Source: Thysanoteuthis rhombus (taxonomy: Eukaryota > Mollusca > Cephalopoda > Oegopsida > Thysanoteuthidae). From it: a stretch of DNA of 64,000 nt. Positions 1-64,000 of this stretch are shown one piece after another (within the stretch, counting starts at the first letter, position 1; every line of letters starts with the position of its first letter). The position numbers and the translations under genes are program-made. Under the pieces are notes generated by a model. That model was not told where the DNA came from, searched no databases, and saw nothing but the letters and a program-made list of their open reading frames with translations. The DNA is taken from positions 43,192,892-43,256,891 of the forward strand of contig OY735233.1 of the NCBI GenBank assembly GCA_963457665.1. Reading direction: 5' to 3'.

Positions 1-266
1 AGACAAGAGTCAGGGACATCATAGAATCCATTAAAAATCTCAAATGGCGGTGGGCTGGCCATCTTGCAAGAATGGCAGACAACCGATGGACATCACGACT
101 CACGACATGGATCCCCCGAGATCACATGCGAAACCGGGGCCGGTAGAATATTAGATGGAGAGAGGAGCTAGACAAGTTCCAGAAGTACTGGCTCTGCGAT
201 GCCCATGATAGATAAGTGGGGCAAATCCTGGGGAAAGTCTATGCCCAACGACGGACGCTAAAAGAC

Positions 267-303
<37 letters not shown>
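1..303 (+). mobile_element. RTE-like non-LTR retrotransposon, 3' end fragment
   Basis: The first 265 bases translate, with a few stops, to the C-terminal tail of an RTE-type endonuclease/reverse transcriptase. The readable stretches are KWRWAGH, ARMADNRWTSRL and QRRTLKD. The stop is followed at once by a (TGA)n tail, the usual 3' end of this class. The same tail recurs about ten times in the window on both strands. The 5' part is either cut by the window edge or lost to 5' truncation. Stops inside the frame show a dead copy. Confidence 0.85.
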
Positions 304-304
<1 letters not shown>

Positions 305-379
305 ATCCGTTATTGATTATATGGTTCCAACTTTCAAATGTGTAACATTCTGCTCTTGTTGAGAGGCAGTTGAATAACT

Positions 380-885
380 ACAATGAATATTTTAAGGTTG
401 ATATTTCGTCATAAGAACTTGTTTCCTCATTCATTCATTGCTCTAAATTGTTACCCAAACCTCAACTGGAAATCGCAACTACACAATCCGGTTCGATTCC
501 TGGTACGAAGTGTGCGGGAAAATCTTTATAAGGTAACCCCCCCCCCCCCACCAAAGCCATAGGTCAAATTGCAGGTCAGATTGAGCTCTCTAGATCAGTC
601 AAGGGAAAGGATATCTTTAGTTACCAAACCAGTGAGTGGGGCCCCCTTTAAGTTAAGCTGATGCCTGACCTATCGCTATCTGTTTTCCCCTGGACTTCAC
701 CACTGAGGGGTGGGGATTCTGACAACTGGGCATTCCAGGATCTTCATACGCTCCCCTCAGGCATACACCCTTGAGGAGGCCATACACCCTGGAGGAGGCC
801 TTTTGTTGTGAAGTAACTCTCGCAAGCTTGCCACTGATTCCGTCATCCTTTCCTGGGCTTCACCTATCACAAGAATCTCTGTCTT
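380..885 (+). repeat. Dispersed repeat family A, copy 1 (SINE-like)
   Basis: This stretch is repeated about 2.95 kb further on (3330-3847) in the same orientation, with scattered substitutions. It has a tRNA B-box-like motif (GGTTCGATTCC, 490-500) and a C-run near 538-550. A short 20-bp tandem repeat (CATACACCCTGGAGGAGGCC) lies near 760-800. No protein is visible. A tRNA-derived SINE or a composite of SINEs fits, but the ends are not defined. Confidence 0.55.
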
Positions 886-1490
886 CCGAGGTGCTATGTC
901 TGATTTCATAGACTCGCCACGATTTGCATATAGATTATTATTTCATCATGATAATTTGGTATCTTAGAAAAATACAGGCAGGATTTAAAATCAACCAAGG
1001 AATCAATTGGTCTCTATTTAGGTATTATATAATACATGTTATATGTACTTAAGTCTAGCTTTAATATTGTAGTCAACATTTTCATAATAATAATTGGGAT
1101 ATAGTTGATGCTTGAAGATGCCTCGGTTAAGTGTACACAGACACTACTCAAGGTCCAAAAAATAGAATCCCAGGGAACTAAATTAGGGTGAAGACAGTCC
1201 ACTGCAAGATGACTCTAAATCAATACGTGGTTTGTACAATGGGAGCAACAACGGTTAAAGAACGAGTCCTTCACACAGTTGGGGACTGACAGATACAAAA
1301 GTTTTCGGATCAGACGGAGAGAATCCCAAACCAACACATAGCTTGGAGGAGTCAAAACACGAAGAGAAGAAAAATGTGCCTCACACTAGACTGAGTAATC
1401 GATCAGAGGTCATAGACCAGTATATATGAAATGCCAGGAATTACGGGAATAAAAAAAGCAAAAGGTTTAGAAAAAAAGGCAAAAGCTTAC
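886..1490. other. Non-coding stretch left of the last visible minus-strand exon
   Basis: I see no exon, RNA gene or clear repeat here. It should be part of the intron after the vWA exon at 1491-1728, because that exon ends in a donor site pointing left. The next exon is probably outside the window. Confidence 0.5.
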
Positions 1491-1728
1491 GTTCAACTTT
1501 TTTGCACACAATCTCTTTTAGAGAATTTGCAATTTGTGGAAGTTGGTTGAAATCCGTTGCATGGAAAAGATTTTTATCATCTGAAACGATTCGCTGAAGG
1601 TTGTTCTGATTAAGATGCGCCCCGATTCCTATGACGAATATTTTGACATGAAGCGCTTTAAGAAGCGAACTGGTTGTAATGGTGACTTCCAGATCAATTG
1701 TGTCTCCATCAGTGACAATTATCAAAAT
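1491..1728 (-). CDS. Secreted vWA-domain protein (left locus), exon with second half of a vWA domain
   Basis: This exon encodes the C-terminal half of a von Willebrand A domain. It opens with ILIIVTDGD, which carries the third metal-site (MIDAS) residue, Asp of TDG. The core strand KIFVIGIGA and the closing Cys (IVCKK) follow. Acceptor AG lies at 1729-1730 after a pyrimidine run and donor GTAAGC at 1485-1490. Entry is in phase 0 and exit in phase 1. It matches the exon at 2716-3053, which supplies the first half and ends in phase 0. The pair mirrors 16143-16471 plus 14774-15008. The phase-1 exit shows the gene goes on to the left, out of the window. Confidence 0.85.
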
Positions 1729-1781
1729 CTAAAAGCAATCACAGAATTGATCAATATTCAATGGACTGTTCCAAATTAATG

Positions 1782-1837
<56 letters not shown>

Positions 1838-1934
1838 CTGTGTGTCTGTGTATCTGTGTGTGTGTCTGTGTGTATAGTCACACCGAAGAGTTGTAATAAA
1901 ACTGTGGATGACACAATTATTTGAATATTATTAT

Positions 1935-2110
1935 AATTAGCAACCCCTTATTCGGGGTTGAGCACTCTTTAAGTGAGGTAAGCGTTCATTATAAGCTCAA
2001 GCAATGCTCTTCAAACTTAGGAATGGAGCACCAAGGTGGATGGGGAATTATGTGTGTGAATATATCGCTTAAATTAAACCTTACAGACCTTACTGGATGG
2101 GGTGTTTATT
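1935..2110 (+). repeat. Dispersed repeat family B, copy 1
   Basis: This stretch shares long blocks with 6561-6730, for example CCCTTATTC, GAGCACTCT, AAGTGAGGTAA, GCAATGCTCTTC and GAATATATCGCTTAAAT. Related sequence (…GAAGAGTTGT…GATGACACAA) lies at 1870-1915, 6735-6868 and, inverted, 32390-32510. It is non-coding. The family sits next to TA arrays each time, so it may have seeded or been targeted by them. Confidence 0.6.
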
Positions 2111-2560
2111 CGCTGTTCCACTACAGTAACATGTGACACAAGGTTGAAGCTTAACGTAGGAAAATAGGAGCCCTCCATCCAAAAACCGACGTGACTTTTG
2201 TTGCCAAGCGACCATAGAAGCTAAGACAACATCCACCACGAAAGCGTCCACTTGGGGACCTGCTCCTCTAAGTTGCAATGGAGCAGTGCTGTCCCGGGGC
2301 AACAGATCCCCTGCAGCTGGGCCGACTAACAATAGGAGAGCCGAAGGACGAGTCCAAAGGCCTCCAATGCGCATAGCAGTGGCAGCCTCAGTAAAACCTC
2401 ATTGGCTGACACACTGCACCGGTGCACTCGGTCTTGATACCACCCACAACCCAATCTCCAAGTGTCAGTAGCTGCACATCAGCATCTGCTGTGGAACAGA
2501 TACTACACTTTGATCCCGAAGAAAAGGCCAAAAATAACGGCAGGGATTGGGTAATGGATA
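2110..2560 (+). repeat. Dispersed repeat family C, copy 1
   Basis: The reverse complement of this stretch is found at 18455-18825. Shared blocks include CTTTGATCCCGAAGAAAAGG, the GCGCATAG/TACGCGCATTGG area and GCAACAGATC-like segments. It is GC-richer than its surroundings and gives overlapping short ORFs on both strands, none of which I can place in a protein family. It is a mobile element of unknown class. Confidence 0.55.
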
Positions 2561-2715
2561 GTCTATAAGAAGGAATCAATCCCTCTTTCCTTCCTGAAAT
2601 CGTTTCTGTTGCATTGTCATTCGACTTCTACACGGGAAAAGTAACCCCAAAAGATGGGTTCAAGGTGGGGCTTCTGAGAGGAAAAGGGATTGAAAAATCT
2701 GAAAGATAATCCTAC

Positions 2716-3053
2716 CTTTTGGGCTCCATCTCGGCTCCCACCAGCAGCATTCAAACCTTCACGAAGAACATACTTCAGGGCTTTTCCCAAATAAGTCCAT
2801 CCTTTCGACTGAGAAATCTTGTCAATAGTTGTATAAATTTGGTCCTTGTCATTGGTCGTCCCGAGTTTTAAGTATGTGTGTACATCATCGGAGAAAGTCG
2901 ACACACCCACTTGATAAAGGTTGGAACTCATGTCGAAGAAGCTGATAAACTTTTTGACGAAGGCGAGTTCTTTTTGGAAATCGCTCGGATTTAAACTGTC
3001 AGAGTCGTCAACAAGGAATATCACATCAGTCGGTGTCTCTGTGCATTTTTCAA
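2716..3053 (-). CDS. Secreted vWA-domain protein (left locus), exon with first half of a vWA domain
   Basis: This exon encodes the first half of a vWA domain. An N-terminal Cys (EKCTETPTD) is followed by strand 1 with the MIDAS motif (VIFLVDDSDS). YQVGVSTFSD and the threonine loop KGWTYLGKAL come next, and the exon ends at DGAQK. Entry is phase 1 after acceptor CAG (TCCAG at 3054-3058) and exit is phase 0 at donor GTAGGA. The second half is the exon at 1491-1728; joined they give 192 codons. The paralogue at 16143-16471 has the same borders. The role is inferred to be an extracellular matrix or adhesion module that binds a divalent cation. Confidence 0.88.
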
Positions 3054-3329
3054 CTGGACCCAAAATATGAAAATGAAAAAAAAAACAGTAATATATGAAC
3101 GTTAAAGGATACGTACACATACTCGGTCCAGATAACTTGATCAGAAAACTGAGCATAGACATTAAAAACAAGACTTAGAGTTTCAGGGTCATGCTGTGAG
3201 AAATGGGGTCTAGGGCAAGGAGAATCTATTCTCGATACTTGATTTGATGTGTATGAAGGGGGAAGCACATTTCATGTGTTGGTTGGATAAGCCCTTCTGT
3301 TTTTCGTTCGATCACCGAAGTTGAGCTGT

Positions 3330-3847
3330 GATGAATATTTCAAGGTTGATATTTCACCGTAAGAACGTTTCCTCATTCATTCACTGCTCTGAATTGTTAC
3401 CCAAACCATAACTGAAAATCTATCACTACTAAATCTGGTTTTATCTCCGATGCGAAGCGTGGGGAAAACTCTTTATAGGATAATACACCCGCCGCCGCCA
3501 TGGGTCAAATTGCAGGTCAGATTAGGCACTCTAGATCAGTCAAGGAAAAGGACTACTTTAGTTCGAAAACCAGGGAGTGAGTCCCCTCTCTAAGCTAAGC
3601 TGATGCCAGACCTATCGCTATCTGCTTTCCCCTGGACTTCACCATCGAGGCCGAGGGATGGGTATTCTGATGACTGGGCATCCCAGGATACACCCTGGAG
3701 GAGACCATACACCCTGGGGGAGGTCATACACCCTGGAGGGGGCTATACAACCTGGAGGAGGCCATTCATAGTAAAGTAGTACTATCAAGCTTGTTTCTGC
3801 TTTCTACATGTCTTCCCAGGTTTTACCCATCACAAGATCATCCGTCT
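3330..3847 (+). repeat. Dispersed repeat family A, copy 2, with 20-21-bp minisatellite
   Basis: This is the second copy of the repeat at 380-885, co-linear with it. Near 3690-3765 the 20-21-bp unit ATACACCCTGGAGGAGGCC is reiterated about four times, against about two in copy 1, so the unit has expanded inside the repeat. Confidence 0.6.
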
Positions 3848-4036
3848 CAAAAAGGATTAAGAGGCAACAAGCACCTAGAGTGATGTCACTCACCCCATCC
3901 ACAATCTCACCCATAGATGGGGAAGAAAAGATAAACCCATGACTTTCGCAAGGACTTTCGAGTATTTTACATAGTTTTCTTTTCCAAGAAGATAATTTGT
4001 GAACTCCAATTAATGTTAGATGAACTGAATGAATGA

Positions 4037-4652
4037 ATGAAGACAATTAGTCATCACATGATCTTCTGTAAAACGTTTGTCGTGGACAATAAACGTGTCA
4101 AATACAAAGACACGACGATCAAAATCGAAAACGCTGAGTTGAAAAACGTAGACCCTTACATCTACCTGGGGCAAACAATCTCCATGAAATTCTCAAATGT
4201 TGAAGAAATCAAAGGATAAATCACCCTCGGTTGGCAAGCTTTTTGTGGAGCATGCTCAACATTCAAAAACTAATCCCATTGGTTTTGAAAATGAGGTTCC
4301 ACAACCAACCAATGTATCATCCCGATAGACACCAAGGGTACTGAAACATGGAACTAAGAACCATACAACGTGCACAACAGAGAACCATTCTCAACATTTT
4401 CCGGAGAGATCACAAGACAGCACAAAGGAAAACGGTAGTCAGAAATATCATAGAATCACATAGAAAACTCAAATGGCAATGGGCTGGTCATGTTGCAGAC
4501 AACTGCTGGACATCTCTAAGTCGATACCAAGAGATTATATGTGAAACTGTAACCAGAAGGAAATAAGATGCCAAGACGATCCAAACAGTTTCCGAAGATA
4601 CTGTTGGGGTCTATGTCCAGCGACACGAGCTAGAGGGTTGATAATGATGATG
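4037..4652 (+). mobile_element. RTE-like retrotransposon, degenerate C-terminal fragment
   Basis: The translation shows IYLGQTIS, then ITLGWQAF and STFKN after a stop, then TIQRAQQRTILNIFRRDHKTAQ and KWQWAGHVA in the next frames. These are successive landmarks of the post-RT region of RTE proteins, also seen at 26134-26700. The copy carries stops and frameshifts, and a short degenerate TGA-like tail near 4638-4652. It is longer 5' than most copies here and older by appearance. Confidence 0.8.
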
Positions 4653-5109
4653 AAAAGCAGATTGCAATCGGAGTTTGAACACGGCTCGCCGATTTTACTT
4701 TCTGTGCTGTCATTTGCTTGGCTTGGACGCACGATCGGTGCAGGACGGACAATGGAATCAGCGATGCGTGTTCAAACTTCAGTGGAGGCTGTTTACATTC
4801 ACTTCGTACTGATACCCTTCGGGAAAGCCATGACCCCCCTGCTATGGGGTGAGGGGTCATGGCAGGGCGGATTGAGTTCTGTAGCCTTGTGTGCTTCCTG
4901 GCGTAAGGAGAACTAGAAAACAGATAATCGGGACGGTTGTGTGATACATGCATTGTCATTTCCTCCATGGGAGCTGGAGATGTGAGTACGCATTTTTGAG
5001 CTTGAAAAGAAGGCACGAATGAGTAGCTGAGCATGCGAGAAATACCTCAACATCTTTGAAATGAAATTTGAAATGTTTGGAAGTTATTGGTTAATCAAAT
5101 AAACAGTAA

Positions 5110-5340
5110 ATTTCGGCTCGACCAGGCAGCCGGCAAAATGATACTGATCCTGCAGAGAAGGAGAGGAAGACCGGCAAAGAGGAAAGTAACCAACTAAGAA
5201 AGCCGAGCTTCAAACGAGCGAGTGAACACGCGTTCAGCAGATGGATGATGTTACGTTTTGCATATGAAGCTAAATCTAAGGTTTATCATCTAAAGCTAAT
5301 ACTTATTTATTTTCGTATTTAATTTTAACTAAAAATAAAG
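5110..5340 (+). repeat. Dispersed repeat family D, copy 1
   Basis: It shares a co-linear series of blocks with 49430-49645: GAAGTAACC(A/G)ACTAAGAAAGCC, GAGCGAGTGA, and AAGCTAAAT followed by GGTTT, ATCTAAAG and TTTTTAATG-like blocks. There is no open frame of note. It is a short interspersed element of unknown class. Confidence 0.55.
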
Positions 5341-5863
5341 GAGTCACTATACTAGCAAGAGTATTTATTTGCAAGTATAGACCCAATGTACTTAAGTTTG
5401 AAAATCTCTTCCATCACCAACAGTAAAAAATTTGTTAGGGTCTACAAATTAAGGATCTCTCTTTTTTTTTAAGATAGAAACATTTGTAGTTACAGGAAAG
5501 ATGTGTCGGAAAAGTTACGTGTAATTCGATTCGTTGGTTTAAAAGTTCTTTATCAAATTTGACCCCCCCCCCAAAAAAAAACTCGAATTGATTATCGTGA
5601 CTAGATTTAATGGAAAGAGTTACTCACAATTAAAGTCTCGATAGATTTATCAAAATTGGTTGAATTTTACTCACGCTATTACAGAATTCAAGTCGTGGGT
5701 TCGTATGAAAAAAAAACACAGATTGTTTGGCTATCTCTAGCTGATCAGTTTCAAAACAGGAACGCAGACGGTAAAATTAACCAATCAGCGCACCCCATTT
5801 GAGCAAACAATCAAACAGATATACACACAGAAAAATTTGCATATAAGCTCATTATACGGTTAG

Positions 5864-5865
<2 letters not shown>

Positions 5866-5961
<96 letters not shown>
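5866..5961. repeat. (ATT)n microsatellite
   Basis: This is an almost perfect trinucleotide array of about 95 bp. Confidence 0.95.
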
Positions 5962-5962
<1 letters not shown>

Positions 5963-6045
5963 ATACAAGGGTAAATGATACTGAAGTATGTTGTTGTTTT
6001 GATTTAATCAATAATGATAATCATTATTATTATTATTTGCAATTT

Positions 6046-6245
6046 CACACCAGTTGCCTGGTGGTTACTGCTAGAGGTTGAGTGACAGCAAATCTCCTCA
6101 AGTCTCCAGCCCTCCTCTCCTCATTCACATAGACCACTGTAATACTGTGGTTTACAGTTTCACACCAGTTGCCCAGTGGTCATTGCTGGAGACTGAGTGA
6201 CAATAAGTCTCCTCAGGCCAGTCAACATCTCTTCTCTCCCTCACC
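6046..6245 (+). repeat. Two-copy tandem duplication of about 110 bp
   Basis: The block starting TTTCACACCAGTTGCC at about 6044 is repeated from about 6158 with a few changes (GGTTACTGCTAGAGG against GGTCATTGCTGGAGA). After the second copy, the 22-bp string starting TGTTGTTGCTTTTTATCGC (near 6277) occurs again near 12820, marking a further dispersed element. Confidence 0.6.
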
Positions 6246-6511
6246 TATCATGCCAGTGCTATGGTCCATCTCAATTGTTGTTGCTTTTTATCGCAACTTG
6301 ACTCAGGCTGGGTTCCCTCTGGCAGCGAGTAAACAAATTGACACGCAGATTGGGACAAAGAATAAGCTCTCATCACTGAACGACTGAAACTCAGTAACAA
6401 TGGCATGTCTAAATGATACTCTCGAACTCATTCCCTACGCCGATCTCATCTGCGCCATGCTTATCATTAACTGGCGGTTCTGTTCAATCCAAATTATCCA
6501 TCTGTCATCGA

Positions 6512-6513
<2 letters not shown>

Positions 6514-6565
<52 letters not shown>

Positions 6566-6861
6566 CTTATTCAGGGTCGAGCACTCTCTAAGTGAGGTAA
6601 CTCGTTCATTGTAAACTTATGCAATGCTCTTCCAACATGGAATGGAGCACTCTGGTGGATGAGAAATGTATACGATAAATGAATATATCGCTTAAATTTA
6701 ACCTCACTGACCGTCCAGTCCCGTGTAGTAGTGAGAGGATACCATCCCCAGGGTCTGAACCTAAGGTTTCGATTCTACCTCGTGGTACTGAATGGAAAAA
6801 TGGATAGTCTATAGCCACACTGAAGAGTTGTGATACAACGAAACAGCTGTCTGTGGATGAC

Positions 6862-6938
<77 letters not shown>
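6514..6938. repeat. Family B copy 2 between two (TA)n arrays
   Basis: A (TA)n run (6514-6561) is followed by family B (6561-6868) and a second (TA)n(TG)n run (6869-6938). The segment 6735-6868 (GTCTATAGCCACACTGAAGAGTTGT and on) is found inverted at 32390-32510. Frames here that read YIYIYI are products of the TA array and not genes. Confidence 0.7.
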
Positions 6939-6939
<1 letters not shown>

Positions 6940-7039
6940 ATATACTACGCATACTGGCCGCACAAATGGAGCTAGAGGGCTGAACATTTAAACGTTTACT
7001 CCTTATCATATCAACAAAAAAGCTTCTTTTTTTCAACTC

Positions 7040-7290
7040 TGCCGAATTGATTTTATCGGGGGGCAAGTCTCAGTTTGCTATGTAAGTTTATGTTAAATTG
7101 ATCTTACATTGTGCCCACTTGTTTTTTGAAAATGTATACATTATAGTGATTACTGCCCAAGAAGAGGCGAGAGAAGTAACATTCATTCATCATCCCCTTC
7201 TTCCAACGTTTTAATTGATCATCCTCAACATGGCAAGCAGCCAAGAGATGTTGGTCACATTATTTTTTCTATTGAGTGACCCACCAGACC
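7040..7290 (+). repeat. Dispersed repeat family F, copy 1
   Basis: It contains GAGAGAAGTAACATTCAT, TTTAATTGATCA and TTCTATTGAGTGAC in the same order as the block that lies just upstream of each tandem vWA exon (for example 35790-36010). Inverted relatives occur near 14220-14345 and 25240-25370. This shows that the intronic block next to those exons is a mobile or dispersed element. Confidence 0.6.
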
Positions 7291-7694
7291 TGTTTTTATT
7301 CTATTCCTTTATTTGTTATTAGGGAGAAAGTAAATAGTAGCCAAAAATTAACAACTATGATTTACGATACTTCATGAAATTAAGTAAATAAAACTTTTTA
7401 TATTACATATGATATCGTGTTAGATATTTACCCCACTATGTATCTATATATATAGGTATTTCTGGCTTTCTGGAAGTTCGCTTTATACCACCTTTTCGCT
7501 TCGACAAAAAAGATGAAAAGCGAAAATAGCATTCGCTTTGCATCAATACGTTTCTAGAGATAGCACACACTCTCTTCTTTTTCCTATACACAGTTTCCTA
7601 TACTCTCTTCCAACCAAACCTCCAACAACTCAGCCTAACATACCATCAATTCAAAAACTTTTCATTGGTGATTCTCTTCCTAGCTACGCACATA

Positions 7695-7695
7695 G

Positions 7696-7726
<31 letters not shown>

Positions 7727-7765
7727 TGCATACACATATACATACACGCATATACACACCTACAC
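7695..7765. repeat. (CA)n microsatellite with (CATA) interruptions
   Basis: A CA-repeat run is followed by imperfect CATA/CACATATA units. Confidence 0.9.
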
Positions 7766-8954
7766 ACACAATAATTACAACCTTCATCGGAAAAAAATCA
7801 CCTTAACCCCCCCCCCCCTGGACTCGATGTAGGAAAATTTGTCCCATCAGCCACCGGTGGTCCCGTGACAAACATGGAGTCTTTTCCGAAATCATTGTCT
7901 GCGACGGCAAGCCATGATCATGATACTCTGAATAATACAGTACAACAACCATTCACAAATTCACCTGTCTAGACGTTGGTAATCCTACACTGGTTCCAGA
8001 TAACAGTTTCTCGATGGTGAATAAATAATAATTAAAGACTGTCAACCAAGACTGTCGACATAGATTTCTTTCATGTGATTCTGACTGTCCGGTTATCTAT
8101 TTATCCAAGTGTGTGTCAACAATATAGATTGTATCAATGGAGCTAGAGGACTTTATCAAGCCTGGAAAGAAAAACGATTTTTAGTTTTTTCACCTCCAAA
8201 TTTTTTGGTCTCGATACAATTTTTAACCAGTTACAGCCCTTTTTTCAGTTGTTAAGCAAAACAATTTTTGTCTATTTCTGGGGAAAGGATTTTTCAAAAT
8301 CTTTTTTTCTTTTTTTGTCTTCCATGTTGAGTAATGGTAAACCAGAATTTGTAGCAATCTCGGGCATGTCCGTTGGAAAGATGCATCCAGTTTCACGGAA
8401 ATCTTTAGGTGGTTCCTACTTGATATAATGAGACACTTTTCTTGCTTTATTTGTGATGTAGTTTATAGCAACAATCAAAACAGAAACATCGACGTTAATC
8501 GTAACAGCAATCGAAACAGAGTTTTGAAAAACGTCATCTGACTATGATTGTCTAAACTCTCCCTGAGTTGCCTATATTATCGCAATTAGACAGACCTAGA
8601 ATATAAGATGTCTGAATTTAAGACAATAAGGCAGCCAGTGAAAGAGAAAGAATGATGCCGTGATGTCATGTGTCAACTTGCGTTTCTGAGTTCTTGGTAT
8701 TTTTTTGTAAACATTGAATTTCTGATTTTTTTTACATAATAATAAGTATACATATTTTACTTATTTTGGATTTTGGTGAGAATTAACTTGCTACTAAGGA
8801 TGTCATTAAAAATAGCAACATGATAATTGAAAACATTTAACGATATAAGAACACAACGATTTTAAAAAGGCATTAGATATTCGTCCGTCATATGGGGTAT
8901 TGTATTCGTTCTAGAATTTTATTTATAATTACAAATAAATTACAATCCTCAATA

Positions 8955-9060
8955 CTGTTACCATGGTGCAGCGGATCACGGGGGTTCCGCTAGTCATTAG
9001 TAGATTTGGGGATCGAATCCGATTGGGAGTAATACAATTTTTTTTGTTTTTTTCCTGCTT
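8955..9060 (+). repeat. tRNA-derived SINE-like head
   Basis: Its A-box-like ATGGTGCAGCGG and B-box-like GGGGATCGAATCC are spaced as in a tRNA, followed by a T-rich tail. The arms do not pair into a sound cloverleaf, so I call it SINE-like and not a tRNA gene. Confidence 0.45.
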
Positions 9061-9457
9061 TTGGGAGCAGTGGCAGATTGACTATTTGGCTGAGTAAACC
9101 TTTTCTCCCTTTCTTGCTTTCGACGTCTGTGGTGGACTAACCATTGGGCTGAGTAGACCTTTCCTTTTCTTTCTTTTGTCAGACTCTTACTATTGAATTA
9201 TGACTCTGCTTTCGTATGTAACAATGACGGGTGACAATGACCAGAAGGAGAAGGAGTGACGTCATGCATGAATAACAGTGACACAGTGACGTACCTAAAA
9301 ACCTGATGACGAATTCACCCCCACTTCTAAAGCCCAACCCAGTTTGACTTGTTCTGCTAAATTTTTAATGAAGTAGGGAGTTTGATCTCAGCGCATCGGA
9401 GCTTGTTTTATTTAATCTCATTCTATTGAAAGATTTGGCAGAAAAAAACGGACTGAT

Positions 9458-9491
9458 CCTCTCTCTCTGTCTCTGTCTCTCTGTCTCTGTC

Positions 9492-9522
<31 letters not shown>

Positions 9523-9523
9523 T
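9458..9523. repeat. (CT)n/(CTGT)n microsatellite
   Basis: This is an imperfect CTCTGT and CTGT array of about 65 bp. Confidence 0.9.
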
Positions 9524-9689
9524 CTATTCCGGAACCGTTTCGAAATGATTAGAGACGCACATTGCGTTATAACCAAGTCACTCAAACGGTCAAAGAAATA
9601 CGTGTCCATTTCGATATATTATTTTTATTATAAGTTGACCCCCACATACGAGAACCAATCATCCATCCGCTCTTAGCCATCATTCAACT

Positions 9690-10226
9690 AATCAATAGTT
9701 TATTGAAAGTGTTATTGAAGGCAAAAAAGTCATAAATTGCAATAATGATGGTGCGGTTCCCGGCGATTTTATCAACCCCGAAAATATTCTCATATTGCAA
9801 TACTGAAAATGATGACCCCGTCGGAACGCAAAGACTGGGCCGCCATATCTTCTTCAAACAAATCGTCTGATGTGCCGTCAGTAATAAGCGATGCGACCTT
9901 TTTAGCATCTGGTCTCTTTCCGCCTCCACAAGCAAAAGAGTTCGTTTCCACAAAGTTCAACGCTTTGGCTGTGTCTGCAGAGCCTTTCAGTTCAAGTCTT
10001 CTAACGGTGCCCACTAAAGATACCTTGTTGGTGTAACGACCTATTGGAAAGTGTAGACGTGATTCTGTGGCGAACAAAATCACTGAAAGATGAACATAAT
10101 CGCGTCCGACATTTTCGGCTATTATAAACTGTTTGATAAAAGTTAACTTCTTCTAGAAATCGCTTGGCGTTGTGCTGTCTGAGTCCAGAAGGAAAGCGAA
10201 GTCGACCATTCCGTTATAACCAGGCG
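9690..10226 (-). pseudogene. Decayed vWA exon of the left locus
   Basis: After acceptor AG at 10227-10228 the frame reads FAFLLDSDST, TPSDF, a stop (TAG where paralogues have the Gln of DFQKEL), then SVILFATES, KGSADTAKAL and ASLITDG. The frame then shifts near FSIAI and its end is lost. The DxSxS motif is one residue short and the metal-site Thr has become Ala (SADT), so the cation site would be broken even without the stop. The domain is not split by an intron at the GAQ(K/R) position used by its neighbours, which makes it resemble the right-locus exons. A retained but non-functional module is most likely. Confidence 0.8.
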
Positions 10227-11576
10227 CTGAAAGACAACAAAAAAAAAGAAAAAGAAAAATATTAATTTCCGACTAACGATATGAATATAAATTTGAAACG
10301 GAAACGTGAGAAATACATTTTTCATATGTGTCAAATCATACACATACATCTGTGCACACACATATGAATATATATAAATTTATATGCGTGTGTCTGTAGT
10401 GATAGTAAAACTTATTGTTAAGGTAGTTATAGATTTCTCAGGAGTCTTGCCTCATATAAGCGACATCTTTTATTTATCGGAGACTCTTGCCTCAGCGCTA
10501 AGAAGAATATACAGTGCGAACTTATCAGCCAAACCTTTAAAAGGAGGTAAATCTCTCAAGCAAACTCAGTTATCTGCTTGGCAGAAAGAAAGTTTGAAAG
10601 AAAACCCTATCGCCACCTGTTAGACTTTGCAGGTAAACCCTCTGTTAGTAAAACACACGCTGTACCCTGCCTGAAAAGTCATTTAGGCCTGAGAGCTTTC
10701 CTCGCTACCAATCTGTGAAGAAGTAGCAATGCCGCAAAGCGGAACCCCTTTGGTTGTCAGACCTCCTCCTGCATCCTCCGTGAACAAACTTGCCTTTCTC
10801 TCGTGGGATCTGCAGACCACTCGTGGACCTACAACAAATGTTGAACCCTCTCCAAAATCTTCGTCTGCGAAATCCAACCATGATTCCCCCTGGAGCATTC
10901 GAGCCCACGTAAACGCCAGGATTTTGAATGATCTTTTTCGAGGCACAAGAGATTGGCGTAACAGAGTCTTCCTACACCGATTTTCAACCTCTGCTGTACT
11001 ATGTAATTATCTATTAGGGCCTGCCTTGTGATTAGCATCGTTATGTATATCCCTGCATTGTCAGAGGTCGGTGTCCGAGACTAGATGAGAACGCAAGACT
11101 TCAAATGCTGATTTTCTAGGCAGGTATCCTTCTTCACTTATGAGAATGGCGTAACAAAATCTTTCTAAGTCCTCTTTTCCCCATAGGTCGTATGCTGGAA
11201 CTATTCAACTTGGTCAATATTCCTTTCTTTTCCTAAACCTACACCTTCTCTCTCTTTCTTTCTCTCTCTCTCTCCCTCTCTCTCTCTATATATATATATG
11301 TGTGTGTGTGTGTGTGGTACGTATCTTTGTGTGTATGCGTGTGCAAGTGTCTAGTGTAAGCAGTCGTTGTTAGAACACAAGTAAAGAAAAGTACCTCGAA
11401 TGCCGATTTTCTAGGTAGTCAGACATTCCCACTAGGAGGGTCGGCAAAAGAGTCATCCAAATTCTCATTTCTCCGTTGGCGTTGTGCCAGACTTGGCTCA
11501 ATTCAGTCAAAGTATGTCTCATTATATCTATGCATATGTATAGGTCTGTCTGCATGAGCACATGAATCGGTTTATA
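10227..11576. other. Inter-exon stretch with a coding-like repeat and CT/TA/TG array
   Basis: It holds a coding-like relic at 10705-10910 on the minus strand (frame SWLDFADEDFGEGSTFVVGP), which resembles 7830-7935. A CT/TA/TG array lies at about 11250-11320. Otherwise nothing is recognised. Confidence 0.5.
10705..10910 (-). pseudogene. Coding-like relic shared with 7830-7935
   Basis: The minus strand reads SWLDFADEDFGEGSTFVVGP. The minus strand of 7830-7935 reads SWLAVADNDFGKDSMFVTGP in one frame. Similarity at the protein level between two places suggests a decayed mobile-element ORF. I do not recognise the family. Confidence 0.4.
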
Positions 11577-11745
11577 TACAGAGGAATTTCGATTATCCGA
11601 ACGGGATGTTGTTCGAATAATCGATTATTCGGAGTACCGATGCAATCATAAAAAAAGGAAGCCGTAGTGAACACAATTACAGAACCCCAAAATTTTCTTT
11701 GTATAATCCGAAATGGATGTTCGGATAATCGAGTTATCCATGTAA
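11577..11745. mobile_element. pogo-like MITE
   Basis: The two ends are inverted copies: TTCGATTATCCGAAC at the left (about 11588-11602) and GTTCGGATAATCGA at the right (about 11718-11731). The interior is non-coding. Termini reading GATTATCCGAA are familiar from pogo/Tigger-type DNA transposons, so a short non-autonomous element of that group is inferred. Confidence 0.6.
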
Positions 11746-11779
11746 CTATTTTTTTGTTAAATCTTTTTATCACAGAGTT

Positions 11780-12376
11780 AAAGAATAAATATACTTACGT
11801 CTTTTGTGTTGATAACCAACAGGGAGACCTCTTTTTCGATTTTCGCCGATGCATAAAATCTGGAGAGCGAGAAAAAAATTTCCAACTTTCCGGCCATGTT
11901 CAGCAGCTCCGGTTACAAGATGGATTTCCCGAGGCTCAGAGTGAACACTTCCACCCCCAGGGGTGCGAAGATCCCGGACTGCTGTAGCGGTCGCATCAGG
12001 ACGCATAGAGGCTCCATAAATAATGACAATCAGGATTTCCCGAACATCGTTTCGACGACAGTCCAGCATTTAGTCGAACCAGTAACTCTCTACCGTCGCT
12101 AGCATTTTGAGGGTCTAGGTGAATCCGTGGATTCGTTTTACGATACTGAGGGCCCTTAAAAAACTTTCGTAGTTTGATGTCAAAGGAATTTAAATTCGTG
12201 GTTGGTCAGCAAGCGTTAAAAGACCTATGCAGACGACATCTTCACTGATAGTTGAGTTGACAATGAATTTCTTGACAATAAAGAGCATTTTTAAAAAAAA
12301 TTAAAATCGGCGTCAACCACGCTATCTAAGGCATCCAGGACAAAAATCACATCAACCGGTTTGGTTTTTACAGGCT
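11780..12376 (-). pseudogene. Decayed vWA exon of the left locus
   Basis: The start near 12376 reads KPVDVIFVLDALDS, a vWA strand 1 whose DxSxS is damaged. The middle is eroded by stops and a poly-T insertion (12290-12300). The 3' part reads REILIVIIYGAS (TDG altered to YG), RPDATATAVRDLR, then shifts frame to VFTLSLG. A good donor GTAAGT remains near 11793-11798. The opening frame is also off relative to the Cys codon of relatives. It is a dead module that has kept its splice donor. Confidence 0.7.
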
Positions 12377-13329
12377 AAGATTGAAAAACACTTCAAAATG
12401 CACAGAAAACATCAAACAATATTGAAAAAAAAATGATAATCTCGCTATTACAGTCAATAATTAAACAATCATTGAAGGTGTTTCCTGTGTCTTGCTCCAC
12501 ACATGAGGCAATAATTTAGTCTCCAGCTCTCGGAGGATCCGGAGAGATCCAATAATTGTCTTTATAGCAACTGAGTTTTTTTATGGGGTCAGGGTGCAGT
12601 TTAGACCTTAGTTGAAGTAGCGTGGTCTATACACACGAGAGCTCGCACACACACCCATACACATATATGTATACATACCTATACACATATATACATACAT
12701 ACACACGTAGGTACATCAACAAGATCACAGCCCAACGGAGGAGAAAACATTTATTTTACTCAACAAGCATTTATTCGTTATTATCAATTTTTGCCACTAT
12801 TTACCTTAATTATCTTAACTGTTGTTGCTTTTTATCGCAACTAATCTTCCTCTCGGCAATGAGTATGTAATTTAACAGCTGGAGCGTAATAATAATGATT
12901 TACAATACGTCAGCTACTAAAATAAATAAAATGTTATGAAGATAGCTTGAAGGAGTAAGAGTTGACATCGTTAGAAAAAAGTGGGTTGCGTGGAGACTTG
13001 ATAGAAATGTTCAAGATAATGTGTGGTATATAAAACTATAACAGCCTAATGTAATTTTTTCTACCGATACAGAGTACAACGTAAATCAATTAAAAAACAA
13101 ATGTGATGTTTATAACACCATCGCTTGCGCAAATATCTTGGACTGAGAGATGTAGGATAAATGTGATTATTTGATGTGTGCTTTTATATACAATTTGTAT
13201 ACTTTTTCTCATACAACTATATATGTTTCAGATATTTTGAAATATATATTCGTCAACATAATTCCTTCCCTTGTCAATGCACTCAATTCCAGTGGTGAAT
13301 GATAATCACGTAGATCAAGCATTATACTG

Positions 13330-13930
13330 TGGAAATTTCAGATCAAAATTTGGGTATGAGATTTGTGAGTGTGAAAATCAGGACAATATTCCCTGTGTAC
13401 TCAGCAGCTAATTGAGTTCATTCTAAGCTGTGTGATCAGGGTGGAGATATTTTGCGTCCTGCCGAGGGGTCAGTCATAAAAGCAGAAGAATAAAGTCCTA
13501 GTCTCGACCAGACTTGAAACTTGCAAGGATCACTAAGCTGATGCATACAAAGGAAACTGGGACTTCACCACCACTTATATTCCAATGGGGATTGTCCCTT
13601 GAGAGACGGACGCTTAACCTTAGATACTCTCTGACACGCTAATGCGCATTATATATCTTGAAAGCATTGAATGGCCCTCGTTTTATCTCGGCAATAAAAC
13701 ACCCTCCCCCCAGGGGCATATGGAGATCCCAGGGTGCACAATCCTCAAAAACTCCCTCTCAGCCTTGCTGATGTACTCCAAAGGAAAGCAGATAGTGATA
13801 TATTTGGCATCAGCTTGGCTGCAGTAGGTGCCAGAAGGGTGTCGAACAGCCCCACCCCCAAGCTTTAGAATCAGGGTTGTTCTTCTCCTAGAATGGTTGC
13901 CTACTCAATGCTCAATTTATCTTACAATTA
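13330..13930 (+). repeat. SINE-like dispersed sequence related to 33950-34120 and 15480-15850
   Basis: The block around 13400-13560 (TGTGTACTCAGCAGCTAATTG, GATCAGGG, ACTTGAAACTTGCAAG, ATCACT) matches 33950-34120 in order. The block 13690-13930 (CATATGGAGATC, CCAAAGGAAAGCAG, TTCTCCTAGA) matches 15580-15780. Both are non-coding. Confidence 0.5.
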
Positions 13931-13939
13931 GCCTTGGTG

Positions 13940-14045
13940 CTTAGTGGAAATGAGCAAAAACAGTCCCTACCAGAGCTTGAACTCAAGTCCTCGATTCCAT
14001 CGTCCGCGCCGTTACCGACTACGCCAATCGCATCTCCTATTTTTA
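13940..14045 (-). repeat. tRNA-derived SINE head
   Basis: On the minus strand an A-box-like TGGCGTAGTCGG and a B-box-like GAGTTCAAGCTC are spaced about as in a tRNA gene. There is no clear CCA-stem pairing, so this is judged a SINE and not a tRNA gene. Confidence 0.5.
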
Positions 14046-14369
14046 AAGCATTAGATGAGTTAGAAAATTAAATAATACAAATTATTATTGGCTGCTTAAA
14101 ATAAATCTTTGAATAGAAATACAATATTTATTTTGTTTATAAGTATATTTATCAAACCAATATAAATATCATACACAAGTCAGGTTTGTAACTCAACAGA
14201 AACCCACCCATGACCAAAGTTACGACGATCGAATCAAAAAATTGAAATAAAAGGGTGATCAATGAATAGTTTAATCCCACCGCCTTTTTGTTGAGCAGTG
14301 ATCATTAAAAAGTCTGAATTTTCAGAAAACAAGCGTGAATGCAGTTGGACACAAATTAAAGGGCCATCA

Positions 14370-14510
14370 TCATTATCATCATCATCATCGTCTTTTTAGC
14401 ATCCGTCGTTGGAAATAGACCTTCTCCAAGATTCGCCAGACCTCTCTATCATGGGCGTCATGGAGCCAATGCCTACTGAACTTGTCTAGTTCACCACAAC
14501 ATCTTTTCTA
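14370..14510 (-). mobile_element. RTE-like retrotransposon, short 3' fragment
   Basis: A (CAT)n tail followed by CTTTTTAGCATCCGTCGTTGG is the reverse complement of the RTE 3' end. The copy is truncated after about 135 bp. Confidence 0.8.
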
Positions 14511-14773
14511 AATCAAAAAAACTAGGAATGCATTTACATCGTACAGATATCCGACTCTGTCGGTAATGTTTGTATCAATTTCTGATCACAGTCAGGTCCT
14601 TTTTCCACATTTTCTGTGCTCGATATCAATATTTTCTCTTCTGTTCACCTTTTAGAGTATTGGTATATCTACATGTGCCATTTAGGATATACAAAAACAA
14701 TGAAATAAATGTAATTTTCATGGAAGATATTACGTACAGAAACTTGTGAGAGTAGCAGAAGGTAAACGCTTAC

Positions 14774-15008
14774 CTGTATCTTCACACATGGCCGCTTTTA
14801 GAGATTTCGCGAGTCTTGTTGGTCGGTCGAAATCCTTTGTTACGAAGAAATTTCCAGTCTCCGAAACGATTTGTTGAAGATAGGCCTGATTGAGATACGC
14901 CCCATATCCCACGGCGAATATATTGATATTAAAATGTTTAAGAATCGAACTGGCTATCATAGTGTCTTGCAGATCGATTGTGTTTCCGTCAGTGATGATT
15001 ATCAGAAC
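14774..15008 (-). CDS. Secreted vWA-domain protein (left locus), second half of first vWA domain
   Basis: It starts VLIIITDGN with the MIDAS Asp, continues through NIFAVGYGA and ends with the closing Cys (AAMCEDTG). Acceptor AG is at 15009-15010 and donor GTAAGC at 14768-14773. Entry is phase 0 and exit phase 1, so it follows the exon 16143-16471 (phase 0 exit) exactly; together they give 188 codons. An antisense frame across it is a shadow. Frame, splice sites and conserved core argue that it is functional. Confidence 0.88.
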
Positions 15009-16142
15009 CTATCAAAAGCAATCGCAGAAAAGATCAATCAACATTACAATAAGCAGAGTGTCTGTCTGTTGCATTGTGTTGGGTAGACAACTCGAGCAAA
15101 GGGGAAGCAACTCTGCAAAATGTTCCTGTTCAATTCCTGAATCGATTTGCTAAAAGTTTCGGTTTTTACCTTTTGATTGCTAAATTAATCAATGAAAAGG
15201 TTAATTTGAAAAAAAAAAAATTAAACTATTTCATCTACTGTAAAAAAATGTTATTAGACATAAAATCTAAGTTTCAAGAGCGAAGTTCTTGAAAAAATAG
15301 ATTCGCAAACAAACAACTTTATATACACTAAAAAAGTTAAAAGACTTAAAATTTAACTTTCAGGCGTAAGTTATAGATAATTAGATTTTAAAAAATATAT
15401 CTCAAGAACAAACAATTGTATATGTCGATGTATTGTGTTTCGATAAATTGTAAATCTCGATGAATACCTGTAGATAGCTGTCGGTAAATTGTTGTCGGTC
15501 TTCCGAGAACCATTTTATCTCCCTGAATGGTCTCCTTTCTATATCTACAATGGAATTTCTCTCCCAGTGTGCATGCCTGGGCGAAGAGTATGGAGATCAG
15601 ACCCCCCCCCCTGGCTTTCCTGATATAGTCCGGAGGAAAGCAGTTATGATATGTCAAGCACCAGTTCGGCTGCCGGAATGACGTCAAATTGGGCGTCAAA
15701 CTGCTCTATGGGGACCCCAGTCCCTAGTTTGAAATCAGAGTTATCCTTCTCTTAGACTGGTTACCTTCGCAAGTCAAGTGAACCCAATATGCTCCGCAAT
15801 TTTACCTTTTGCTGGGGGGATTAATGTCTCTACCAAGGGCAATAGTCGCTATGTTAAATATATAATCGTCCTATTCTATCAGTAATATTTTGTATTTTTT
15901 TCCGACCACACAAAACCCGTTCCTTCCAGATTTACAATTCAATTTTCTGGTAAAATCATTTACGATGTGCCTGCCTTCAAGAAGATTGACACAATTAGAA
16001 AACCTTCTGTAGCTACAGTCAGCTTCTGACTGTGACAAATACATTTACTTTGGATAAGAATCAGATTAAAAAAAACGTTCAAAAACAAAACAAGCAAAAT
16101 GAATTTTTTAAAGAACAACAATAAAATGGAGAAAAAAAATAC
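15009..16142. other. Intron within the first vWA domain of the left locus
   Basis: Contains a repeat related to 13690-13930 (about 15480-15850), a C-run near 15602, and no exon. Its position in the domain (between GAQR and VLIIITDG) equals that of the intron at 1729-2715. Confidence 0.7.
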
Positions 16143-16471
16143 CCTCTGAGCTCCTATTCGGCTTCCACCAGCGGCGGTAAAACCTTCTCGAAGAACATAC
16201 GTCAGGGCTTTTCCCAAGTAAGTGTATCCTCGCGACGGAGAAATACTGTCAACAGTTGAATAAACTTCGTTCTTGTCGCTTGTAGTCCCGAGTTTCAAGT
16301 GGTTGCGGACATGATCGGAGAAAGTCGTCACGCCCACTTGGAAAAGGTTGGGATCCAAGTCGAAAAAGCTGATAAACTGACTGACAAACAAGAGTTCTTT
16401 TTGGAAATCGGGCGGCCTCAGACTGTCAGAGTCATCGACGAGGAATATCAAGTCGGTTGGATTGGAGCAAT
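16143..16471 (-). CDS. Secreted vWA-domain protein (left locus), first half of first vWA domain
   Basis: The acceptor TTTTCAG is followed by an N-terminal Cys (DCSNPTD), strand 1 with MIDAS (LIFLVDDSDS), FQVGVTTFSD and the threonine loop RGYTYLGKAL, ending at IGAQR. Entry is phase 1 and exit phase 0 at a weak donor (GTATTT). The phase-1 entry fits the phase-1 exit of the signal-peptide exon at 20164-20230. It is most similar to the exon at 2716-3053, so the split domain was duplicated as a two-exon unit. The product is inferred to be a secreted, cation-binding adhesion module. Confidence 0.88.
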
Positions 16472-16744
16472 CTGAAAACAGAAAGAATAAAAATAAGCCC
16501 ATAAATAAGATAACTTAAAAATTCCTGGATCCTCCTTAGAATTCTTGTTTTTCGAATTCAAACAGACAGATACGATTGAATATATATACCTCTTTCATCT
16601 TTGATAACAGAGGTAAGCTAATGTTCGTTTCTGAATAAGGCGTTGGCACTGTTATCTTACAAAAGGTTTCTATGACCGTACACAATCAATCTGGTAAATT
16701 GTTCATTTCATTATGAAAGGATGATTGGATGAATATTTCGATTA

Positions 16745-16965
16745 GTCTTCGATATCTTTCAACCTGTTAGCGTTGCTGACCAGATAAAGATTGAAACAAT
16801 AGTTTGAAAGTGGTAAATCGGGTGATTATGCTCCCTGTTGAAGAAATTGCCATTACAGCTCCAAGGTATTTGCTGCATTGTGCTTGCAACTTGATGAAGG
16901 TTGTTGTCATGCAGCAAAATCATCGATTGATTTCCTCGTCCAGAAAGAGATATTTTCTCTCTCAA
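16745..16965 (-). pseudogene. Possible mariner transposase C-terminal fragment
   Basis: The frame includes MILLHDNNLHQVAS, which resembles the mariner signature LHDNA.PH.A, followed by a garbled counterpart of the HPPYSPDL motif (HNHPIYHF). The fragment is short and eroded. Read from motif only. Confidence 0.45.
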
Positions 16966-17117
16966 TAATTATCTGAAAAAAGCAAATGTCTCAGGAGTTG
17001 TGAAGTAATTGTTTAGTTCTAAAAATACACTATAAGGACTTTCTTTTGAATACCACAAACTACTTTTTTCCCACAGTGGAGCCTAGATGAAGGCTATCGT
17101 GAATCCAGCTATGATTT

Positions 17118-17350
<233 letters not shown>

Positions 17351-17429
17351 ATGTATGTGGGGGGTTAGATACTTGTAATAAATCCGTTTTTCCCGAGCAG
17401 TGACTAATTCTAGGAAAACTTCCCCATGG

Positions 17430-17620
17430 ATAATTGCACCCCGCCCCGATATAGCGAAGTAAGTGTGCCGTCAAAGTTAAAGCTTACAGAAATATAGTTG
17501 TTGGCCACGTGAATGATTACACCCTGGAGGCAGTTATCGAGGGGTAGTTTCCCCATAGAGACAACTGTTCTGCTGTCAGTTGTTCTGATACCTCCAGTGA
17601 CAACCTTGTCCAAAACTGAC
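17430..17620 (-). repeat. Dispersed block related to 63190-63330
   Basis: GCAGTTAT, AGACAACTG and GTTGTTCTGATACCTCC recur in the same order with changes at 63190-63330 (GTAACTGTCC, CAATTGTCCC, GTTGTCCTGATACCCCCC). It is non-coding. Confidence 0.4.
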
Positions 17621-18454
17621 AAGTGCTTAAATGCTGACTGGCATTCGTTTGCAAGTAGCTTTTGAAATTTTCTTAAGGTTTTCTTTGGTTATTTTTGTAT
17701 TGGGGCTACTTAATTAGTAGTTTCGACACCAACAGAATTAAGTAACCTAAGATCTATAATCGGACCCAATTCGTATGATTTTAGGACCAAATTAAGTAGC
17801 TTCAGTACCAAAACAATCATACAACTTAAAATCTCTCATCATTCTAAGCTTTCAGAATTTTTTCTTTTATCTCTTGTTCGCGCACATTTATGTTGCAACA
17901 TATTGTTCGTGCTAAAAGGATTGTCATCTTTCGTAACTTTCTGTATCAAATCTTTAATCGGAAGCAAATGGATTACTTCAGTAGCAAATATGTCCAATGT
18001 TGGCTTTGAAAATATCAAGTGGCTACCCTGTGAAGATTCTGCCGAGAATTCTCGTCCAAATGTTGTTGCTTTTTTTTTGGGGGGGGGGTTAAAAAATAAT
18101 GGATACATATTTTTGAGTGATAAACGAAAGCATTCATCCGCTTTATGCCTTTGGCAAGGGTTTACTTTCGTTTTCTGCTCTATACAATTAACAACTACAT
18201 GGTAATTTTGTATCACTGTGGGAACTTAAACGGTAAGTCATGTTTTTTGTTCATTGGAGTTTGCTACCATTGAAGGCTAATTTTTCGTTCATCGAAATTT
18301 ATTGCGTATGCAACTAGTATAAACGTAAATGCATTTTTGCCGATCCGATGTAGAGATATAATTTGTAATTATTGAAAGGTCTTGAGTATTGAACAGCGAT
18401 GATGGCTACCCAAACTTTAGATTATTTTCCAAGTATGATTTCAAATTAGGACGT

Positions 18455-18825
18455 GATCCTAAACCCCACCTTTTTCTGGCCTTTTCTTCGGGATCAAAGT
18501 GTAGTATCTTACACGGCAGAGCCCTGGGCGCAGGTACTGACACTTGCCCGTTGAATGGGGCCGGAGATTGTGTGGTGGTTGGCATCAAAGACGGAGTGCA
18601 CCGGTGCAAAGCGTTAGCCAGTGAGGTTTTACTGAGGCTGCGCCTTGCTACGCGCATTGGACGACTTTGGACTTTCGTCCACTCAAAGGAGCAGGCCCCA
18701 AAGTGGACGCTCTTGTGACGGAGGTTGTTTTAGCTCCTACGGTCGCTTGGCAATCAAAGTCGCGTCAGCTGGAGCTATTTTTCAAGGGTTGCTCCTATTT
18801 TTGCTGTGGTGGGATAGTAAATAAA
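18455..18825 (-). repeat. Dispersed repeat family C, copy 2 (inverted)
   Basis: This is the reverse complement of 2110-2560; see that entry. Copies of opposite orientation 16 kb apart could pair or recombine. Confidence 0.55.
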
Positions 18826-18829
18826 TAGA

Positions 18830-19265
18830 TGCACAACGTCAACAAGGCATTTGGAGAAAACACCGCACCGTTGCGAACTGTTCAGCATTGATTCAGTAGG
18901 CTCAGGTCTGGAAATAGAGATATCAATGATATATTCGGGAGGAGGCCCACACCTCTTCTCAATGATGGAGAATTGCCGTAGTTGTGACCTGGAGACTCTA
19001 GAATTTCAACGGCGACCAATTACGTCATCTCAAGTCAATAGGAAAATGGGTCCCACATGGACTAAATAGAATGTTCCATGAGACTTTACACCTCTGAGCT
19101 GGCTGTGTCTAAGTTTAGAAAATTGTGATATGAAGTTTTGCAGCATCCTTTATATTCACCTGACATTTCTCCGGCAAAGAGAAATCTTGTTAACCATTTT
19201 GAACTTCAAAACCGTAATAAAACGTTCAATAACTGAGAAGCTACTAATTCGTGCCTTTACTGAAT
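18830..19265 (+). pseudogene. Decayed mariner transposase
   Basis: Landmarks of a mariner transposase appear in order with stops and frameshifts. The N-terminal helix-turn-helix reads VNKAFGENTAPLRTVQ, then FSRLRSGNRDIND. The linker area reads GSHMD, where the family has WVPHEL. The C-terminal HPLYSPDISPAKRN is the YSPDLAPSDY counterpart. The catalytic middle between the linker and that motif is deleted. It is a dead Tc1/mariner-superfamily copy in the first intron of the left-locus gene. Confidence 0.7.
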
Positions 19266-19289
19266 TAGTGATCACTAATCACTTTTACT

Positions 19290-19665
19290 GAATTCATCAT
19301 CATCATCATCAGTCTTTTAACGTTCATCGTTGGACATAGACCTCCCCCAAGATTTGCCACACTTCTCTACCATGGGCGTCGCAGAGCTGGAACTTTCTGA
19401 ACTTGTCTAGCTCGTCTCTCCATCTAATATTCTGCCAGCTTCAGTTACGCATGTGATCTCGGGAGATCAATGTCGTGAATCGTGATGTCCATCAGTTGTC
19501 TGCTATACTTGCAACATAACCAACCCACTGCCATTTGAGATTTTTAATGGATTCTATGATGTCCCTGACTCATGTCTTTTCTCGGATGCACTGTGTTGTC
19601 TTGTGGTCTCTCCATGTGAGGCCCAGCATAATTCTTTCATGTGCACGTTGCATGGTTAGTGATTA
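19290..19665 (-). mobile_element. RTE-like retrotransposon, 3' fragment
   Basis: A (CAT)n tail (19293-19312) and CTTTTAACG(T)TCATCGTTGGACATAGACC, then the reverse complement of the KWRWAGH and RWTSRL codons, run to about 19665, where the HERIMLG region is reached. It is a 5'-truncated copy. Confidence 0.85.
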
Positions 19666-20163
19666 CTAACCCTAATGAACTTCATAAAGATGGTGTATCA
19701 TTATAAGAGGATGGTCATTGCTTCAAATGGATTTTATGTTGATTAAATATTTTTTGTTATTTATATAATCCTTTTTTCATATTGGGAAACAAAATTTTAA
19801 TGCAACAACCGAGAAGAACCAAGAATGATAATAAGGATCAAACGTAAAATCCTGACCCTAGAATTGATTCAAGTCAAAAGTGAAAATCTTCAGATTACAC
19901 CGTTATAAAAATCTAATTTAATTCTATTCAAATAAGGATGAAATGTAGAATTCAGACTCCTTTAACTACATAAAAGGATATTGTGGAGAAATAGTATCAC
20001 TAAATTTAAGAAAAGAAAAAAAAAAAAAAAAGAAATGATAAATCATTTAATTTCTAGGACGGTGTAACCTGAATATATGTGCTTTTGACTTTAATCAATT
20101 AGTGGATCCGGACATGATCCGATAACGTTAATACCCGGGGTAGTGACAATAAGGTCTACTCAC

Positions 20164-20230
20164 CTATTTTTGCTTCCACATTTGAACTAATGGACAACAG
20201 CCAAGTAGAAATTAGTAAAATTCTCAACAT
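20164..20230 (-). CDS. Signal-peptide exon of the left-locus vWA gene
   Basis: ATG at 20230-20228 opens 22 codons, MLRILLISTWLLSISS and a short tail, and the exon ends in phase 1 at donor GTGAGT (20158-20163). The hydrophobic core LLISTWLL with a positive Arg before it and small residues after it is a typical secretion signal. The phase-1 exit fits the phase-1 entry of the vWA exon at 16143-16471. A purine at -3 (GCCATG) supports this start, and a TATA-like box lies about 60 nt upstream. The exon is too short to score alone, so the call rests on the combination. The plus-strand locus has an exon of the same design at 29860-29920. Confidence 0.75.
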
Positions 20231-20286
20231 GGCTGAAGGTTTCTCAGTCATTGATTCATGATGGTTTGCCGTCAATAAACTACATA

Positions 20287-20297
20287 CTTATATAAAG
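20287..20297 (-). promoter_or_regulatory. TATA-box-like element of the left locus
   Basis: On the minus strand CTTTATATAAG lies about 57-65 nt upstream of the ATG at 20230, leaving room for a short 5' UTR. The right locus has TATAAA at the same distance from its ATG. Confidence 0.5.
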
Positions 20298-21317
20298 TGA
20301 CATTGTCCCTTATCCTTGAATATTTGATAAAGACGATTTGAGAAACGATCAGGTGTACTGATAGTGTAGATTGCGTAGATAAACTAAAAAATATATATTC
20401 GAATAAGGAAGATGTATACTAGTTTCACTCAAGTTCGCTAACACCACATTACTTTTACGAAAGACCTCGATTAATGCGTATACATCTCTGCTATCCAAAA
20501 TAGCGTAACCCGAAGAAGCAATTTCCGGTTAATTCATAGAGGAAATTCTTTTGAGCTTTTTTAGATTCGAAAAAATAACCTTCCTCAGCCATCTTCCGGA
20601 CTGGACATTCATTTCTTCTGCCATTTTTAACCTTTTGAGGATTTACTGACGAAAGGTCATACGCGTAAATTTCTTCTTTTTTTTCTCCGGCAAAAACTGG
20701 TTTTCTTTCTTTCGGCATAGAATTTATCAAAGCGTATTTTTTCTTTTCTTAATTACGCATAGATTTTTTGTTTCTTTTTAAAAAAATATTTATTTATGAT
20801 GGAATATTAGAAACGGGAACAGCTGATGAAATGGGACCACACAAATAAAACAGAAGCAATTATTAAAATATCTTTTCTTCAAGTGAAGATCTTACTGTTC
20901 AAATGAATGAATTAAAATATAAATCTTCTCGTTTCTCCTTCTATTCCCTTCAAGATGAAAGAAAAACTTATTTAATGTACAGGTAAAAAAGGGTTTTATT
21001 TTCAAAGATCAGAATCTATCAGGACAAAATTTGATAGAAGGAAAGCATACAAGAAATATCAGGAATGGGGATAGACACTGATGACGAATTTCAAAGGGTC
21101 GGTTTGTCTTTTAGTGTGTTTTTCTATTCCTTTTTTTTTTAGTTTTTAGGGTCAATGTTTGGATAAGTATGACGTATCTGTTATGATAGCCCTTACGCGT
21201 ATGACCTTCCGTAACTAAATTCTTCAATGGTCAAAAATCGCAAAACGTAATGGATATCCAGTCTAGAGAATAGCCCTTTCTCGAATACCTGTCAGCCTTG
21301 ATATCGAAGGTCGTTGT

Positions 21318-21328
21318 CTGATATCATC

Positions 21329-21360
<32 letters not shown>

Positions 21361-22985
21361 CATCAGTCTTTTATCGTCCGTCATTCGACATGGACCTTTC
21401 CTAGGATTCGCCGCATTTCTCTATCGTGGGTGCCGCGGGGCCAGTATTTCCAGAGTCTGTCTAGTTCGTCTCTCTATCTCATTTTCTGTCGTATTTGATT
21501 TCTGGGGATTCATGTTGTGAGTCATAATGTCCACCGATTCTCGCAACATGACCAGCCCTTTGCCATCTGAGTTTCCTAACGGTTTCTATGATTTCCAAGA
21601 CTTCTGCCCCCCACCCGATAAACTGTTCCGTCTTGTGGTCTCTCTATGTGATGTTGAGCATGATTGCAAGATCAGTTTCTTGGTTAGATACCATGTTTCA
21701 GCTCCGTAGGTGACTATCAGGAGGATGCATTTGTTGTATGCTCTTCTTTTTAGGACTAATGGGATTTTCTTGTTCTTGAAAGTCGAACTTGCTCTCGCGA
21801 ATGCTTGCCATCCTAGAGTGATTTTTCGCTTGTTTTTTTCTTCTTCTTTCGAGTACGTCATGGAGACTCGTTCTCCTGGGTAGATGTAAATGTAGGTCTA
21901 CTTTTTCCAACTTTGCATTTTCGATTTGATCACTGTGCGTTTATTTCCGACATATTAGCTGTACTTTCTCTTTGTGTTGCTGAAGTTCATGTGAAAGCCA
22001 ACTTTCTTGCTTTCTTTGTTCAGTTTGTCCAGCATTAGTTGGAGGTCGTGTAGGTTCTCTGTAAAAAGGACGATGTCGTCAGCAAATCTGAGTTTACTCA
22101 GGTTTTATCCGTCTATTGCGATTCCTTTGTTTTCCCAGTCTAGGTTTCTGAAGATCATTTTGAGGCAGGCTGTAAAGAGTTTGGCCGAGCTGGTATTACC
22201 CTGTCTTTCCCTTCTAGGAAACTGAAAGGGCTCTGAGTCTTCATGTAACCGGATAAAGGAGCTGCTGAGACAGTGGGAATTTCTACGAGTCGAAGGCTTT
22301 CTCGACGTTTATAAATGCTACAACAAGTGGCATTCTATATTCTGCTGCTTTCTTTTTCAGTTGATTCATTGAATGAAGATGGTCCATGGTTGAGTAGCTC
22401 CTTCAGAGGCCAGCTTGTTCCCGTGGTTGGTTTTTGTCAAGCTTTTTTATGATTCAGTTGGTGATAAGTTTGGTGAAAGGTTCGTAGATGCAGATGAGTA
22501 GACTTATTGGTCTGTAGTTGTTGAGGTCTTTCGGGTTTCCTTTTTTATGTAACATCATTATGATTGCAGTGTTTCAATCTTCTGGGACTGTACTTTGTTT
22601 TGGGGATAAGTTGAAAAAATTGCTAGTTTTCTTGTGATGATTTTACCTGCTTTTTTAAGTAGGTCGATGGTAATGTTATCTGGTCCAGGGGCCGTTTTTT
22701 TTTGTTTGTTTGTTTTATGGCTTGTTTTACTTCCTATGGTGTAACTTCTGGGAAGTCCTTGAATTGATTGCTCGCGTCTTGCACATCCTGTCCGTTGTTT
22801 TGTGTTTCTTGTTTGGAGGAGCAGAGTTTTGGTTGAATTCTTGGGCACGTTCGACAATCCGATTATTACTGCTGTTGGGTTCCCATTTTTTTCGAGGACA
22901 CTACTTATTTGTTTCTATCCTGTGTTGAGGATCACCATCGTGTATTTCCTTTTGTCGTCTCTTCGTTTCATCTAGATGGTTTTGG
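21318..22985 (-). mobile_element. RTE-like non-LTR retrotransposon, RT domain to 3' tail, decayed
   Basis: Read on the minus strand with frameshifts, it gives PGPDNITIDLLKKAG, DWNTAIIMMLHKKG, NNYRPISLL and FINVEKAFDS. The first three are the entry and motif 1-2 of the non-LTR RT domain, and the last matches the D.EKAFDS block. ITLGWQAFARASSTFKN and GAETWYLTKK follow, then the WxP.H tail and a (CAT)n end at 21318-21365. It therefore covers most of the RT and the whole C-terminal region; the endonuclease is missing. Many stops show it is inactive. It is the reference copy that identifies the shorter fragments in this window as RTE-like. Confidence 0.85.
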
Positions 22986-24049
22986 AAAACTGTGAAACAA
23001 CGCCAGTATGCTTGACTGCATTGCGACACAGATTTTTTTTATCAAGCAGTTCTTAGTAGGTACTCTAAACAACCTGTAAACCTTTCAACCAAAATATTTC
23101 CGATGCTGATTTTCTAGGCAGGTCCCCTCAAATTTGAAGATTGGCATAATTCAATATTTCCCACTTTGTGAGATAGTTGTGTATTTCACACCCATAGCAG
23201 CGGTCGGTCTTCGAGCCTAGGTAAAAGTAAGAATTTCCAAAGCTGATTTTCTTGACACTTGGAAAATTTGTGGACGACAATTTTTTTAACAAAGTTTTTG
23301 GAGCGGACATTACTAAGTGCGAACACTTCACCTTCAGTTCAATAGATGTAAGTGTGAAAATGTGAGTACCAATAATGGTTATTAGCACCTCCCAATACCC
23401 CGAGAAGAAAATTTGTTTTTTCTTCCGGTTTTAGGGGTTTTGAATCCATTAAACCCTACAACTATCCGGGTATTAATTGGTTTAAAATCCAAAAAAAAAA
23501 ATGCCTTTACGTGGGGAATTCTTTTTACAGTGTAACTCTCGTAATAAAGTGGGCACTTACTTTCCCTCATTTTTACGGAGGTCAACAGGAATTATCTTTT
23601 GTTTTTCCGGTAATTTTCTCTAATAAATCTAAACAATCCCAACCTAAACCTTCACCCAAACCCCAATCCCAATAAGTGTAATAAGTAGGGTACTCGCGGG
23701 ATATCCCAACATTGTAACCACAGGTCCACCAGTCTTTTCAAGTCGACAAAAAGGTAAGGTGAATTATAGAACATGCGGCGATTTCACAGACTGGAGGGGC
23801 AATATATAGACTAAGTATTTACTTTCAGTTCATTACGTCGGCCTTATCTCAAAACCACGTCCATTTTCTTATCTTCCTTGTCTAAGAAGCAGGTGGCATT
23901 AAATACCGGATGTAGGGCATATGCCGTAGAGATATAGTTCGATAATCGCTAGTGTACAGAGGCCCACCTGATAGGGGTCAAAGTTTATTTGAAAATATAC
24001 CCCTGCACCCTCAATTGGGGGGGGGACACCCCCGAAAGCTTTATAAGAA

Positions 24050-24400
24050 GTAGTTCATCTACTGGATTTCTATTGACAAACCACTCTGAATGACTGACAA
24101 ATCGACATGGCAAACGCCTCACACCACCTCCATGAAGCATTCCCTCCACTCCTTCAATAAATCTGATGTCGCTGGCATTTTACTTCTGTCATCATGGAAT
24201 TGTTCAGCAAACGCGCGTCAATTCTACGAATGAAATTATATTTCACGACGGTATTGGCGTTAAATGAAGGTTTTTTCAGAGGAAAAGGCTTTTAAAGGTG
24301 ACAGCTTTGAAAGGAATCGACCTCTAGAAGAATGTTTTTTAAAGCTACAAAAAATTGAACAAGTACATCAATAGTCTGACTTTCAGGTTTGTTTTTAAAT
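24050..24400 (+). repeat. Dispersed repeat family J, copy 1
   Basis: Shared blocks with 55095-55410 in order: TGACAAATCGACATGGCAAAC against TGTCAAATCGACATAGCAAAC, CTCCTTC.ATAA, GGTATTGGCGTTAA against GATATTAGCGTTAA, and GAGGAAAAGG. It is non-coding. Confidence 0.5.
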
Positions 24401-25179
24401 CGAAAAAGGGGGTCTTAAATGCCGTAAATACAGTTCGACTCTCACTGGAAGATTATTATTGAGGCCATGTTCAAGTGGCTTACGCCAAGATTAGTGTTGT
24501 AAGTGTGCGCCTCTTCATTACGTCGTTTTTCACAGGGTGCTTCAAATTAAAAGTCATAATCTCTGCTTCAGTAGCTGAGCAATGTTGAACCGAACCTTTC
24601 ATTCAACCCATTGGGGTTAATTGTTCTCACTCTGCTCTCCAGGATAATTATTCATCATTGTTATGTCACTTTTGTATTGGTGCATATAATATGCTCTAAT
24701 AACCCACACAGTAGACCAAGCAAAGAATTTAGATGGGACCTCTCCCCGTTGAGAAATAACTACATCGAATTTAAGGCTCTAAAATTCTACCACCTGATAG
24801 TCCTATATGATAATAGCTTAGTGGATATAAATATTTGGTTGAGGTTTTTGGAGTTCAATTAGTCAGGCAATGAAAGTCACGTATTCTTGTTCAGTGGTTC
24901 AGGGAATTCTCCTTTATTCAACAACTCCATGGAGTTCTCCTTTATTTAACCACTCCATGGAAAATTTCAAAACTGAAACTACCGCATATGAAAAATCACA
25001 GATATAGTTAAACAGAGGACACCTAGAAAGAGAAACAGAATCTGTAATGATACAAACCACAAAAAAAAATTAAATGAAGAGCTAATGAAGCCTTTGTGGG
25101 TATAGAGACGATTCTTCAAATCATATTATGAGTGAATATAGCAAGCTGGCTTGAAAAGAATGTAAAACAGGTCTGGTTA

Positions 25180-25580
25180 GTCATTCAATAGAAACTGTGA
25201 TGCAACCAATGTCTTCTAGCAACATACCATGTTGGGGGTGATTAATTGAAAACATGGAAAAAGGGGTGATCAATGAATAAGTTACTTTACTCGCCTTTTG
25301 TTGGACAGTGATCACTGAAAAACTAAATATCCAATTTAGCATAAACTTGAATTGGACCCCCTCATTAAACCAATCTAAAGGGTGTGTGTGTGAAAAAACG
25401 GTTCCTCTATACATGATAGGGAGTAAATGTTCAAGCTTTCAGCCTGTTAGCTCCACCAGTGTGGCCTATAGAGGTGATAAATACGTACTTACCCAGCCAG
25501 CCAGACCCACAACAGAACTGAAGAAGCCTATGTTAACACTTTTGGTCGACAGTTTTGGTTGACAGTTTTTAACGACACGG
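25180..25580 (-). repeat. Dispersed families F and G, inverted
   Basis: GGGGTGATCAATGAATAA and GACAGTGATCACTGAAAA resemble inverted family F, and CCAGCCAGCCAGACC…GAAGAAGCCTATGTTAACA…GACAGTTTTGG is inverted family G. The same pair, G then F, stands upstream of each tandem vWA exon in direct orientation (35540-36010). Confidence 0.5.
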
Positions 25581-26122
25581 CAGAATAGGAACACTGAGAG
25601 AATCAAGTAAAGAACCCAGACCTCAAATTCGATTCGGGTCAGGGGCGCAATTTTTCGGATGACACCGTGTATGAAGGAGCTTCCCCCCCCTTTTTTATTT
25701 TCACGGACGTTCAGTGCATTTTTTTTACTGCCACTTCCACCAGAGTATTTTCTTTCATGAATTCTCTTATTTCTTTTGATTTATGCACCATATAACAACG
25801 AGTGTGCGTGGGAGTGATATTGAAAATTTTTAAATCATTCAAAAATTAGTGGATCATCCGCTCTGTACACGCAAACAATTGGAAATATAAGAATCATAAA
25901 AGTTTTATATAATCGATGCTCGCATATAAGAAATCCTTGATTTGATTTAATCAGATTCAATTACGGGTAAATGTCAAGTTGAGCATTTTAGGATAAATTA
26001 GGGGAGATAACTCTAATAAGGAAAACAATCACTAATTTAGAAAAAGGCTATAAAATATGAAAAGAAAATTACTGATCGAACGAATGATAAAATATGAATT
26101 TCTCATAGATTTAAAATAATTT

Positions 26123-26711
26123 ATTGCAACGATCTCCATGAGACCCTCAAAAGAAGAAGAAATCAAGCGAAGAATCACACTAGGATGGCAAGCCTTTGGC
26201 AGAGCTAGCTCAACCTTCAAAAATAATAAGATCCCATTAATCCTAAAGAGAAGGGTGTATAACCAATGCATCCTCCCAATAGTCACTAATGGAGCTGAAA
26301 CATGGAACTTAACCAAGAAACAGACCCGTAAGCTGAGAACCATGCAACGTGCACATGAAAGAATAATGCTGGGCCTCACATGGAGAGACCACAAAACAGC
26401 ACAACACATCCAGGAAAAGACAAGAGTTAGAGACATCATAGAATCCATAAAAAATCTCAAATGGCGGTGGGCTGGCCATGTTGCAAGAATGGCTGACAAT
26501 CGATGGACATCACGACTCACAACATGGATTCCCCGAGACCATATGCGCAACTGAGGCCGGCAAAATATTAGATGGAGAGATGAACTAGACAAGTTCAGGA
26601 AATACTGGCTCCGTGACGCCCATGATGTTGCCATGTGGCAAATCCTGGGGAACGTCTATGTCCAACGACGGACGCTAAAAGACTGATGATGATGATGATG
26701 ATTGCAACGAT
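26123..26711 (+). mobile_element. RTE-like retrotransposon copy flanked by an 11-bp target-site duplication
   Basis: The insert (26134-26700) encodes the last part of the RTE protein: ITLGWQAFGRASSTFKN, GAETWNLTKKQ, RAHERIMLGLTWRDHKTAQ, KWRWAGHVARMADNRWTSRL, then a stop in place of Arg (MRN*GR) and the end QRRTLKD. The TGA stop runs into a (TGA/TGATGA) tail. ATTGCAACGAT stands on both sides (26123-26133 and 26701-26711), a clean target-site duplication. The copy is 5'-truncated and nearly free of damage, so it is recent. A 200-codon frame on the opposite strand is its antisense shadow. Confidence 0.93.
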
Positions 26712-27194
26712 TACATGACAAATACAAAATAATTTTGAAAAGCAGCAATAAGCACTAAAAAAAAATAAAATTGTTTTTAGATATTGGGTATCAGTTAAAA
26801 TATTCTCACATGAATTATCTTTTGTTTAAGAACTAAATGACCGTATTTAAGCACGTATCCAAAATCCAGTAATTGTCAGAAATCGGAATGTTAAAATCAA
26901 GTTCATAATGGCCCGAAAGGTCAACATTTGCAGAAAAAAAATATTTTAAAAGTATTTTAAATTCAGAATGCCGATTCAGAATTTTTCTTTGTTATTCGTT
27001 CGACGCGTAATTTTCTTTTCATTTTTTATTGATTTTTTAAATTGATTTTGTAATTCGTTCGATGCTAAACTTAGAAAGGTATCTCCCTCTATGTATCTTG
27101 AAAAGGTTATTTTCCTTAATGTGAAATGTTCAACTTAACATTTACCTTAATTATGATTAAATGGGAAAAATACGTATTCATTTATTTTATTTGG

Positions 27195-27310
27195 ATACGC
27201 ATGGTACAAGCAGGCAGGTAGGCAGGCCGCCTTAGAATCTGAAGAAACCTATTTTTAAGGTTTTGGTGACAGTCTTGGATAACGGTTTCTAAAAAATGCC
27301 AGGACCTCTG
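27195..27310 (-). repeat. Dispersed repeat family G fragment
   Basis: GAAGAAACCTATTTTTAAGGTTTTGGTGACAGT is close to the inverse of ACTGTCACCAAAACTGTCAACATAGGTTTCTTCAG found at 35578-35612 and in the other tandem units. A direct relative lies near 8035-8160. Confidence 0.5.
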
Positions 27311-27329
27311 CCAGGAACCGAGGAAGTTG

Positions 27330-27332
<3 letters not shown>

Positions 27333-27402
<70 letters not shown>
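27333..27402. repeat. (TA)n microsatellite
   Basis: A pure TA array of about 70 bp; a second one with a short CA head lies at 27731-27815. Confidence 0.97.
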
Positions 27403-27403
<1 letters not shown>

Positions 27404-27728
27404 CAGGTCAAGTCGGCCAACTACAAAAGTCGACCCTCCTTTGTTGATCAGATCGGCTTCTCTTTGTTGACCAAATAAATATGAGTAATCATGATGTTTT
27501 GGGGGCTCTTACTTGGTCTTACCGAGTTACCGTGTTATTTTTTATTGGAAAGTAATTATCTGTAGATTATTTTTCTACTGCTAATGGGCAGGTGTGATCA
27601 TGTTTTTCCCTAAGGTTTTCTAAATAACTTCAAGAACGAGGGTTCACTGAATATAGAAATGCCGACTTGATACTGGAATAGGCTGACCTGACTATTTGAG
27701 AAAGCCAACTTGGTAACGGGCTTACCTG

Positions 27729-27816
<88 letters not shown>

Positions 27817-28489
27817 AAGTACTACCAGTAGAGCCACATTTCCGCACTCCGGTAACAGGTGCTACATTCATTACCATTGAGAAAACACACACATCCTGAC
27901 ACGATTGAAATTTTAGAACTACATGAAGATTTGTGGATTAATAAACACAGAACTCTTTCTCTCAAAAGACTCAAAACTAAACCCAACAACCCTAACTGCT
28001 CTGATACCAAACCTCTATTCTCTCATTCCTAATTATTATGTACTTACCAACCTAAACATCCCCTAATATACATATACTCTTATTTCCCACAACAACCCCA
28101 CCTATACAATCTAGACTCTATCCACATATGATTAATATTACAAACTCAACTTACCCTAATCCCCTTTTTATGTATATAAAACATTAGGAACTTCACACAG
28201 TCGCATAGACCTTTACCTTAAGACATCTATGTATGGTCCCTTCACTTGTACTACTCAGTTCCATTCGACTTTTCAGAGCATCCACAATGACCATTCAAGT
28301 AACAGAACGTGCATATCCCAACTGGTACTCGGTCATACATAACAAGGACCCCTATGACCTATATCTCGCGACCTTGATTACGATTAGAGATAGCCTCAAT
28401 CTCAACTTACTAAGTACCCAAATTGTCTAAAACTAAACCATTAACAAACTCCCCAATATCCATCATGATCGATTCTTAAGAATGCTCAG

Positions 28490-28695
28490 CTCGTCTGAGG
28501 ATGGACATCACCACTCAAAACATGGACCCCAGAGATGACATGCGAAACCGAGGCCGATAGAATACAAGATGGAGAGATGAACCAGACAAATTCAGAAAAT
28601 ACTGGCTCCGCGACACCCATGATAGAGAATTGTGGCGAATCCTGAGAAAGGTCTATGTCCAACGACGGACGTTAAAAGACTGATGACGATGATGA
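28490..28695 (+). mobile_element. RTE-like retrotransposon, short 3' fragment
   Basis: It begins in the codons for RWTS (GGATGGACATCACCACTC) and runs to the AAAGACTGATGACGATGATGATGA tail. It is 5'-truncated, with substitutions. Confidence 0.85.
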
Positions 28696-29164
28696 TGACC
28701 TCGTCTGATCAGCACAATCAATAAAATACCCATAACTGCTGCTACTACTTTCAATAAAAGATCCAACCAAATCACCACAGATTCCGCACAGACATTAAAA
28801 AAAGTCCGGACTCACTGCCATGAGCTCTAACGAATCTTCATTTTTTATTTCCATTTTTGCTTTCAAAGCAAAACATTTGATGCTGTATTTGTTTTCAACG
28901 GAAACCGAACCTTTTGACCATTTAAAGGCACACGTATGCCACTGAAGGCACACGTATGTCACTGAAGACTGGAACCTTTCTCGAAACACGTGTAGCATGC
29001 TAATCAATTAACAAATGAATAGATTCATTAACAAAGTCTCCGAATACTTTTACTCCTGAGTTTTTCTCTATTCCTAATGTTTATACACATTTTGTTAATC
29101 TTCGTTCCGCAACTTTCAGCTCATCGGATAGACGGTGTAATTAAGCCGGCAAATTCTACCACTT

Positions 29165-29168
29165 ACCA

Positions 29169-29247
<79 letters not shown>

Positions 29248-29450
29248 TATGTGTGTGTGCGTGTGCATGTGTGGATTTGTGTATATATATGTGTGTATGC
29301 ATACATATATCAATTATAAGTAGATAGATGGTGTAATTAGGCCTGCAAATTATTTATATACTATCACATACCTATATATATATATATATATGAGTGTGTA
29401 TATATACATGCATACATACATACATACATATATATATATATATATGTATG

Positions 29451-29485
<35 letters not shown>

Positions 29486-29556
29486 ATGTATATATGTGCG
29501 TATAGATATATACGTGTGTATATATATGTTTATATATGTGTGCACATACATAAATG

Positions 29557-29635
<79 letters not shown>
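29165..29635. repeat. (TA)n/(TG)n/(CATA)n microsatellite complex
   Basis: TA and TG arrays (29169-29290, 29375-29632) flank a short unique spacer; GTAGATAGATGGTGTAATTAGGC(C)TGCAAATT in the spacer repeats CGGATAGACGGTGTAATTAAGCCGGCAAATT from 29120-29150, so the array was duplicated along with flanking sequence. It ends about 160 bp upstream of the right-locus TATA box. Confidence 0.9.
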
Positions 29636-29794
29636 AAATCGATTCTTTCTAAGTTATCTTACTTCCGAAAAAATTACTCTAAAAGAAATGCAATATGTTT
29701 CAAATACATTTGATAAGAAACTTATCGGTTGAATATATTTTCCTTCCCTTTTCTGATTGGCTGAAACTATTTAGGAAGATACTTGAAACGACGA

Positions 29795-29800
29795 TATAAA
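29795..29800 (+). promoter_or_regulatory. TATA box of the right locus
   Basis: GATATAAAG stands 60-65 nt upstream of the ATG at 29860, with a possible initiator (TTCAATA) about 25 nt downstream. It mirrors the spacing at the left locus. Confidence 0.5.
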
Positions 29801-29859
29801 GAAATGAACGTCCTTGCATTCAATATTAATACTTTGGGATTTCTACCTGATAGCAACAA

Positions 29860-29920
29860 ATGATTGCGTCGTTGCTGTTGATGTTATGCCTTTCCCCCAT
29901 GTGGGGGAAGGTTTCCACAG
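29860..29920 (+). CDS. Signal-peptide exon of the right-locus vWA gene
   Basis: ATG opens 20 codons, MIASLLLMLCLSP and WGKVST, and the exon ends in phase 1 at donor GTAAGA (29921). SLLLMLCL is a typical hydrophobic signal core, with cleavage expected near the end. The phase fits every downstream vWA exon. The frame stays open after the donor only through microsatellite DNA, which does not belong to the product. A TATA box lies 60 nt upstream. The exon shares length, phase and layout with the left-locus exon 20164-20230, though the peptide itself has diverged, as signal peptides do. Confidence 0.78.
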
Positions 29921-30063
29921 GTAAGACATCGAACAAGGTCGATGCTCCTATTGTATGTCCTTATATTCAGTTTCTCCGCATTTCTGTGCAATTTTCTCTG
30001 TTCTTATCGACCAATGTCCATATTTTCATTTTATGTATGTATGTATGTATGTATGTATGTATG

Positions 30064-30098
<35 letters not shown>

Positions 30099-30108
30099 TT
30101 GTCAGTTC

Positions 30109-30144
<36 letters not shown>

Positions 30145-30154
30145 TTGTCAATTC

Positions 30155-30186
<32 letters not shown>

Positions 30187-31139
30187 ATATCTCAGTCTCA
30201 TTCTATCTATTTATCAATCCATACGTACGTATGTTTTACCGTATCTATCTCTAATTTCCTCCCCTCTCTCGCTTCCACCTCTCTTTCTTTATCTCTCTAT
30301 ACATACAAACAATAATATATTGTTATTTATCTATCTATCTACCTTATTTTCTACCCCAGTCTGTTCATATCTGTCCAGTCACGTCTAAAATCTGTGAAAA
30401 TCTCAAGGATATATTTGAATTTCTGTAAAACGATTTCTTGAAAGGAAATCAGTGAATACATTTCAGTGGAAGAGTCTGTAGTTTCAAATGGTGGGTACGA
30501 GGTATATTCATCAGCAAAACTTCATATTACTTATTAACATAGCAGTTTTGTTTCAAATCATCAGTAGGATCGAACCCACTATCGGCAGCCAATAATATTG
30601 GCTTGCCAATGATTGATTTACGATGAAAGTTAAGATATTTGAATATAGCTAGGACCACGAAACCTTCTGTGGTTACCAATGGGACCCCAGAGCAGTATTT
30701 TCGCACATTAGCTTTTAAATATTCCGAAATCCTTTTTTGTACTGGCTTCGATCTACGATATAAGTATAATGCTGATCAGGACCCTCATTTTGTATGCGTT
30801 AGAATCGGTATCTTTTTCATTCCTAGACAGTGGACAACTAACTAGAAAGGAACGGTTCTCTGCTTGTTATGTCCTGATTTGAAAACTCACTTGAAAACCA
30901 GTCTAATATCTTGGGTGGACACCTTTGCGTTTCAGCGTTTTAAAATTTCCAATATTGACTCTGTTAACATTGGTTTTGCAAGAAATTGAATTTTATTAGT
31001 AAATCTGTCACTTTTAGCATTGCTCTCTAGAAAGGAAAAAGAAAAACAATGTTTAATCTGAACTATAATATGAATGTAGATTGCTCAAACTTTCCTAGTA
31101 TATGTTCGCATTATTTTCATTTAATTCTTTTTTCAACAG
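29921..31139. other. First intron of the right-locus gene
   Basis: It holds (GTAT)n and (CTAT)n arrays (30034-30190) and a weak tRNA-like B-box on the minus strand (GTGGGTTCGATCCTACT, about 30562-30578). The YLSIYLSI and VCMYVC frames are repeat artefacts. The remainder shows nothing. Confidence 0.7.
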
Positions 31140-31730
31140 CGCCGGTCGATAAGATTTGCAAAATAAAAAACACGGACGTCATCTTTGTGCTGGATACTTC
31201 CACAAGCATAACGAATTTGGATTTTCAGGAGACTCTGAAATTCGTACTGAAATTTGTCGATGATACCCCGGTCATAGGTAAGGAAGGTACAGCGGTCGGA
31301 ATTTACACGTTTGGCACCGGTTTCAGGAATGAGATTCCACTGGGAAAATATCAAGACAAGGCATCTCTGAAATCGGCCATACTGACCATCAAATCCAAAG
31401 GCGGATCAACGGAGACACACCTGGTCTTGGACGATGTCCGGGAGAACGGCTTCAGTGCCAGATCCGATGCCCGTCCGGATGCCCAGCGAGCTGTCGTGGT
31501 GATCACTGATGGAGAGTCCGTAGATACGGAGAAGACGAAAATTGCCGCTGTTAAACTACACCAGGCAAACATCTTTACATTTGCCATTGGTGTGGGTTCG
31601 GAAATCAGTAAGGAAGAAATGAAGACAATTGCCTCGACGGAAGAAAACTTCAGCTACGTTAAGAACTTTCAAGCTTTGAAAACAGTCGAGGAAAAAGTGA
31701 ACCGTGTTATTTGTGACCAGAAAGAAGTCC
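31140..31730 (+). CDS. Right-locus vWA exon 1 (vWA domain)
   Basis: A whole vWA domain in one class 1-1 exon of 591 nt. An N-terminal Cys (DKICKIK) is followed by strand 1 with a complete MIDAS (VIFVLDTSTS), VGIYTFGTG, the threonine loop GGSTETHLVLDDV and VVVITDGES. The core strand IFTFAIGVG and the closing Cys (VICDQK) complete it. Acceptor TTTTTTCAACAG ends at 31139 and donor GTAAGT starts at 31731. No intron splits the domain, unlike the left locus. It pairs with the next exon: same length and the same APVDKICKIK start. A role as an extracellular, cation-binding protein-interaction module is inferred from the family. Confidence 0.93.
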
Positions 31731-32323
31731 GTAAGTATCATCTGTTGTTTAATTCATTTATTAATTTATTCATTACATAGGCCATTCCCAAGTAAGTGTA
31801 AGACATTGCGGGTGATTGGCCTTACTCTTCTACGGCGGTCCGTGACGTGGTGGGGAGATAAGAGATGGATTCAAGCCTTTCCTTTTTTGGGGTCTTTCTC
31901 CCTTTAGGTGCAAAGACAAAAATAGAAAAAAAAGAGACAAAAAACCCCAACATTTTCCTTTGAGATATTATGTAATACACCTGAAGAAGGCAGTAGAATG
32001 AATCGGCCAAAACAGTGTATTACCATCAAAGTTGGGAAGAAGAGATTGGATTGTCTGAACTGAAGTTGTAATGTAATGTAATCGAAGTTATAGAAAATAC
32101 ATTTTGTCAACCTCCTGTACAAAGTCTGGGGTTGACTTATTTTTCCTACCGCAACAACGAGAACAATCCTCACCAAAATGATGGATGTAAACCAATATGT
32201 AAAATCCACATTCCCTTATGATTTGAACACACGAACAACTGATTATCAGGAGGCTGTCTTACTGACTGATCAAAATTGAAGTCTTAGATATTTACGAAAA
32301 TTTACCATACCGATACGCACGGG

Positions 32324-32370
<47 letters not shown>

Positions 32371-32619
32371 AAAAAATAATCAAGTGATTGCGTCATCCAT
32401 TGACAGCTGTATTACAACTCTTCAGTGTGGCTATAGACTATCCATTATCCCATCCAGTACCGGGAGGTAGGATTGAAACCTTCGCTTCAGACCCAGATAC
32501 TTAATAATTTCTTTCATTTGTTATGTTTACAATAGAAATGCAGTAATCCTCTCCATTAGAAATTGGAGTGAAATTCGACTCTGCAAAAGTCAGTCTATTT
32601 TCGTTTTTTCCCCCGACAG
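31731..32619. other. Intron with dispersed elements
   Basis: Contains family K (31885-32060; GAAGAAGGCAGTAGAATGAATC, CATCAAAG, GAAGAGATT), a (TA)n array (32327-32366) and inverted family B (32390-32510). No exon is seen. Confidence 0.6.
31885..32060 (+). repeat. Dispersed repeat family K, copy 1
   Basis: GAAGAAGGC.G.AGAAT.AATC..CC.AAAC, CATCAAAG and AGAAGAGATT recur at 61192-61290. The string GAAGAAGG…CCGAAACG is common at the ends of several invertebrate retroelements, Penelope-like ones among them; the class here is not determined. Confidence 0.5.
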
Positions 32620-33210
32620 CACCCGTTGATAAAATTTGCAAGATAAAAAAAACAGATATCATCTTCGTGCTGGATTCTTCTGGAAGCATTAAGGACCCAG
32701 ACTTTAAGGAGATTCAGCGATTTGTGTTGCAATTTGTCGACGCTACCCCGATGATAGGTAAAAAGGGAGTACAGGTAGGGATTTACACATTCAGCACTGA
32801 TTTCCGATATGAGATCGAGGTAGGAAAATATCAAAACAAGGAAGCCCTAAAATCGGCCATAATGTCCATCCGTAGGACGCGGGGAGGGACCCATACACAC
32901 TTGGTTTTAGACGATGTCTTGAAGAACGGCTTCAGTGCCAGAGCGAATGCCCGTCTGGACGCCCAGCGAGCAGTCGTGGTCATTACTGATGGAGAATCTG
33001 AAGAACCAGAAAGAACAAAAATGGCCGCCGCAGCATTACACAAAGCAAACATCATCACGTTCGCCGTTGGTGTAGGGAGGAATACTGGTAAATTTGAGTT
33101 GCGGGCGATTGGCTCCTCAGACGATAACATCAGCTGTGTGAAGAATTTTCAGGCTTTGGAAAAGGTTGGGAAGCAAATGAATAGTGTTATCTGTGACCAG
33201 AAACAAAGCC
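32620..33210 (+). CDS. Right-locus vWA exon 2 (vWA domain)
   Basis: 591 nt, class 1-1, same length as the preceding vWA exon. The N-terminal Cys (DKICKIK) leads into MIDAS (IIFVLDSSGS), VGIYTFSTD, RGGTHTHLVLDDV, VVVITDGES and the closing Cys (VICDQK). Acceptor CCGACAG ends at 32619 and donor GTAAGT starts at 33211. Amino-acid changes relative to exon 1 are spread over surface loops while the MIDAS is kept. The pair is an older tandem duplication, in contrast with the near-identical four further on. Confidence 0.93.
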
Positions 33211-33637
33211 GTAAGTATTAGAGTTTATTTTACAACCAAAACAGTTAACAGTCAACATGTTTTTTTTTTCAATAGCTTTCAAGTGATTCTGCCTGGCTGG
33301 TTATGTATGAATACTTACATGTATGTCATGCATCTGTAAATACCAGGTGCTGTATGTATTTGGGAGAGGTTCAAATCTGCAACACTCAAACCTTCCAGTC
33401 ATATTGGAGCTAATTGTCACTGGTCCTTAACTTTTTGAAGGTAGTATGTGCATAGAACAAGCACATATTATCTACTGTATGTACAAACGTCTCAGGAGAT
33501 ATGACCATCGCTTATCAAAAAGCAACAGTCACCATGTCACCCGTACGGTTCACACCAATGGAGACAGAGGGCCGAGTATTAAAGCCTATACTCCATATTC
33601 TGTCTTGAAAAAGAAACTGTTTTTGTGTTTTAAATAA

Positions 33638-33818
33638 ACCGCCAATACGCTCCGCAAATCAAATATTCAGGTTTTTGCTATCGGAGTTGGTAGACATATC
33701 GACAAAGCTGAATGGAAGAAAGTTCTTTTGTCCAAAGAAAACTTTCATTCCGTCATCAAATATTCCGAGCTGGAAAGTCTAGAAAATTCTATCAATAAGG
33801 TCGTCTGCAAGAAGCCAC
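33638..33818 (+). pseudogene. Orphan 3' third of a vWA exon
   Basis: The frame opens abruptly after a stop (33635-33637) with TLRKSNIQVFAIGVG, continues HIDKAEWKK and KENFHSV and ends at the closing Cys (VVCKKP). The donor GTAAGT is intact (33819). The first two thirds, with the whole MIDAS, are absent. An AG stands just before VFAIG (ATTCAG, 33665-33670) in phase 0, so it might still be spliced as a short exon, but phase 0 would not follow the phase-1 exits upstream. A truncated relic is most likely. Confidence 0.75.
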
Positions 33819-33884
33819 GTAAGTACAAATCTTGTATAAGGACACATTTATAATGTAACTAGAAAATACCCGGAAAACGCCCGG

Positions 33885-34150
33885 ATAGTGTAATGGTTAG
33901 CACGTCTGCCTCGTACAAAGAAAGCTGCCAGATTCGATTCTCTATTTTCCTGTGCACTCATCATTTAATTGAGTACACTCTAAGCTGAGTGATTAAGGGG
34001 AGGTATATCTTCGGGAGACTCACAACCTGATAAGGGGAGGGAGTGATAAAATCTTTTTTAGGTATAAAATCCTTGACAGACTTCGGACTTGCAAGTATCA
34101 CTTCTCTGAGGTACGCAAGAAAAACATACCCATCAACCAATTTTTAGAGG
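33885..34150 (+). repeat. tRNA-derived SINE
   Basis: The head GCCCGGATAGTGTAATGGTT has a tRNA A box and AGATTCGATTCTC a B box at the expected spacing. The body (…GAGTACACTCTAAGCTGAGTG…) resembles 13400-13560. It is a relic and not a tRNA gene, because the stems do not pair and the sequence continues as a SINE body. Confidence 0.6.
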
Positions 34151-34309
34151 AATTCATTGTCTACTTTTTAAGATATCGTTGGGGCAGATATGAAATTCTG
34201 GTGACATCTAATCGACGTAATTATGCATGGATCCGACCCCATATTCTATCACTTCTTCCGTAGCTTTTTAGAGACGTTGCGTGAACAGTAATGAGCAAGT
34301 ACATAAACG

Positions 34310-34550
34310 TATGAAAAATAAAAACAGAAATACGTGGATATACACTACATGACATTTTAATCTAAAATTTCCTACGTTCAACTCCCTCCGTCGACCTGCT
34401 ACAGCCAATCATCGCAGCACACCGTCCCCTCCATCAGAACGACAACCCCCAACGCACCCAGTATAAAAGGAAAGGGGGGCTAAAAGAGAGAGGCAAGACG
34501 AATAAAATAGAGTATTATCTGTTCCCTTTTCCCTTTACATTAGGTGGGTC
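34310..34550 (+). repeat. Possible solo LTR
   Basis: CAGTATAAAAGG (near 34459) is followed about 40 bp later by GAATAAAATAG and a CT-rich stretch, the order of promoter and poly(A) signal in an LTR. No second LTR or internal domain is seen and the ends are undefined, so this is only a possibility. Confidence 0.25.
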
Positions 34551-36032
34551 GGCAGTTGCCGTGTTGGCGGAGTGGAGCATCCAGTTTGTAACGCTGTACA
34601 CAGCCCTTCCAAATTAAAATATTCCTTAGAAATCACTATCGAAAAAACTGAGACTAAACTGAAGGGCTCCGTCTTCCCGGTCGTAAAACCTGCCAGTTCG
34701 ACATCACCAGCTAGGTTAGCGGCCTTACGCATTCATGCAAGTTGAGGCAAGGCCGTCCAAATAGAAGAGGGTGCAACTCTCACATTCTATGCACACTCCC
34801 AATTTGTTCCTCCCTGATCACACAATTTATGGTGTACTCAATGAGCAGCTGATTGCACAGGGACATTTGTCCTACTAGGGAGTATTCCCACACTCTTCGT
34901 TCATACCAGAAATCGAACTTGATGTGCTTTCTATTGTACCATCTGAGTGGCCTCATACAAATACTATATTATATTCATTCTACTAAAGAATCAGCATTCA
35001 AAATCCTCGCTTTTACCTGAGCTCGAACACCAACCACTGGCACAGGTGTAAGATATGCAATTATCAAGACCACGAAATAGACAACAATCTTCCAATTGGA
35101 AACGGTATATTTGCCTGAAAAAGCTGCATTTGAAATCCATGGTTCGACTTGGCTCGAATACCAGTGGAAAATAACAATAGTCAAACTTAATTTTCCAGAC
35201 GCGTCCTCATCTCCCTATCAGAGGCAGGCTCTGTCCGTCAGTCGCAAGGTCGATCTGTCCCGTACTGTTTCTCAGTTGTTTCAAGTCAGATTTACTTGAA
35301 ACTTTGTAGAAAGGTGTTCCTTGACGAAATACTTCGTGATCTGGCAATGATCACGTTCAAACTTTATGTCTAAAAATCGATTTTCAAGTCAGATTCACAT
35401 GAAACTTGATGGGAAGGCCCTCCCCTACGAGATATTTCTTACCTATAATCACCTCTTACCCAGGGTCACGTGATCTGGAAATAATGGCGTTTAAACTTTA
35501 TGGTTGACGACGCCTCATTGAAGGTTTGGTTCTTGTTTTCCTCAACAAATATGTTATTAGAAACCTCCTATCTAAACTGTCACCAAAACTGTCAACATAG
35601 GTTTCTTCAGTTTTCGAATTGGTCTGGCTGCTATGTATGTATGTATCATACATATAGACTGCATCTATAGAACTAGTGTTGAAAATTACAGTATCATATC
35701 ATGCGTAGAAAAACGTGTTTTTGTTGGTGTTTTTTAGACTTCGCCCCCTAAATAGATTTTTAGCGAGTTGGGGGAGAGGGGAAGTTAGTTTGCAATTTGA
35801 GTTTATGCTAAATTGATTCCTTACTTTGTATTCGGTAGCATTCACTCTCATGATCACTCATTGGTGAGATTGGATTTTCGTGATCAAACAAAAGACGAGA
35901 GAAGTAACATTCATCAATGGGATCTTTTCCCCTCCTTTTGTTTAATTGATCACTCTGACACGGTATGCCACGGACATGACAGTTTCTATTGAGTGACTAA
36001 TCATACCTGTTTTTCTTTGGGGTTGCTTTCAG

Positions 36033-36620
36033 TGTGTTCGATCAATCCTGTTGATGTTGTCTTCGTACTGGACTCTTCGAGCAGTCTGAAAGACGAAGAC
36101 TTCAAAAAAGAGATTGACTTTGTGACGGCATTCGTTACCAGGTCCGAAATTGGCCCTAAACACATCCAAATCTCACTCTTCACTTTTGCCGACAAATCGA
36201 ATTTCTTAATCAAGCTGAATGACTTCAAAGATAAGAAAGCATTATTGCAAAAACTTAAAGGCATCAAACGAGACCAGGGAAATACATTCACAAACATAGC
36301 CCTCGATGACGTCAGGATGCATGCTTTCTCGTATACAAATGGTGGACGTGGATCAGGTGCTAAACAAGCGGTAATCGTCCTCACAGACGGGAGTTCTGTG
36401 ATCCCAGAGGCGACCAAAAAAGCGGCTGACACACTTCATTCCTTAAACGTCGACGTTTTTGCTGTCGGGATTGGGAAAAAGGTCGATTTTGTGGAGCTGT
36501 ACAACATCGGCAACAATAGAAACAACGTAGTTACCGTTCCTGATTTTGAGGGTCTGAAAAACATCGAAAAACAAATTCTGCAAAAAGTTTGTGTGACCCA
36601 CAAAAAAGTGCCCGAAATAG
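36033..36620 (+). CDS. Tandem vWA exon, unit 1
   Basis: 588 nt, class 1-1, one whole vWA domain. The N-terminal Cys (VCSINPVD) leads into MIDAS (VVFVLDSSSS), ISLFTFADK, the threonine loop QGNTFTNIALDDV, VIVLTDGSS and VFAVGIGK. The closing Cys is in KVCVTHKK. Acceptor TTGCTTTCAG ends at 36032 and donor GTAAGG starts at 36621. Frames that run past the exon on either side are intronic. Product: one of nine A domains in the inferred secreted protein, or one alternative exon of a set. Confidence 0.93.
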
Positions 36621-36711
36621 GTAAGGCTTTCCTTTCATACCATAACAGGTTGCCCGATTGGGCTGCAAAGGGAGATAATCTGAACTTTATAGCCAAGACT
36701 TAACACAGGCA

Positions 36712-36789
36712 TTGAATTTGGAAATCTCAAATTTGGAACCCACCGAATCACTCGATTTCCAAATTCAACGCTATTCCAATGCCTGTGTT
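36712..36789. repeat. Foldback (imperfect inverted repeat) after each tandem vWA exon
   Basis: AACACAGGCATTG…AATTTGGAAATC on the left is mirrored by GATTTCCAAATTCAA…CAATGCCTGTGTT on the right, with an 11-nt extra stretch in the right arm. The same foldback follows the exon in units 2, 3 and 4 (near 39231, 41745 and 44254) with a few changes. It could be a small MITE or an RNA hairpin in the intron, about 90 nt after the donor. Confidence 0.75.
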
Positions 36790-38551
36790 GGGTAAGCAAA
36801 GCTCGGATGATCTCCCCTTGTAGTCCAATCTGGCAACCCTGTTTTATACGTGTGTCATGCTATTACTGTGAGAAGGGTGGCATTTTCTGTTTGGGTTTTG
36901 TTCATCTTCGACTTGACAAACTTTGTCTTGATGAATTTGTTTTAGGTTTTCATGATGAGGGATTTTGGGCCTGTTCCTGCTCTTTGCAAGTATTTTTGAG
37001 TATGAATGTATTGAATACAATTATTTCTCTTTCGTCTATGTCTAACGTGACCTAATTGGTTATCTGGTAGACGAAAATTAACTGATTGTCACATGAACGT
37101 ATAGTCATAGCATGGCACATCTCACTACGACTAAGCATGTAAACGCCCTTTTAGCCCTGATTGCTTTCCTACGTGAATCTACTTCCAAGGTGGAAAATGT
37201 CAAGACTGAATCGTGAATTGAAATCGGGGGTCTAGGTTAGGACCCTTATCTGCAAGGTTGTATTCCAAAGAATGAATCATATATGAGTCTGTGCTATACT
37301 TTCTCTAAGTTGTTAACTAATCGTATTTCTGATGCAGATTTATTGTTGCAATTCACCGAAATTTTATTTTATTGCCGTGTGTCAACGGGTATTAAAAGAA
37401 TTACACAGCGTTTTATAAGTATAAAAATACAAGAATGATCGTCAAGCTCCCGACCAAGATGAAGGCTGGAGTCTATTTTGCACCTACCTCCGTAACATCA
37501 ATACCGATCAAAAAACCTCAACCAATTTAGGGGAGTAAATTCTTCACCGTCTGTCCCTTCACGTTACACTAAACCGACAACCTTTTATACTCTTTTTCAT
37601 TTTTGTGTCTGACGGTATTTGTTTATGTGTTTATGTGTTCCAACGCTCCTGGTCGTGCCGTTTTGTCTACAAACTTGGAAAGTACTCCGCTTGATCCTTT
37701 CTGAGAATGTTTTTTTTTTTTTTAACAAAAAGCTTTTTTCAACTTTTCGAGTCCTTATTTTGACGGCTGTATCAATATCAAATAGAATCTCCAGAATCTA
37801 GATGTTTTTAATTTAAAAAAAATCCTTCTCCAGATGTTTCCACTAGAAAACACCAGTGATGTCAATGATAGAATTCAATTATTGAATGTAATGGCGAGTT
37901 TTAATTTCGTTTACTTTACGATACAAGTCCTTCGACCGTCAGAGTGAGTATACGAAGCGGATTGGAAACACCTCTTACTCAGGGTCACGTGATCTGGAAA
38001 TGATGGCGTTTAAACTTCATGGTCGATGACGCCTCATTGAAGGTTCGGTTCTTGTTTTCCGCAACAAATATGTTATTAGAAACCTCCTGTCTAAACTGTC
38101 ACCAAAACTGGCAACATAGGTTTCTTCAGTTTTCGAGTTGGTGTGGCTGCTATGTATGCATGTATCATACATGTAGACTGCATCTATAGAACTATTGTTC
38201 AAAAATTTAGCATCATATCATGCGTAGAAAAGCGTGTTTTTATTGGTGTTTTTTAGACTTCGCCCCTAAATAGATTTTTAGCGAGTTGGGGGAAAAGGGG
38301 AAGTTAGTTTGCAATTTGAGTTTATGCTAATTTGAATCCTCACTTTGTATTCGGTAGCATTCACACTCATGATCACTCGTTGGTGAGATTGGATTTTTGT
38401 GATCTAACAAAAGACGAGAGAAGTAACATTCATCAATGGGGTCTTTTCCCCTCCTTTTGTTTAATTGATCACTCTGACACGGTATGCCACGGACATGACA
38501 GTTTCTATTGAGTGACTAATCATACCTGTTTTTCTTTGGGGTTGCTTTCAG

Positions 38552-39139
38552 TGTGTTCGATCAATCCTGTTGATGTTGTCTTCGTACTGGACTCTTCGAG
38601 CAGTCTGAAAGACGAAGACTTCAAAAAAGAGATTGACTTTGTGACGGCATTCGTTACCAGGTCCGAAATCGGCCCTAAACACATCCAAATCTCACTCTTC
38701 ACTTTTGCCGACAAATCAAATTTCTTAATCAAGCTGAATGACTTCAAAGATAAGAAAGCATTATTGCAAAAACTTAAAGGCATCAAACGAGACCAGGGAA
38801 ATACATTCACAAACATAGCCCTCGATGACGTCAGGATGCATGCTTTCTCGTATACAAATGGCGGACGTGGATCAGGTGCTAAACAAGCGGTAATCGTCCT
38901 CACAGACGGGAGTTCCGTGATCCCAGAGGCGACCAAAAAAGCGGCTGACACACTTCATTCCTTAAACGTCGACGTTTTTGCTGTCGGGATTGGGAAAAAA
39001 GTCGATTTTGTGGAGTTGTACAACATCGGCAACAATAGAAACAACGTTGTCACTGTTCCTGATTTTGAGGGTCTGAAAAACATCGAAAAACAAATTCTGC
39101 AAAAAGTTTGTGTGACCCACAAAAAAGTGCCCGAAATAG
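38552..39139 (+). CDS. Tandem vWA exon, unit 2
   Basis: 588 nt, class 1-1. The encoded domain is identical to that of unit 1 (VVFVLDSSSS, NTFTNIALDDV, VIVLTDGSS, KVCVTHKK). I count nine base differences between the two exons, all synonymous. Acceptor ends at 38551 and donor GTAAGG starts at 39140. Identity of protein with scattered silent changes points to selection on the product. Confidence 0.93.
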
Positions 39140-41065
39140 GTAAGGCTTTCCTTTCATACCATAACAGGTTGCCCGATTGGGCTGCAAAGGGAGATAATCT
39201 GGACTTTATAGCCAAGACTTAACGCAGGCATTGAATTTGGAAATCTCAAATTTGGAACCCACCGAATCACTCGATTTCCAAATTCAACGCTATTCCAATG
39301 CCTGTGTTGGGTAAGCAAAGCTCGGATGATCTCCCCTTGTAGTCCAATCTGGCAACCCTGTTTTATACGTGTGTCATGCTATTACTGTAAGAAGGGTGGC
39401 ATTTTCTCTTTGGGTTATGTTCATCTTCGATTTGACAAACTTTGTCTTGATGAATTTGTTTTGGGTTTTCATGATGAGGGATTTTGGGCCCGTTCCTGCT
39501 CTTTGCAAGTATTTTTGAGTATGAATGTATTGAATACAATTATTTCTTTTTCGTCTATGTCTAACGTGACCTAATTGGTTATCTGGTAGACGAAAATTAA
39601 CTGATTGTCACATGAACGTATAGTCATAGCATGGCACATCTCACTACGACTAAGCATGTAAGCGCCCTTTTAGCCCTGATTGCTTTGCTACTTGAATCTA
39701 CTTCCAAGGTGAAAAATGTCAAGACTGAATCGTGAATTGAAATCGGGGGTCTAGGTTAGGACCCTTATCTGCAAGGTCGTATTACAAAGAATGAATCATA
39801 TATGAATCTGTGCTATACTTTCTCTAAGTTTTTAACTAATCGTATTTCTGATGCAGATTTATTGTTGCAATTCACTGAAATTTTATTTCATTGCCGTGTG
39901 TCAACGGGTATTAAAAGAATTACACACCGTTTCATAAGTATAAAAATACAAGAATGATCGTCAAGCTCCCGACCAAGTTGAAGGCTGGAGTCAATTTTGC
40001 ACCTACCTCCGTAACATCAATACCGATCAAAAAACCTCAACCAATTTAGGGGAGTAAATTCTTTACCGTCTGTCCCTTCACGTTACACTAAACCGACAAC
40101 CTTTTATACTCTTTTTCATTTTTGTGTCTGACGGTATTTGTTTATGTGTTCCAACGCTCCTGGTCGTGCCGTTTTGTCTACAAACTTGGAAAGTACTCCG
40201 CTTCATCCTTTCTGAGAATTTTTTTTTTTTTTTAACAAAAAGCTTTTTTCAACTTTTCGAGTCCTTATTTTGACGGCTGTATCAATATCAAATAGAATCT
40301 CCAGAATCTAGATGTTTTTAATTTAAAAAAAAAAAATTCTTCTCGAGATGTTTCCACTAGAAAACACCAGTGATGTCAATGATAGAATTCAATTATTGAA
40401 TGTAATGGCGAGTTTTAATTTCGTTTACTTTACGATACAAGTCCTTCGACTGTCAGAGTGAGTATATGAAGCAGATTGGAAACACCTCTTACTCAGGGTC
40501 ACGTGATCTGGAAATGATGGCGTTTAAACTTCATGGTCAACGACGCCTCATTGAAGGTTTGGTTCTTGTTTTCCGCAACAAATATGTTATTAGAAACCTC
40601 CTATCTAAACTGTCACCAAAACTGTCAACATAGGTTTCTTCAGTTTTCGAGTTGGTCTGGCTGCTATGTATGTATGTATCATACATATAGACTGCATCTA
40701 TAGAACTGGTGTTGAAAATTACAGTATCATATCATGTGTAGAAAAACGTGTTTTTGTTGGTTTTTTTTAGACTTCGCCCCCTAAATAGATTTTTAGCGAG
40801 TTGGGGGAGAGGGAAAGTTAGTTTGCAATTTGAGTTTATGCTAAATTGATTCCTTACTTTGTATTCGGTAGCATTCACTCTCATGATCACTAGTTGATGA
40901 GATTGGATTTTCGTGATCAAACAAAAGACGAGAGAAGTAACATTCATCGATGGGGCCTTTTCCCCTCCTTTCGTTTAATTGATCACTCTGACACGGTATG
41001 CCACGGACATGACAGTTTCTATTGAGTGACTAATAAGATCTGTTTTTCTTTGGGGTTGCTTTCAG

Positions 41066-41653
41066 TGTGTTCGATCAATCCTGTTGATGTTGTCTTCGTA
41101 CTGGACTCTTCGAGCAGTCTGAAAGACGAAGACTTCAAAAAAGAGATTGACTTTGTGACGGCATTTGTTACAAGGTCCAAAATCGGCCCTAAACACATCC
41201 AAATCTCACTCTTCACTTTTGCCGACAAATCGAATTTCTTAATCAAGCTGAATGACTTCAAAGACAAGAAAGCATTATTGCAAAAACTTAAAGGCATCAA
41301 ACGAGACCAGGGAAATACATTCACAAACATAGCCCTCGATGACGTCAGGATGCATGCTTTCTCGTATACAAATGGCGGACGTGGATCAGGTGCTAAACAA
41401 CTGGTAGTCGTCCTCACAGACGGGAGTTCCGTGATCCCAGAGGCGACCAAAAAAGCGGCTGACACACTTCATTCCTTAAACGTCGACGTTTTTGCTGTTG
41501 GGATTGGGAAAAAGGTCGATTTTGTGGAGCTGTACAACATCGGCAACAATAGAAACAACGTTGTTACAGTTCCTGATTTTGAGGGTCTGAAAAGCATTGA
41601 AAAACAAATTCTGCAAAAAGTTTGTGTGACCCACAAAAAAGTGCCCGAAATAG
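41066..41653 (+). CDS. Tandem vWA exon, unit 3
   Basis: 588 nt, class 1-1, frame open, MIDAS intact. It differs from units 1 and 2 by E to K (RSKIGPKH), AVI to LVV before LTDG, and N to S (GLKSIEKQ). Acceptor ends at 41065 and donor GTAAGG starts at 41654. The start of the intronic frame differs (AATAAGATCTG for AATCATACCTG) without touching the acceptor. Confidence 0.93.
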
Positions 41654-43574
41654 GTAAGGCTTTCATTTCATACCATAACAGGTTGCCCGATTGGGCTGCA
41701 AAGGGAGATAATCTGAACTTTATAGTCAAGACTTAACACGGGTATTGAATTTGGAAATCTCAAATTTGGAACCCCCCGAATCACTCGATTTCCAAATTCA
41801 ACGCTATTCCAATGCCTGTGTTGGGTAAGCAAAGCTTGGATGATCTCCCCTTGTAGCCCAATCTGGCAACCCTGTTTCATACATGTGTAAGAAGGGTGGC
41901 ATTTTCTCTTTGGGTTTTGTTCATCTTCGACTTGACAAACTTTGTCTTGATGGATTTGTTTTGGGTTTTCATGATGAGGGATTTTGGGCCCGTTCCTGCT
42001 CTTTGCAAGTATTTTTGAGTAGGAATCTATTGAATACAATTATTTCTCTTTCGTCTATGTCTAACGTGACCTAATTGGTTATCTGGTAGACGAAAATTAC
42101 ACTATTGACAAATGAACGTATATTCATAGCATGGCACATCTCACTACGACTAAGCATGTAAACGCCCTTTTAGCCCTGATTGCCTTGCTACATGAATCTA
42201 CTTCCAAGGTGGAAAATTTCAAGACTGAATCGTGAATTGAAAGCGGGGGTCTAGGTTAGGATCCTTATCTGCAAGGTTGTATAACTAAGAATGAATCATA
42301 TATGCGTCTGTGCTATACTTTTTTAAAAGTTGTTGACTAGTCGTATTCCTGATGTGGATTTATTGTTGCAATTCTCTGAAATGTTATATTATTGCCGTGT
42401 GTCAACGGGTATTAAAAGAATTACACACCGTTTCATAAGTATAAAAATACAAGAATGATCGTTAAGCTCCCGACCAAGTTGAAGGCTGGAGTCAAATTTG
42501 CACCGACCTCTGTAACATCAATACCGATCAAAAAACCTCAACCAATTTAGGGGAGTAAATTCTTCACCGTCTGTCCCTTCACGTTACACTAAACCGACAT
42601 CCTTTTATATTCTTTTTTCTATTTTCGTGTCTGACAGTATTTGTTTATGTGTTTATGTGTTCCAACGCTCCTGGTCGTGCCGTTTTGTCTACAAACTTGG
42701 AAAGTACTCCGCTTCATCCTTTCTGAAATTTTTTTTTTTTTTTTTAACAAAAAGTTTTTTTCAACTTTTCGAGTCCTTATTTTGACGGCTGTATCAATAT
42801 CAAATAGAATCTCCAGAATCTAGATGTTTTTAATTTAAAAAAAATCCTTCTCCAGATGTTTCCACTAGAAAACACCAGTGATGTCAATGATAGAATTCAA
42901 TTATTGAATGTAATGGCGAGTTTTAATTTCGTTTACTTTACGATACAAGTCCTTCGACCGTCAGAGTGAGTATATGAAGCGGCTTGGAAACACCTCTTAC
43001 TCAGGGTCACGTGATTTGGAAAAAATGGCGTTTAAACTTCATGGTCGATGACTCCTCATTGAAGGTTCGGTTCTTGTTTTCCTCAACAAATATGTTATTA
43101 GAAACCTCCTATCTAAACTGTCACCAAAACTGTCAACATAGGTTTCTTCAGTTTTCGAGTTGGTCTGGCTGCTATGTATGTATGTATCATACATATAGAC
43201 TGCATCTATAGAACTAGTGTTGAAAATTACAGCATCATATCATGCGTAAAAAAAGCGTGTTTTTGTTGGTGTTTTTTAGACTTCGCCCCCTAAATAGATT
43301 TTTAGCGAGTTGGGGGAGAGGGGAAGTTAGTTTGCAATTTGAGTTTATGCTAAATTGATTCCTTACTTTGTATTCGGTAGCATTCACTCTCATGATCACT
43401 CGTCGGTGAGATTGGATTTTCGTGATCAAACAAAAGTCGAGAGAAGTAACATTCATCAATGGGGTGTTTTCCCCCCCTTTTGTTTAATTGATCACTCTGA
43501 CACGGTATGCCACGGACATGACAGTTTCTATTGAGTGACTAATCATACCTGTTTTTCTTTGGGGTTGCTTTCAG

Positions 43575-44162
43575 TGTGTTCGATCAATCCTGTTGATGTT
43601 GTCTTCGTACTGGACTCTTCGAGCAGTCTGAAAGACGAAGACTTCAAAAAAGAGATTGACTTTGTGACGGCATTCGTTACCAGGTCCGAAATTGGCCCTA
43701 AACACATCCAAATCTCACTCTTCACTTTTGCCGACAAATCGAATTTCTTAATCAAGCTGAACGACTTCAAAGATAAGAAAGCATTATTGCAAAAACTTAA
43801 AGGCATCAAACGAGACCAGGGATATACATTCACAAACATAGCCCTCGATGACGTCAGGATGCATGCTTTTTCGTATACGAATGGCGGACGTGGATCAGGT
43901 GCTAAACAAGCGGTAATCGTCCTCACAGACGGGAGTTCTGTGATCCCAGAGGCGACCAAAAAAGCGGCTGACACACTTCATTCCTTAAACGTCGACGTTT
44001 TTGCTGTCGGGATTGGGAAAAAGGTCGATTTTGTGGAGCTGTACAACATCGGCAACAATAGAAACAACGTTGTTACCGTTCCTGATTTTGAGGGTCTGAA
44101 AAGCATTGAAAAACAAATTCTGCAAAAAGTTTGTGTGACACACAAAAAAGAGACGGAAAGAG
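43575..44162 (+). CDS. Tandem vWA exon, unit 4
   Basis: 588 nt, class 1-1, frame open, MIDAS intact. Differences from unit 1 are N to Y in the threonine loop (QGYTFTNIAL, metal Thr kept), N to S (GLKSIEKQ), and a changed last stretch (THKKETERG for THKKVPEIG). Acceptor ends at 43574 and donor GTAAGG starts at 44163. This unit carries an RTE insertion in its downstream intron. Confidence 0.93.
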
Positions 44163-44927
44163 GTAAGGCTTTCATTTCATACCATAACAGGTTGCCCGAT
44201 TGGGCTGCAAAGGGAAATAATCTGAACTTTATAGCCAACACTTAACACAGGCATTGAATTTGGAAATCTCAAATTTGGAACCAACCGAATCACTCGATTT
44301 CCAAATTCAACGCTATTCCAATGCCTGTGTTGGGTAAGCAAAGCTCGGATGATCTCCCCTTGTAGCCCAATCTGGCAACCCTGTTTCATACATGTGTCAT
44401 GCTATTATTGTAAGATTGGTGGCATTTTCTCTTTGGGTTTTGTTCATCTTCGACTTGACAAACTTTGTCTTGATGGATTTGTTTTGGGTTTTCATGATGA
44501 GGGATTTTGGGCCCGTTCCCGCTCTTTGCAAGTATTTTTGAGTATGAATGTATTGAATACAATTATTTCTCTTTCGTCTATGTCTAACATGACCTAATTG
44601 GTTATCTGGTAGACAAAAATTACGCTATTGACAAATGAATGTATATTCATAGCATGGCACATCTCACTACGACTAAGCATGTAAACGCCTTTTTAGCCCT
44701 GATTGCCTTGCTACATGAATCTACTTCCTAGGTGGAAAATGTCAAGACTGAATCGTGAATTGAAATCGGGGGTCTAGGTTAGGACCCTTATCTGCAAGGT
44801 TGTATAACTAAGAATGAATCATATATGAGTCTGTGCTATACTTTTTTTAAAGTTGTTGACTAGTCGTATTCCTGATGCGGATTTATTGTTGCAATTCACT
44901 GAAATTTTATTTTATTGCCGTGTGTCA

Positions 44928-45178
44928 TCATCATCATCAGTCTTTTAGCGTCCGTCGTTGGACATAGACCTTCCCCAGGATTTGCCACACTTCTCTATCA
45001 TGGGCGTCACGGAGCCAGTACTTCCTGAACTTGTCTAGCTCATCTCTCCATCTAATATTCTGCCGGCCTCGGTTGCGCATATGGTCTCGGGGAATCCATG
45101 TTGTGAGTCGTGATGTCCATCGATTGTCAGCCATTCTTGCAACATGGCCAGCCCACCGCCATTTGAGATTTTTTATGG
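44928..45178 (-). mobile_element. RTE-like insertion in tandem unit 4
   Basis: Other units read TGTGTCAACGGGTATT; here the RTE 3' end, (TCA)n first, sits between TGTGTCA and CAACTGGTATT. The insert is 251 bp, 5'-truncated, and its frame is open from IKNLKWRWAGHVA to QRRTLKD. The duplicated target is at most CA. It is close to the copy at 26134-26700, so both belong to a young group. Empty sites in units 1-3 date the insertion after the amplification of the array. Confidence 0.95.
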
Positions 45179-45769
45179 CAACTGGTATTAAAAGAATTAC
45201 ACACCGTTTCATAAGTATAAAAATACAAGAATGATCATCAAACTTCTGACCAAGTTGAAGGCTTAAGTCAATTTTGCACCGACCTCCGTAATATCAATAC
45301 CGATCAAAAAACCCCAACCAATTTAGGGGAGTAAATTCTTCACTGTCTGTCCCTGCACGTTACACTAAACCAACATCCTTTTTCTTATTTTTTTCTATTT
45401 TTGTGTCTGACGGTATTTGTTTATGTGTTTATGTGTTCCAACGCTCCTGGTCGTGCCGTTTTGTCTACAAACTTGGAAAGTACTCCGCTTCATCCTTTCT
45501 GAGAATGTTTTTTTTTTTTTTAACAAAAAGCTTTTTTCAACTTTTCGAGTCCTTATTTTGACGGCTGTATCAATATCAAATAGAATCTCCAGAATCTAGA
45601 TGTTTTTAATTTAAAAAAAAATTCTTCTCCAGATGTTTCCACTAGAAAACACCAGTGATGTCAATGATAGAATTCAATCATTGAATGTAATGGCGAGTTT
45701 TAATTTCGTTTACTTTACGATACAAGTCCTTCGACTGTCAGAGTGAGTATATGAAGCAGATTGGAAACA

Positions 45770-46931
45770 AAGAAAAAACTTTTGATGAGACAATAACTTA
45801 GACCCCTTTTGTCTCGGTATGCCTGGCTTTCCGTACCAGCTACTCTATCAGTTACTCTACCAGCTCCTCCATCAGCTACTCTACAAGAGTCTTGTGGCTG
45901 GCAGTTGTAATATTGACTTTATTCCTATAAGATGAAGCAATGTCAACCATGATCAATTTTTGTCTCAGGCGGAAAAGAAAATACAACAATAGTCGACTTT
46001 CATTCGCTATGGGTGTCTGTGATTGCCGTCTTGTATCATTTTTTCAATTGGATAACATCGTTATTCCTCAATACATTTCTGTGAAATTTTGTTAGTCGAC
46101 TTCCGTAGAGATTCTACCAGATGGGCGGTAAGTTATGGCTGATCCGGTTGTTTGTTTATATTCTATAAGCAAAAGCGTTCTTGTTGTTTACAATAGAGAA
46201 AATTTATCAAATCTTGGCAGATTCTGATGAAATTTGGATTTAATGTTGAATAATTCATGGGAATTTGAAAATGGTGAGTTTTTTTGATCCGATTTTTGTT
46301 TACATTTTATACGTAAATAATCATAAGTCGACATAACCTTGGTTGAACTGTACCGATTTGAATGAAAATTGTTATAGAGGTTTTTGGGTACCTAATTACT
46401 GAAAATATATAACGTTTTTGCAGAATGTTATGGTTTGAATTTAAAGAGACGGATATCCCGTTTTCTACCGGGGATTTTACGATTTTTTGGTAATTCCAGT
46501 GTAAATTTACATTTTAACCACACACACCCTTAATCTATGGTAAATCAGAAAGAAAAAAAATAAGCCATCGGTGTTGAAAGGTGGCGATCCCTTTTTATAT
46601 GTGTGCGTCTTTGTGTTTGTGTTTATGTGTTACACGCTCCTGGCCATACCATTTTGTCTATAGACTTGAACATTGGTATCAGTGCTCCGCGAGACCCCAC
46701 CTAAAAATATTTTTATTTTTTTATTTTTTTAGGGACCTAATTTCGTCGGATTTACAAATGATATTTGGCATTTAAAAAAAATGGTATTTTAGATGATCTT
46801 TAGTGGAAAACGCCAGTTATGTTTTAAACAGAATTTATTCTGACCATATTTATTCCTTGGAGGATTTTTTTTTTTTTTCACATATCTTCAGATTTTGTTA
46901 CGGCGAGTCTTTTTCATTGTTTGTTTTTCAG
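45770..46931. other. Intron upstream of the diverged vWA exon
   Basis: The first part (45780-46500) shows nothing I can name. 46580-46920 is an old copy of the 3' part of the tandem unit (TTTATGTGTT…CGCTCCTGG.C.T.CC.TTTTGTCTA…). There is no family G/F sequence before this exon, unlike the four tandem exons. Confidence 0.6.
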
Positions 46932-47591
46932 TGTGTAAATCCGTACCGGTAGATGTCATCTTTGTTCTGGATTCTTCAGATAGTGTCAAGCAAAACGACG
47001 TTCAGAACTACATCAAGTTCTTAACCAATTTTGTGAAGCACGCCAAGATCGGCCCTCAAAACATCCAGGTCGGTCTCTTCCTCTTTGCCGATGACTCGTC
47101 TCTCGTGATTAAGCTTAGCGATTTAAACGATAAAGAACAACTATTGCAACGAATCCAAGGCCTAAAACGTATCCATGGTGGAACATACACTGACAAAGCC
47201 CTAGAAGATGTACGCACCCATGGTTTTGCCGCAGCAAACGGTGGACGGGGCAAGAAGGCCAAACAGGTAGCCATTGTCATTACAGACGGAGAATCTTTGC
47301 TACCGAAAAAAACCAAAGCTGCTGCCCAAGCCCTCAGAGCGATGAACGTACAAGTATTTGCTATCGGCGTGGGGAAAGAGAACATTGGAGAGCTTCGTGA
47401 TATAAGTAGTGATAGCAATCATCTGTACGAGGTGTCTGACTCTGGAAGTCTGTCCAGTATTGAACATCAACTGTTCAAAAAAATATGCCATAATAAGTCA
47501 ATAGATGAGGGTCTAAGTACCCCATCAAGTGGAGGAAGAAATACTGGGGTTGGTAGCACTGGTGTAAGCATTACTACCCCACCAATCATTG
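46932..47591 (+). CDS. Right-locus vWA exon with Gly/Ser/Thr-rich tail, copy 1
   Basis: 660 nt, class 1-1. The N-terminal Cys (VCKSVPVD) is followed by MIDAS (VIFVLDSSDS), VGLFLFADD, the loop HGGTYTDKALEDV, AIVITDGES, VFAIGVGK and the closing Cys (KICHNK). A tail of about 35 residues rich in Gly, Ser and Thr (STPSSGGRNTG, STGVSITT) follows, which looks like a flexible, possibly O-glycosylated linker. Acceptor TTTTTCAG ends at 46931 and donor GTAAGT starts at 47592. Its near twin is 56876-57508. The reverse-strand frames over it are shadows. Confidence 0.93.
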
Positions 47592-47817
47592 GTAAGTAGC
47601 AATGTTTTTTCTTATCTTTAATCAATATTATAATGATCTGATATCTGTTTGTGGGTGGGTTGTGTGTTACCGTAATACAACAAAAACGGCACATTGTGGC
47701 GAGATCTTTTTTGAGCAATACACATTAAATGCTCTACCTAAAGTAATTGAACGTCCCATATAGAAACCATTAGACAGTACAGTGTATTACAAAAAACAAA
47801 AAAACAAAAAACAAAAC

Positions 47818-48065
47818 AGGAATCCGACACCGTAGAAACCATTAAGCATCTCAAATCGCAATGGGCTGGTCATGTTGCAAGGATGGCAGACAACCGATGG
47901 ATATCACGACTCACATCATAGATCCCGGAAGATCAAATGCGATACCGAGGTCGACAGAATATGAGATGGTGAGGCGAAGTGGATAGATTCAGAAAATATT
48001 GGTTGCGCAACGCCCACGATAGAGAGATGTGGCGAATCCTTGGGAAGGTCTATGTCCAACGACGT
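47818..48065 (+). mobile_element. RTE-like retrotransposon, 3' fragment
   Basis: The codons of ETIKHLKSQWAGHVARMADNRW, read from GAAACCATTAAGCATCTC on, run to TATGTCCAACGACG, where the end is lost before the tail. It carries stops and changes and is 5'-truncated. Confidence 0.85.
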
Positions 48066-49429
48066 CGATTCCCGTTAAAGCAACGTAAATTATTTCTAAT
48101 CTTTCTTATCACCAAACATTTTTATTCATTTACTTAGAATTTAATTTTTCAATTTGAAATAATAGATCAACCAAGCCTCCTGAGGGTAAAATTCCTCATC
48201 TGCGCTGCTTCGATGTTTAAAACAATGCAGATCTAAAAGGAAATTTTGACGATTCAACTTATTCAAAAGAATAACAATGTAATTCAGATTCATGTAAATA
48301 CTTCTTTTTTTCTTTCATTAATTGTCTTCTTTTAAAAAAAAAAACTATACGCCACATTTAGCACCGAATGAGCAGGGGTGTGAAATTTATTACAATTTCA
48401 GCCATAAACTTTCATAGAACGAATGTGAAGGTTGATAAGTGATAGTTTAGGATACTTGTTGACTCTCCATCAATTCTTTTTGAAAGCAAAACGATGATTG
48501 ATAATATATATATATATATATATAATTATGATGAGGGAAAAGATTCGCTACACAGACACATTTATAATTCTTTCCTATTTGGGCTTCTTCAGATGAATTA
48601 TTCGGTTTATTTTGGACCCCTATTTAGATCATTTTGGGGGGTTGTACTTTTCAACGATTCAGGATCTTCCTCTTATTCTATTTATATTTCTTTTTCTTTT
48701 TCTTTTTCACCGTTTAGTGGTTGGTCATTGCTTGTCATGTTTTTCTGTTTTATTTTGTGGCGATACTGTGCTTGTTGGTGGTTATGAAGTATGAATTAGC
48801 ACGAGATAACATACGCATTTTCTTTATCAGTATGTTGTTAAATCATCAGCTTTTTTTTTAATATGTTTCCCCCCGAGAGTATTTTACTCTCGCTTAAATG
48901 TATTTCCTAGTGTTAGGGTTCACTTTTACATGACCTTAGTTGTTAGTTTAAATATTTTAGATTTAGTCTGTTTGTATATGTCTAAGATAAATATGGTGAT
49001 TGGATTGTTCTTTAAAATCGCTGGAGGTATGATATGATGATAATGTTAATAGAAATAACGAGGGGAATAAGATAAGGTGGCTATTTTTTGTATACCTATA
49101 TATGAAGTGTTAAATTATATTTTTCTATAGAGACTTGGAGCAGTGTCGACACTTTGATGCTACTTCATTTTTTCTATTTAATACGTCTGTTTTTTGTTCT
49201 CTTGGCAAAAGTGAGGATTTCAAATTTTTCCATTTAAGCATATGTTTCAGTTTTGGGTGCAAGAATTAAAGAAGCGAATTGATAAGTACTGTGCTTGCGT
49301 TGTGTCGACAAAAATGGGATAAGTGAAATAATTGCAGTGTTTGCATTGAGTAGCAATAAAGCGCTTGCAGATTCTCACATCGATGGAGATCAGTGACAAA
49401 TGACGATTTATATATAGTCACGGTCAAAG

Positions 49430-49645
49430 AATGGAAACTACACCTGCCGTGAGGTTAGAGAGAAGGAAAGGAAGAGAACGGGAGGAAGTAACCGACTAAG
49501 AAAGCCGGGACAAATGAGCGAGTGAGCACGTGCGTTCCGAGCTTTTATAGGGAGAATACGGAGGAAGTGTCGTTCTGTATACCAAGCTAAATTTATGGTT
49601 TTGTATCTAAAGTTTGTACTTAATTCATTTTCATTTTTAATGCTT
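49430..49645 (+). repeat. Dispersed repeat family D, copy 2
   Basis: Direct relative of 5110-5340 (GAAGTAACCGACTAAGAAAGCC, GAGCGAGTGAGCACG, ACCAAGCTAAAT). Non-coding. Confidence 0.55.
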
Positions 49646-50584
49646 ATCAAAAAAAAAAAAAAATAAACGAACAAAATAAAAGAATTTGGAGCATCTGTGT
49701 ATCTATTTTATGGTGATAAATTTTTTAAAAAAATTTACGCATGCGCATTCATAAAAATGCGACCATTAAATAATTTCATGGATCATTTTTAAATTCAAAA
49801 GCAATGTTAATATCAAGATATACATTAAAAGGTATGATATCGGTTTCATTCCTATTTATTCATTTAATTAGATAAGAAAATTATTTTAAAGAAAAAAATT
49901 CTCGTCTTACAAGAAAAAAATTATTATTATTAACTTTTCCGGTTTCTCATACTTTGGTATGTTTTCAATGTAAGTTCACCTTTCTTAAAAAACAAAAAAC
50001 GTAGTTTTCTTTAACGTAGAAACGTACGTGAATGATCTTCCTTAGCAAATATCATTGATGGCTTAAAATACTGAAAATGACACGGGTACTTTTGCCGAAG
50101 CTATCCAGTTTTTCATACTCGGCTAGATATTAAAACACCACCTCTGCTCTAAGATTGAAATAAAATTTCTATCAGCAGGTGAATCACGACTATGAATTAT
50201 ATGACCATTTTAAAGTGAGTTTGAATTGTAGATCAGACTTCGTCATAAAATAATATTTTGGGGGTCGATTTCAAAAACTAACGAGCTAAAACCTACTCAT
50301 GTCTCATGGGAGTATCCACAGAAAATTTCTTGGGGTTATGTTGAGTGGCTTTTTCGCGGTAGGCTGTCGCTGACGGACAAACATTTGAAGAAGAAATTAT
50401 CGTACGTATCGCTGGAGATTGATTAATAAGTCAAATTTCGAGTCAATCCCCACGAAAGATTTCACGAAGTATTTGATTTTTTGTGCTCTTAATTTTTTTT
50501 CACTGACTTTAGTGGAAGTTTCCGTTGTCACAGATGGTTTGTAGGAGATATCTTTAACGGAAGTATTGTAACTTCTATTTCTTT

Positions 50585-51565
50585 CCATTCACCCTCAAGT
50601 GTTTATTACACATTTTCATTCACCTTCAAGTCTTCATTAAACAATTTCATTCACTCTCAAATCTTTTTTTTTTACAAAATTTCATTCACGCTTAAATCTT
50701 CATTACAGGATTTCATTCACCCTCCAGTTTTTATTACAAATTTAATTCGAACTCAATTCTTCATTATACAATTTCATTCACCCTCAAGTCTTTTTTGCAA
50801 AATTTCATTCGCACTTAAGTCTTTATTATACCATCAATTTCACCCTCAAGTATTCATTACAAAATTTCTTTTGCCGTCAAGTTTTTATTTCAAAATTTCA
50901 TTCACCCTCAAGTATTCATAACAAAATTTTATTCACCCTCAATTTTTCATTACGAAATTTCATTCATTCTAAAGTCTTTTGCCCAAAATTTCATTCACTC
51001 TAAGTCTTTATCACAAAATTTCATTCCCCCCCCAAGTTGTTTTTACAAAATTTCATTCGGCCTCAAGTCTTTACTATACGATCTCATTCACCCTCAAATC
51101 TTTATTACAAAAATTCATTCACCGCCAAGTTTTCATCACTGATTTCATCCACCCTCAACGCTTCATTACAAAATTTCATTCATCGTCAATTCTTCATTGC
51201 ACGCATCTTTATTTTACAATTTCATTCATCTTCTAGTCTTCATTACAAAATTTCATTCGCCCTTGAGGCTTTTTGTAAAATTTCATTCATAATTAAGTTT
51301 TTATTACAAAATTTCATTCACCTTCAAGTCTTTATTACAAAATTTTATTGACCCTAGAATCATTTTTGCAAAATTTCATTCACCCTCAAGTCTTGATTGC
51401 AAAAATTCATCCACCCTAATGTCTTTTTTGCAAAATTTCATTCACTTTTAAGTGTTTATTACAAAATTTCATTCACCCTAATGCCTTTTTTACAAAATTT
51501 CATTCACTCTCAAGTCTTCATTACAAAATTTCATTCACCTTCAAGTATTCTTTCGAAAATGAATT
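50585..51565. repeat. 31-bp minisatellite, about 30 copies
   Basis: The unit is close to TTCATTCACCCTCAAGTCTT followed by TATTACAAAAT, 31 bp in all. It recurs head to tail with scattered substitutions and small indels over nearly 1 kb. As 31 is not a multiple of 3, the frames across it (QNFIH, ITKFHS) rotate through three phases each 93 bp and are by-products. No unique spacers separate the units. Confidence 0.93.
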
Positions 51566-52035
51566 CATCCTTGACGGAATTTATTCATATTTCCATAATT
51601 TTCATCCTATTCTCTCTTGTATATAATTTTGTACATAATCCATCTTGTACAATTGGGTAGAAGATATTTTACATTACGATAATAGAGAAAGACAATGCGG
51701 AAACCAAGTTTTTGCAGTAATCCTTTATTCTTGTGATATGTTTTGACAATCATTATCACACTGAATGGAATGAAAATATAAAAGAATGGGCTCGGATAGA
51801 TTGGGGGTTTGACGTGGATGATACTGGGTTCGGAGACTAGTGGGCGTGATCATATTCGTAAGGAGACTTGTCTCTAAGTTTGAAGCCCTGGTTTGTATAA
51901 GCGGGACTAAAGTGTGGCGAAGGAGTGCAGATTTATGATCATCACCCGCGACTTAGTATCCAAACCCCTCATCACCCCTTACAGATTCCCCCCTCCATCC
52001 AATTCCACCCTTTGGTATGTTCATTTCATTCAATT

Positions 52036-52456
52036 TGTCTTTGTGACGGTATTCGTTACCAGGTCCCAAATTGGTCATGCGAGCCGAACGACTTCAAAGA
52101 CAGGATTATTGCAAAAGCTTAAAAACATCCAACGAGACCAGGGAAATACGCGGACAGAACCCTGGCTGGTGTTAGAATGCTTGCTTTTTCGTCTGCAAAT
52201 GGCGGTTGTTGGTCAGGAGCAAAACAAGTGATAATCGTCTTTACGGACGGGGGCTCCGTGATCCCAAAGGCGACACACTTAACTCTTTAAACGTCGAGAT
52301 TTATGCCGCTGGGATTGGGGAAAATGGTCGATGTTGAGGAGCTACACATTATCGGCTGCAATCTCAACAACGTTTTTACTATCCCTGATTTTGACGGTCT
52401 AAAAAAGATCAAAGGAAAAAATTCTGACGAAAATTTGTGTTCCACAAAACAGTGAC
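52036..52456 (+). pseudogene. Wrecked copy of the tandem-type vWA exon
   Basis: Recognisable pieces in order are TVFVTRSQIG, LQKLKNIQRDQGNT, RMLAFSSANGG, IVFTDGGS, and later IPDFDGLKKI. Strand 1 with DxSxS is missing, the FADKSNF loop is deleted, and there are several frameshifts and stops. The closest relatives are the exons in the 35-45-kb tandem units (same RDQGNT and PDF(E/D)GLK). It lies 6 kb past the array and is clearly dead. Confidence 0.85.
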
Positions 52457-52639
52457 AACGCAGAGCCCCATAGATAAAGTTTTCAATTCATACATACGTC
52501 AGGTTTATTCAGATTGGGCACTCCTTTTCCCGAACTCCAAGAACCGAAATGTTAAAAAATCCGAAACGTTTTCAAAGCTAATTTTTGTTATGTTCTGAAC
52601 CTGGAAAATACCAGCAAGCAATAGCCATGAAATAAAATC

Positions 52640-52644
52640 ATCAT

Positions 52645-52676
<32 letters not shown>

Positions 52677-52980
52677 TCATCATCAGTCTTTTATCGTCCG
52701 TCGTTGCACATAGAACTGCCCCAGGATTCTCTATCATGGGCGTCACAGAGCCAGTATTTTCTGAATCTGTCTAGTTCATCTATCCATCTTGTAATCTGTC
52801 AGCCTCGGTTTCTCATGTGATATCTGGGGATCCATGTTGTGAGTCGTGACGTCGATCGGTTATCTGCCATTCTGGCAACATGGCCTGCCCATTGCTATTT
52901 GAGTTTTTTAAAATAGTTTCTATGATGTCTCTGACTCCCGTTTTCTTCCTGATATATTGTGTCCTCTTATGTAAGAACTT
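52640..52980 (-). mobile_element. RTE-like retrotransposon, 3' fragment with CAT/CAG tail
   Basis: The tail (52640-52685) reads CATCATCATCATCAGCAGCAG and on to CATCATCATCAG. The body follows to the codons of KTGVRDII (ACTCCCGTTTTCTTCC). It is 5'-truncated and carries a small deletion in the body. Confidence 0.85.
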
Positions 52981-53439
52981 TTTACAAAAAAACAACGACT
53001 GTTTTTTACACGGTCTTATTGATGGAAGACAAATACTCGTTAGTAAAGCCGAGATTACTCCTCCCACATTACAAACCCCATCCCAAATATCTCTCATCAT
53101 GTATATGTAAATATTCCGAAATCCAAAAAATACCGGATAAGGGATACTCAACATGGATGTCGCTAATTAAAAATTGTAGATAATGTTATCAAACGGTTAT
53201 TTTTATCAAAATTAGTGGGTCCTAAATATTCTATTTACTTTGAATTTCATTTACGCATTATTTACTCGAGTCCAGTGTGATCTCGAATATATTGCAATCT
53301 GTTGTTCTTCTAGCTAAAAACCAGTAATCCATTCACATACATTATCATTTTTTACATTTGGGTATGACTCTACCCCAACTCTGATTTTGGCCCTTATTTT
53401 CTTTATCAAATTTCTCGCATCATAGACAAATAAATACTG

Positions 53440-53735
53440 TATCCATTCAGTCGTGTCTCTCCAACCAGATTAAATCATGTCCGTCTCTCTGTCCAAATTA
53501 AATCGTGTCTATTTGCCTGTCCACATTCAGTCGTGCGTGTCTACCAGTTCCCATTAAATCGAGTCCGTCTGACAGTCCACACTGAATCACGTCTGTCAGC
53601 ATGTCGAAATTAAATAGTCTGTCTACCAGTCCACTTTAAATCATGTCCGTCTGCTAGTCCACACTGATTTGGGTCTGTCTGCTTGTCGAAATTAAATCTT
53701 GTACGTCTGTCTGTCCACATCCAGTCGTGTCCACA
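53440..53735. repeat. 28-bp minisatellite, about 10 copies
   Basis: The unit is near ATTAAATC(A/G)TGTCCGTCTG followed by CCTGTCCAC. It alternates between an ATTAAATC form and an ATTCAGTC/ACTGAATC form, so a two-unit higher order may exist. Non-coding. Confidence 0.85.
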
Positions 53736-54115
53736 CAACATCTCCAATTCTCTCTGAATTTCAAAGATATATTGTTGAAAGGTAGGCCATGGCCAAGGAA
53801 GAATGAATTAAATTTTGGGGCGGACCCGAGTTTTGTTTTGATGGAGACACATTGTGCAGCAGACAGCAGCCATAATGTATACGTATCCACCCTTATATGT
53901 CTGCTTTTCCACAGAATATCTCCAAGAGATTTCAGCAAATTTCAAAGACATTTTGTGGAAAGGTGGGCCAGAAACTAGACAAGAATTGATTACATTTTCG
54001 TATGGATCCAGATTTTTTTTACAGTTACCTCCCAGCATCTTGACTATATGTTCATGCAATATCTCAAAAGTTCTCAATGAATTTCAATGCCATTTTGTGG
54101 AAGGGTTGGCCATGA
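53735..54115. repeat. Three diverged copies of a 140-180-bp unit
   Basis: ATATCTC(C)AA, TGAATTTCAA…CATTTTGTGGAAAGGT(T)GGCCATGAG and ATTAAATTTTGG…GGATCCAG recur in order near 53739, 53918 and 54060. The short frames over them are repeats of each other and not a gene. Confidence 0.7.
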
Positions 54116-54163
54116 GTTGAAAAATAATTGATTCAATTTTGGAGTGAATCCAGGAATTTATTT

Positions 54164-54213
<50 letters not shown>

Positions 54214-55094
54214 TGAGATAAACAATAGTTGGAAATACAGAAATTCTAAACACTGTTATCTCCCCTTCATCGTAGCTATATATCAACCGTTTTTTATTCA
54301 GTTTTTAATAAGTATATGGAGTTGGCAAAAACAAGTGCTCCCTGAGTGTTTTTCGTTAGTTTATTTAACCCCCCCCCCCAATTTTTAAACTTCTGTGATT
54401 TGTACATTGTTCATCTATATTCAAGGTCATATAAGGACAGTTGATATCGAACGATGATGAAACATACTGATGAAATTTGTGCTGGAAAATAATAAAAAAT
54501 GTAATTTCATGCATAGTTTCCTCTATGTGTGCGCAAACACACTTTGTAACTAAAGCACAAAGGGAATCAATGTGTGCACAAAAAAAAATTTTCTGAGAAG
54601 TTAGATGGCCCCAACAAAATAGTAGAAACCGCCACATAATTCTATAGTAGAACAACATTTTGACAAGATTCTTGTGTGCATTGACAAATAAAAAGTAGAG
54701 GGAATATCGAAACACCAGGAAGCAGAGGTCCCAAATTAATCGACCCCCCCCCCAAAGTATGTTACTTAAAAGTATCTCGTACGTACATGAAGGGTTAACA
54801 TGATCTATACTTTTCAGATGTCCGAAAATTGCTTATTAGTCAAACTGACTGTTTGTCAAAAAGTCTTCAAAAAATAAATTTTCACAGATAAGACGCGGTA
54901 TCACTTTATGAAAGTATATAGTTTATTGACAGCTCACAAACGCACTGTGTCTATTTTCCGTTACTTCACACGTTGAAGAAAAATTACCACAGCCATGACA
55001 ATTATAACTATTATTCTTGATTTTTTGGGGAGTTGTTAGACATGAAATGTTATTTTTAGATGCGTGCACCCATTGCAGCGATAGCTGTCACTAT

Positions 55095-55410
55095 CTGACT
55101 GGCTGTCAAATCGACATAGCAAACTCCTCACGCCATCACGATTTATTTCACTCATACTCCTTCTATAAAAAAAAAAAAAAACAGCATTTATCTAATGTTG
55201 CTGTAGTGACAATTCATTATTACGTCATCAGAATACCGAGTTCTATTTTACTGCGTCAGGAGACAAACATGCGTCATTTGCATAAATAATATTCTATTTT
55301 ACTATGATATTAGCGTTAAGTGAGTATGCTTTCGGAGGAAAAGGTATGGGCTTCTAAATGAAAAGACTTGTAAAGGCAGTAAAGATTGAACTAGGGCATC
55401 TATTGTCTTA
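55095..55410 (+). repeat. Dispersed repeat family J, copy 2
   Basis: Direct relative of 24050-24400, with an A-run of 15 near 55168 in place of the AATAAATC area. Confidence 0.5.
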
Positions 55411-55437
55411 CTATGATGGTAAGATAAAGTGTGAGAC

Positions 55438-55645
55438 ATCATCATCATCATCATCACCAGTCTTTTAACGTCCGTCGTTGGACATAGACCTTCCTCAGGA
55501 TTCGCCCCAATTCTCTATCGTGGGCGTCGCTGAGCCAGTATCTTCTAAATCTGTCTAATTCATGTCTCTATCTTGTATTCTGTCGGCCTCGGCTTTGCAT
55601 GCGATCTCTGGGGATCCATATTGTGAGTCTTGACAACATAAAGGG
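55438..55645 (-). mobile_element. RTE-like retrotransposon, 3' fragment
   Basis: (CAT)n tail, CAGTCTTTTAACGTCCGTCG and the reverse complement of the tail domain to about GTGAGTC. 5'-truncated. Confidence 0.85.
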
Positions 55646-56875
55646 TAGAAGTTTGATCAAAATATGACATATTTAAAGCCATACCCCTTTTTTCCCAACG
55701 TCCCTCAAATGATAATATCCCGCCTCTGTAAAGATGTTTTAGTCATTATGGATGATATGGTCAGACTATTTTTCTCGTCTTCGTTGAAATTTCTACAACG
55801 TCTTGGCTGTATATCCTCCGTCTTTCGTCGGGTGTTGTTGGTTTGAGAATGTGGAAATTCCGTTAAAGCACGATTCATAGCTTCCTCAACATTGAACCTT
55901 TTCACGAATGTATTTTCGGACAGTTGCCCTCATCTCGGCTCTTATGAACGAAGTTTCAACCGTTGCAACCTACAGCCTTCTTCGGCTGGGTGTCCGGGGG
56001 TGGGGTTCGAGTTGCCGAAGCGTCATCGAAGCTTGGGGACGGAATCCACGGTAGTGCCGTGGTCTGCATCGTCTCAATCCATCTTTTCAATCAAATCATC
56101 TTTTCGTCAGGTGCCACGAACTTGACTCCAATATATTTGGCACTGTTCCAAGTGAGCCTATTATTATTTGCGCTATGCTGACCTTCAAATTCTCTTTCAG
56201 CTCCCGGGTCAAGTCCTTTGGCACAGTTTTGAAGGCTCCAACCATTGTCATCTTCATGCTCTACAACTTCTTCGGCTCTGTGACAAGGTCGAATGTTTTA
56301 GTCCCTCGACATTTCAACTCATTCTATCTCGATTCTATCACTCGTGACTTTGCATGTTCACACTAGATGTCTAGAGGTTGTCGGTGGAGAATGAATGACA
56401 AATTTCCACCACTTTCTCTCCGTATATCCCAGCACTGCTGTTTCAATTCTTCCTTGAAACTTTTATTATTATTAGAAACCGTCAGGCAAAAACTATCACA
56501 AAATAGTCTGCATAAGCTTCTTTTAAAAAAATGGGTTTGGTGGAGATATGTTCGTATCGCTATTCGAAAACGTCCCCAAAGGAGTTGGATAGAAGTTTAT
56601 AAGTATACTGGATATTCACTACATAATATTATAAAACAACGATGATATATGTATACATATACGAATTTCAGAAATAAATTCAGCCATTGGTTTTTTTTAA
56701 TTTCACGAGTCAATCGATAGTTCATGTCTATTTATTGCAATTTTTTTCTCTTTCATCAAATCTCACTGAATGTTGGAGGGGTTGGGATCCTCAAGCCAAG
56801 CCCCGGGACCACAAATCCCAAGTTACGCCTCTGGGTTAACGTCTCTACGTCATAATCTTTTTCTTTGTTTTTCAG

Positions 56876-57508
56876 TGTGTAAATCCGTACCGGTAGATGT
56901 CATCTTTGTTCTGGATTCTTCAGATAGTGTCAAGCAAAACGACGTTCAGATCTACATTAAGTTCTTAACCAATTTTGTGAAGCACGCCAAGATCGGCCCT
57001 CAAAACATCCAGGTCGGTCTCTTCCTCTTTGCCGATGACTCGTCTCTTGTGATTAAGCTTAGCGATTTAAACGATAAAGAACAACTATTACAACGGATCC
57101 AAGGCCTAAAACGTATCCATGGTGGAACATACACTGACAAAGCCCTAGAAGATGTACGCACCCATGGTTTTGCCGCTGCAAACGGTGGACGGGGCAAGAA
57201 GGCCAAACAGGTAGCCATTGTCATTACAGACGGAGAATCTTTGCTACCGAAAAAAACCAAAGCTGCTGCCCAAGCCCTCAGAGCGATGAACGTACAAGTA
57301 TATGCTATCGGTATTGGGAAAAAGAACATTGGAGAGCTTCGTGATATAAGTAGTGATAGCAATCATCTGTACACGGTGCCCGACTTCAAAAGTCTGTCCA
57401 GTATTGAACATGAACTGTTCAAAGAAATATGCCATAAAAAATCTGGAAATGGGGATCGAACCACCCCATCGAATGGAGGGGAGACCAATACTACCCCAAA
57501 ACCCAATC
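56876..57508 (+). CDS. Right-locus vWA exon with Gly/Ser/Thr-rich tail, copy 2
   Basis: 633 nt, class 1-1. It is near-identical to 46932-47591 over the domain (VIFVLDSSDS, GGTYTDKALEDV, AIVITDGES; Cys in VCKSVPVD and EICHKK). It differs at the end of the domain (VPDFKS for VSDSGS) and in the tail, which is shorter (TTPSNGGETNTTPKPNR). Acceptor TTTTTCAG ends at 56875; the donor GTAGGT (57509) is weaker than in the twin. The upstream frame that starts at 56770 is intronic. Confidence 0.92.
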
Positions 57509-58219
57509 GTAGGTTGCAATGTTTTTTCTTTCTCTAATTGTGAATCAATATCATTATGGTCCGATTTCAGTTTGGGGTGGCTGGTGTGTTACTGTAACAC
57601 AACCAAAACAGCAGATTGTAGCGAGATCTTCGTTGAGTGCACTCGAGAGTCTGTCTAAGGGAGATTACTCCATGTTTACTGATTCCTAATTATTTTTATT
57701 TTTCTTGCTCTCCGTGTCTATCTTTACTTTACTTTCGTTCTTTCCACGTATTTCAAATCTTTTACAATCCCTGAATGATGTAGTAATTTTTTCCTCAAAT
57801 AGAATTTATTAGTTTAAGTAGAAATCGGCTCACTGGAATTCACAATTAACACTTCATAAGCACATATTCTAATAGGCAAATTATTTAATTTAAAAAACAC
57901 CAATTCCTTTGAGCAAAAGACTCATGTAAAGATCTATTGTAATTTAAATGTAAGTATCATTTTTTTTTTTTAGATTTTTAAATTTTTGTGAAAGATTTGG
58001 ATTGTTAATACTATTATATTTTCCTATTCTTATTTATCATTTTATCTTAATTATAAGGTATTTCTAAAATTGTATGAATACGAGAATTATACTGTATTTA
58101 AAATTCATATGTGTGTACCTCTTATAAGGTATCAAGTTTGAATATACTTTTAATAATGGTATATACGACTCTTTCCTCTCTCTCTCTCCCTCTCTCTCTC
58201 TCCCTCCTCTCTCTCTCCT

Positions 58220-58318
<99 letters not shown>

Positions 58319-60396
58319 AAACACTGTATAGTCTAATTTCTTTCTTATTTCTTTTTAATTTTTTTCACCTCGATGATAAATTTGAAATAAGAAATATGTC
58401 ATAATGTGACATAAGAAAATCCGGAATTAATAGCCAGTTAAAAGTATTGGGCGCAGTATTGTTTTTTTACACTTTCTCTATTCGTCCTTTCTTATGAACG
58501 CTATGAACCAATTCAAATTCGGTCTGAACGAAAGAAGGTCTTGGTATTCAGAGAACTGTTGACTTTTTCAATAGAGTCTTAAAGAATGGGTATATCATTC
58601 GATAAGAGGGAATAGAATGAGTACATATATAACATCTTTAGCTATAAAATTAGCTGGAAGTAGCAAAGCTCAACAGATGTTCTAGCCATTTTCAGCCATT
58701 TTCGACTGTTGCTTCGATACTTGCCAACATAGTTGAAAACAAACGCTTGATACGTCATCTATTGATCAGAGTGGATGTTTCCTTAATGACGTCACACATT
58801 CTCTTCCTTTCTCCTTCTTGTTGTTTAAATAACGTAATTGGAACTGGCTGACCGACCGACCGACTGAAAAGCGTATTATAGAGACGTGTCGACTCAGACT
58901 AAAGAGAGCATGTCATCTGTTACCAGTTGTTGATTAAGCATTATCTTTCATCTTGGATCTTTAGTTGCTTTTTCTTGATGGTGGTAATTTGACAATGCGG
59001 AAGTGAAGAACTTGTGAAAACAAATGTTCAGTTGCACTAGCGTTTTCAAAACCACTTAACGATAAAAAAAAGATACCAAAATGTGTAGATGTTTTCATGT
59101 TTGGGTGTAGATATTAACTGAAGAAAAAAAATGGGGTGTGTAAACACATTTGCCACTAGCAACTAATTCAGACTGTCAATCTATGGCAGTAAACAAACGG
59201 GGTAGATAGTCAAGATCAGGGTCAGATTCACAGTACAGCCAAAGTAACACGAGCAACGGGTCCCTCAATTTCAAGAGCCACGCCCAATACTTCTAACAGG
59301 CTATTAATTCCAGTTCAATGGTTCTGTACTTCAATGCTAAAGCTATAATACTGCCTTTAACTTTTATGAACGATTGAGTGTTTCAAGTTAGCAATTATTA
59401 TTAGCCATTACCTTTGATTTAAGTGATTAACACGGTAATTAATGGAAATGTGGTGTCTGTGCGATAGATATACGGTGCGTCAATACGAAGGTATTTGAAA
59501 CTGAAGTCATAGCTGCTTCACAAATAGTAAAACAAAAACTAACTAATACTATTACTAATATACCAAACATATTTGCCGAATTATCTTGTTGTATTGCGAA
59601 TGAAAACACTAATGATTTTGAAGCAAAAAATGTATGTGTTTTTTTTATATTTGTGTGAATTTTCCTAATTCGAGGTCCCTTTATCATTATCATGATTCTC
59701 TCTTGTGCGTATAGCATGGTTTTTAGTAACGCCGATCTAATAAGGTTCCATGTTTCAGCTCCGTTCAGAGACTGTCGTTCAAATCGTGCTTCCAATACAG
59801 CTATTTCTGTCGTACATAGACGAACTCTCGGTGTGCAATATCCCGATAAAGACAAAAAAATTAGTAGCTTCTAACTTCATTATTGTGTTAATATCTGGTC
59901 AATACGTTGATTATACTTCATGGGGGCCGTCGTATAACTTTACAAGTATTACGAGAAATTAAAGTAAAAGCAAATAGGTGACTTCTTTTTAAAATTTTTC
60001 TGTTTATTTCATTATCGTGTTAATATCTAATGAATAAGTTGTTTGATTATTATGGCTATTGTTATCTTCCCTGTTTCAAAATGGTCACCGCTTCAGCTGC
60101 AATGTTAGTGTTTTTTCTAGGCTTAATGTTTTGTTTTTTTTTAGGTTTAGTGTTTTCAGGGTTAGGGTTAGGGTTATTGTCGTCTGCTTTTTTGACTTTA
60201 GATATATCAACGCCTGCCATTTCACAGGTGGAGTGACAACCATTTTTAAACGGAAAGGCAACAAATGTCTACTTTTTGATTGATAAATTTTAAAAAAAAT
60301 GAATGAATTTTTGTAGCTTTTGTATGATGTGTCTAAGTACCATATTTTTCATCCGTATAACCAAGGATGACCGAAGTGTATCTTATTTTTCAACAG
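57509..60396. other. Last intron of the right locus
   Basis: Holds a (CT)n(TA)n array (58170-58316), a scrap of RTE (59690-59765, minus; HERIM and GAETWN-type codons) and three GGGTTA units near 60157-60175. Otherwise nothing recognised in about 2.9 kb. Confidence 0.6.
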
Positions 60397-60944
60397 AATG
60401 CAACGAGGACAGCAAGAAGATGGCAGACGTTGTATTTTTGCTGGATAACTCGGACAGTGTCACTGACGATATGTTCACGAAAGAAAAAATGATGGTAAAA
60501 AAATTCATCTCATCGCACACCATAGGCCCCCAGGATGTACAGGTATCGGTTATTACGTTTGGTGACAAAGCCACTGAAGCGTTCAACTTGAAACAAAATG
60601 TTGGTGATATCCAAAGGAGCAAAGGTTCGACAAAAACCGGAGAAGCCCTGAAGTTAGCTAAGAGTAAGTCGCTACAACAGAGTAACGGCGCCCGTATAGC
60701 TTCACATAAAGTCGTTATTGTCATCACTGACGGCTCATCTGACGATGTATACAAGACCAGTATGGCTGCCAAAGCTCTCCAGGAGAACGGGGTTAATATC
60801 TTTTGCATTGGAATTGGAAATCCTGATATTTTCGAACTTGAAAAATTAACTGGAAATCCATCCAAAATATTCATGACGGCTGGCGGAATCGATACGATCA
60901 GCAAAAAGATATTCGACGGTGAATGTGGACCTGTGAAGGCATAG
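60397..60944 (+). CDS. Right-locus terminal vWA exon
   Basis: Phase-1 entry after acceptor TTTTTCAACAG (ends 60396), then an N-terminal Cys (ECNED), MIDAS (VVFLLDNSDS), VSVITFGDK, the loop KGSTKTGEALKL, VIVITDGSS, IFCIGIGN and the closing Cys (GECGPVKA), ending in TAG at 60942-60944. The stretch between FGDK and the threonine loop is about nine residues shorter than in the other exons. It is the only vWA exon here with a stop and the most diverged. A GTGAAG just before the stop could be a donor, but in phase 0; a true terminal exon is more likely. Confidence 0.88.
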
Positions 60945-61191
60945 AAAATGAAGAAAATAACGGGGAAAGGTAATAATTCCACAACCAAAATAATTTCTAG
61001 CGAGTCCCTTTAAGTAAGTTTCCCAAAGGAGAAGCAACATTATACTGCTTTATAAAACTACTTTATCAAATATACCAACTTTTGTTCGTGCAATCGAATC
61101 TTTTCTTCCCATTTTTATTGTTGACACATAGTGTCAGCCGATTTATTCTATGGACTTCTTTAGGTGTAAAAATGCGATATTCTGAAGGAAA

Positions 61192-61290
61192 TATCATACC
61201 CGAAGAAGGTGGCAGAATTAATCAACCGAAACGTTATGTCATCATCAAAGATGGACAGAAGAGATTCGAATGTTCGAAAAGTTTGTATTT
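61192..61290 (+). repeat. Dispersed repeat family K, copy 2
   Basis: Relative of 31885-32060 (CGAAGAAGGTGGCAGAAT, CCGAAACGTTATGTCATCATC). See that entry. Confidence 0.5.
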
Positions 61291-61366
61291 CAAAGATTCT
61301 TCTCAAAGTTGAAGACAAAACTTTATCAAATGTCAAATTTCTCTATTCATAAAAATTGTTAAAAAG

Positions 61367-61372
61367 AATAAA
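61367..61372 (+). terminator. Candidate poly(A) signal for the right locus
   Basis: AATAAA about 420 nt after the stop codon of the terminal exon, in A/T-rich DNA. One of several possible; no direct evidence for use. Confidence 0.3.
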
Positions 61373-61498
61373 TGAAAATTGTAAAATGATATTTCATGCA
61401 TCCATAGCAAAAAAAATTAAAGGTTTACGGGCGCCACTTAGTACATTCTTTATTTAAATATTGAATCTATACAGTCGTAAAGTTTTTATATATTCATA

Positions 61499-61647
<149 letters not shown>

Positions 61648-61729
61648 CAAATTCTATTCTTCCATTGTAAATTTGGTTTGAGGAATAATTTTCTGGACCC
61701 AAAATAACCTGTTTGACTACCCGAGTGAC

Positions 61730-61982
61730 ATACTGAAGACTCCCGTTATAACAGCAACCGGGGGGGGGGGAAGGGGCCAGAGTGCTGTTCTGAAGAATTT
61801 GCCGTTAGAACAGGGTGGATTTTATACGAATAGTATTAATGATAAGAAACCAAAAAGGTACTGGCAAAAATGTTTTTTTATCTACTTATAACAGTCTAAT
61901 ATTCTTGCAAGAATCTTTAAACAAATGTGCCGTTAAAATGCATGTCATTGAATTGTTCCGTTACAACGAGAGTTTACTGTAT
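61730..61982. mobile_element. MITE with pogo-like termini
   Basis: The left end TACTGAAGACTCCCGTTATA continues ACAGCAAC. The right end, read in reverse complement, is TACAGTAAACTCTCGTTGTA then ACGGAAC. Both start at a TA, the target of Tc1/mariner and pogo elements. The interior has a G-run and no coding potential. An internal CCGTTA(G/A)AA repeat suggests nested subterminal repeats. Confidence 0.6.
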
Positions 61983-62883
61983 TTATACTCACAGGAGCGT
62001 ATATAAACAACTAACAAAAGCTCTTTCTAAATCTGATATGATTTCAACCTTTTCAAAATTCGATTTTGCAGCTAAGAAGGTATGAAAATAAATAATGTCA
62101 ACATAAATCTCACTTCGTTGCATTTGTTATTGAATCAATATTCATTTTTACATGAGCTTTCATCTATAGCATCGATTACCGTCACTGATACATAAGACTT
62201 GTCAAGTCAGCTCAATCTGTTCGGGACAGGACTTCCAATCAGTTGGTCGTATTTCAAATCACAGTAGGTGAATGTCATTTTTTACTCCTCCAAATTCGGT
62301 GTGAGTTGTTTTCGTCATTCTTGTTCAAGTAAGGGTAAAAAAAAACAAAACAAGGTCGACTCCCGGTTTGGATTAGAATTCGACTATCACAAGTATAAAG
62401 ACACTTTAAGATTTTCCTCACCAAAAGATGTTCTCATGGACTTCTGTGCTAACCCCAAACAAAAATTAGAATTGCAATAACTAGGGAACCGGAAACAATT
62501 AGGGACAGAGGCAAATTTTCAGAAAGGGCATGTATTTTAAAAATGGTTAAAATCTTTTTTTTTTTTTAATTTACATCTAATTCTATTGCTAAAAATGTGT
62601 TGTATACTCAGTTATTTTTCTTTGATGGATTGAGTTTAAATAAGATTCAAGAAATAAACTGTTCGCTTTAGTAAATCTGTTCAAAATTGTTCAGATTTCC
62701 AGCAGCACAAAGAATGCAAAAAACTGATCTAGCTCGTATTTGAGAACTTGGAGATGCTTATCATAATGAGAAAGATATTTATCACTTAAATAATCTAGAG
62801 ATGGTTCTGTTTCATAGTAAAAAAATGTTTTGGACAGTATGAGAAAACTTGTATTCAGTTGGTGATAGAAATAAATATTTGAT

Positions 62884-62965
62884 TCAGTAAGTTTTACACT
62901 TTCCTTTTGGCGTAGAGATCACACAATTGCCCGTCGAGCCAAGAATACACTTGAACCCGCTGCCC
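62884..62965 (-). CDS. Possible terminal exon of a small Cys-containing secreted protein
   Basis: On the minus strand an acceptor CTCACTGTTACAG is followed by 26 codons and a stop: GSGFKC, ILGSTGNCV, STPKGKCKTY. Three Cys and many Gly/Lys look like the tail of a small secreted peptide. No upstream exon, start or poly(A) signal was found, and a chance frame of this length is common. Unrecognised; low confidence. Confidence 0.2.
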
Positions 62966-63189
62966 CTGTAACAGTGAGAATAAATTAAACGATTTTAACG
63001 TTGATTTGAATTATACCCAACAATTTTCATGAAAATTATGACAGAGGAGAAATTCTTTTACAATTTTCCAGATTCATGGTTTGAAAAAATGAGTTTCGAC
63101 AAAATTATCTTCCTAGCGCTTATGTTTAGGCAATAGGATAGCAACTGTGAAGCCAGAGTTAAAGTGTGTGGAAATTGAGTAGTTGGCCA

Positions 63190-63330
63190 TGTTAATGATC
63201 ATCCCCACAAGGAAATTATTCAGGAAGCAATCGTAAGGGTTTTTTTTTATCTGAAAAGGTTATCCAGCGGGTAACTGTCCTATAGGGGCAATTGTCCCTA
63301 AGGTAGTTGTCCTGATACCCCCCAATAATT
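63190..63330 (+). repeat. Dispersed block related to 17430-17620
   Basis: See the entry for 17430-17620. Confidence 0.35.
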
Positions 63331-63494
63331 ATTTTCTATAAAGGGATCTTGTGTCATATTAAAAAGCCAAGTCTCTCAGTAATCGTTATACAATCTAGTC
63401 AGAGTTATGTCCCTTGAAAAATTTGCCTCTTCCAAGCGAGGTAACTTTTGAAGATTCATCACCGATAGACAATAGAGTTATTTCCCCTTCTCTG

Positions 63495-63690
63495 CGCAGG
63501 ATGTATTCCAAGACACCCAGCGGATGCCTGAAACCGCGGATAGTACCGAACAAATTGATACTATTTTTCATATACATCAAGTTTAATTTATGAATTGAGT
63601 ACAATAAGATATCAGCAACAATGACTGACAATAAATTAGAACAACTATAACAACATACTATAATATAAGTAATGTAATGGATTGAAGATT
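63495..63690. mobile_element. Tigger/pogo-like DNA-transposon relic
   Basis: The string GGATGCCTGAAACCGCGGAT then AGTACCGAAC, and further on AAGTTTAATTTATGAATT and AACAACTATAACAACATACT, match from memory a repeat that is common in mammalian genomes and that I associate with Tigger-type elements. Non-coding. The assignment needs a repeat library. Confidence 0.4.
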
Positions 63691-63960
63691 AGCTCTCAGC
63701 AACATCGATATACGATTTTTTATGTCCTTGTCAAGTCGAGATCTTTTTCAATCATTTTTTGTCGCTCGCAGCCAGGTCAGTCAGTGGGTATGGTGAGTAG
63801 AAGAGAGATGACCCGCAGTTCGCGTTATTGAGCGTTCTCTAGAGATCGTATTTTGGAGGATTAATGGGATCGTCACGCTAGACTCTCCACATGATCCCCT
63901 GCTGCTCACGGCACCAGGTATCCCCCGGGGGTCACCCATATATCCACTGACCAGATGCAA

Positions 63961-64000
63961 CAGTGGTACCCAATCTTTTAAAGGCCAATCCCCCACCTTT
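63961..64000 (+). mobile_element. hAT-like terminal inverted repeat running off the window
   Basis: CAGTGGTACCCAATCTTTTA followed by AAGGCC and CCCCCACCTTT resembles the hAT termini of the CAGTGGTTCCCAACC type. Only 40 bp are visible; the 8 bp before it (AGATGCAA) would be the target-site duplication. Confidence 0.4.

Follow-up and report, generated by a model that had tools for sequence, protein, structure and literature searches.

We hypothesise that a single gene of Thysanoteuthis rhombus encodes a secreted, extracellular and cation-dependent chain of nine vWA beads, in effect a lengthened PTMP1-like protein of the extracellular matrix, and we consider this account probable. It is based on an analysis of a 64,000-nucleotide stretch of DNA (the window), in which, as read from the sequence, there is most likely a single gene whose secreted product consists of nine vWA domains only. 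If the gene is transcribed as read, a secreted chain could be built from a single metal-dependent adhesion module and lengthened by recent exon duplication.

The 10 exons listed in Table 1 comprise a signal-peptide exon of 61 nt, W1-W8, which are vWA exons of class 1-1, and W9, the terminal vWA exon. Joined, they give 5,436 nt or 1,812 codons, encoding 1,811 residues, and the sole stop is at the end. The original prediction had proposed that the signal exon and the nine vWA exons join over these 5,436 nt with the frame intact, and we were able to confirm this, since all introns are bounded by GT/AG and every junction is in phase 1.

Table 1. Positions in the window of the predicted gene, its putative flanking signals and the vWA relics
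Feature	Position	Strand	Remarks
TATAAA, putative core promoter	29795..29800	+	ends 60 nt 5' of ATG
Signal-peptide exon MIASLLLMLCLSPMWGKVST	29860..29920 (61 nt)	+	phase-1 donor AG|gtaaga
W1, vWA exon	31140..31730 (591 nt)	+	class 1-1; MIDAS intact
W2, vWA exon	32620..33210 (591 nt)	+	class 1-1; 64% aa identity to W1
vWA relic, truncated	33641..33814	+	C-terminal 58 residues (profile 131-188); VWA 16.8 bits, below cut-off
W3, vWA exon	36033..36620 (588 nt)	+	opens run of four 2.5-kb tandem units
W4, vWA exon	38552..39139 (588 nt)	+	domain protein identical to that of W3
W5, vWA exon	41066..41653 (588 nt)	+	98% aa identity to W3
W6, vWA exon	43575..44162 (588 nt)	+	97% aa identity to W3; closes four-unit run
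W7, vWA exon	46932..47591 (660 nt)	+	C-terminal linker rich in Ser/Thr/Gly/Pro
vWA relic with frameshifts and stops	52037..52449	+	in 9.3-kb intron; 47% identity to W3, residues 56-188; two TAA
W8, vWA exon	56876..57508 (633 nt)	+	89% aa identity to W7; Thr/Pro-rich linker
W9, terminal vWA exon with stop codon	60397..60944 (548 nt)	+	gap of ~9 residues mid-domain relative to W3
AATAAA, putative poly(A) signal	61367..61372	+	sequence motif

Candidates for the signal-peptide exon were scored on the + strand by their phase-1 donor and hydrophobic core. The candidate at 29860 has the best donor among them and the look of a normal signal peptide; three others, located at 17.2 kb, and two reading frames that start at 29942 run into microsatellite, and weaker candidates lie at 48930 and 52922/52925, within the intron preceding W8. 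By these criteria 31 SP-like exons occur in 288 kb-strands, or 0.11 per kb and strand with the real ones counted, and the chance of finding one within 1.2 kb of W1 is ~0.13.

All nine vWA exons exceed the curated cut-off of the Pfam VWA model (PF00092), with scores of 120-141 bits against 23.8. The MIDAS (D-x-S-x-S, T, D) serves metal binding and is not required for membership of the vWA family; in an aligned count its residues D, S, S, T and D are complete in 9/9 domains. A Cys likewise stands on each side of the vWA core in every domain, so that the predicted MIDAS and flanking Cys pair hold throughout, with one additional Cys in each of W2 and W9. Measured from Cys to Cys, the linkers between successive domains are 6-11 residues long, except for 35 after W7 and 26 after W8, and the chain terminates five residues past the last Cys of W9.

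The alternative that survives best, which we nevertheless regard as rather unlikely, is that the array represents more than one gene or isoform. The signal exon and W1-W7 could, for instance, form one transcript and W8-W9 another, or exons could be skipped, since all internal exons are of class 1-1 and omitting one would leave the frame intact. The intron preceding W8 is 9.3 kb long and contains the weaker signal candidates at 48930 and 52922, which would be consistent with a second start. However, the donors of both are poorer than that of 29860, the 52922 candidate looks by eye like a repeat ORF at 26 kb read in antisense, the exons that flank this intron, W7 and W8, are closely alike, and there is no stop-bearing terminal vWA exon ahead of W9. 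In a first tree W1-W8 cluster apart from the other sampled exons with W9 included (97/97). In a second tree, to which exons from the C12 and C31 loci were added, W1-W8 cluster without W9 (91/86), which lies outside the group with its placement not resolved and has a long branch in both trees; this favours a division, as does the finding that at C12 and C31 (single exons fetched) only three and two vWA exons, respectively, were detected before a stop, which closes the final one. Beyond the single gene that we favour, no further single-exon vWA was found in the 30 kb upstream or in the readable 20 of 30 kb downstream, where the other 10 kb read N.

The original prediction further held that the protein consists of vWA and nothing else, and no other module was detected. 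None of 100 intron and 3' ORFs passes any Pfam cut-off, and between 29000 and 64000 the EGF, TSP1 and collagen patterns have no match, the remaining domain patterns matching only repeat or intron ORFs. Among the latter are two matches to the CBM14 pattern, one in a repeat ORF and one in an intron ORF, with no Pfam CBM match. A scan for class 1-1 exons, in which the splice scores were set loose enough to admit all real exons, several of which were excluded by strict scores, gave no domain-like candidate as judged by eye besides a relic; for other phase classes, the searches cover exons in ORFs of at least 52 aa. None of the 92 listed collagen matches (150 of 439 candidates scored) is near the locus, and no Gly-X-Y triple-helical region was found by pattern in 29000-64000. 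Taken against these results, a mosaic of collagen VI, matrilin or Pif/BMSP type, with non-vWA exons missed as short or diverged, is improbable, although proteins of this type typically contain arrays of vWA domains and an array in the same genome, C19:36.90 Mb, has EGF-pattern exons 2-6 kb upstream, so that comparable mosaics may occur in this genome. A nearly identical EGF pattern matches five times there.

In profile searches of the PDB, the best match is collagen VI alpha3 (667 bits in 10 stretches), and both domains of PTMP1 are matched with 219 bits. Matrilins are extracellular vWA proteins that contain EGF modules and end in a coiled coil, whereas the window protein has no EGF pattern match in 29000-64000 and no C-terminal coiled coil. 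According to a published account of collagen VI (PMC3919171), its alpha3 chain has ten consecutive N-terminal vWA domains, the N-terminal vWA domains of alpha4-alpha6 mostly carry Cys at both ends, and several vWA domains are closed by a terminal disulfide; most collagen VI vWA domains are described there as having no conserved MIDAS, unlike the nine here, and no triple helix was found at this locus by the searches above. Bivalve BMSPs, molluscan shell matrix proteins, have four tandem vWA domains (PMC11291548), and the chitin-binding domains of the Pif/BMSP type were not found among the 100 ORFs. Membership of the collagen VI, matrilin and Pif/BMSP families was thus rejected, as their additional modules were searched for and not found. 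Closer in composition is mussel PTMP1 (proximal thread matrix protein 1; PDB 4cn8), described as a matrix protein of two vWA-like domains that binds collagen (PMC4754843). The window product, as predicted from the gene, is similarly a signal peptide with vWA domains only, but has nine domains to the two of PTMP1, and the two are likened by profile alignment. No vWA-only protein longer than PTMP1 was recognised among the papers found in searches of the open-access literature. If transcribed as read, the window protein would be intermediate between this mussel byssus protein, with its two domains, and arrays of the collagen VI type. The suggestion that a vWA-only chain would be unusual therefore stands in part: no other module is found here, but PTMP1 already has two vWA domains alone (PMC4754843), a run of ten is present in collagen VI alpha3 (PMC3919171), and longer exon arrays, of 37 and 28, exist in the same genome.

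W3-W6 belong to a 2.5-kb unit that was recently copied in tandem, and the differences between these exons are mostly synonymous: 9 of 28 variable exon columns are non-synonymous against a neutral share of ~78% (binomial p 3e-7, the sites not being independent), and the exons contain no indel. In units W4-W6, ~1 kb of upstream intron shows 5-6 indel events per pair and the downstream intron 0-3; pairs with unit W3 show 10-11 upstream indels, a figure inflated since the W3 flank is partly outside the unit. An assembly artefact is unlikely as the origin of W3-W6, given that the units are ~3-6% apart in alignable intron and have private indels. For W1/W2, dS is 1.13 against a dN of 0.22, and for W7/W8 dN/dS is 0.065/0.117, indicating weaker constraint. 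That the array is decaying or silent, and open merely through youth, is very improbable, for although the locus holds two dead relics and W3-W6 are just a few percent apart, the synonymous excess, the lack of exon indels, the intact splice sites throughout and the W1/W2 values all argue against it. Still, two vWA copies are dead, so the locus also decays; the N-terminal part of the relic at 33641-33814 was not found. The gene may have grown through duplication of exons and units, with occasional exon death. The original prediction mentioned neither the two relics, both of which lie within the gene, nor a neighbouring, divergent vWA.

By analogy with known vWA proteins, it is fair to infer that the protein acts as a multivalent, cation-dependent adhesive. 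Each domain would be closed into a compact bead by its own N-to-C disulfide, as vWA biology suggests, with the beads joined by short linkers, of which those after W7 and W8 are likely flexible and possibly glycosylated. Each MIDAS may accommodate a divalent cation and engage a ligand, and nine weak MIDAS sites on one chain would thus provide avidity. The likeliest ligand, judging from PTMP1, would be collagen or another matrix protein. If transcribed as read, the window protein could serve as a simple system in which to study how avidity in matrix or glue proteins depends on the number of binding sites.

More tentatively, the gene may be a member of a lineage-specific family of secreted vWA-only proteins that lengthen as exons are duplicated. 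Their range would run from C31 and C12, with two and three domains detected, through the nine here to perhaps at least 37 (C19:12.14-12.37 Mb), and they could form adhesive chains resembling polymers and bearing dozens of MIDAS sites; if so, this would be a class of giant matrix or glue protein not described in the papers found. The genome searched comprises 2.73 Gb in 514 contigs. A second array at C19:36.90-36.99 Mb, of 28 vWA exons, was dropped as a vWA-only candidate because of the EGF-pattern exons upstream. The 37 vWA exons at C19:12.14-12.37 Mb, against nine in the window, may belong to one gene or to more; they can be read as class 1-1 and have a signal-exon candidate upstream, with flanking Cys in 37/37 and a complete MIDAS in 33/37. 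The exons of this array stand apart from those of the window in both trees, save A12361970, which lies beside the window exons at 81/88 in the first tree.

The original prediction joined a 61-nt signal exon, eight internal vWA exons and a terminal exon into 5,436 nt coding for 1,811 residues, and this joining was reproduced with an unbroken reading frame, in which the sole stop is terminal, the phase is 1 throughout and all junctions are GT/AG. The nine vWA domains that had been claimed are borne out by Pfam VWA matches of 120-141 bits in all nine exons (W1 to W9, 5' to 3'). Alignment with the genome's other arrays places all five residues of the metal-binding motif MIDAS in each window domain, and a cysteine flanks the vWA core on both sides in 9/9, again as predicted, with one additional cysteine in each of W2 and W9. 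A TATAAA lies upstream of the signal-exon ATG, with 60 nt from its end to the ATG, and an AATAAA begins 423 nt past the stop of W9.

It is possible to read the block instead as two or more genes or isoforms, and two further plus-strand signal-exon candidates, at 48930 and 52922 (alternative start 52925), would be compatible with this, as both lie within the intron preceding W8. These candidates are the weaker ones, and by eye that at 52922 looks like the antisense of a repeat ORF at 26 kb; other rivals on this strand, at 17.2 kb and 29942, are microsatellite ORFs. A single gene for a secreted nine-domain chain is still the reading we prefer. The intron before W8, 9.3 kb long, holds a 31-bp tandem repeat (50699-51642). 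An ORF at 26120-26554 has an apparent likeness to the end of a LINE reverse transcriptase.

Features of the W gene, its relics (dead vWA copies) and the neighbouring gene, in window positions
Feature	Position	Strand	Remark
Signal exon	29860-29920	+	61 nt
Terminal exon W9	end at 60944	+	stop-bearing
vWA relic	33641-33814		C-terminal part only
vWA relic	52037-52449		frameshifted
Split-vWA neighbour, signal-exon candidate	20230	-	
Split-vWA neighbour, exon pair	~16470-16144 with 15007-14775	-	
Split-vWA neighbour, exon pair	~3052-2717 with 1727-1492	-	

The chain had also been proposed to consist of vWA domains and nothing else, and no other domain was detected in the W gene by a search that may miss short exons of other phases. 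A module spliced singly between W exons would have to be class 1-1, that is, with phase 1 at both borders. Under strict splice scores the sole class 1-1 candidate of more than 30 residues was a piece of vWA relic, and under scores relaxed to admit all real exons the candidates, from 12 donors, included nothing domain-like by eye except the vWA relic. None of 100 plus-strand ORFs (at least 52 residues, non-trivial composition, vWA exons excluded) passed a Pfam cut-off; below it were a vWA relic (16.7 bits) and chance-like matches such as Importin_rep_2 (17.9), FYVE_2 (17.2), BTP and UPF1_Zn_bind. When both strands of 29000-64000 were scanned with patterns for modules such as EGF, TSP1, collagen and chitin-binding domains, three matches came up, all in repeat or intron ORFs, while nearly the same EGF pattern, as positive control, gave five at C19:36895147-36898757, upstream of another vWA array. 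Among the 92 collagen matches listed genome-wide (150 of 439 candidates scored), none lies near the window locus or on C19. Membership of the collagen VI, matrilin or Pif/BMSP groups was rejected, as these scans detected none of their additional modules.

W3-W6 form four head-to-tail units spaced by ~2.5 kb. Their exons differ by no indels, and the W4-W6 units show 5-6 indel events per pair in the upstream kilobase and 0-3 in the downstream stretch; pairs involving W3 show 10-11 upstream, a count inflated since part of the W3 flank does not belong to the repeated unit. Within W3-W6, dS ranges from 0.065 to 0.108 per pair and dN from 0 to 0.018, and 9 of 28 variable exon columns are non-synonymous against a neutral share of ~78% (binomial p 3e-7, a guide only, as columns are non-independent across copies and gene conversion is possible). 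W7 and W8 are 89% identical (dN 0.065, dS 0.117), and W1 and W2 64% (dN 0.22, dS 1.13). In a tree with two C19 arrays the eight distinct W rows, including W9, cluster at 97/97; in a second tree, which also takes in C12 and C31 exons and the neighbouring gene on the minus strand, W1-W8 cluster at 91/86 and W9 takes no resolved position, being in both trees a long branch of the kind of which the tree program warns. Because of the duplicated units and the grouping of the W exons, we infer that the array expanded largely inside its own gene.

Single-exon vWA domains were absent from 30 kb upstream and from the 20 readable of 30 kb downstream. The minus strand of the window carries another, divergent vWA gene, in which vWA domains are split across two exons by an intron near profile position 112. 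It extends from the signal-exon candidate at 20230 down to 1492 and goes on upstream of the window (C38:43164798-43191965), and its five joined domains form their own clade (100/100). Two of its vWA copies, at 11799-12368 and 9793-10209, appear broken.

In vWA domains a terminal-cysteine disulfide often provides stability, the N and C termini lie close together, and ligand binding involves the MIDAS motif (PMC3919171). In the W protein, 6-11 residues separate a cysteine from that of the next domain, and longer Ser/Thr/Pro-rich linkers follow W7 and W8 (35 and 26 residues). Given these vWA properties and linkers, the protein would be a string of compact closed beads carrying nine cation sites, with two flexible hinges near its C terminus. 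Its nearest named counterpart in architecture is the mussel proximal thread matrix protein PTMP1; a PDB profile ranking places PTMP1 second, after collagen VI alpha3. PTMP1, made of two vWA-like domains, binds collagen (PMC4754843), and by analogy our best guess is that the W protein may bind collagen or generally cross-link matrix. In one survey, mollusc vWA proteins average fewer than two domains, bivalve BMSPs have four, and Octopus bimaculoides, on our reading of an incomplete list, has 111 proteins with 150 domains (PMC11291548). We recognised no vWA-only protein longer than PTMP1 in the partial literature covered.

The genome holds at least 150 vWA matches over the cut-off (150 of 150 scored, from 265 candidates). 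Outside the window's contig, C38, the nearest relatives are exons on C12 and C31. Five single exons were read there; on either contig the last of them lacks a phase-1 donor and stops ten residues past the final cysteine, much in the manner of W9. The family may thus share one plan, in which a signal exon is followed by n vWA exons and a terminal one. One of the five, C12b, has a poor donor and an uncertain end. On C19, 37 tandem vWA exons (minus strand, 12139672-12372540) have phase-1 borders, the only borders sought, with flanking cysteines in 37/37, complete MIDAS in 33/37 and a signal-exon candidate directly upstream (12372540). In 40 kb of this array scanned whole (35 kb readable) there were no EGF, TSP1 or collagen patterns and one noise-like chitin-binding match, and ~60 kb free of detected vWA interrupts it from 12.290 to 12.231 Mb. 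Its sequence possibly encodes a giant vWA-only protein of ~7,000 residues, or else two or more genes. Three more vWA exons upstream (C19:12378794-12395243, minus) have no cysteines and a degenerate MIDAS. The stretch C19:36895147-36989648 (plus) begins with the five EGF-pattern exons and, 2-6 kb downstream of these, holds 28 vWA exons (555-564 nt, many nearly identical), which have no flanking cysteines and a complete MIDAS in 0/28. Further clusters occur at C36:35.2-36.6 Mb, C6:14.1-14.2 Mb, C8:8.47-8.49 Mb and C47:29.6-29.9 Mb.
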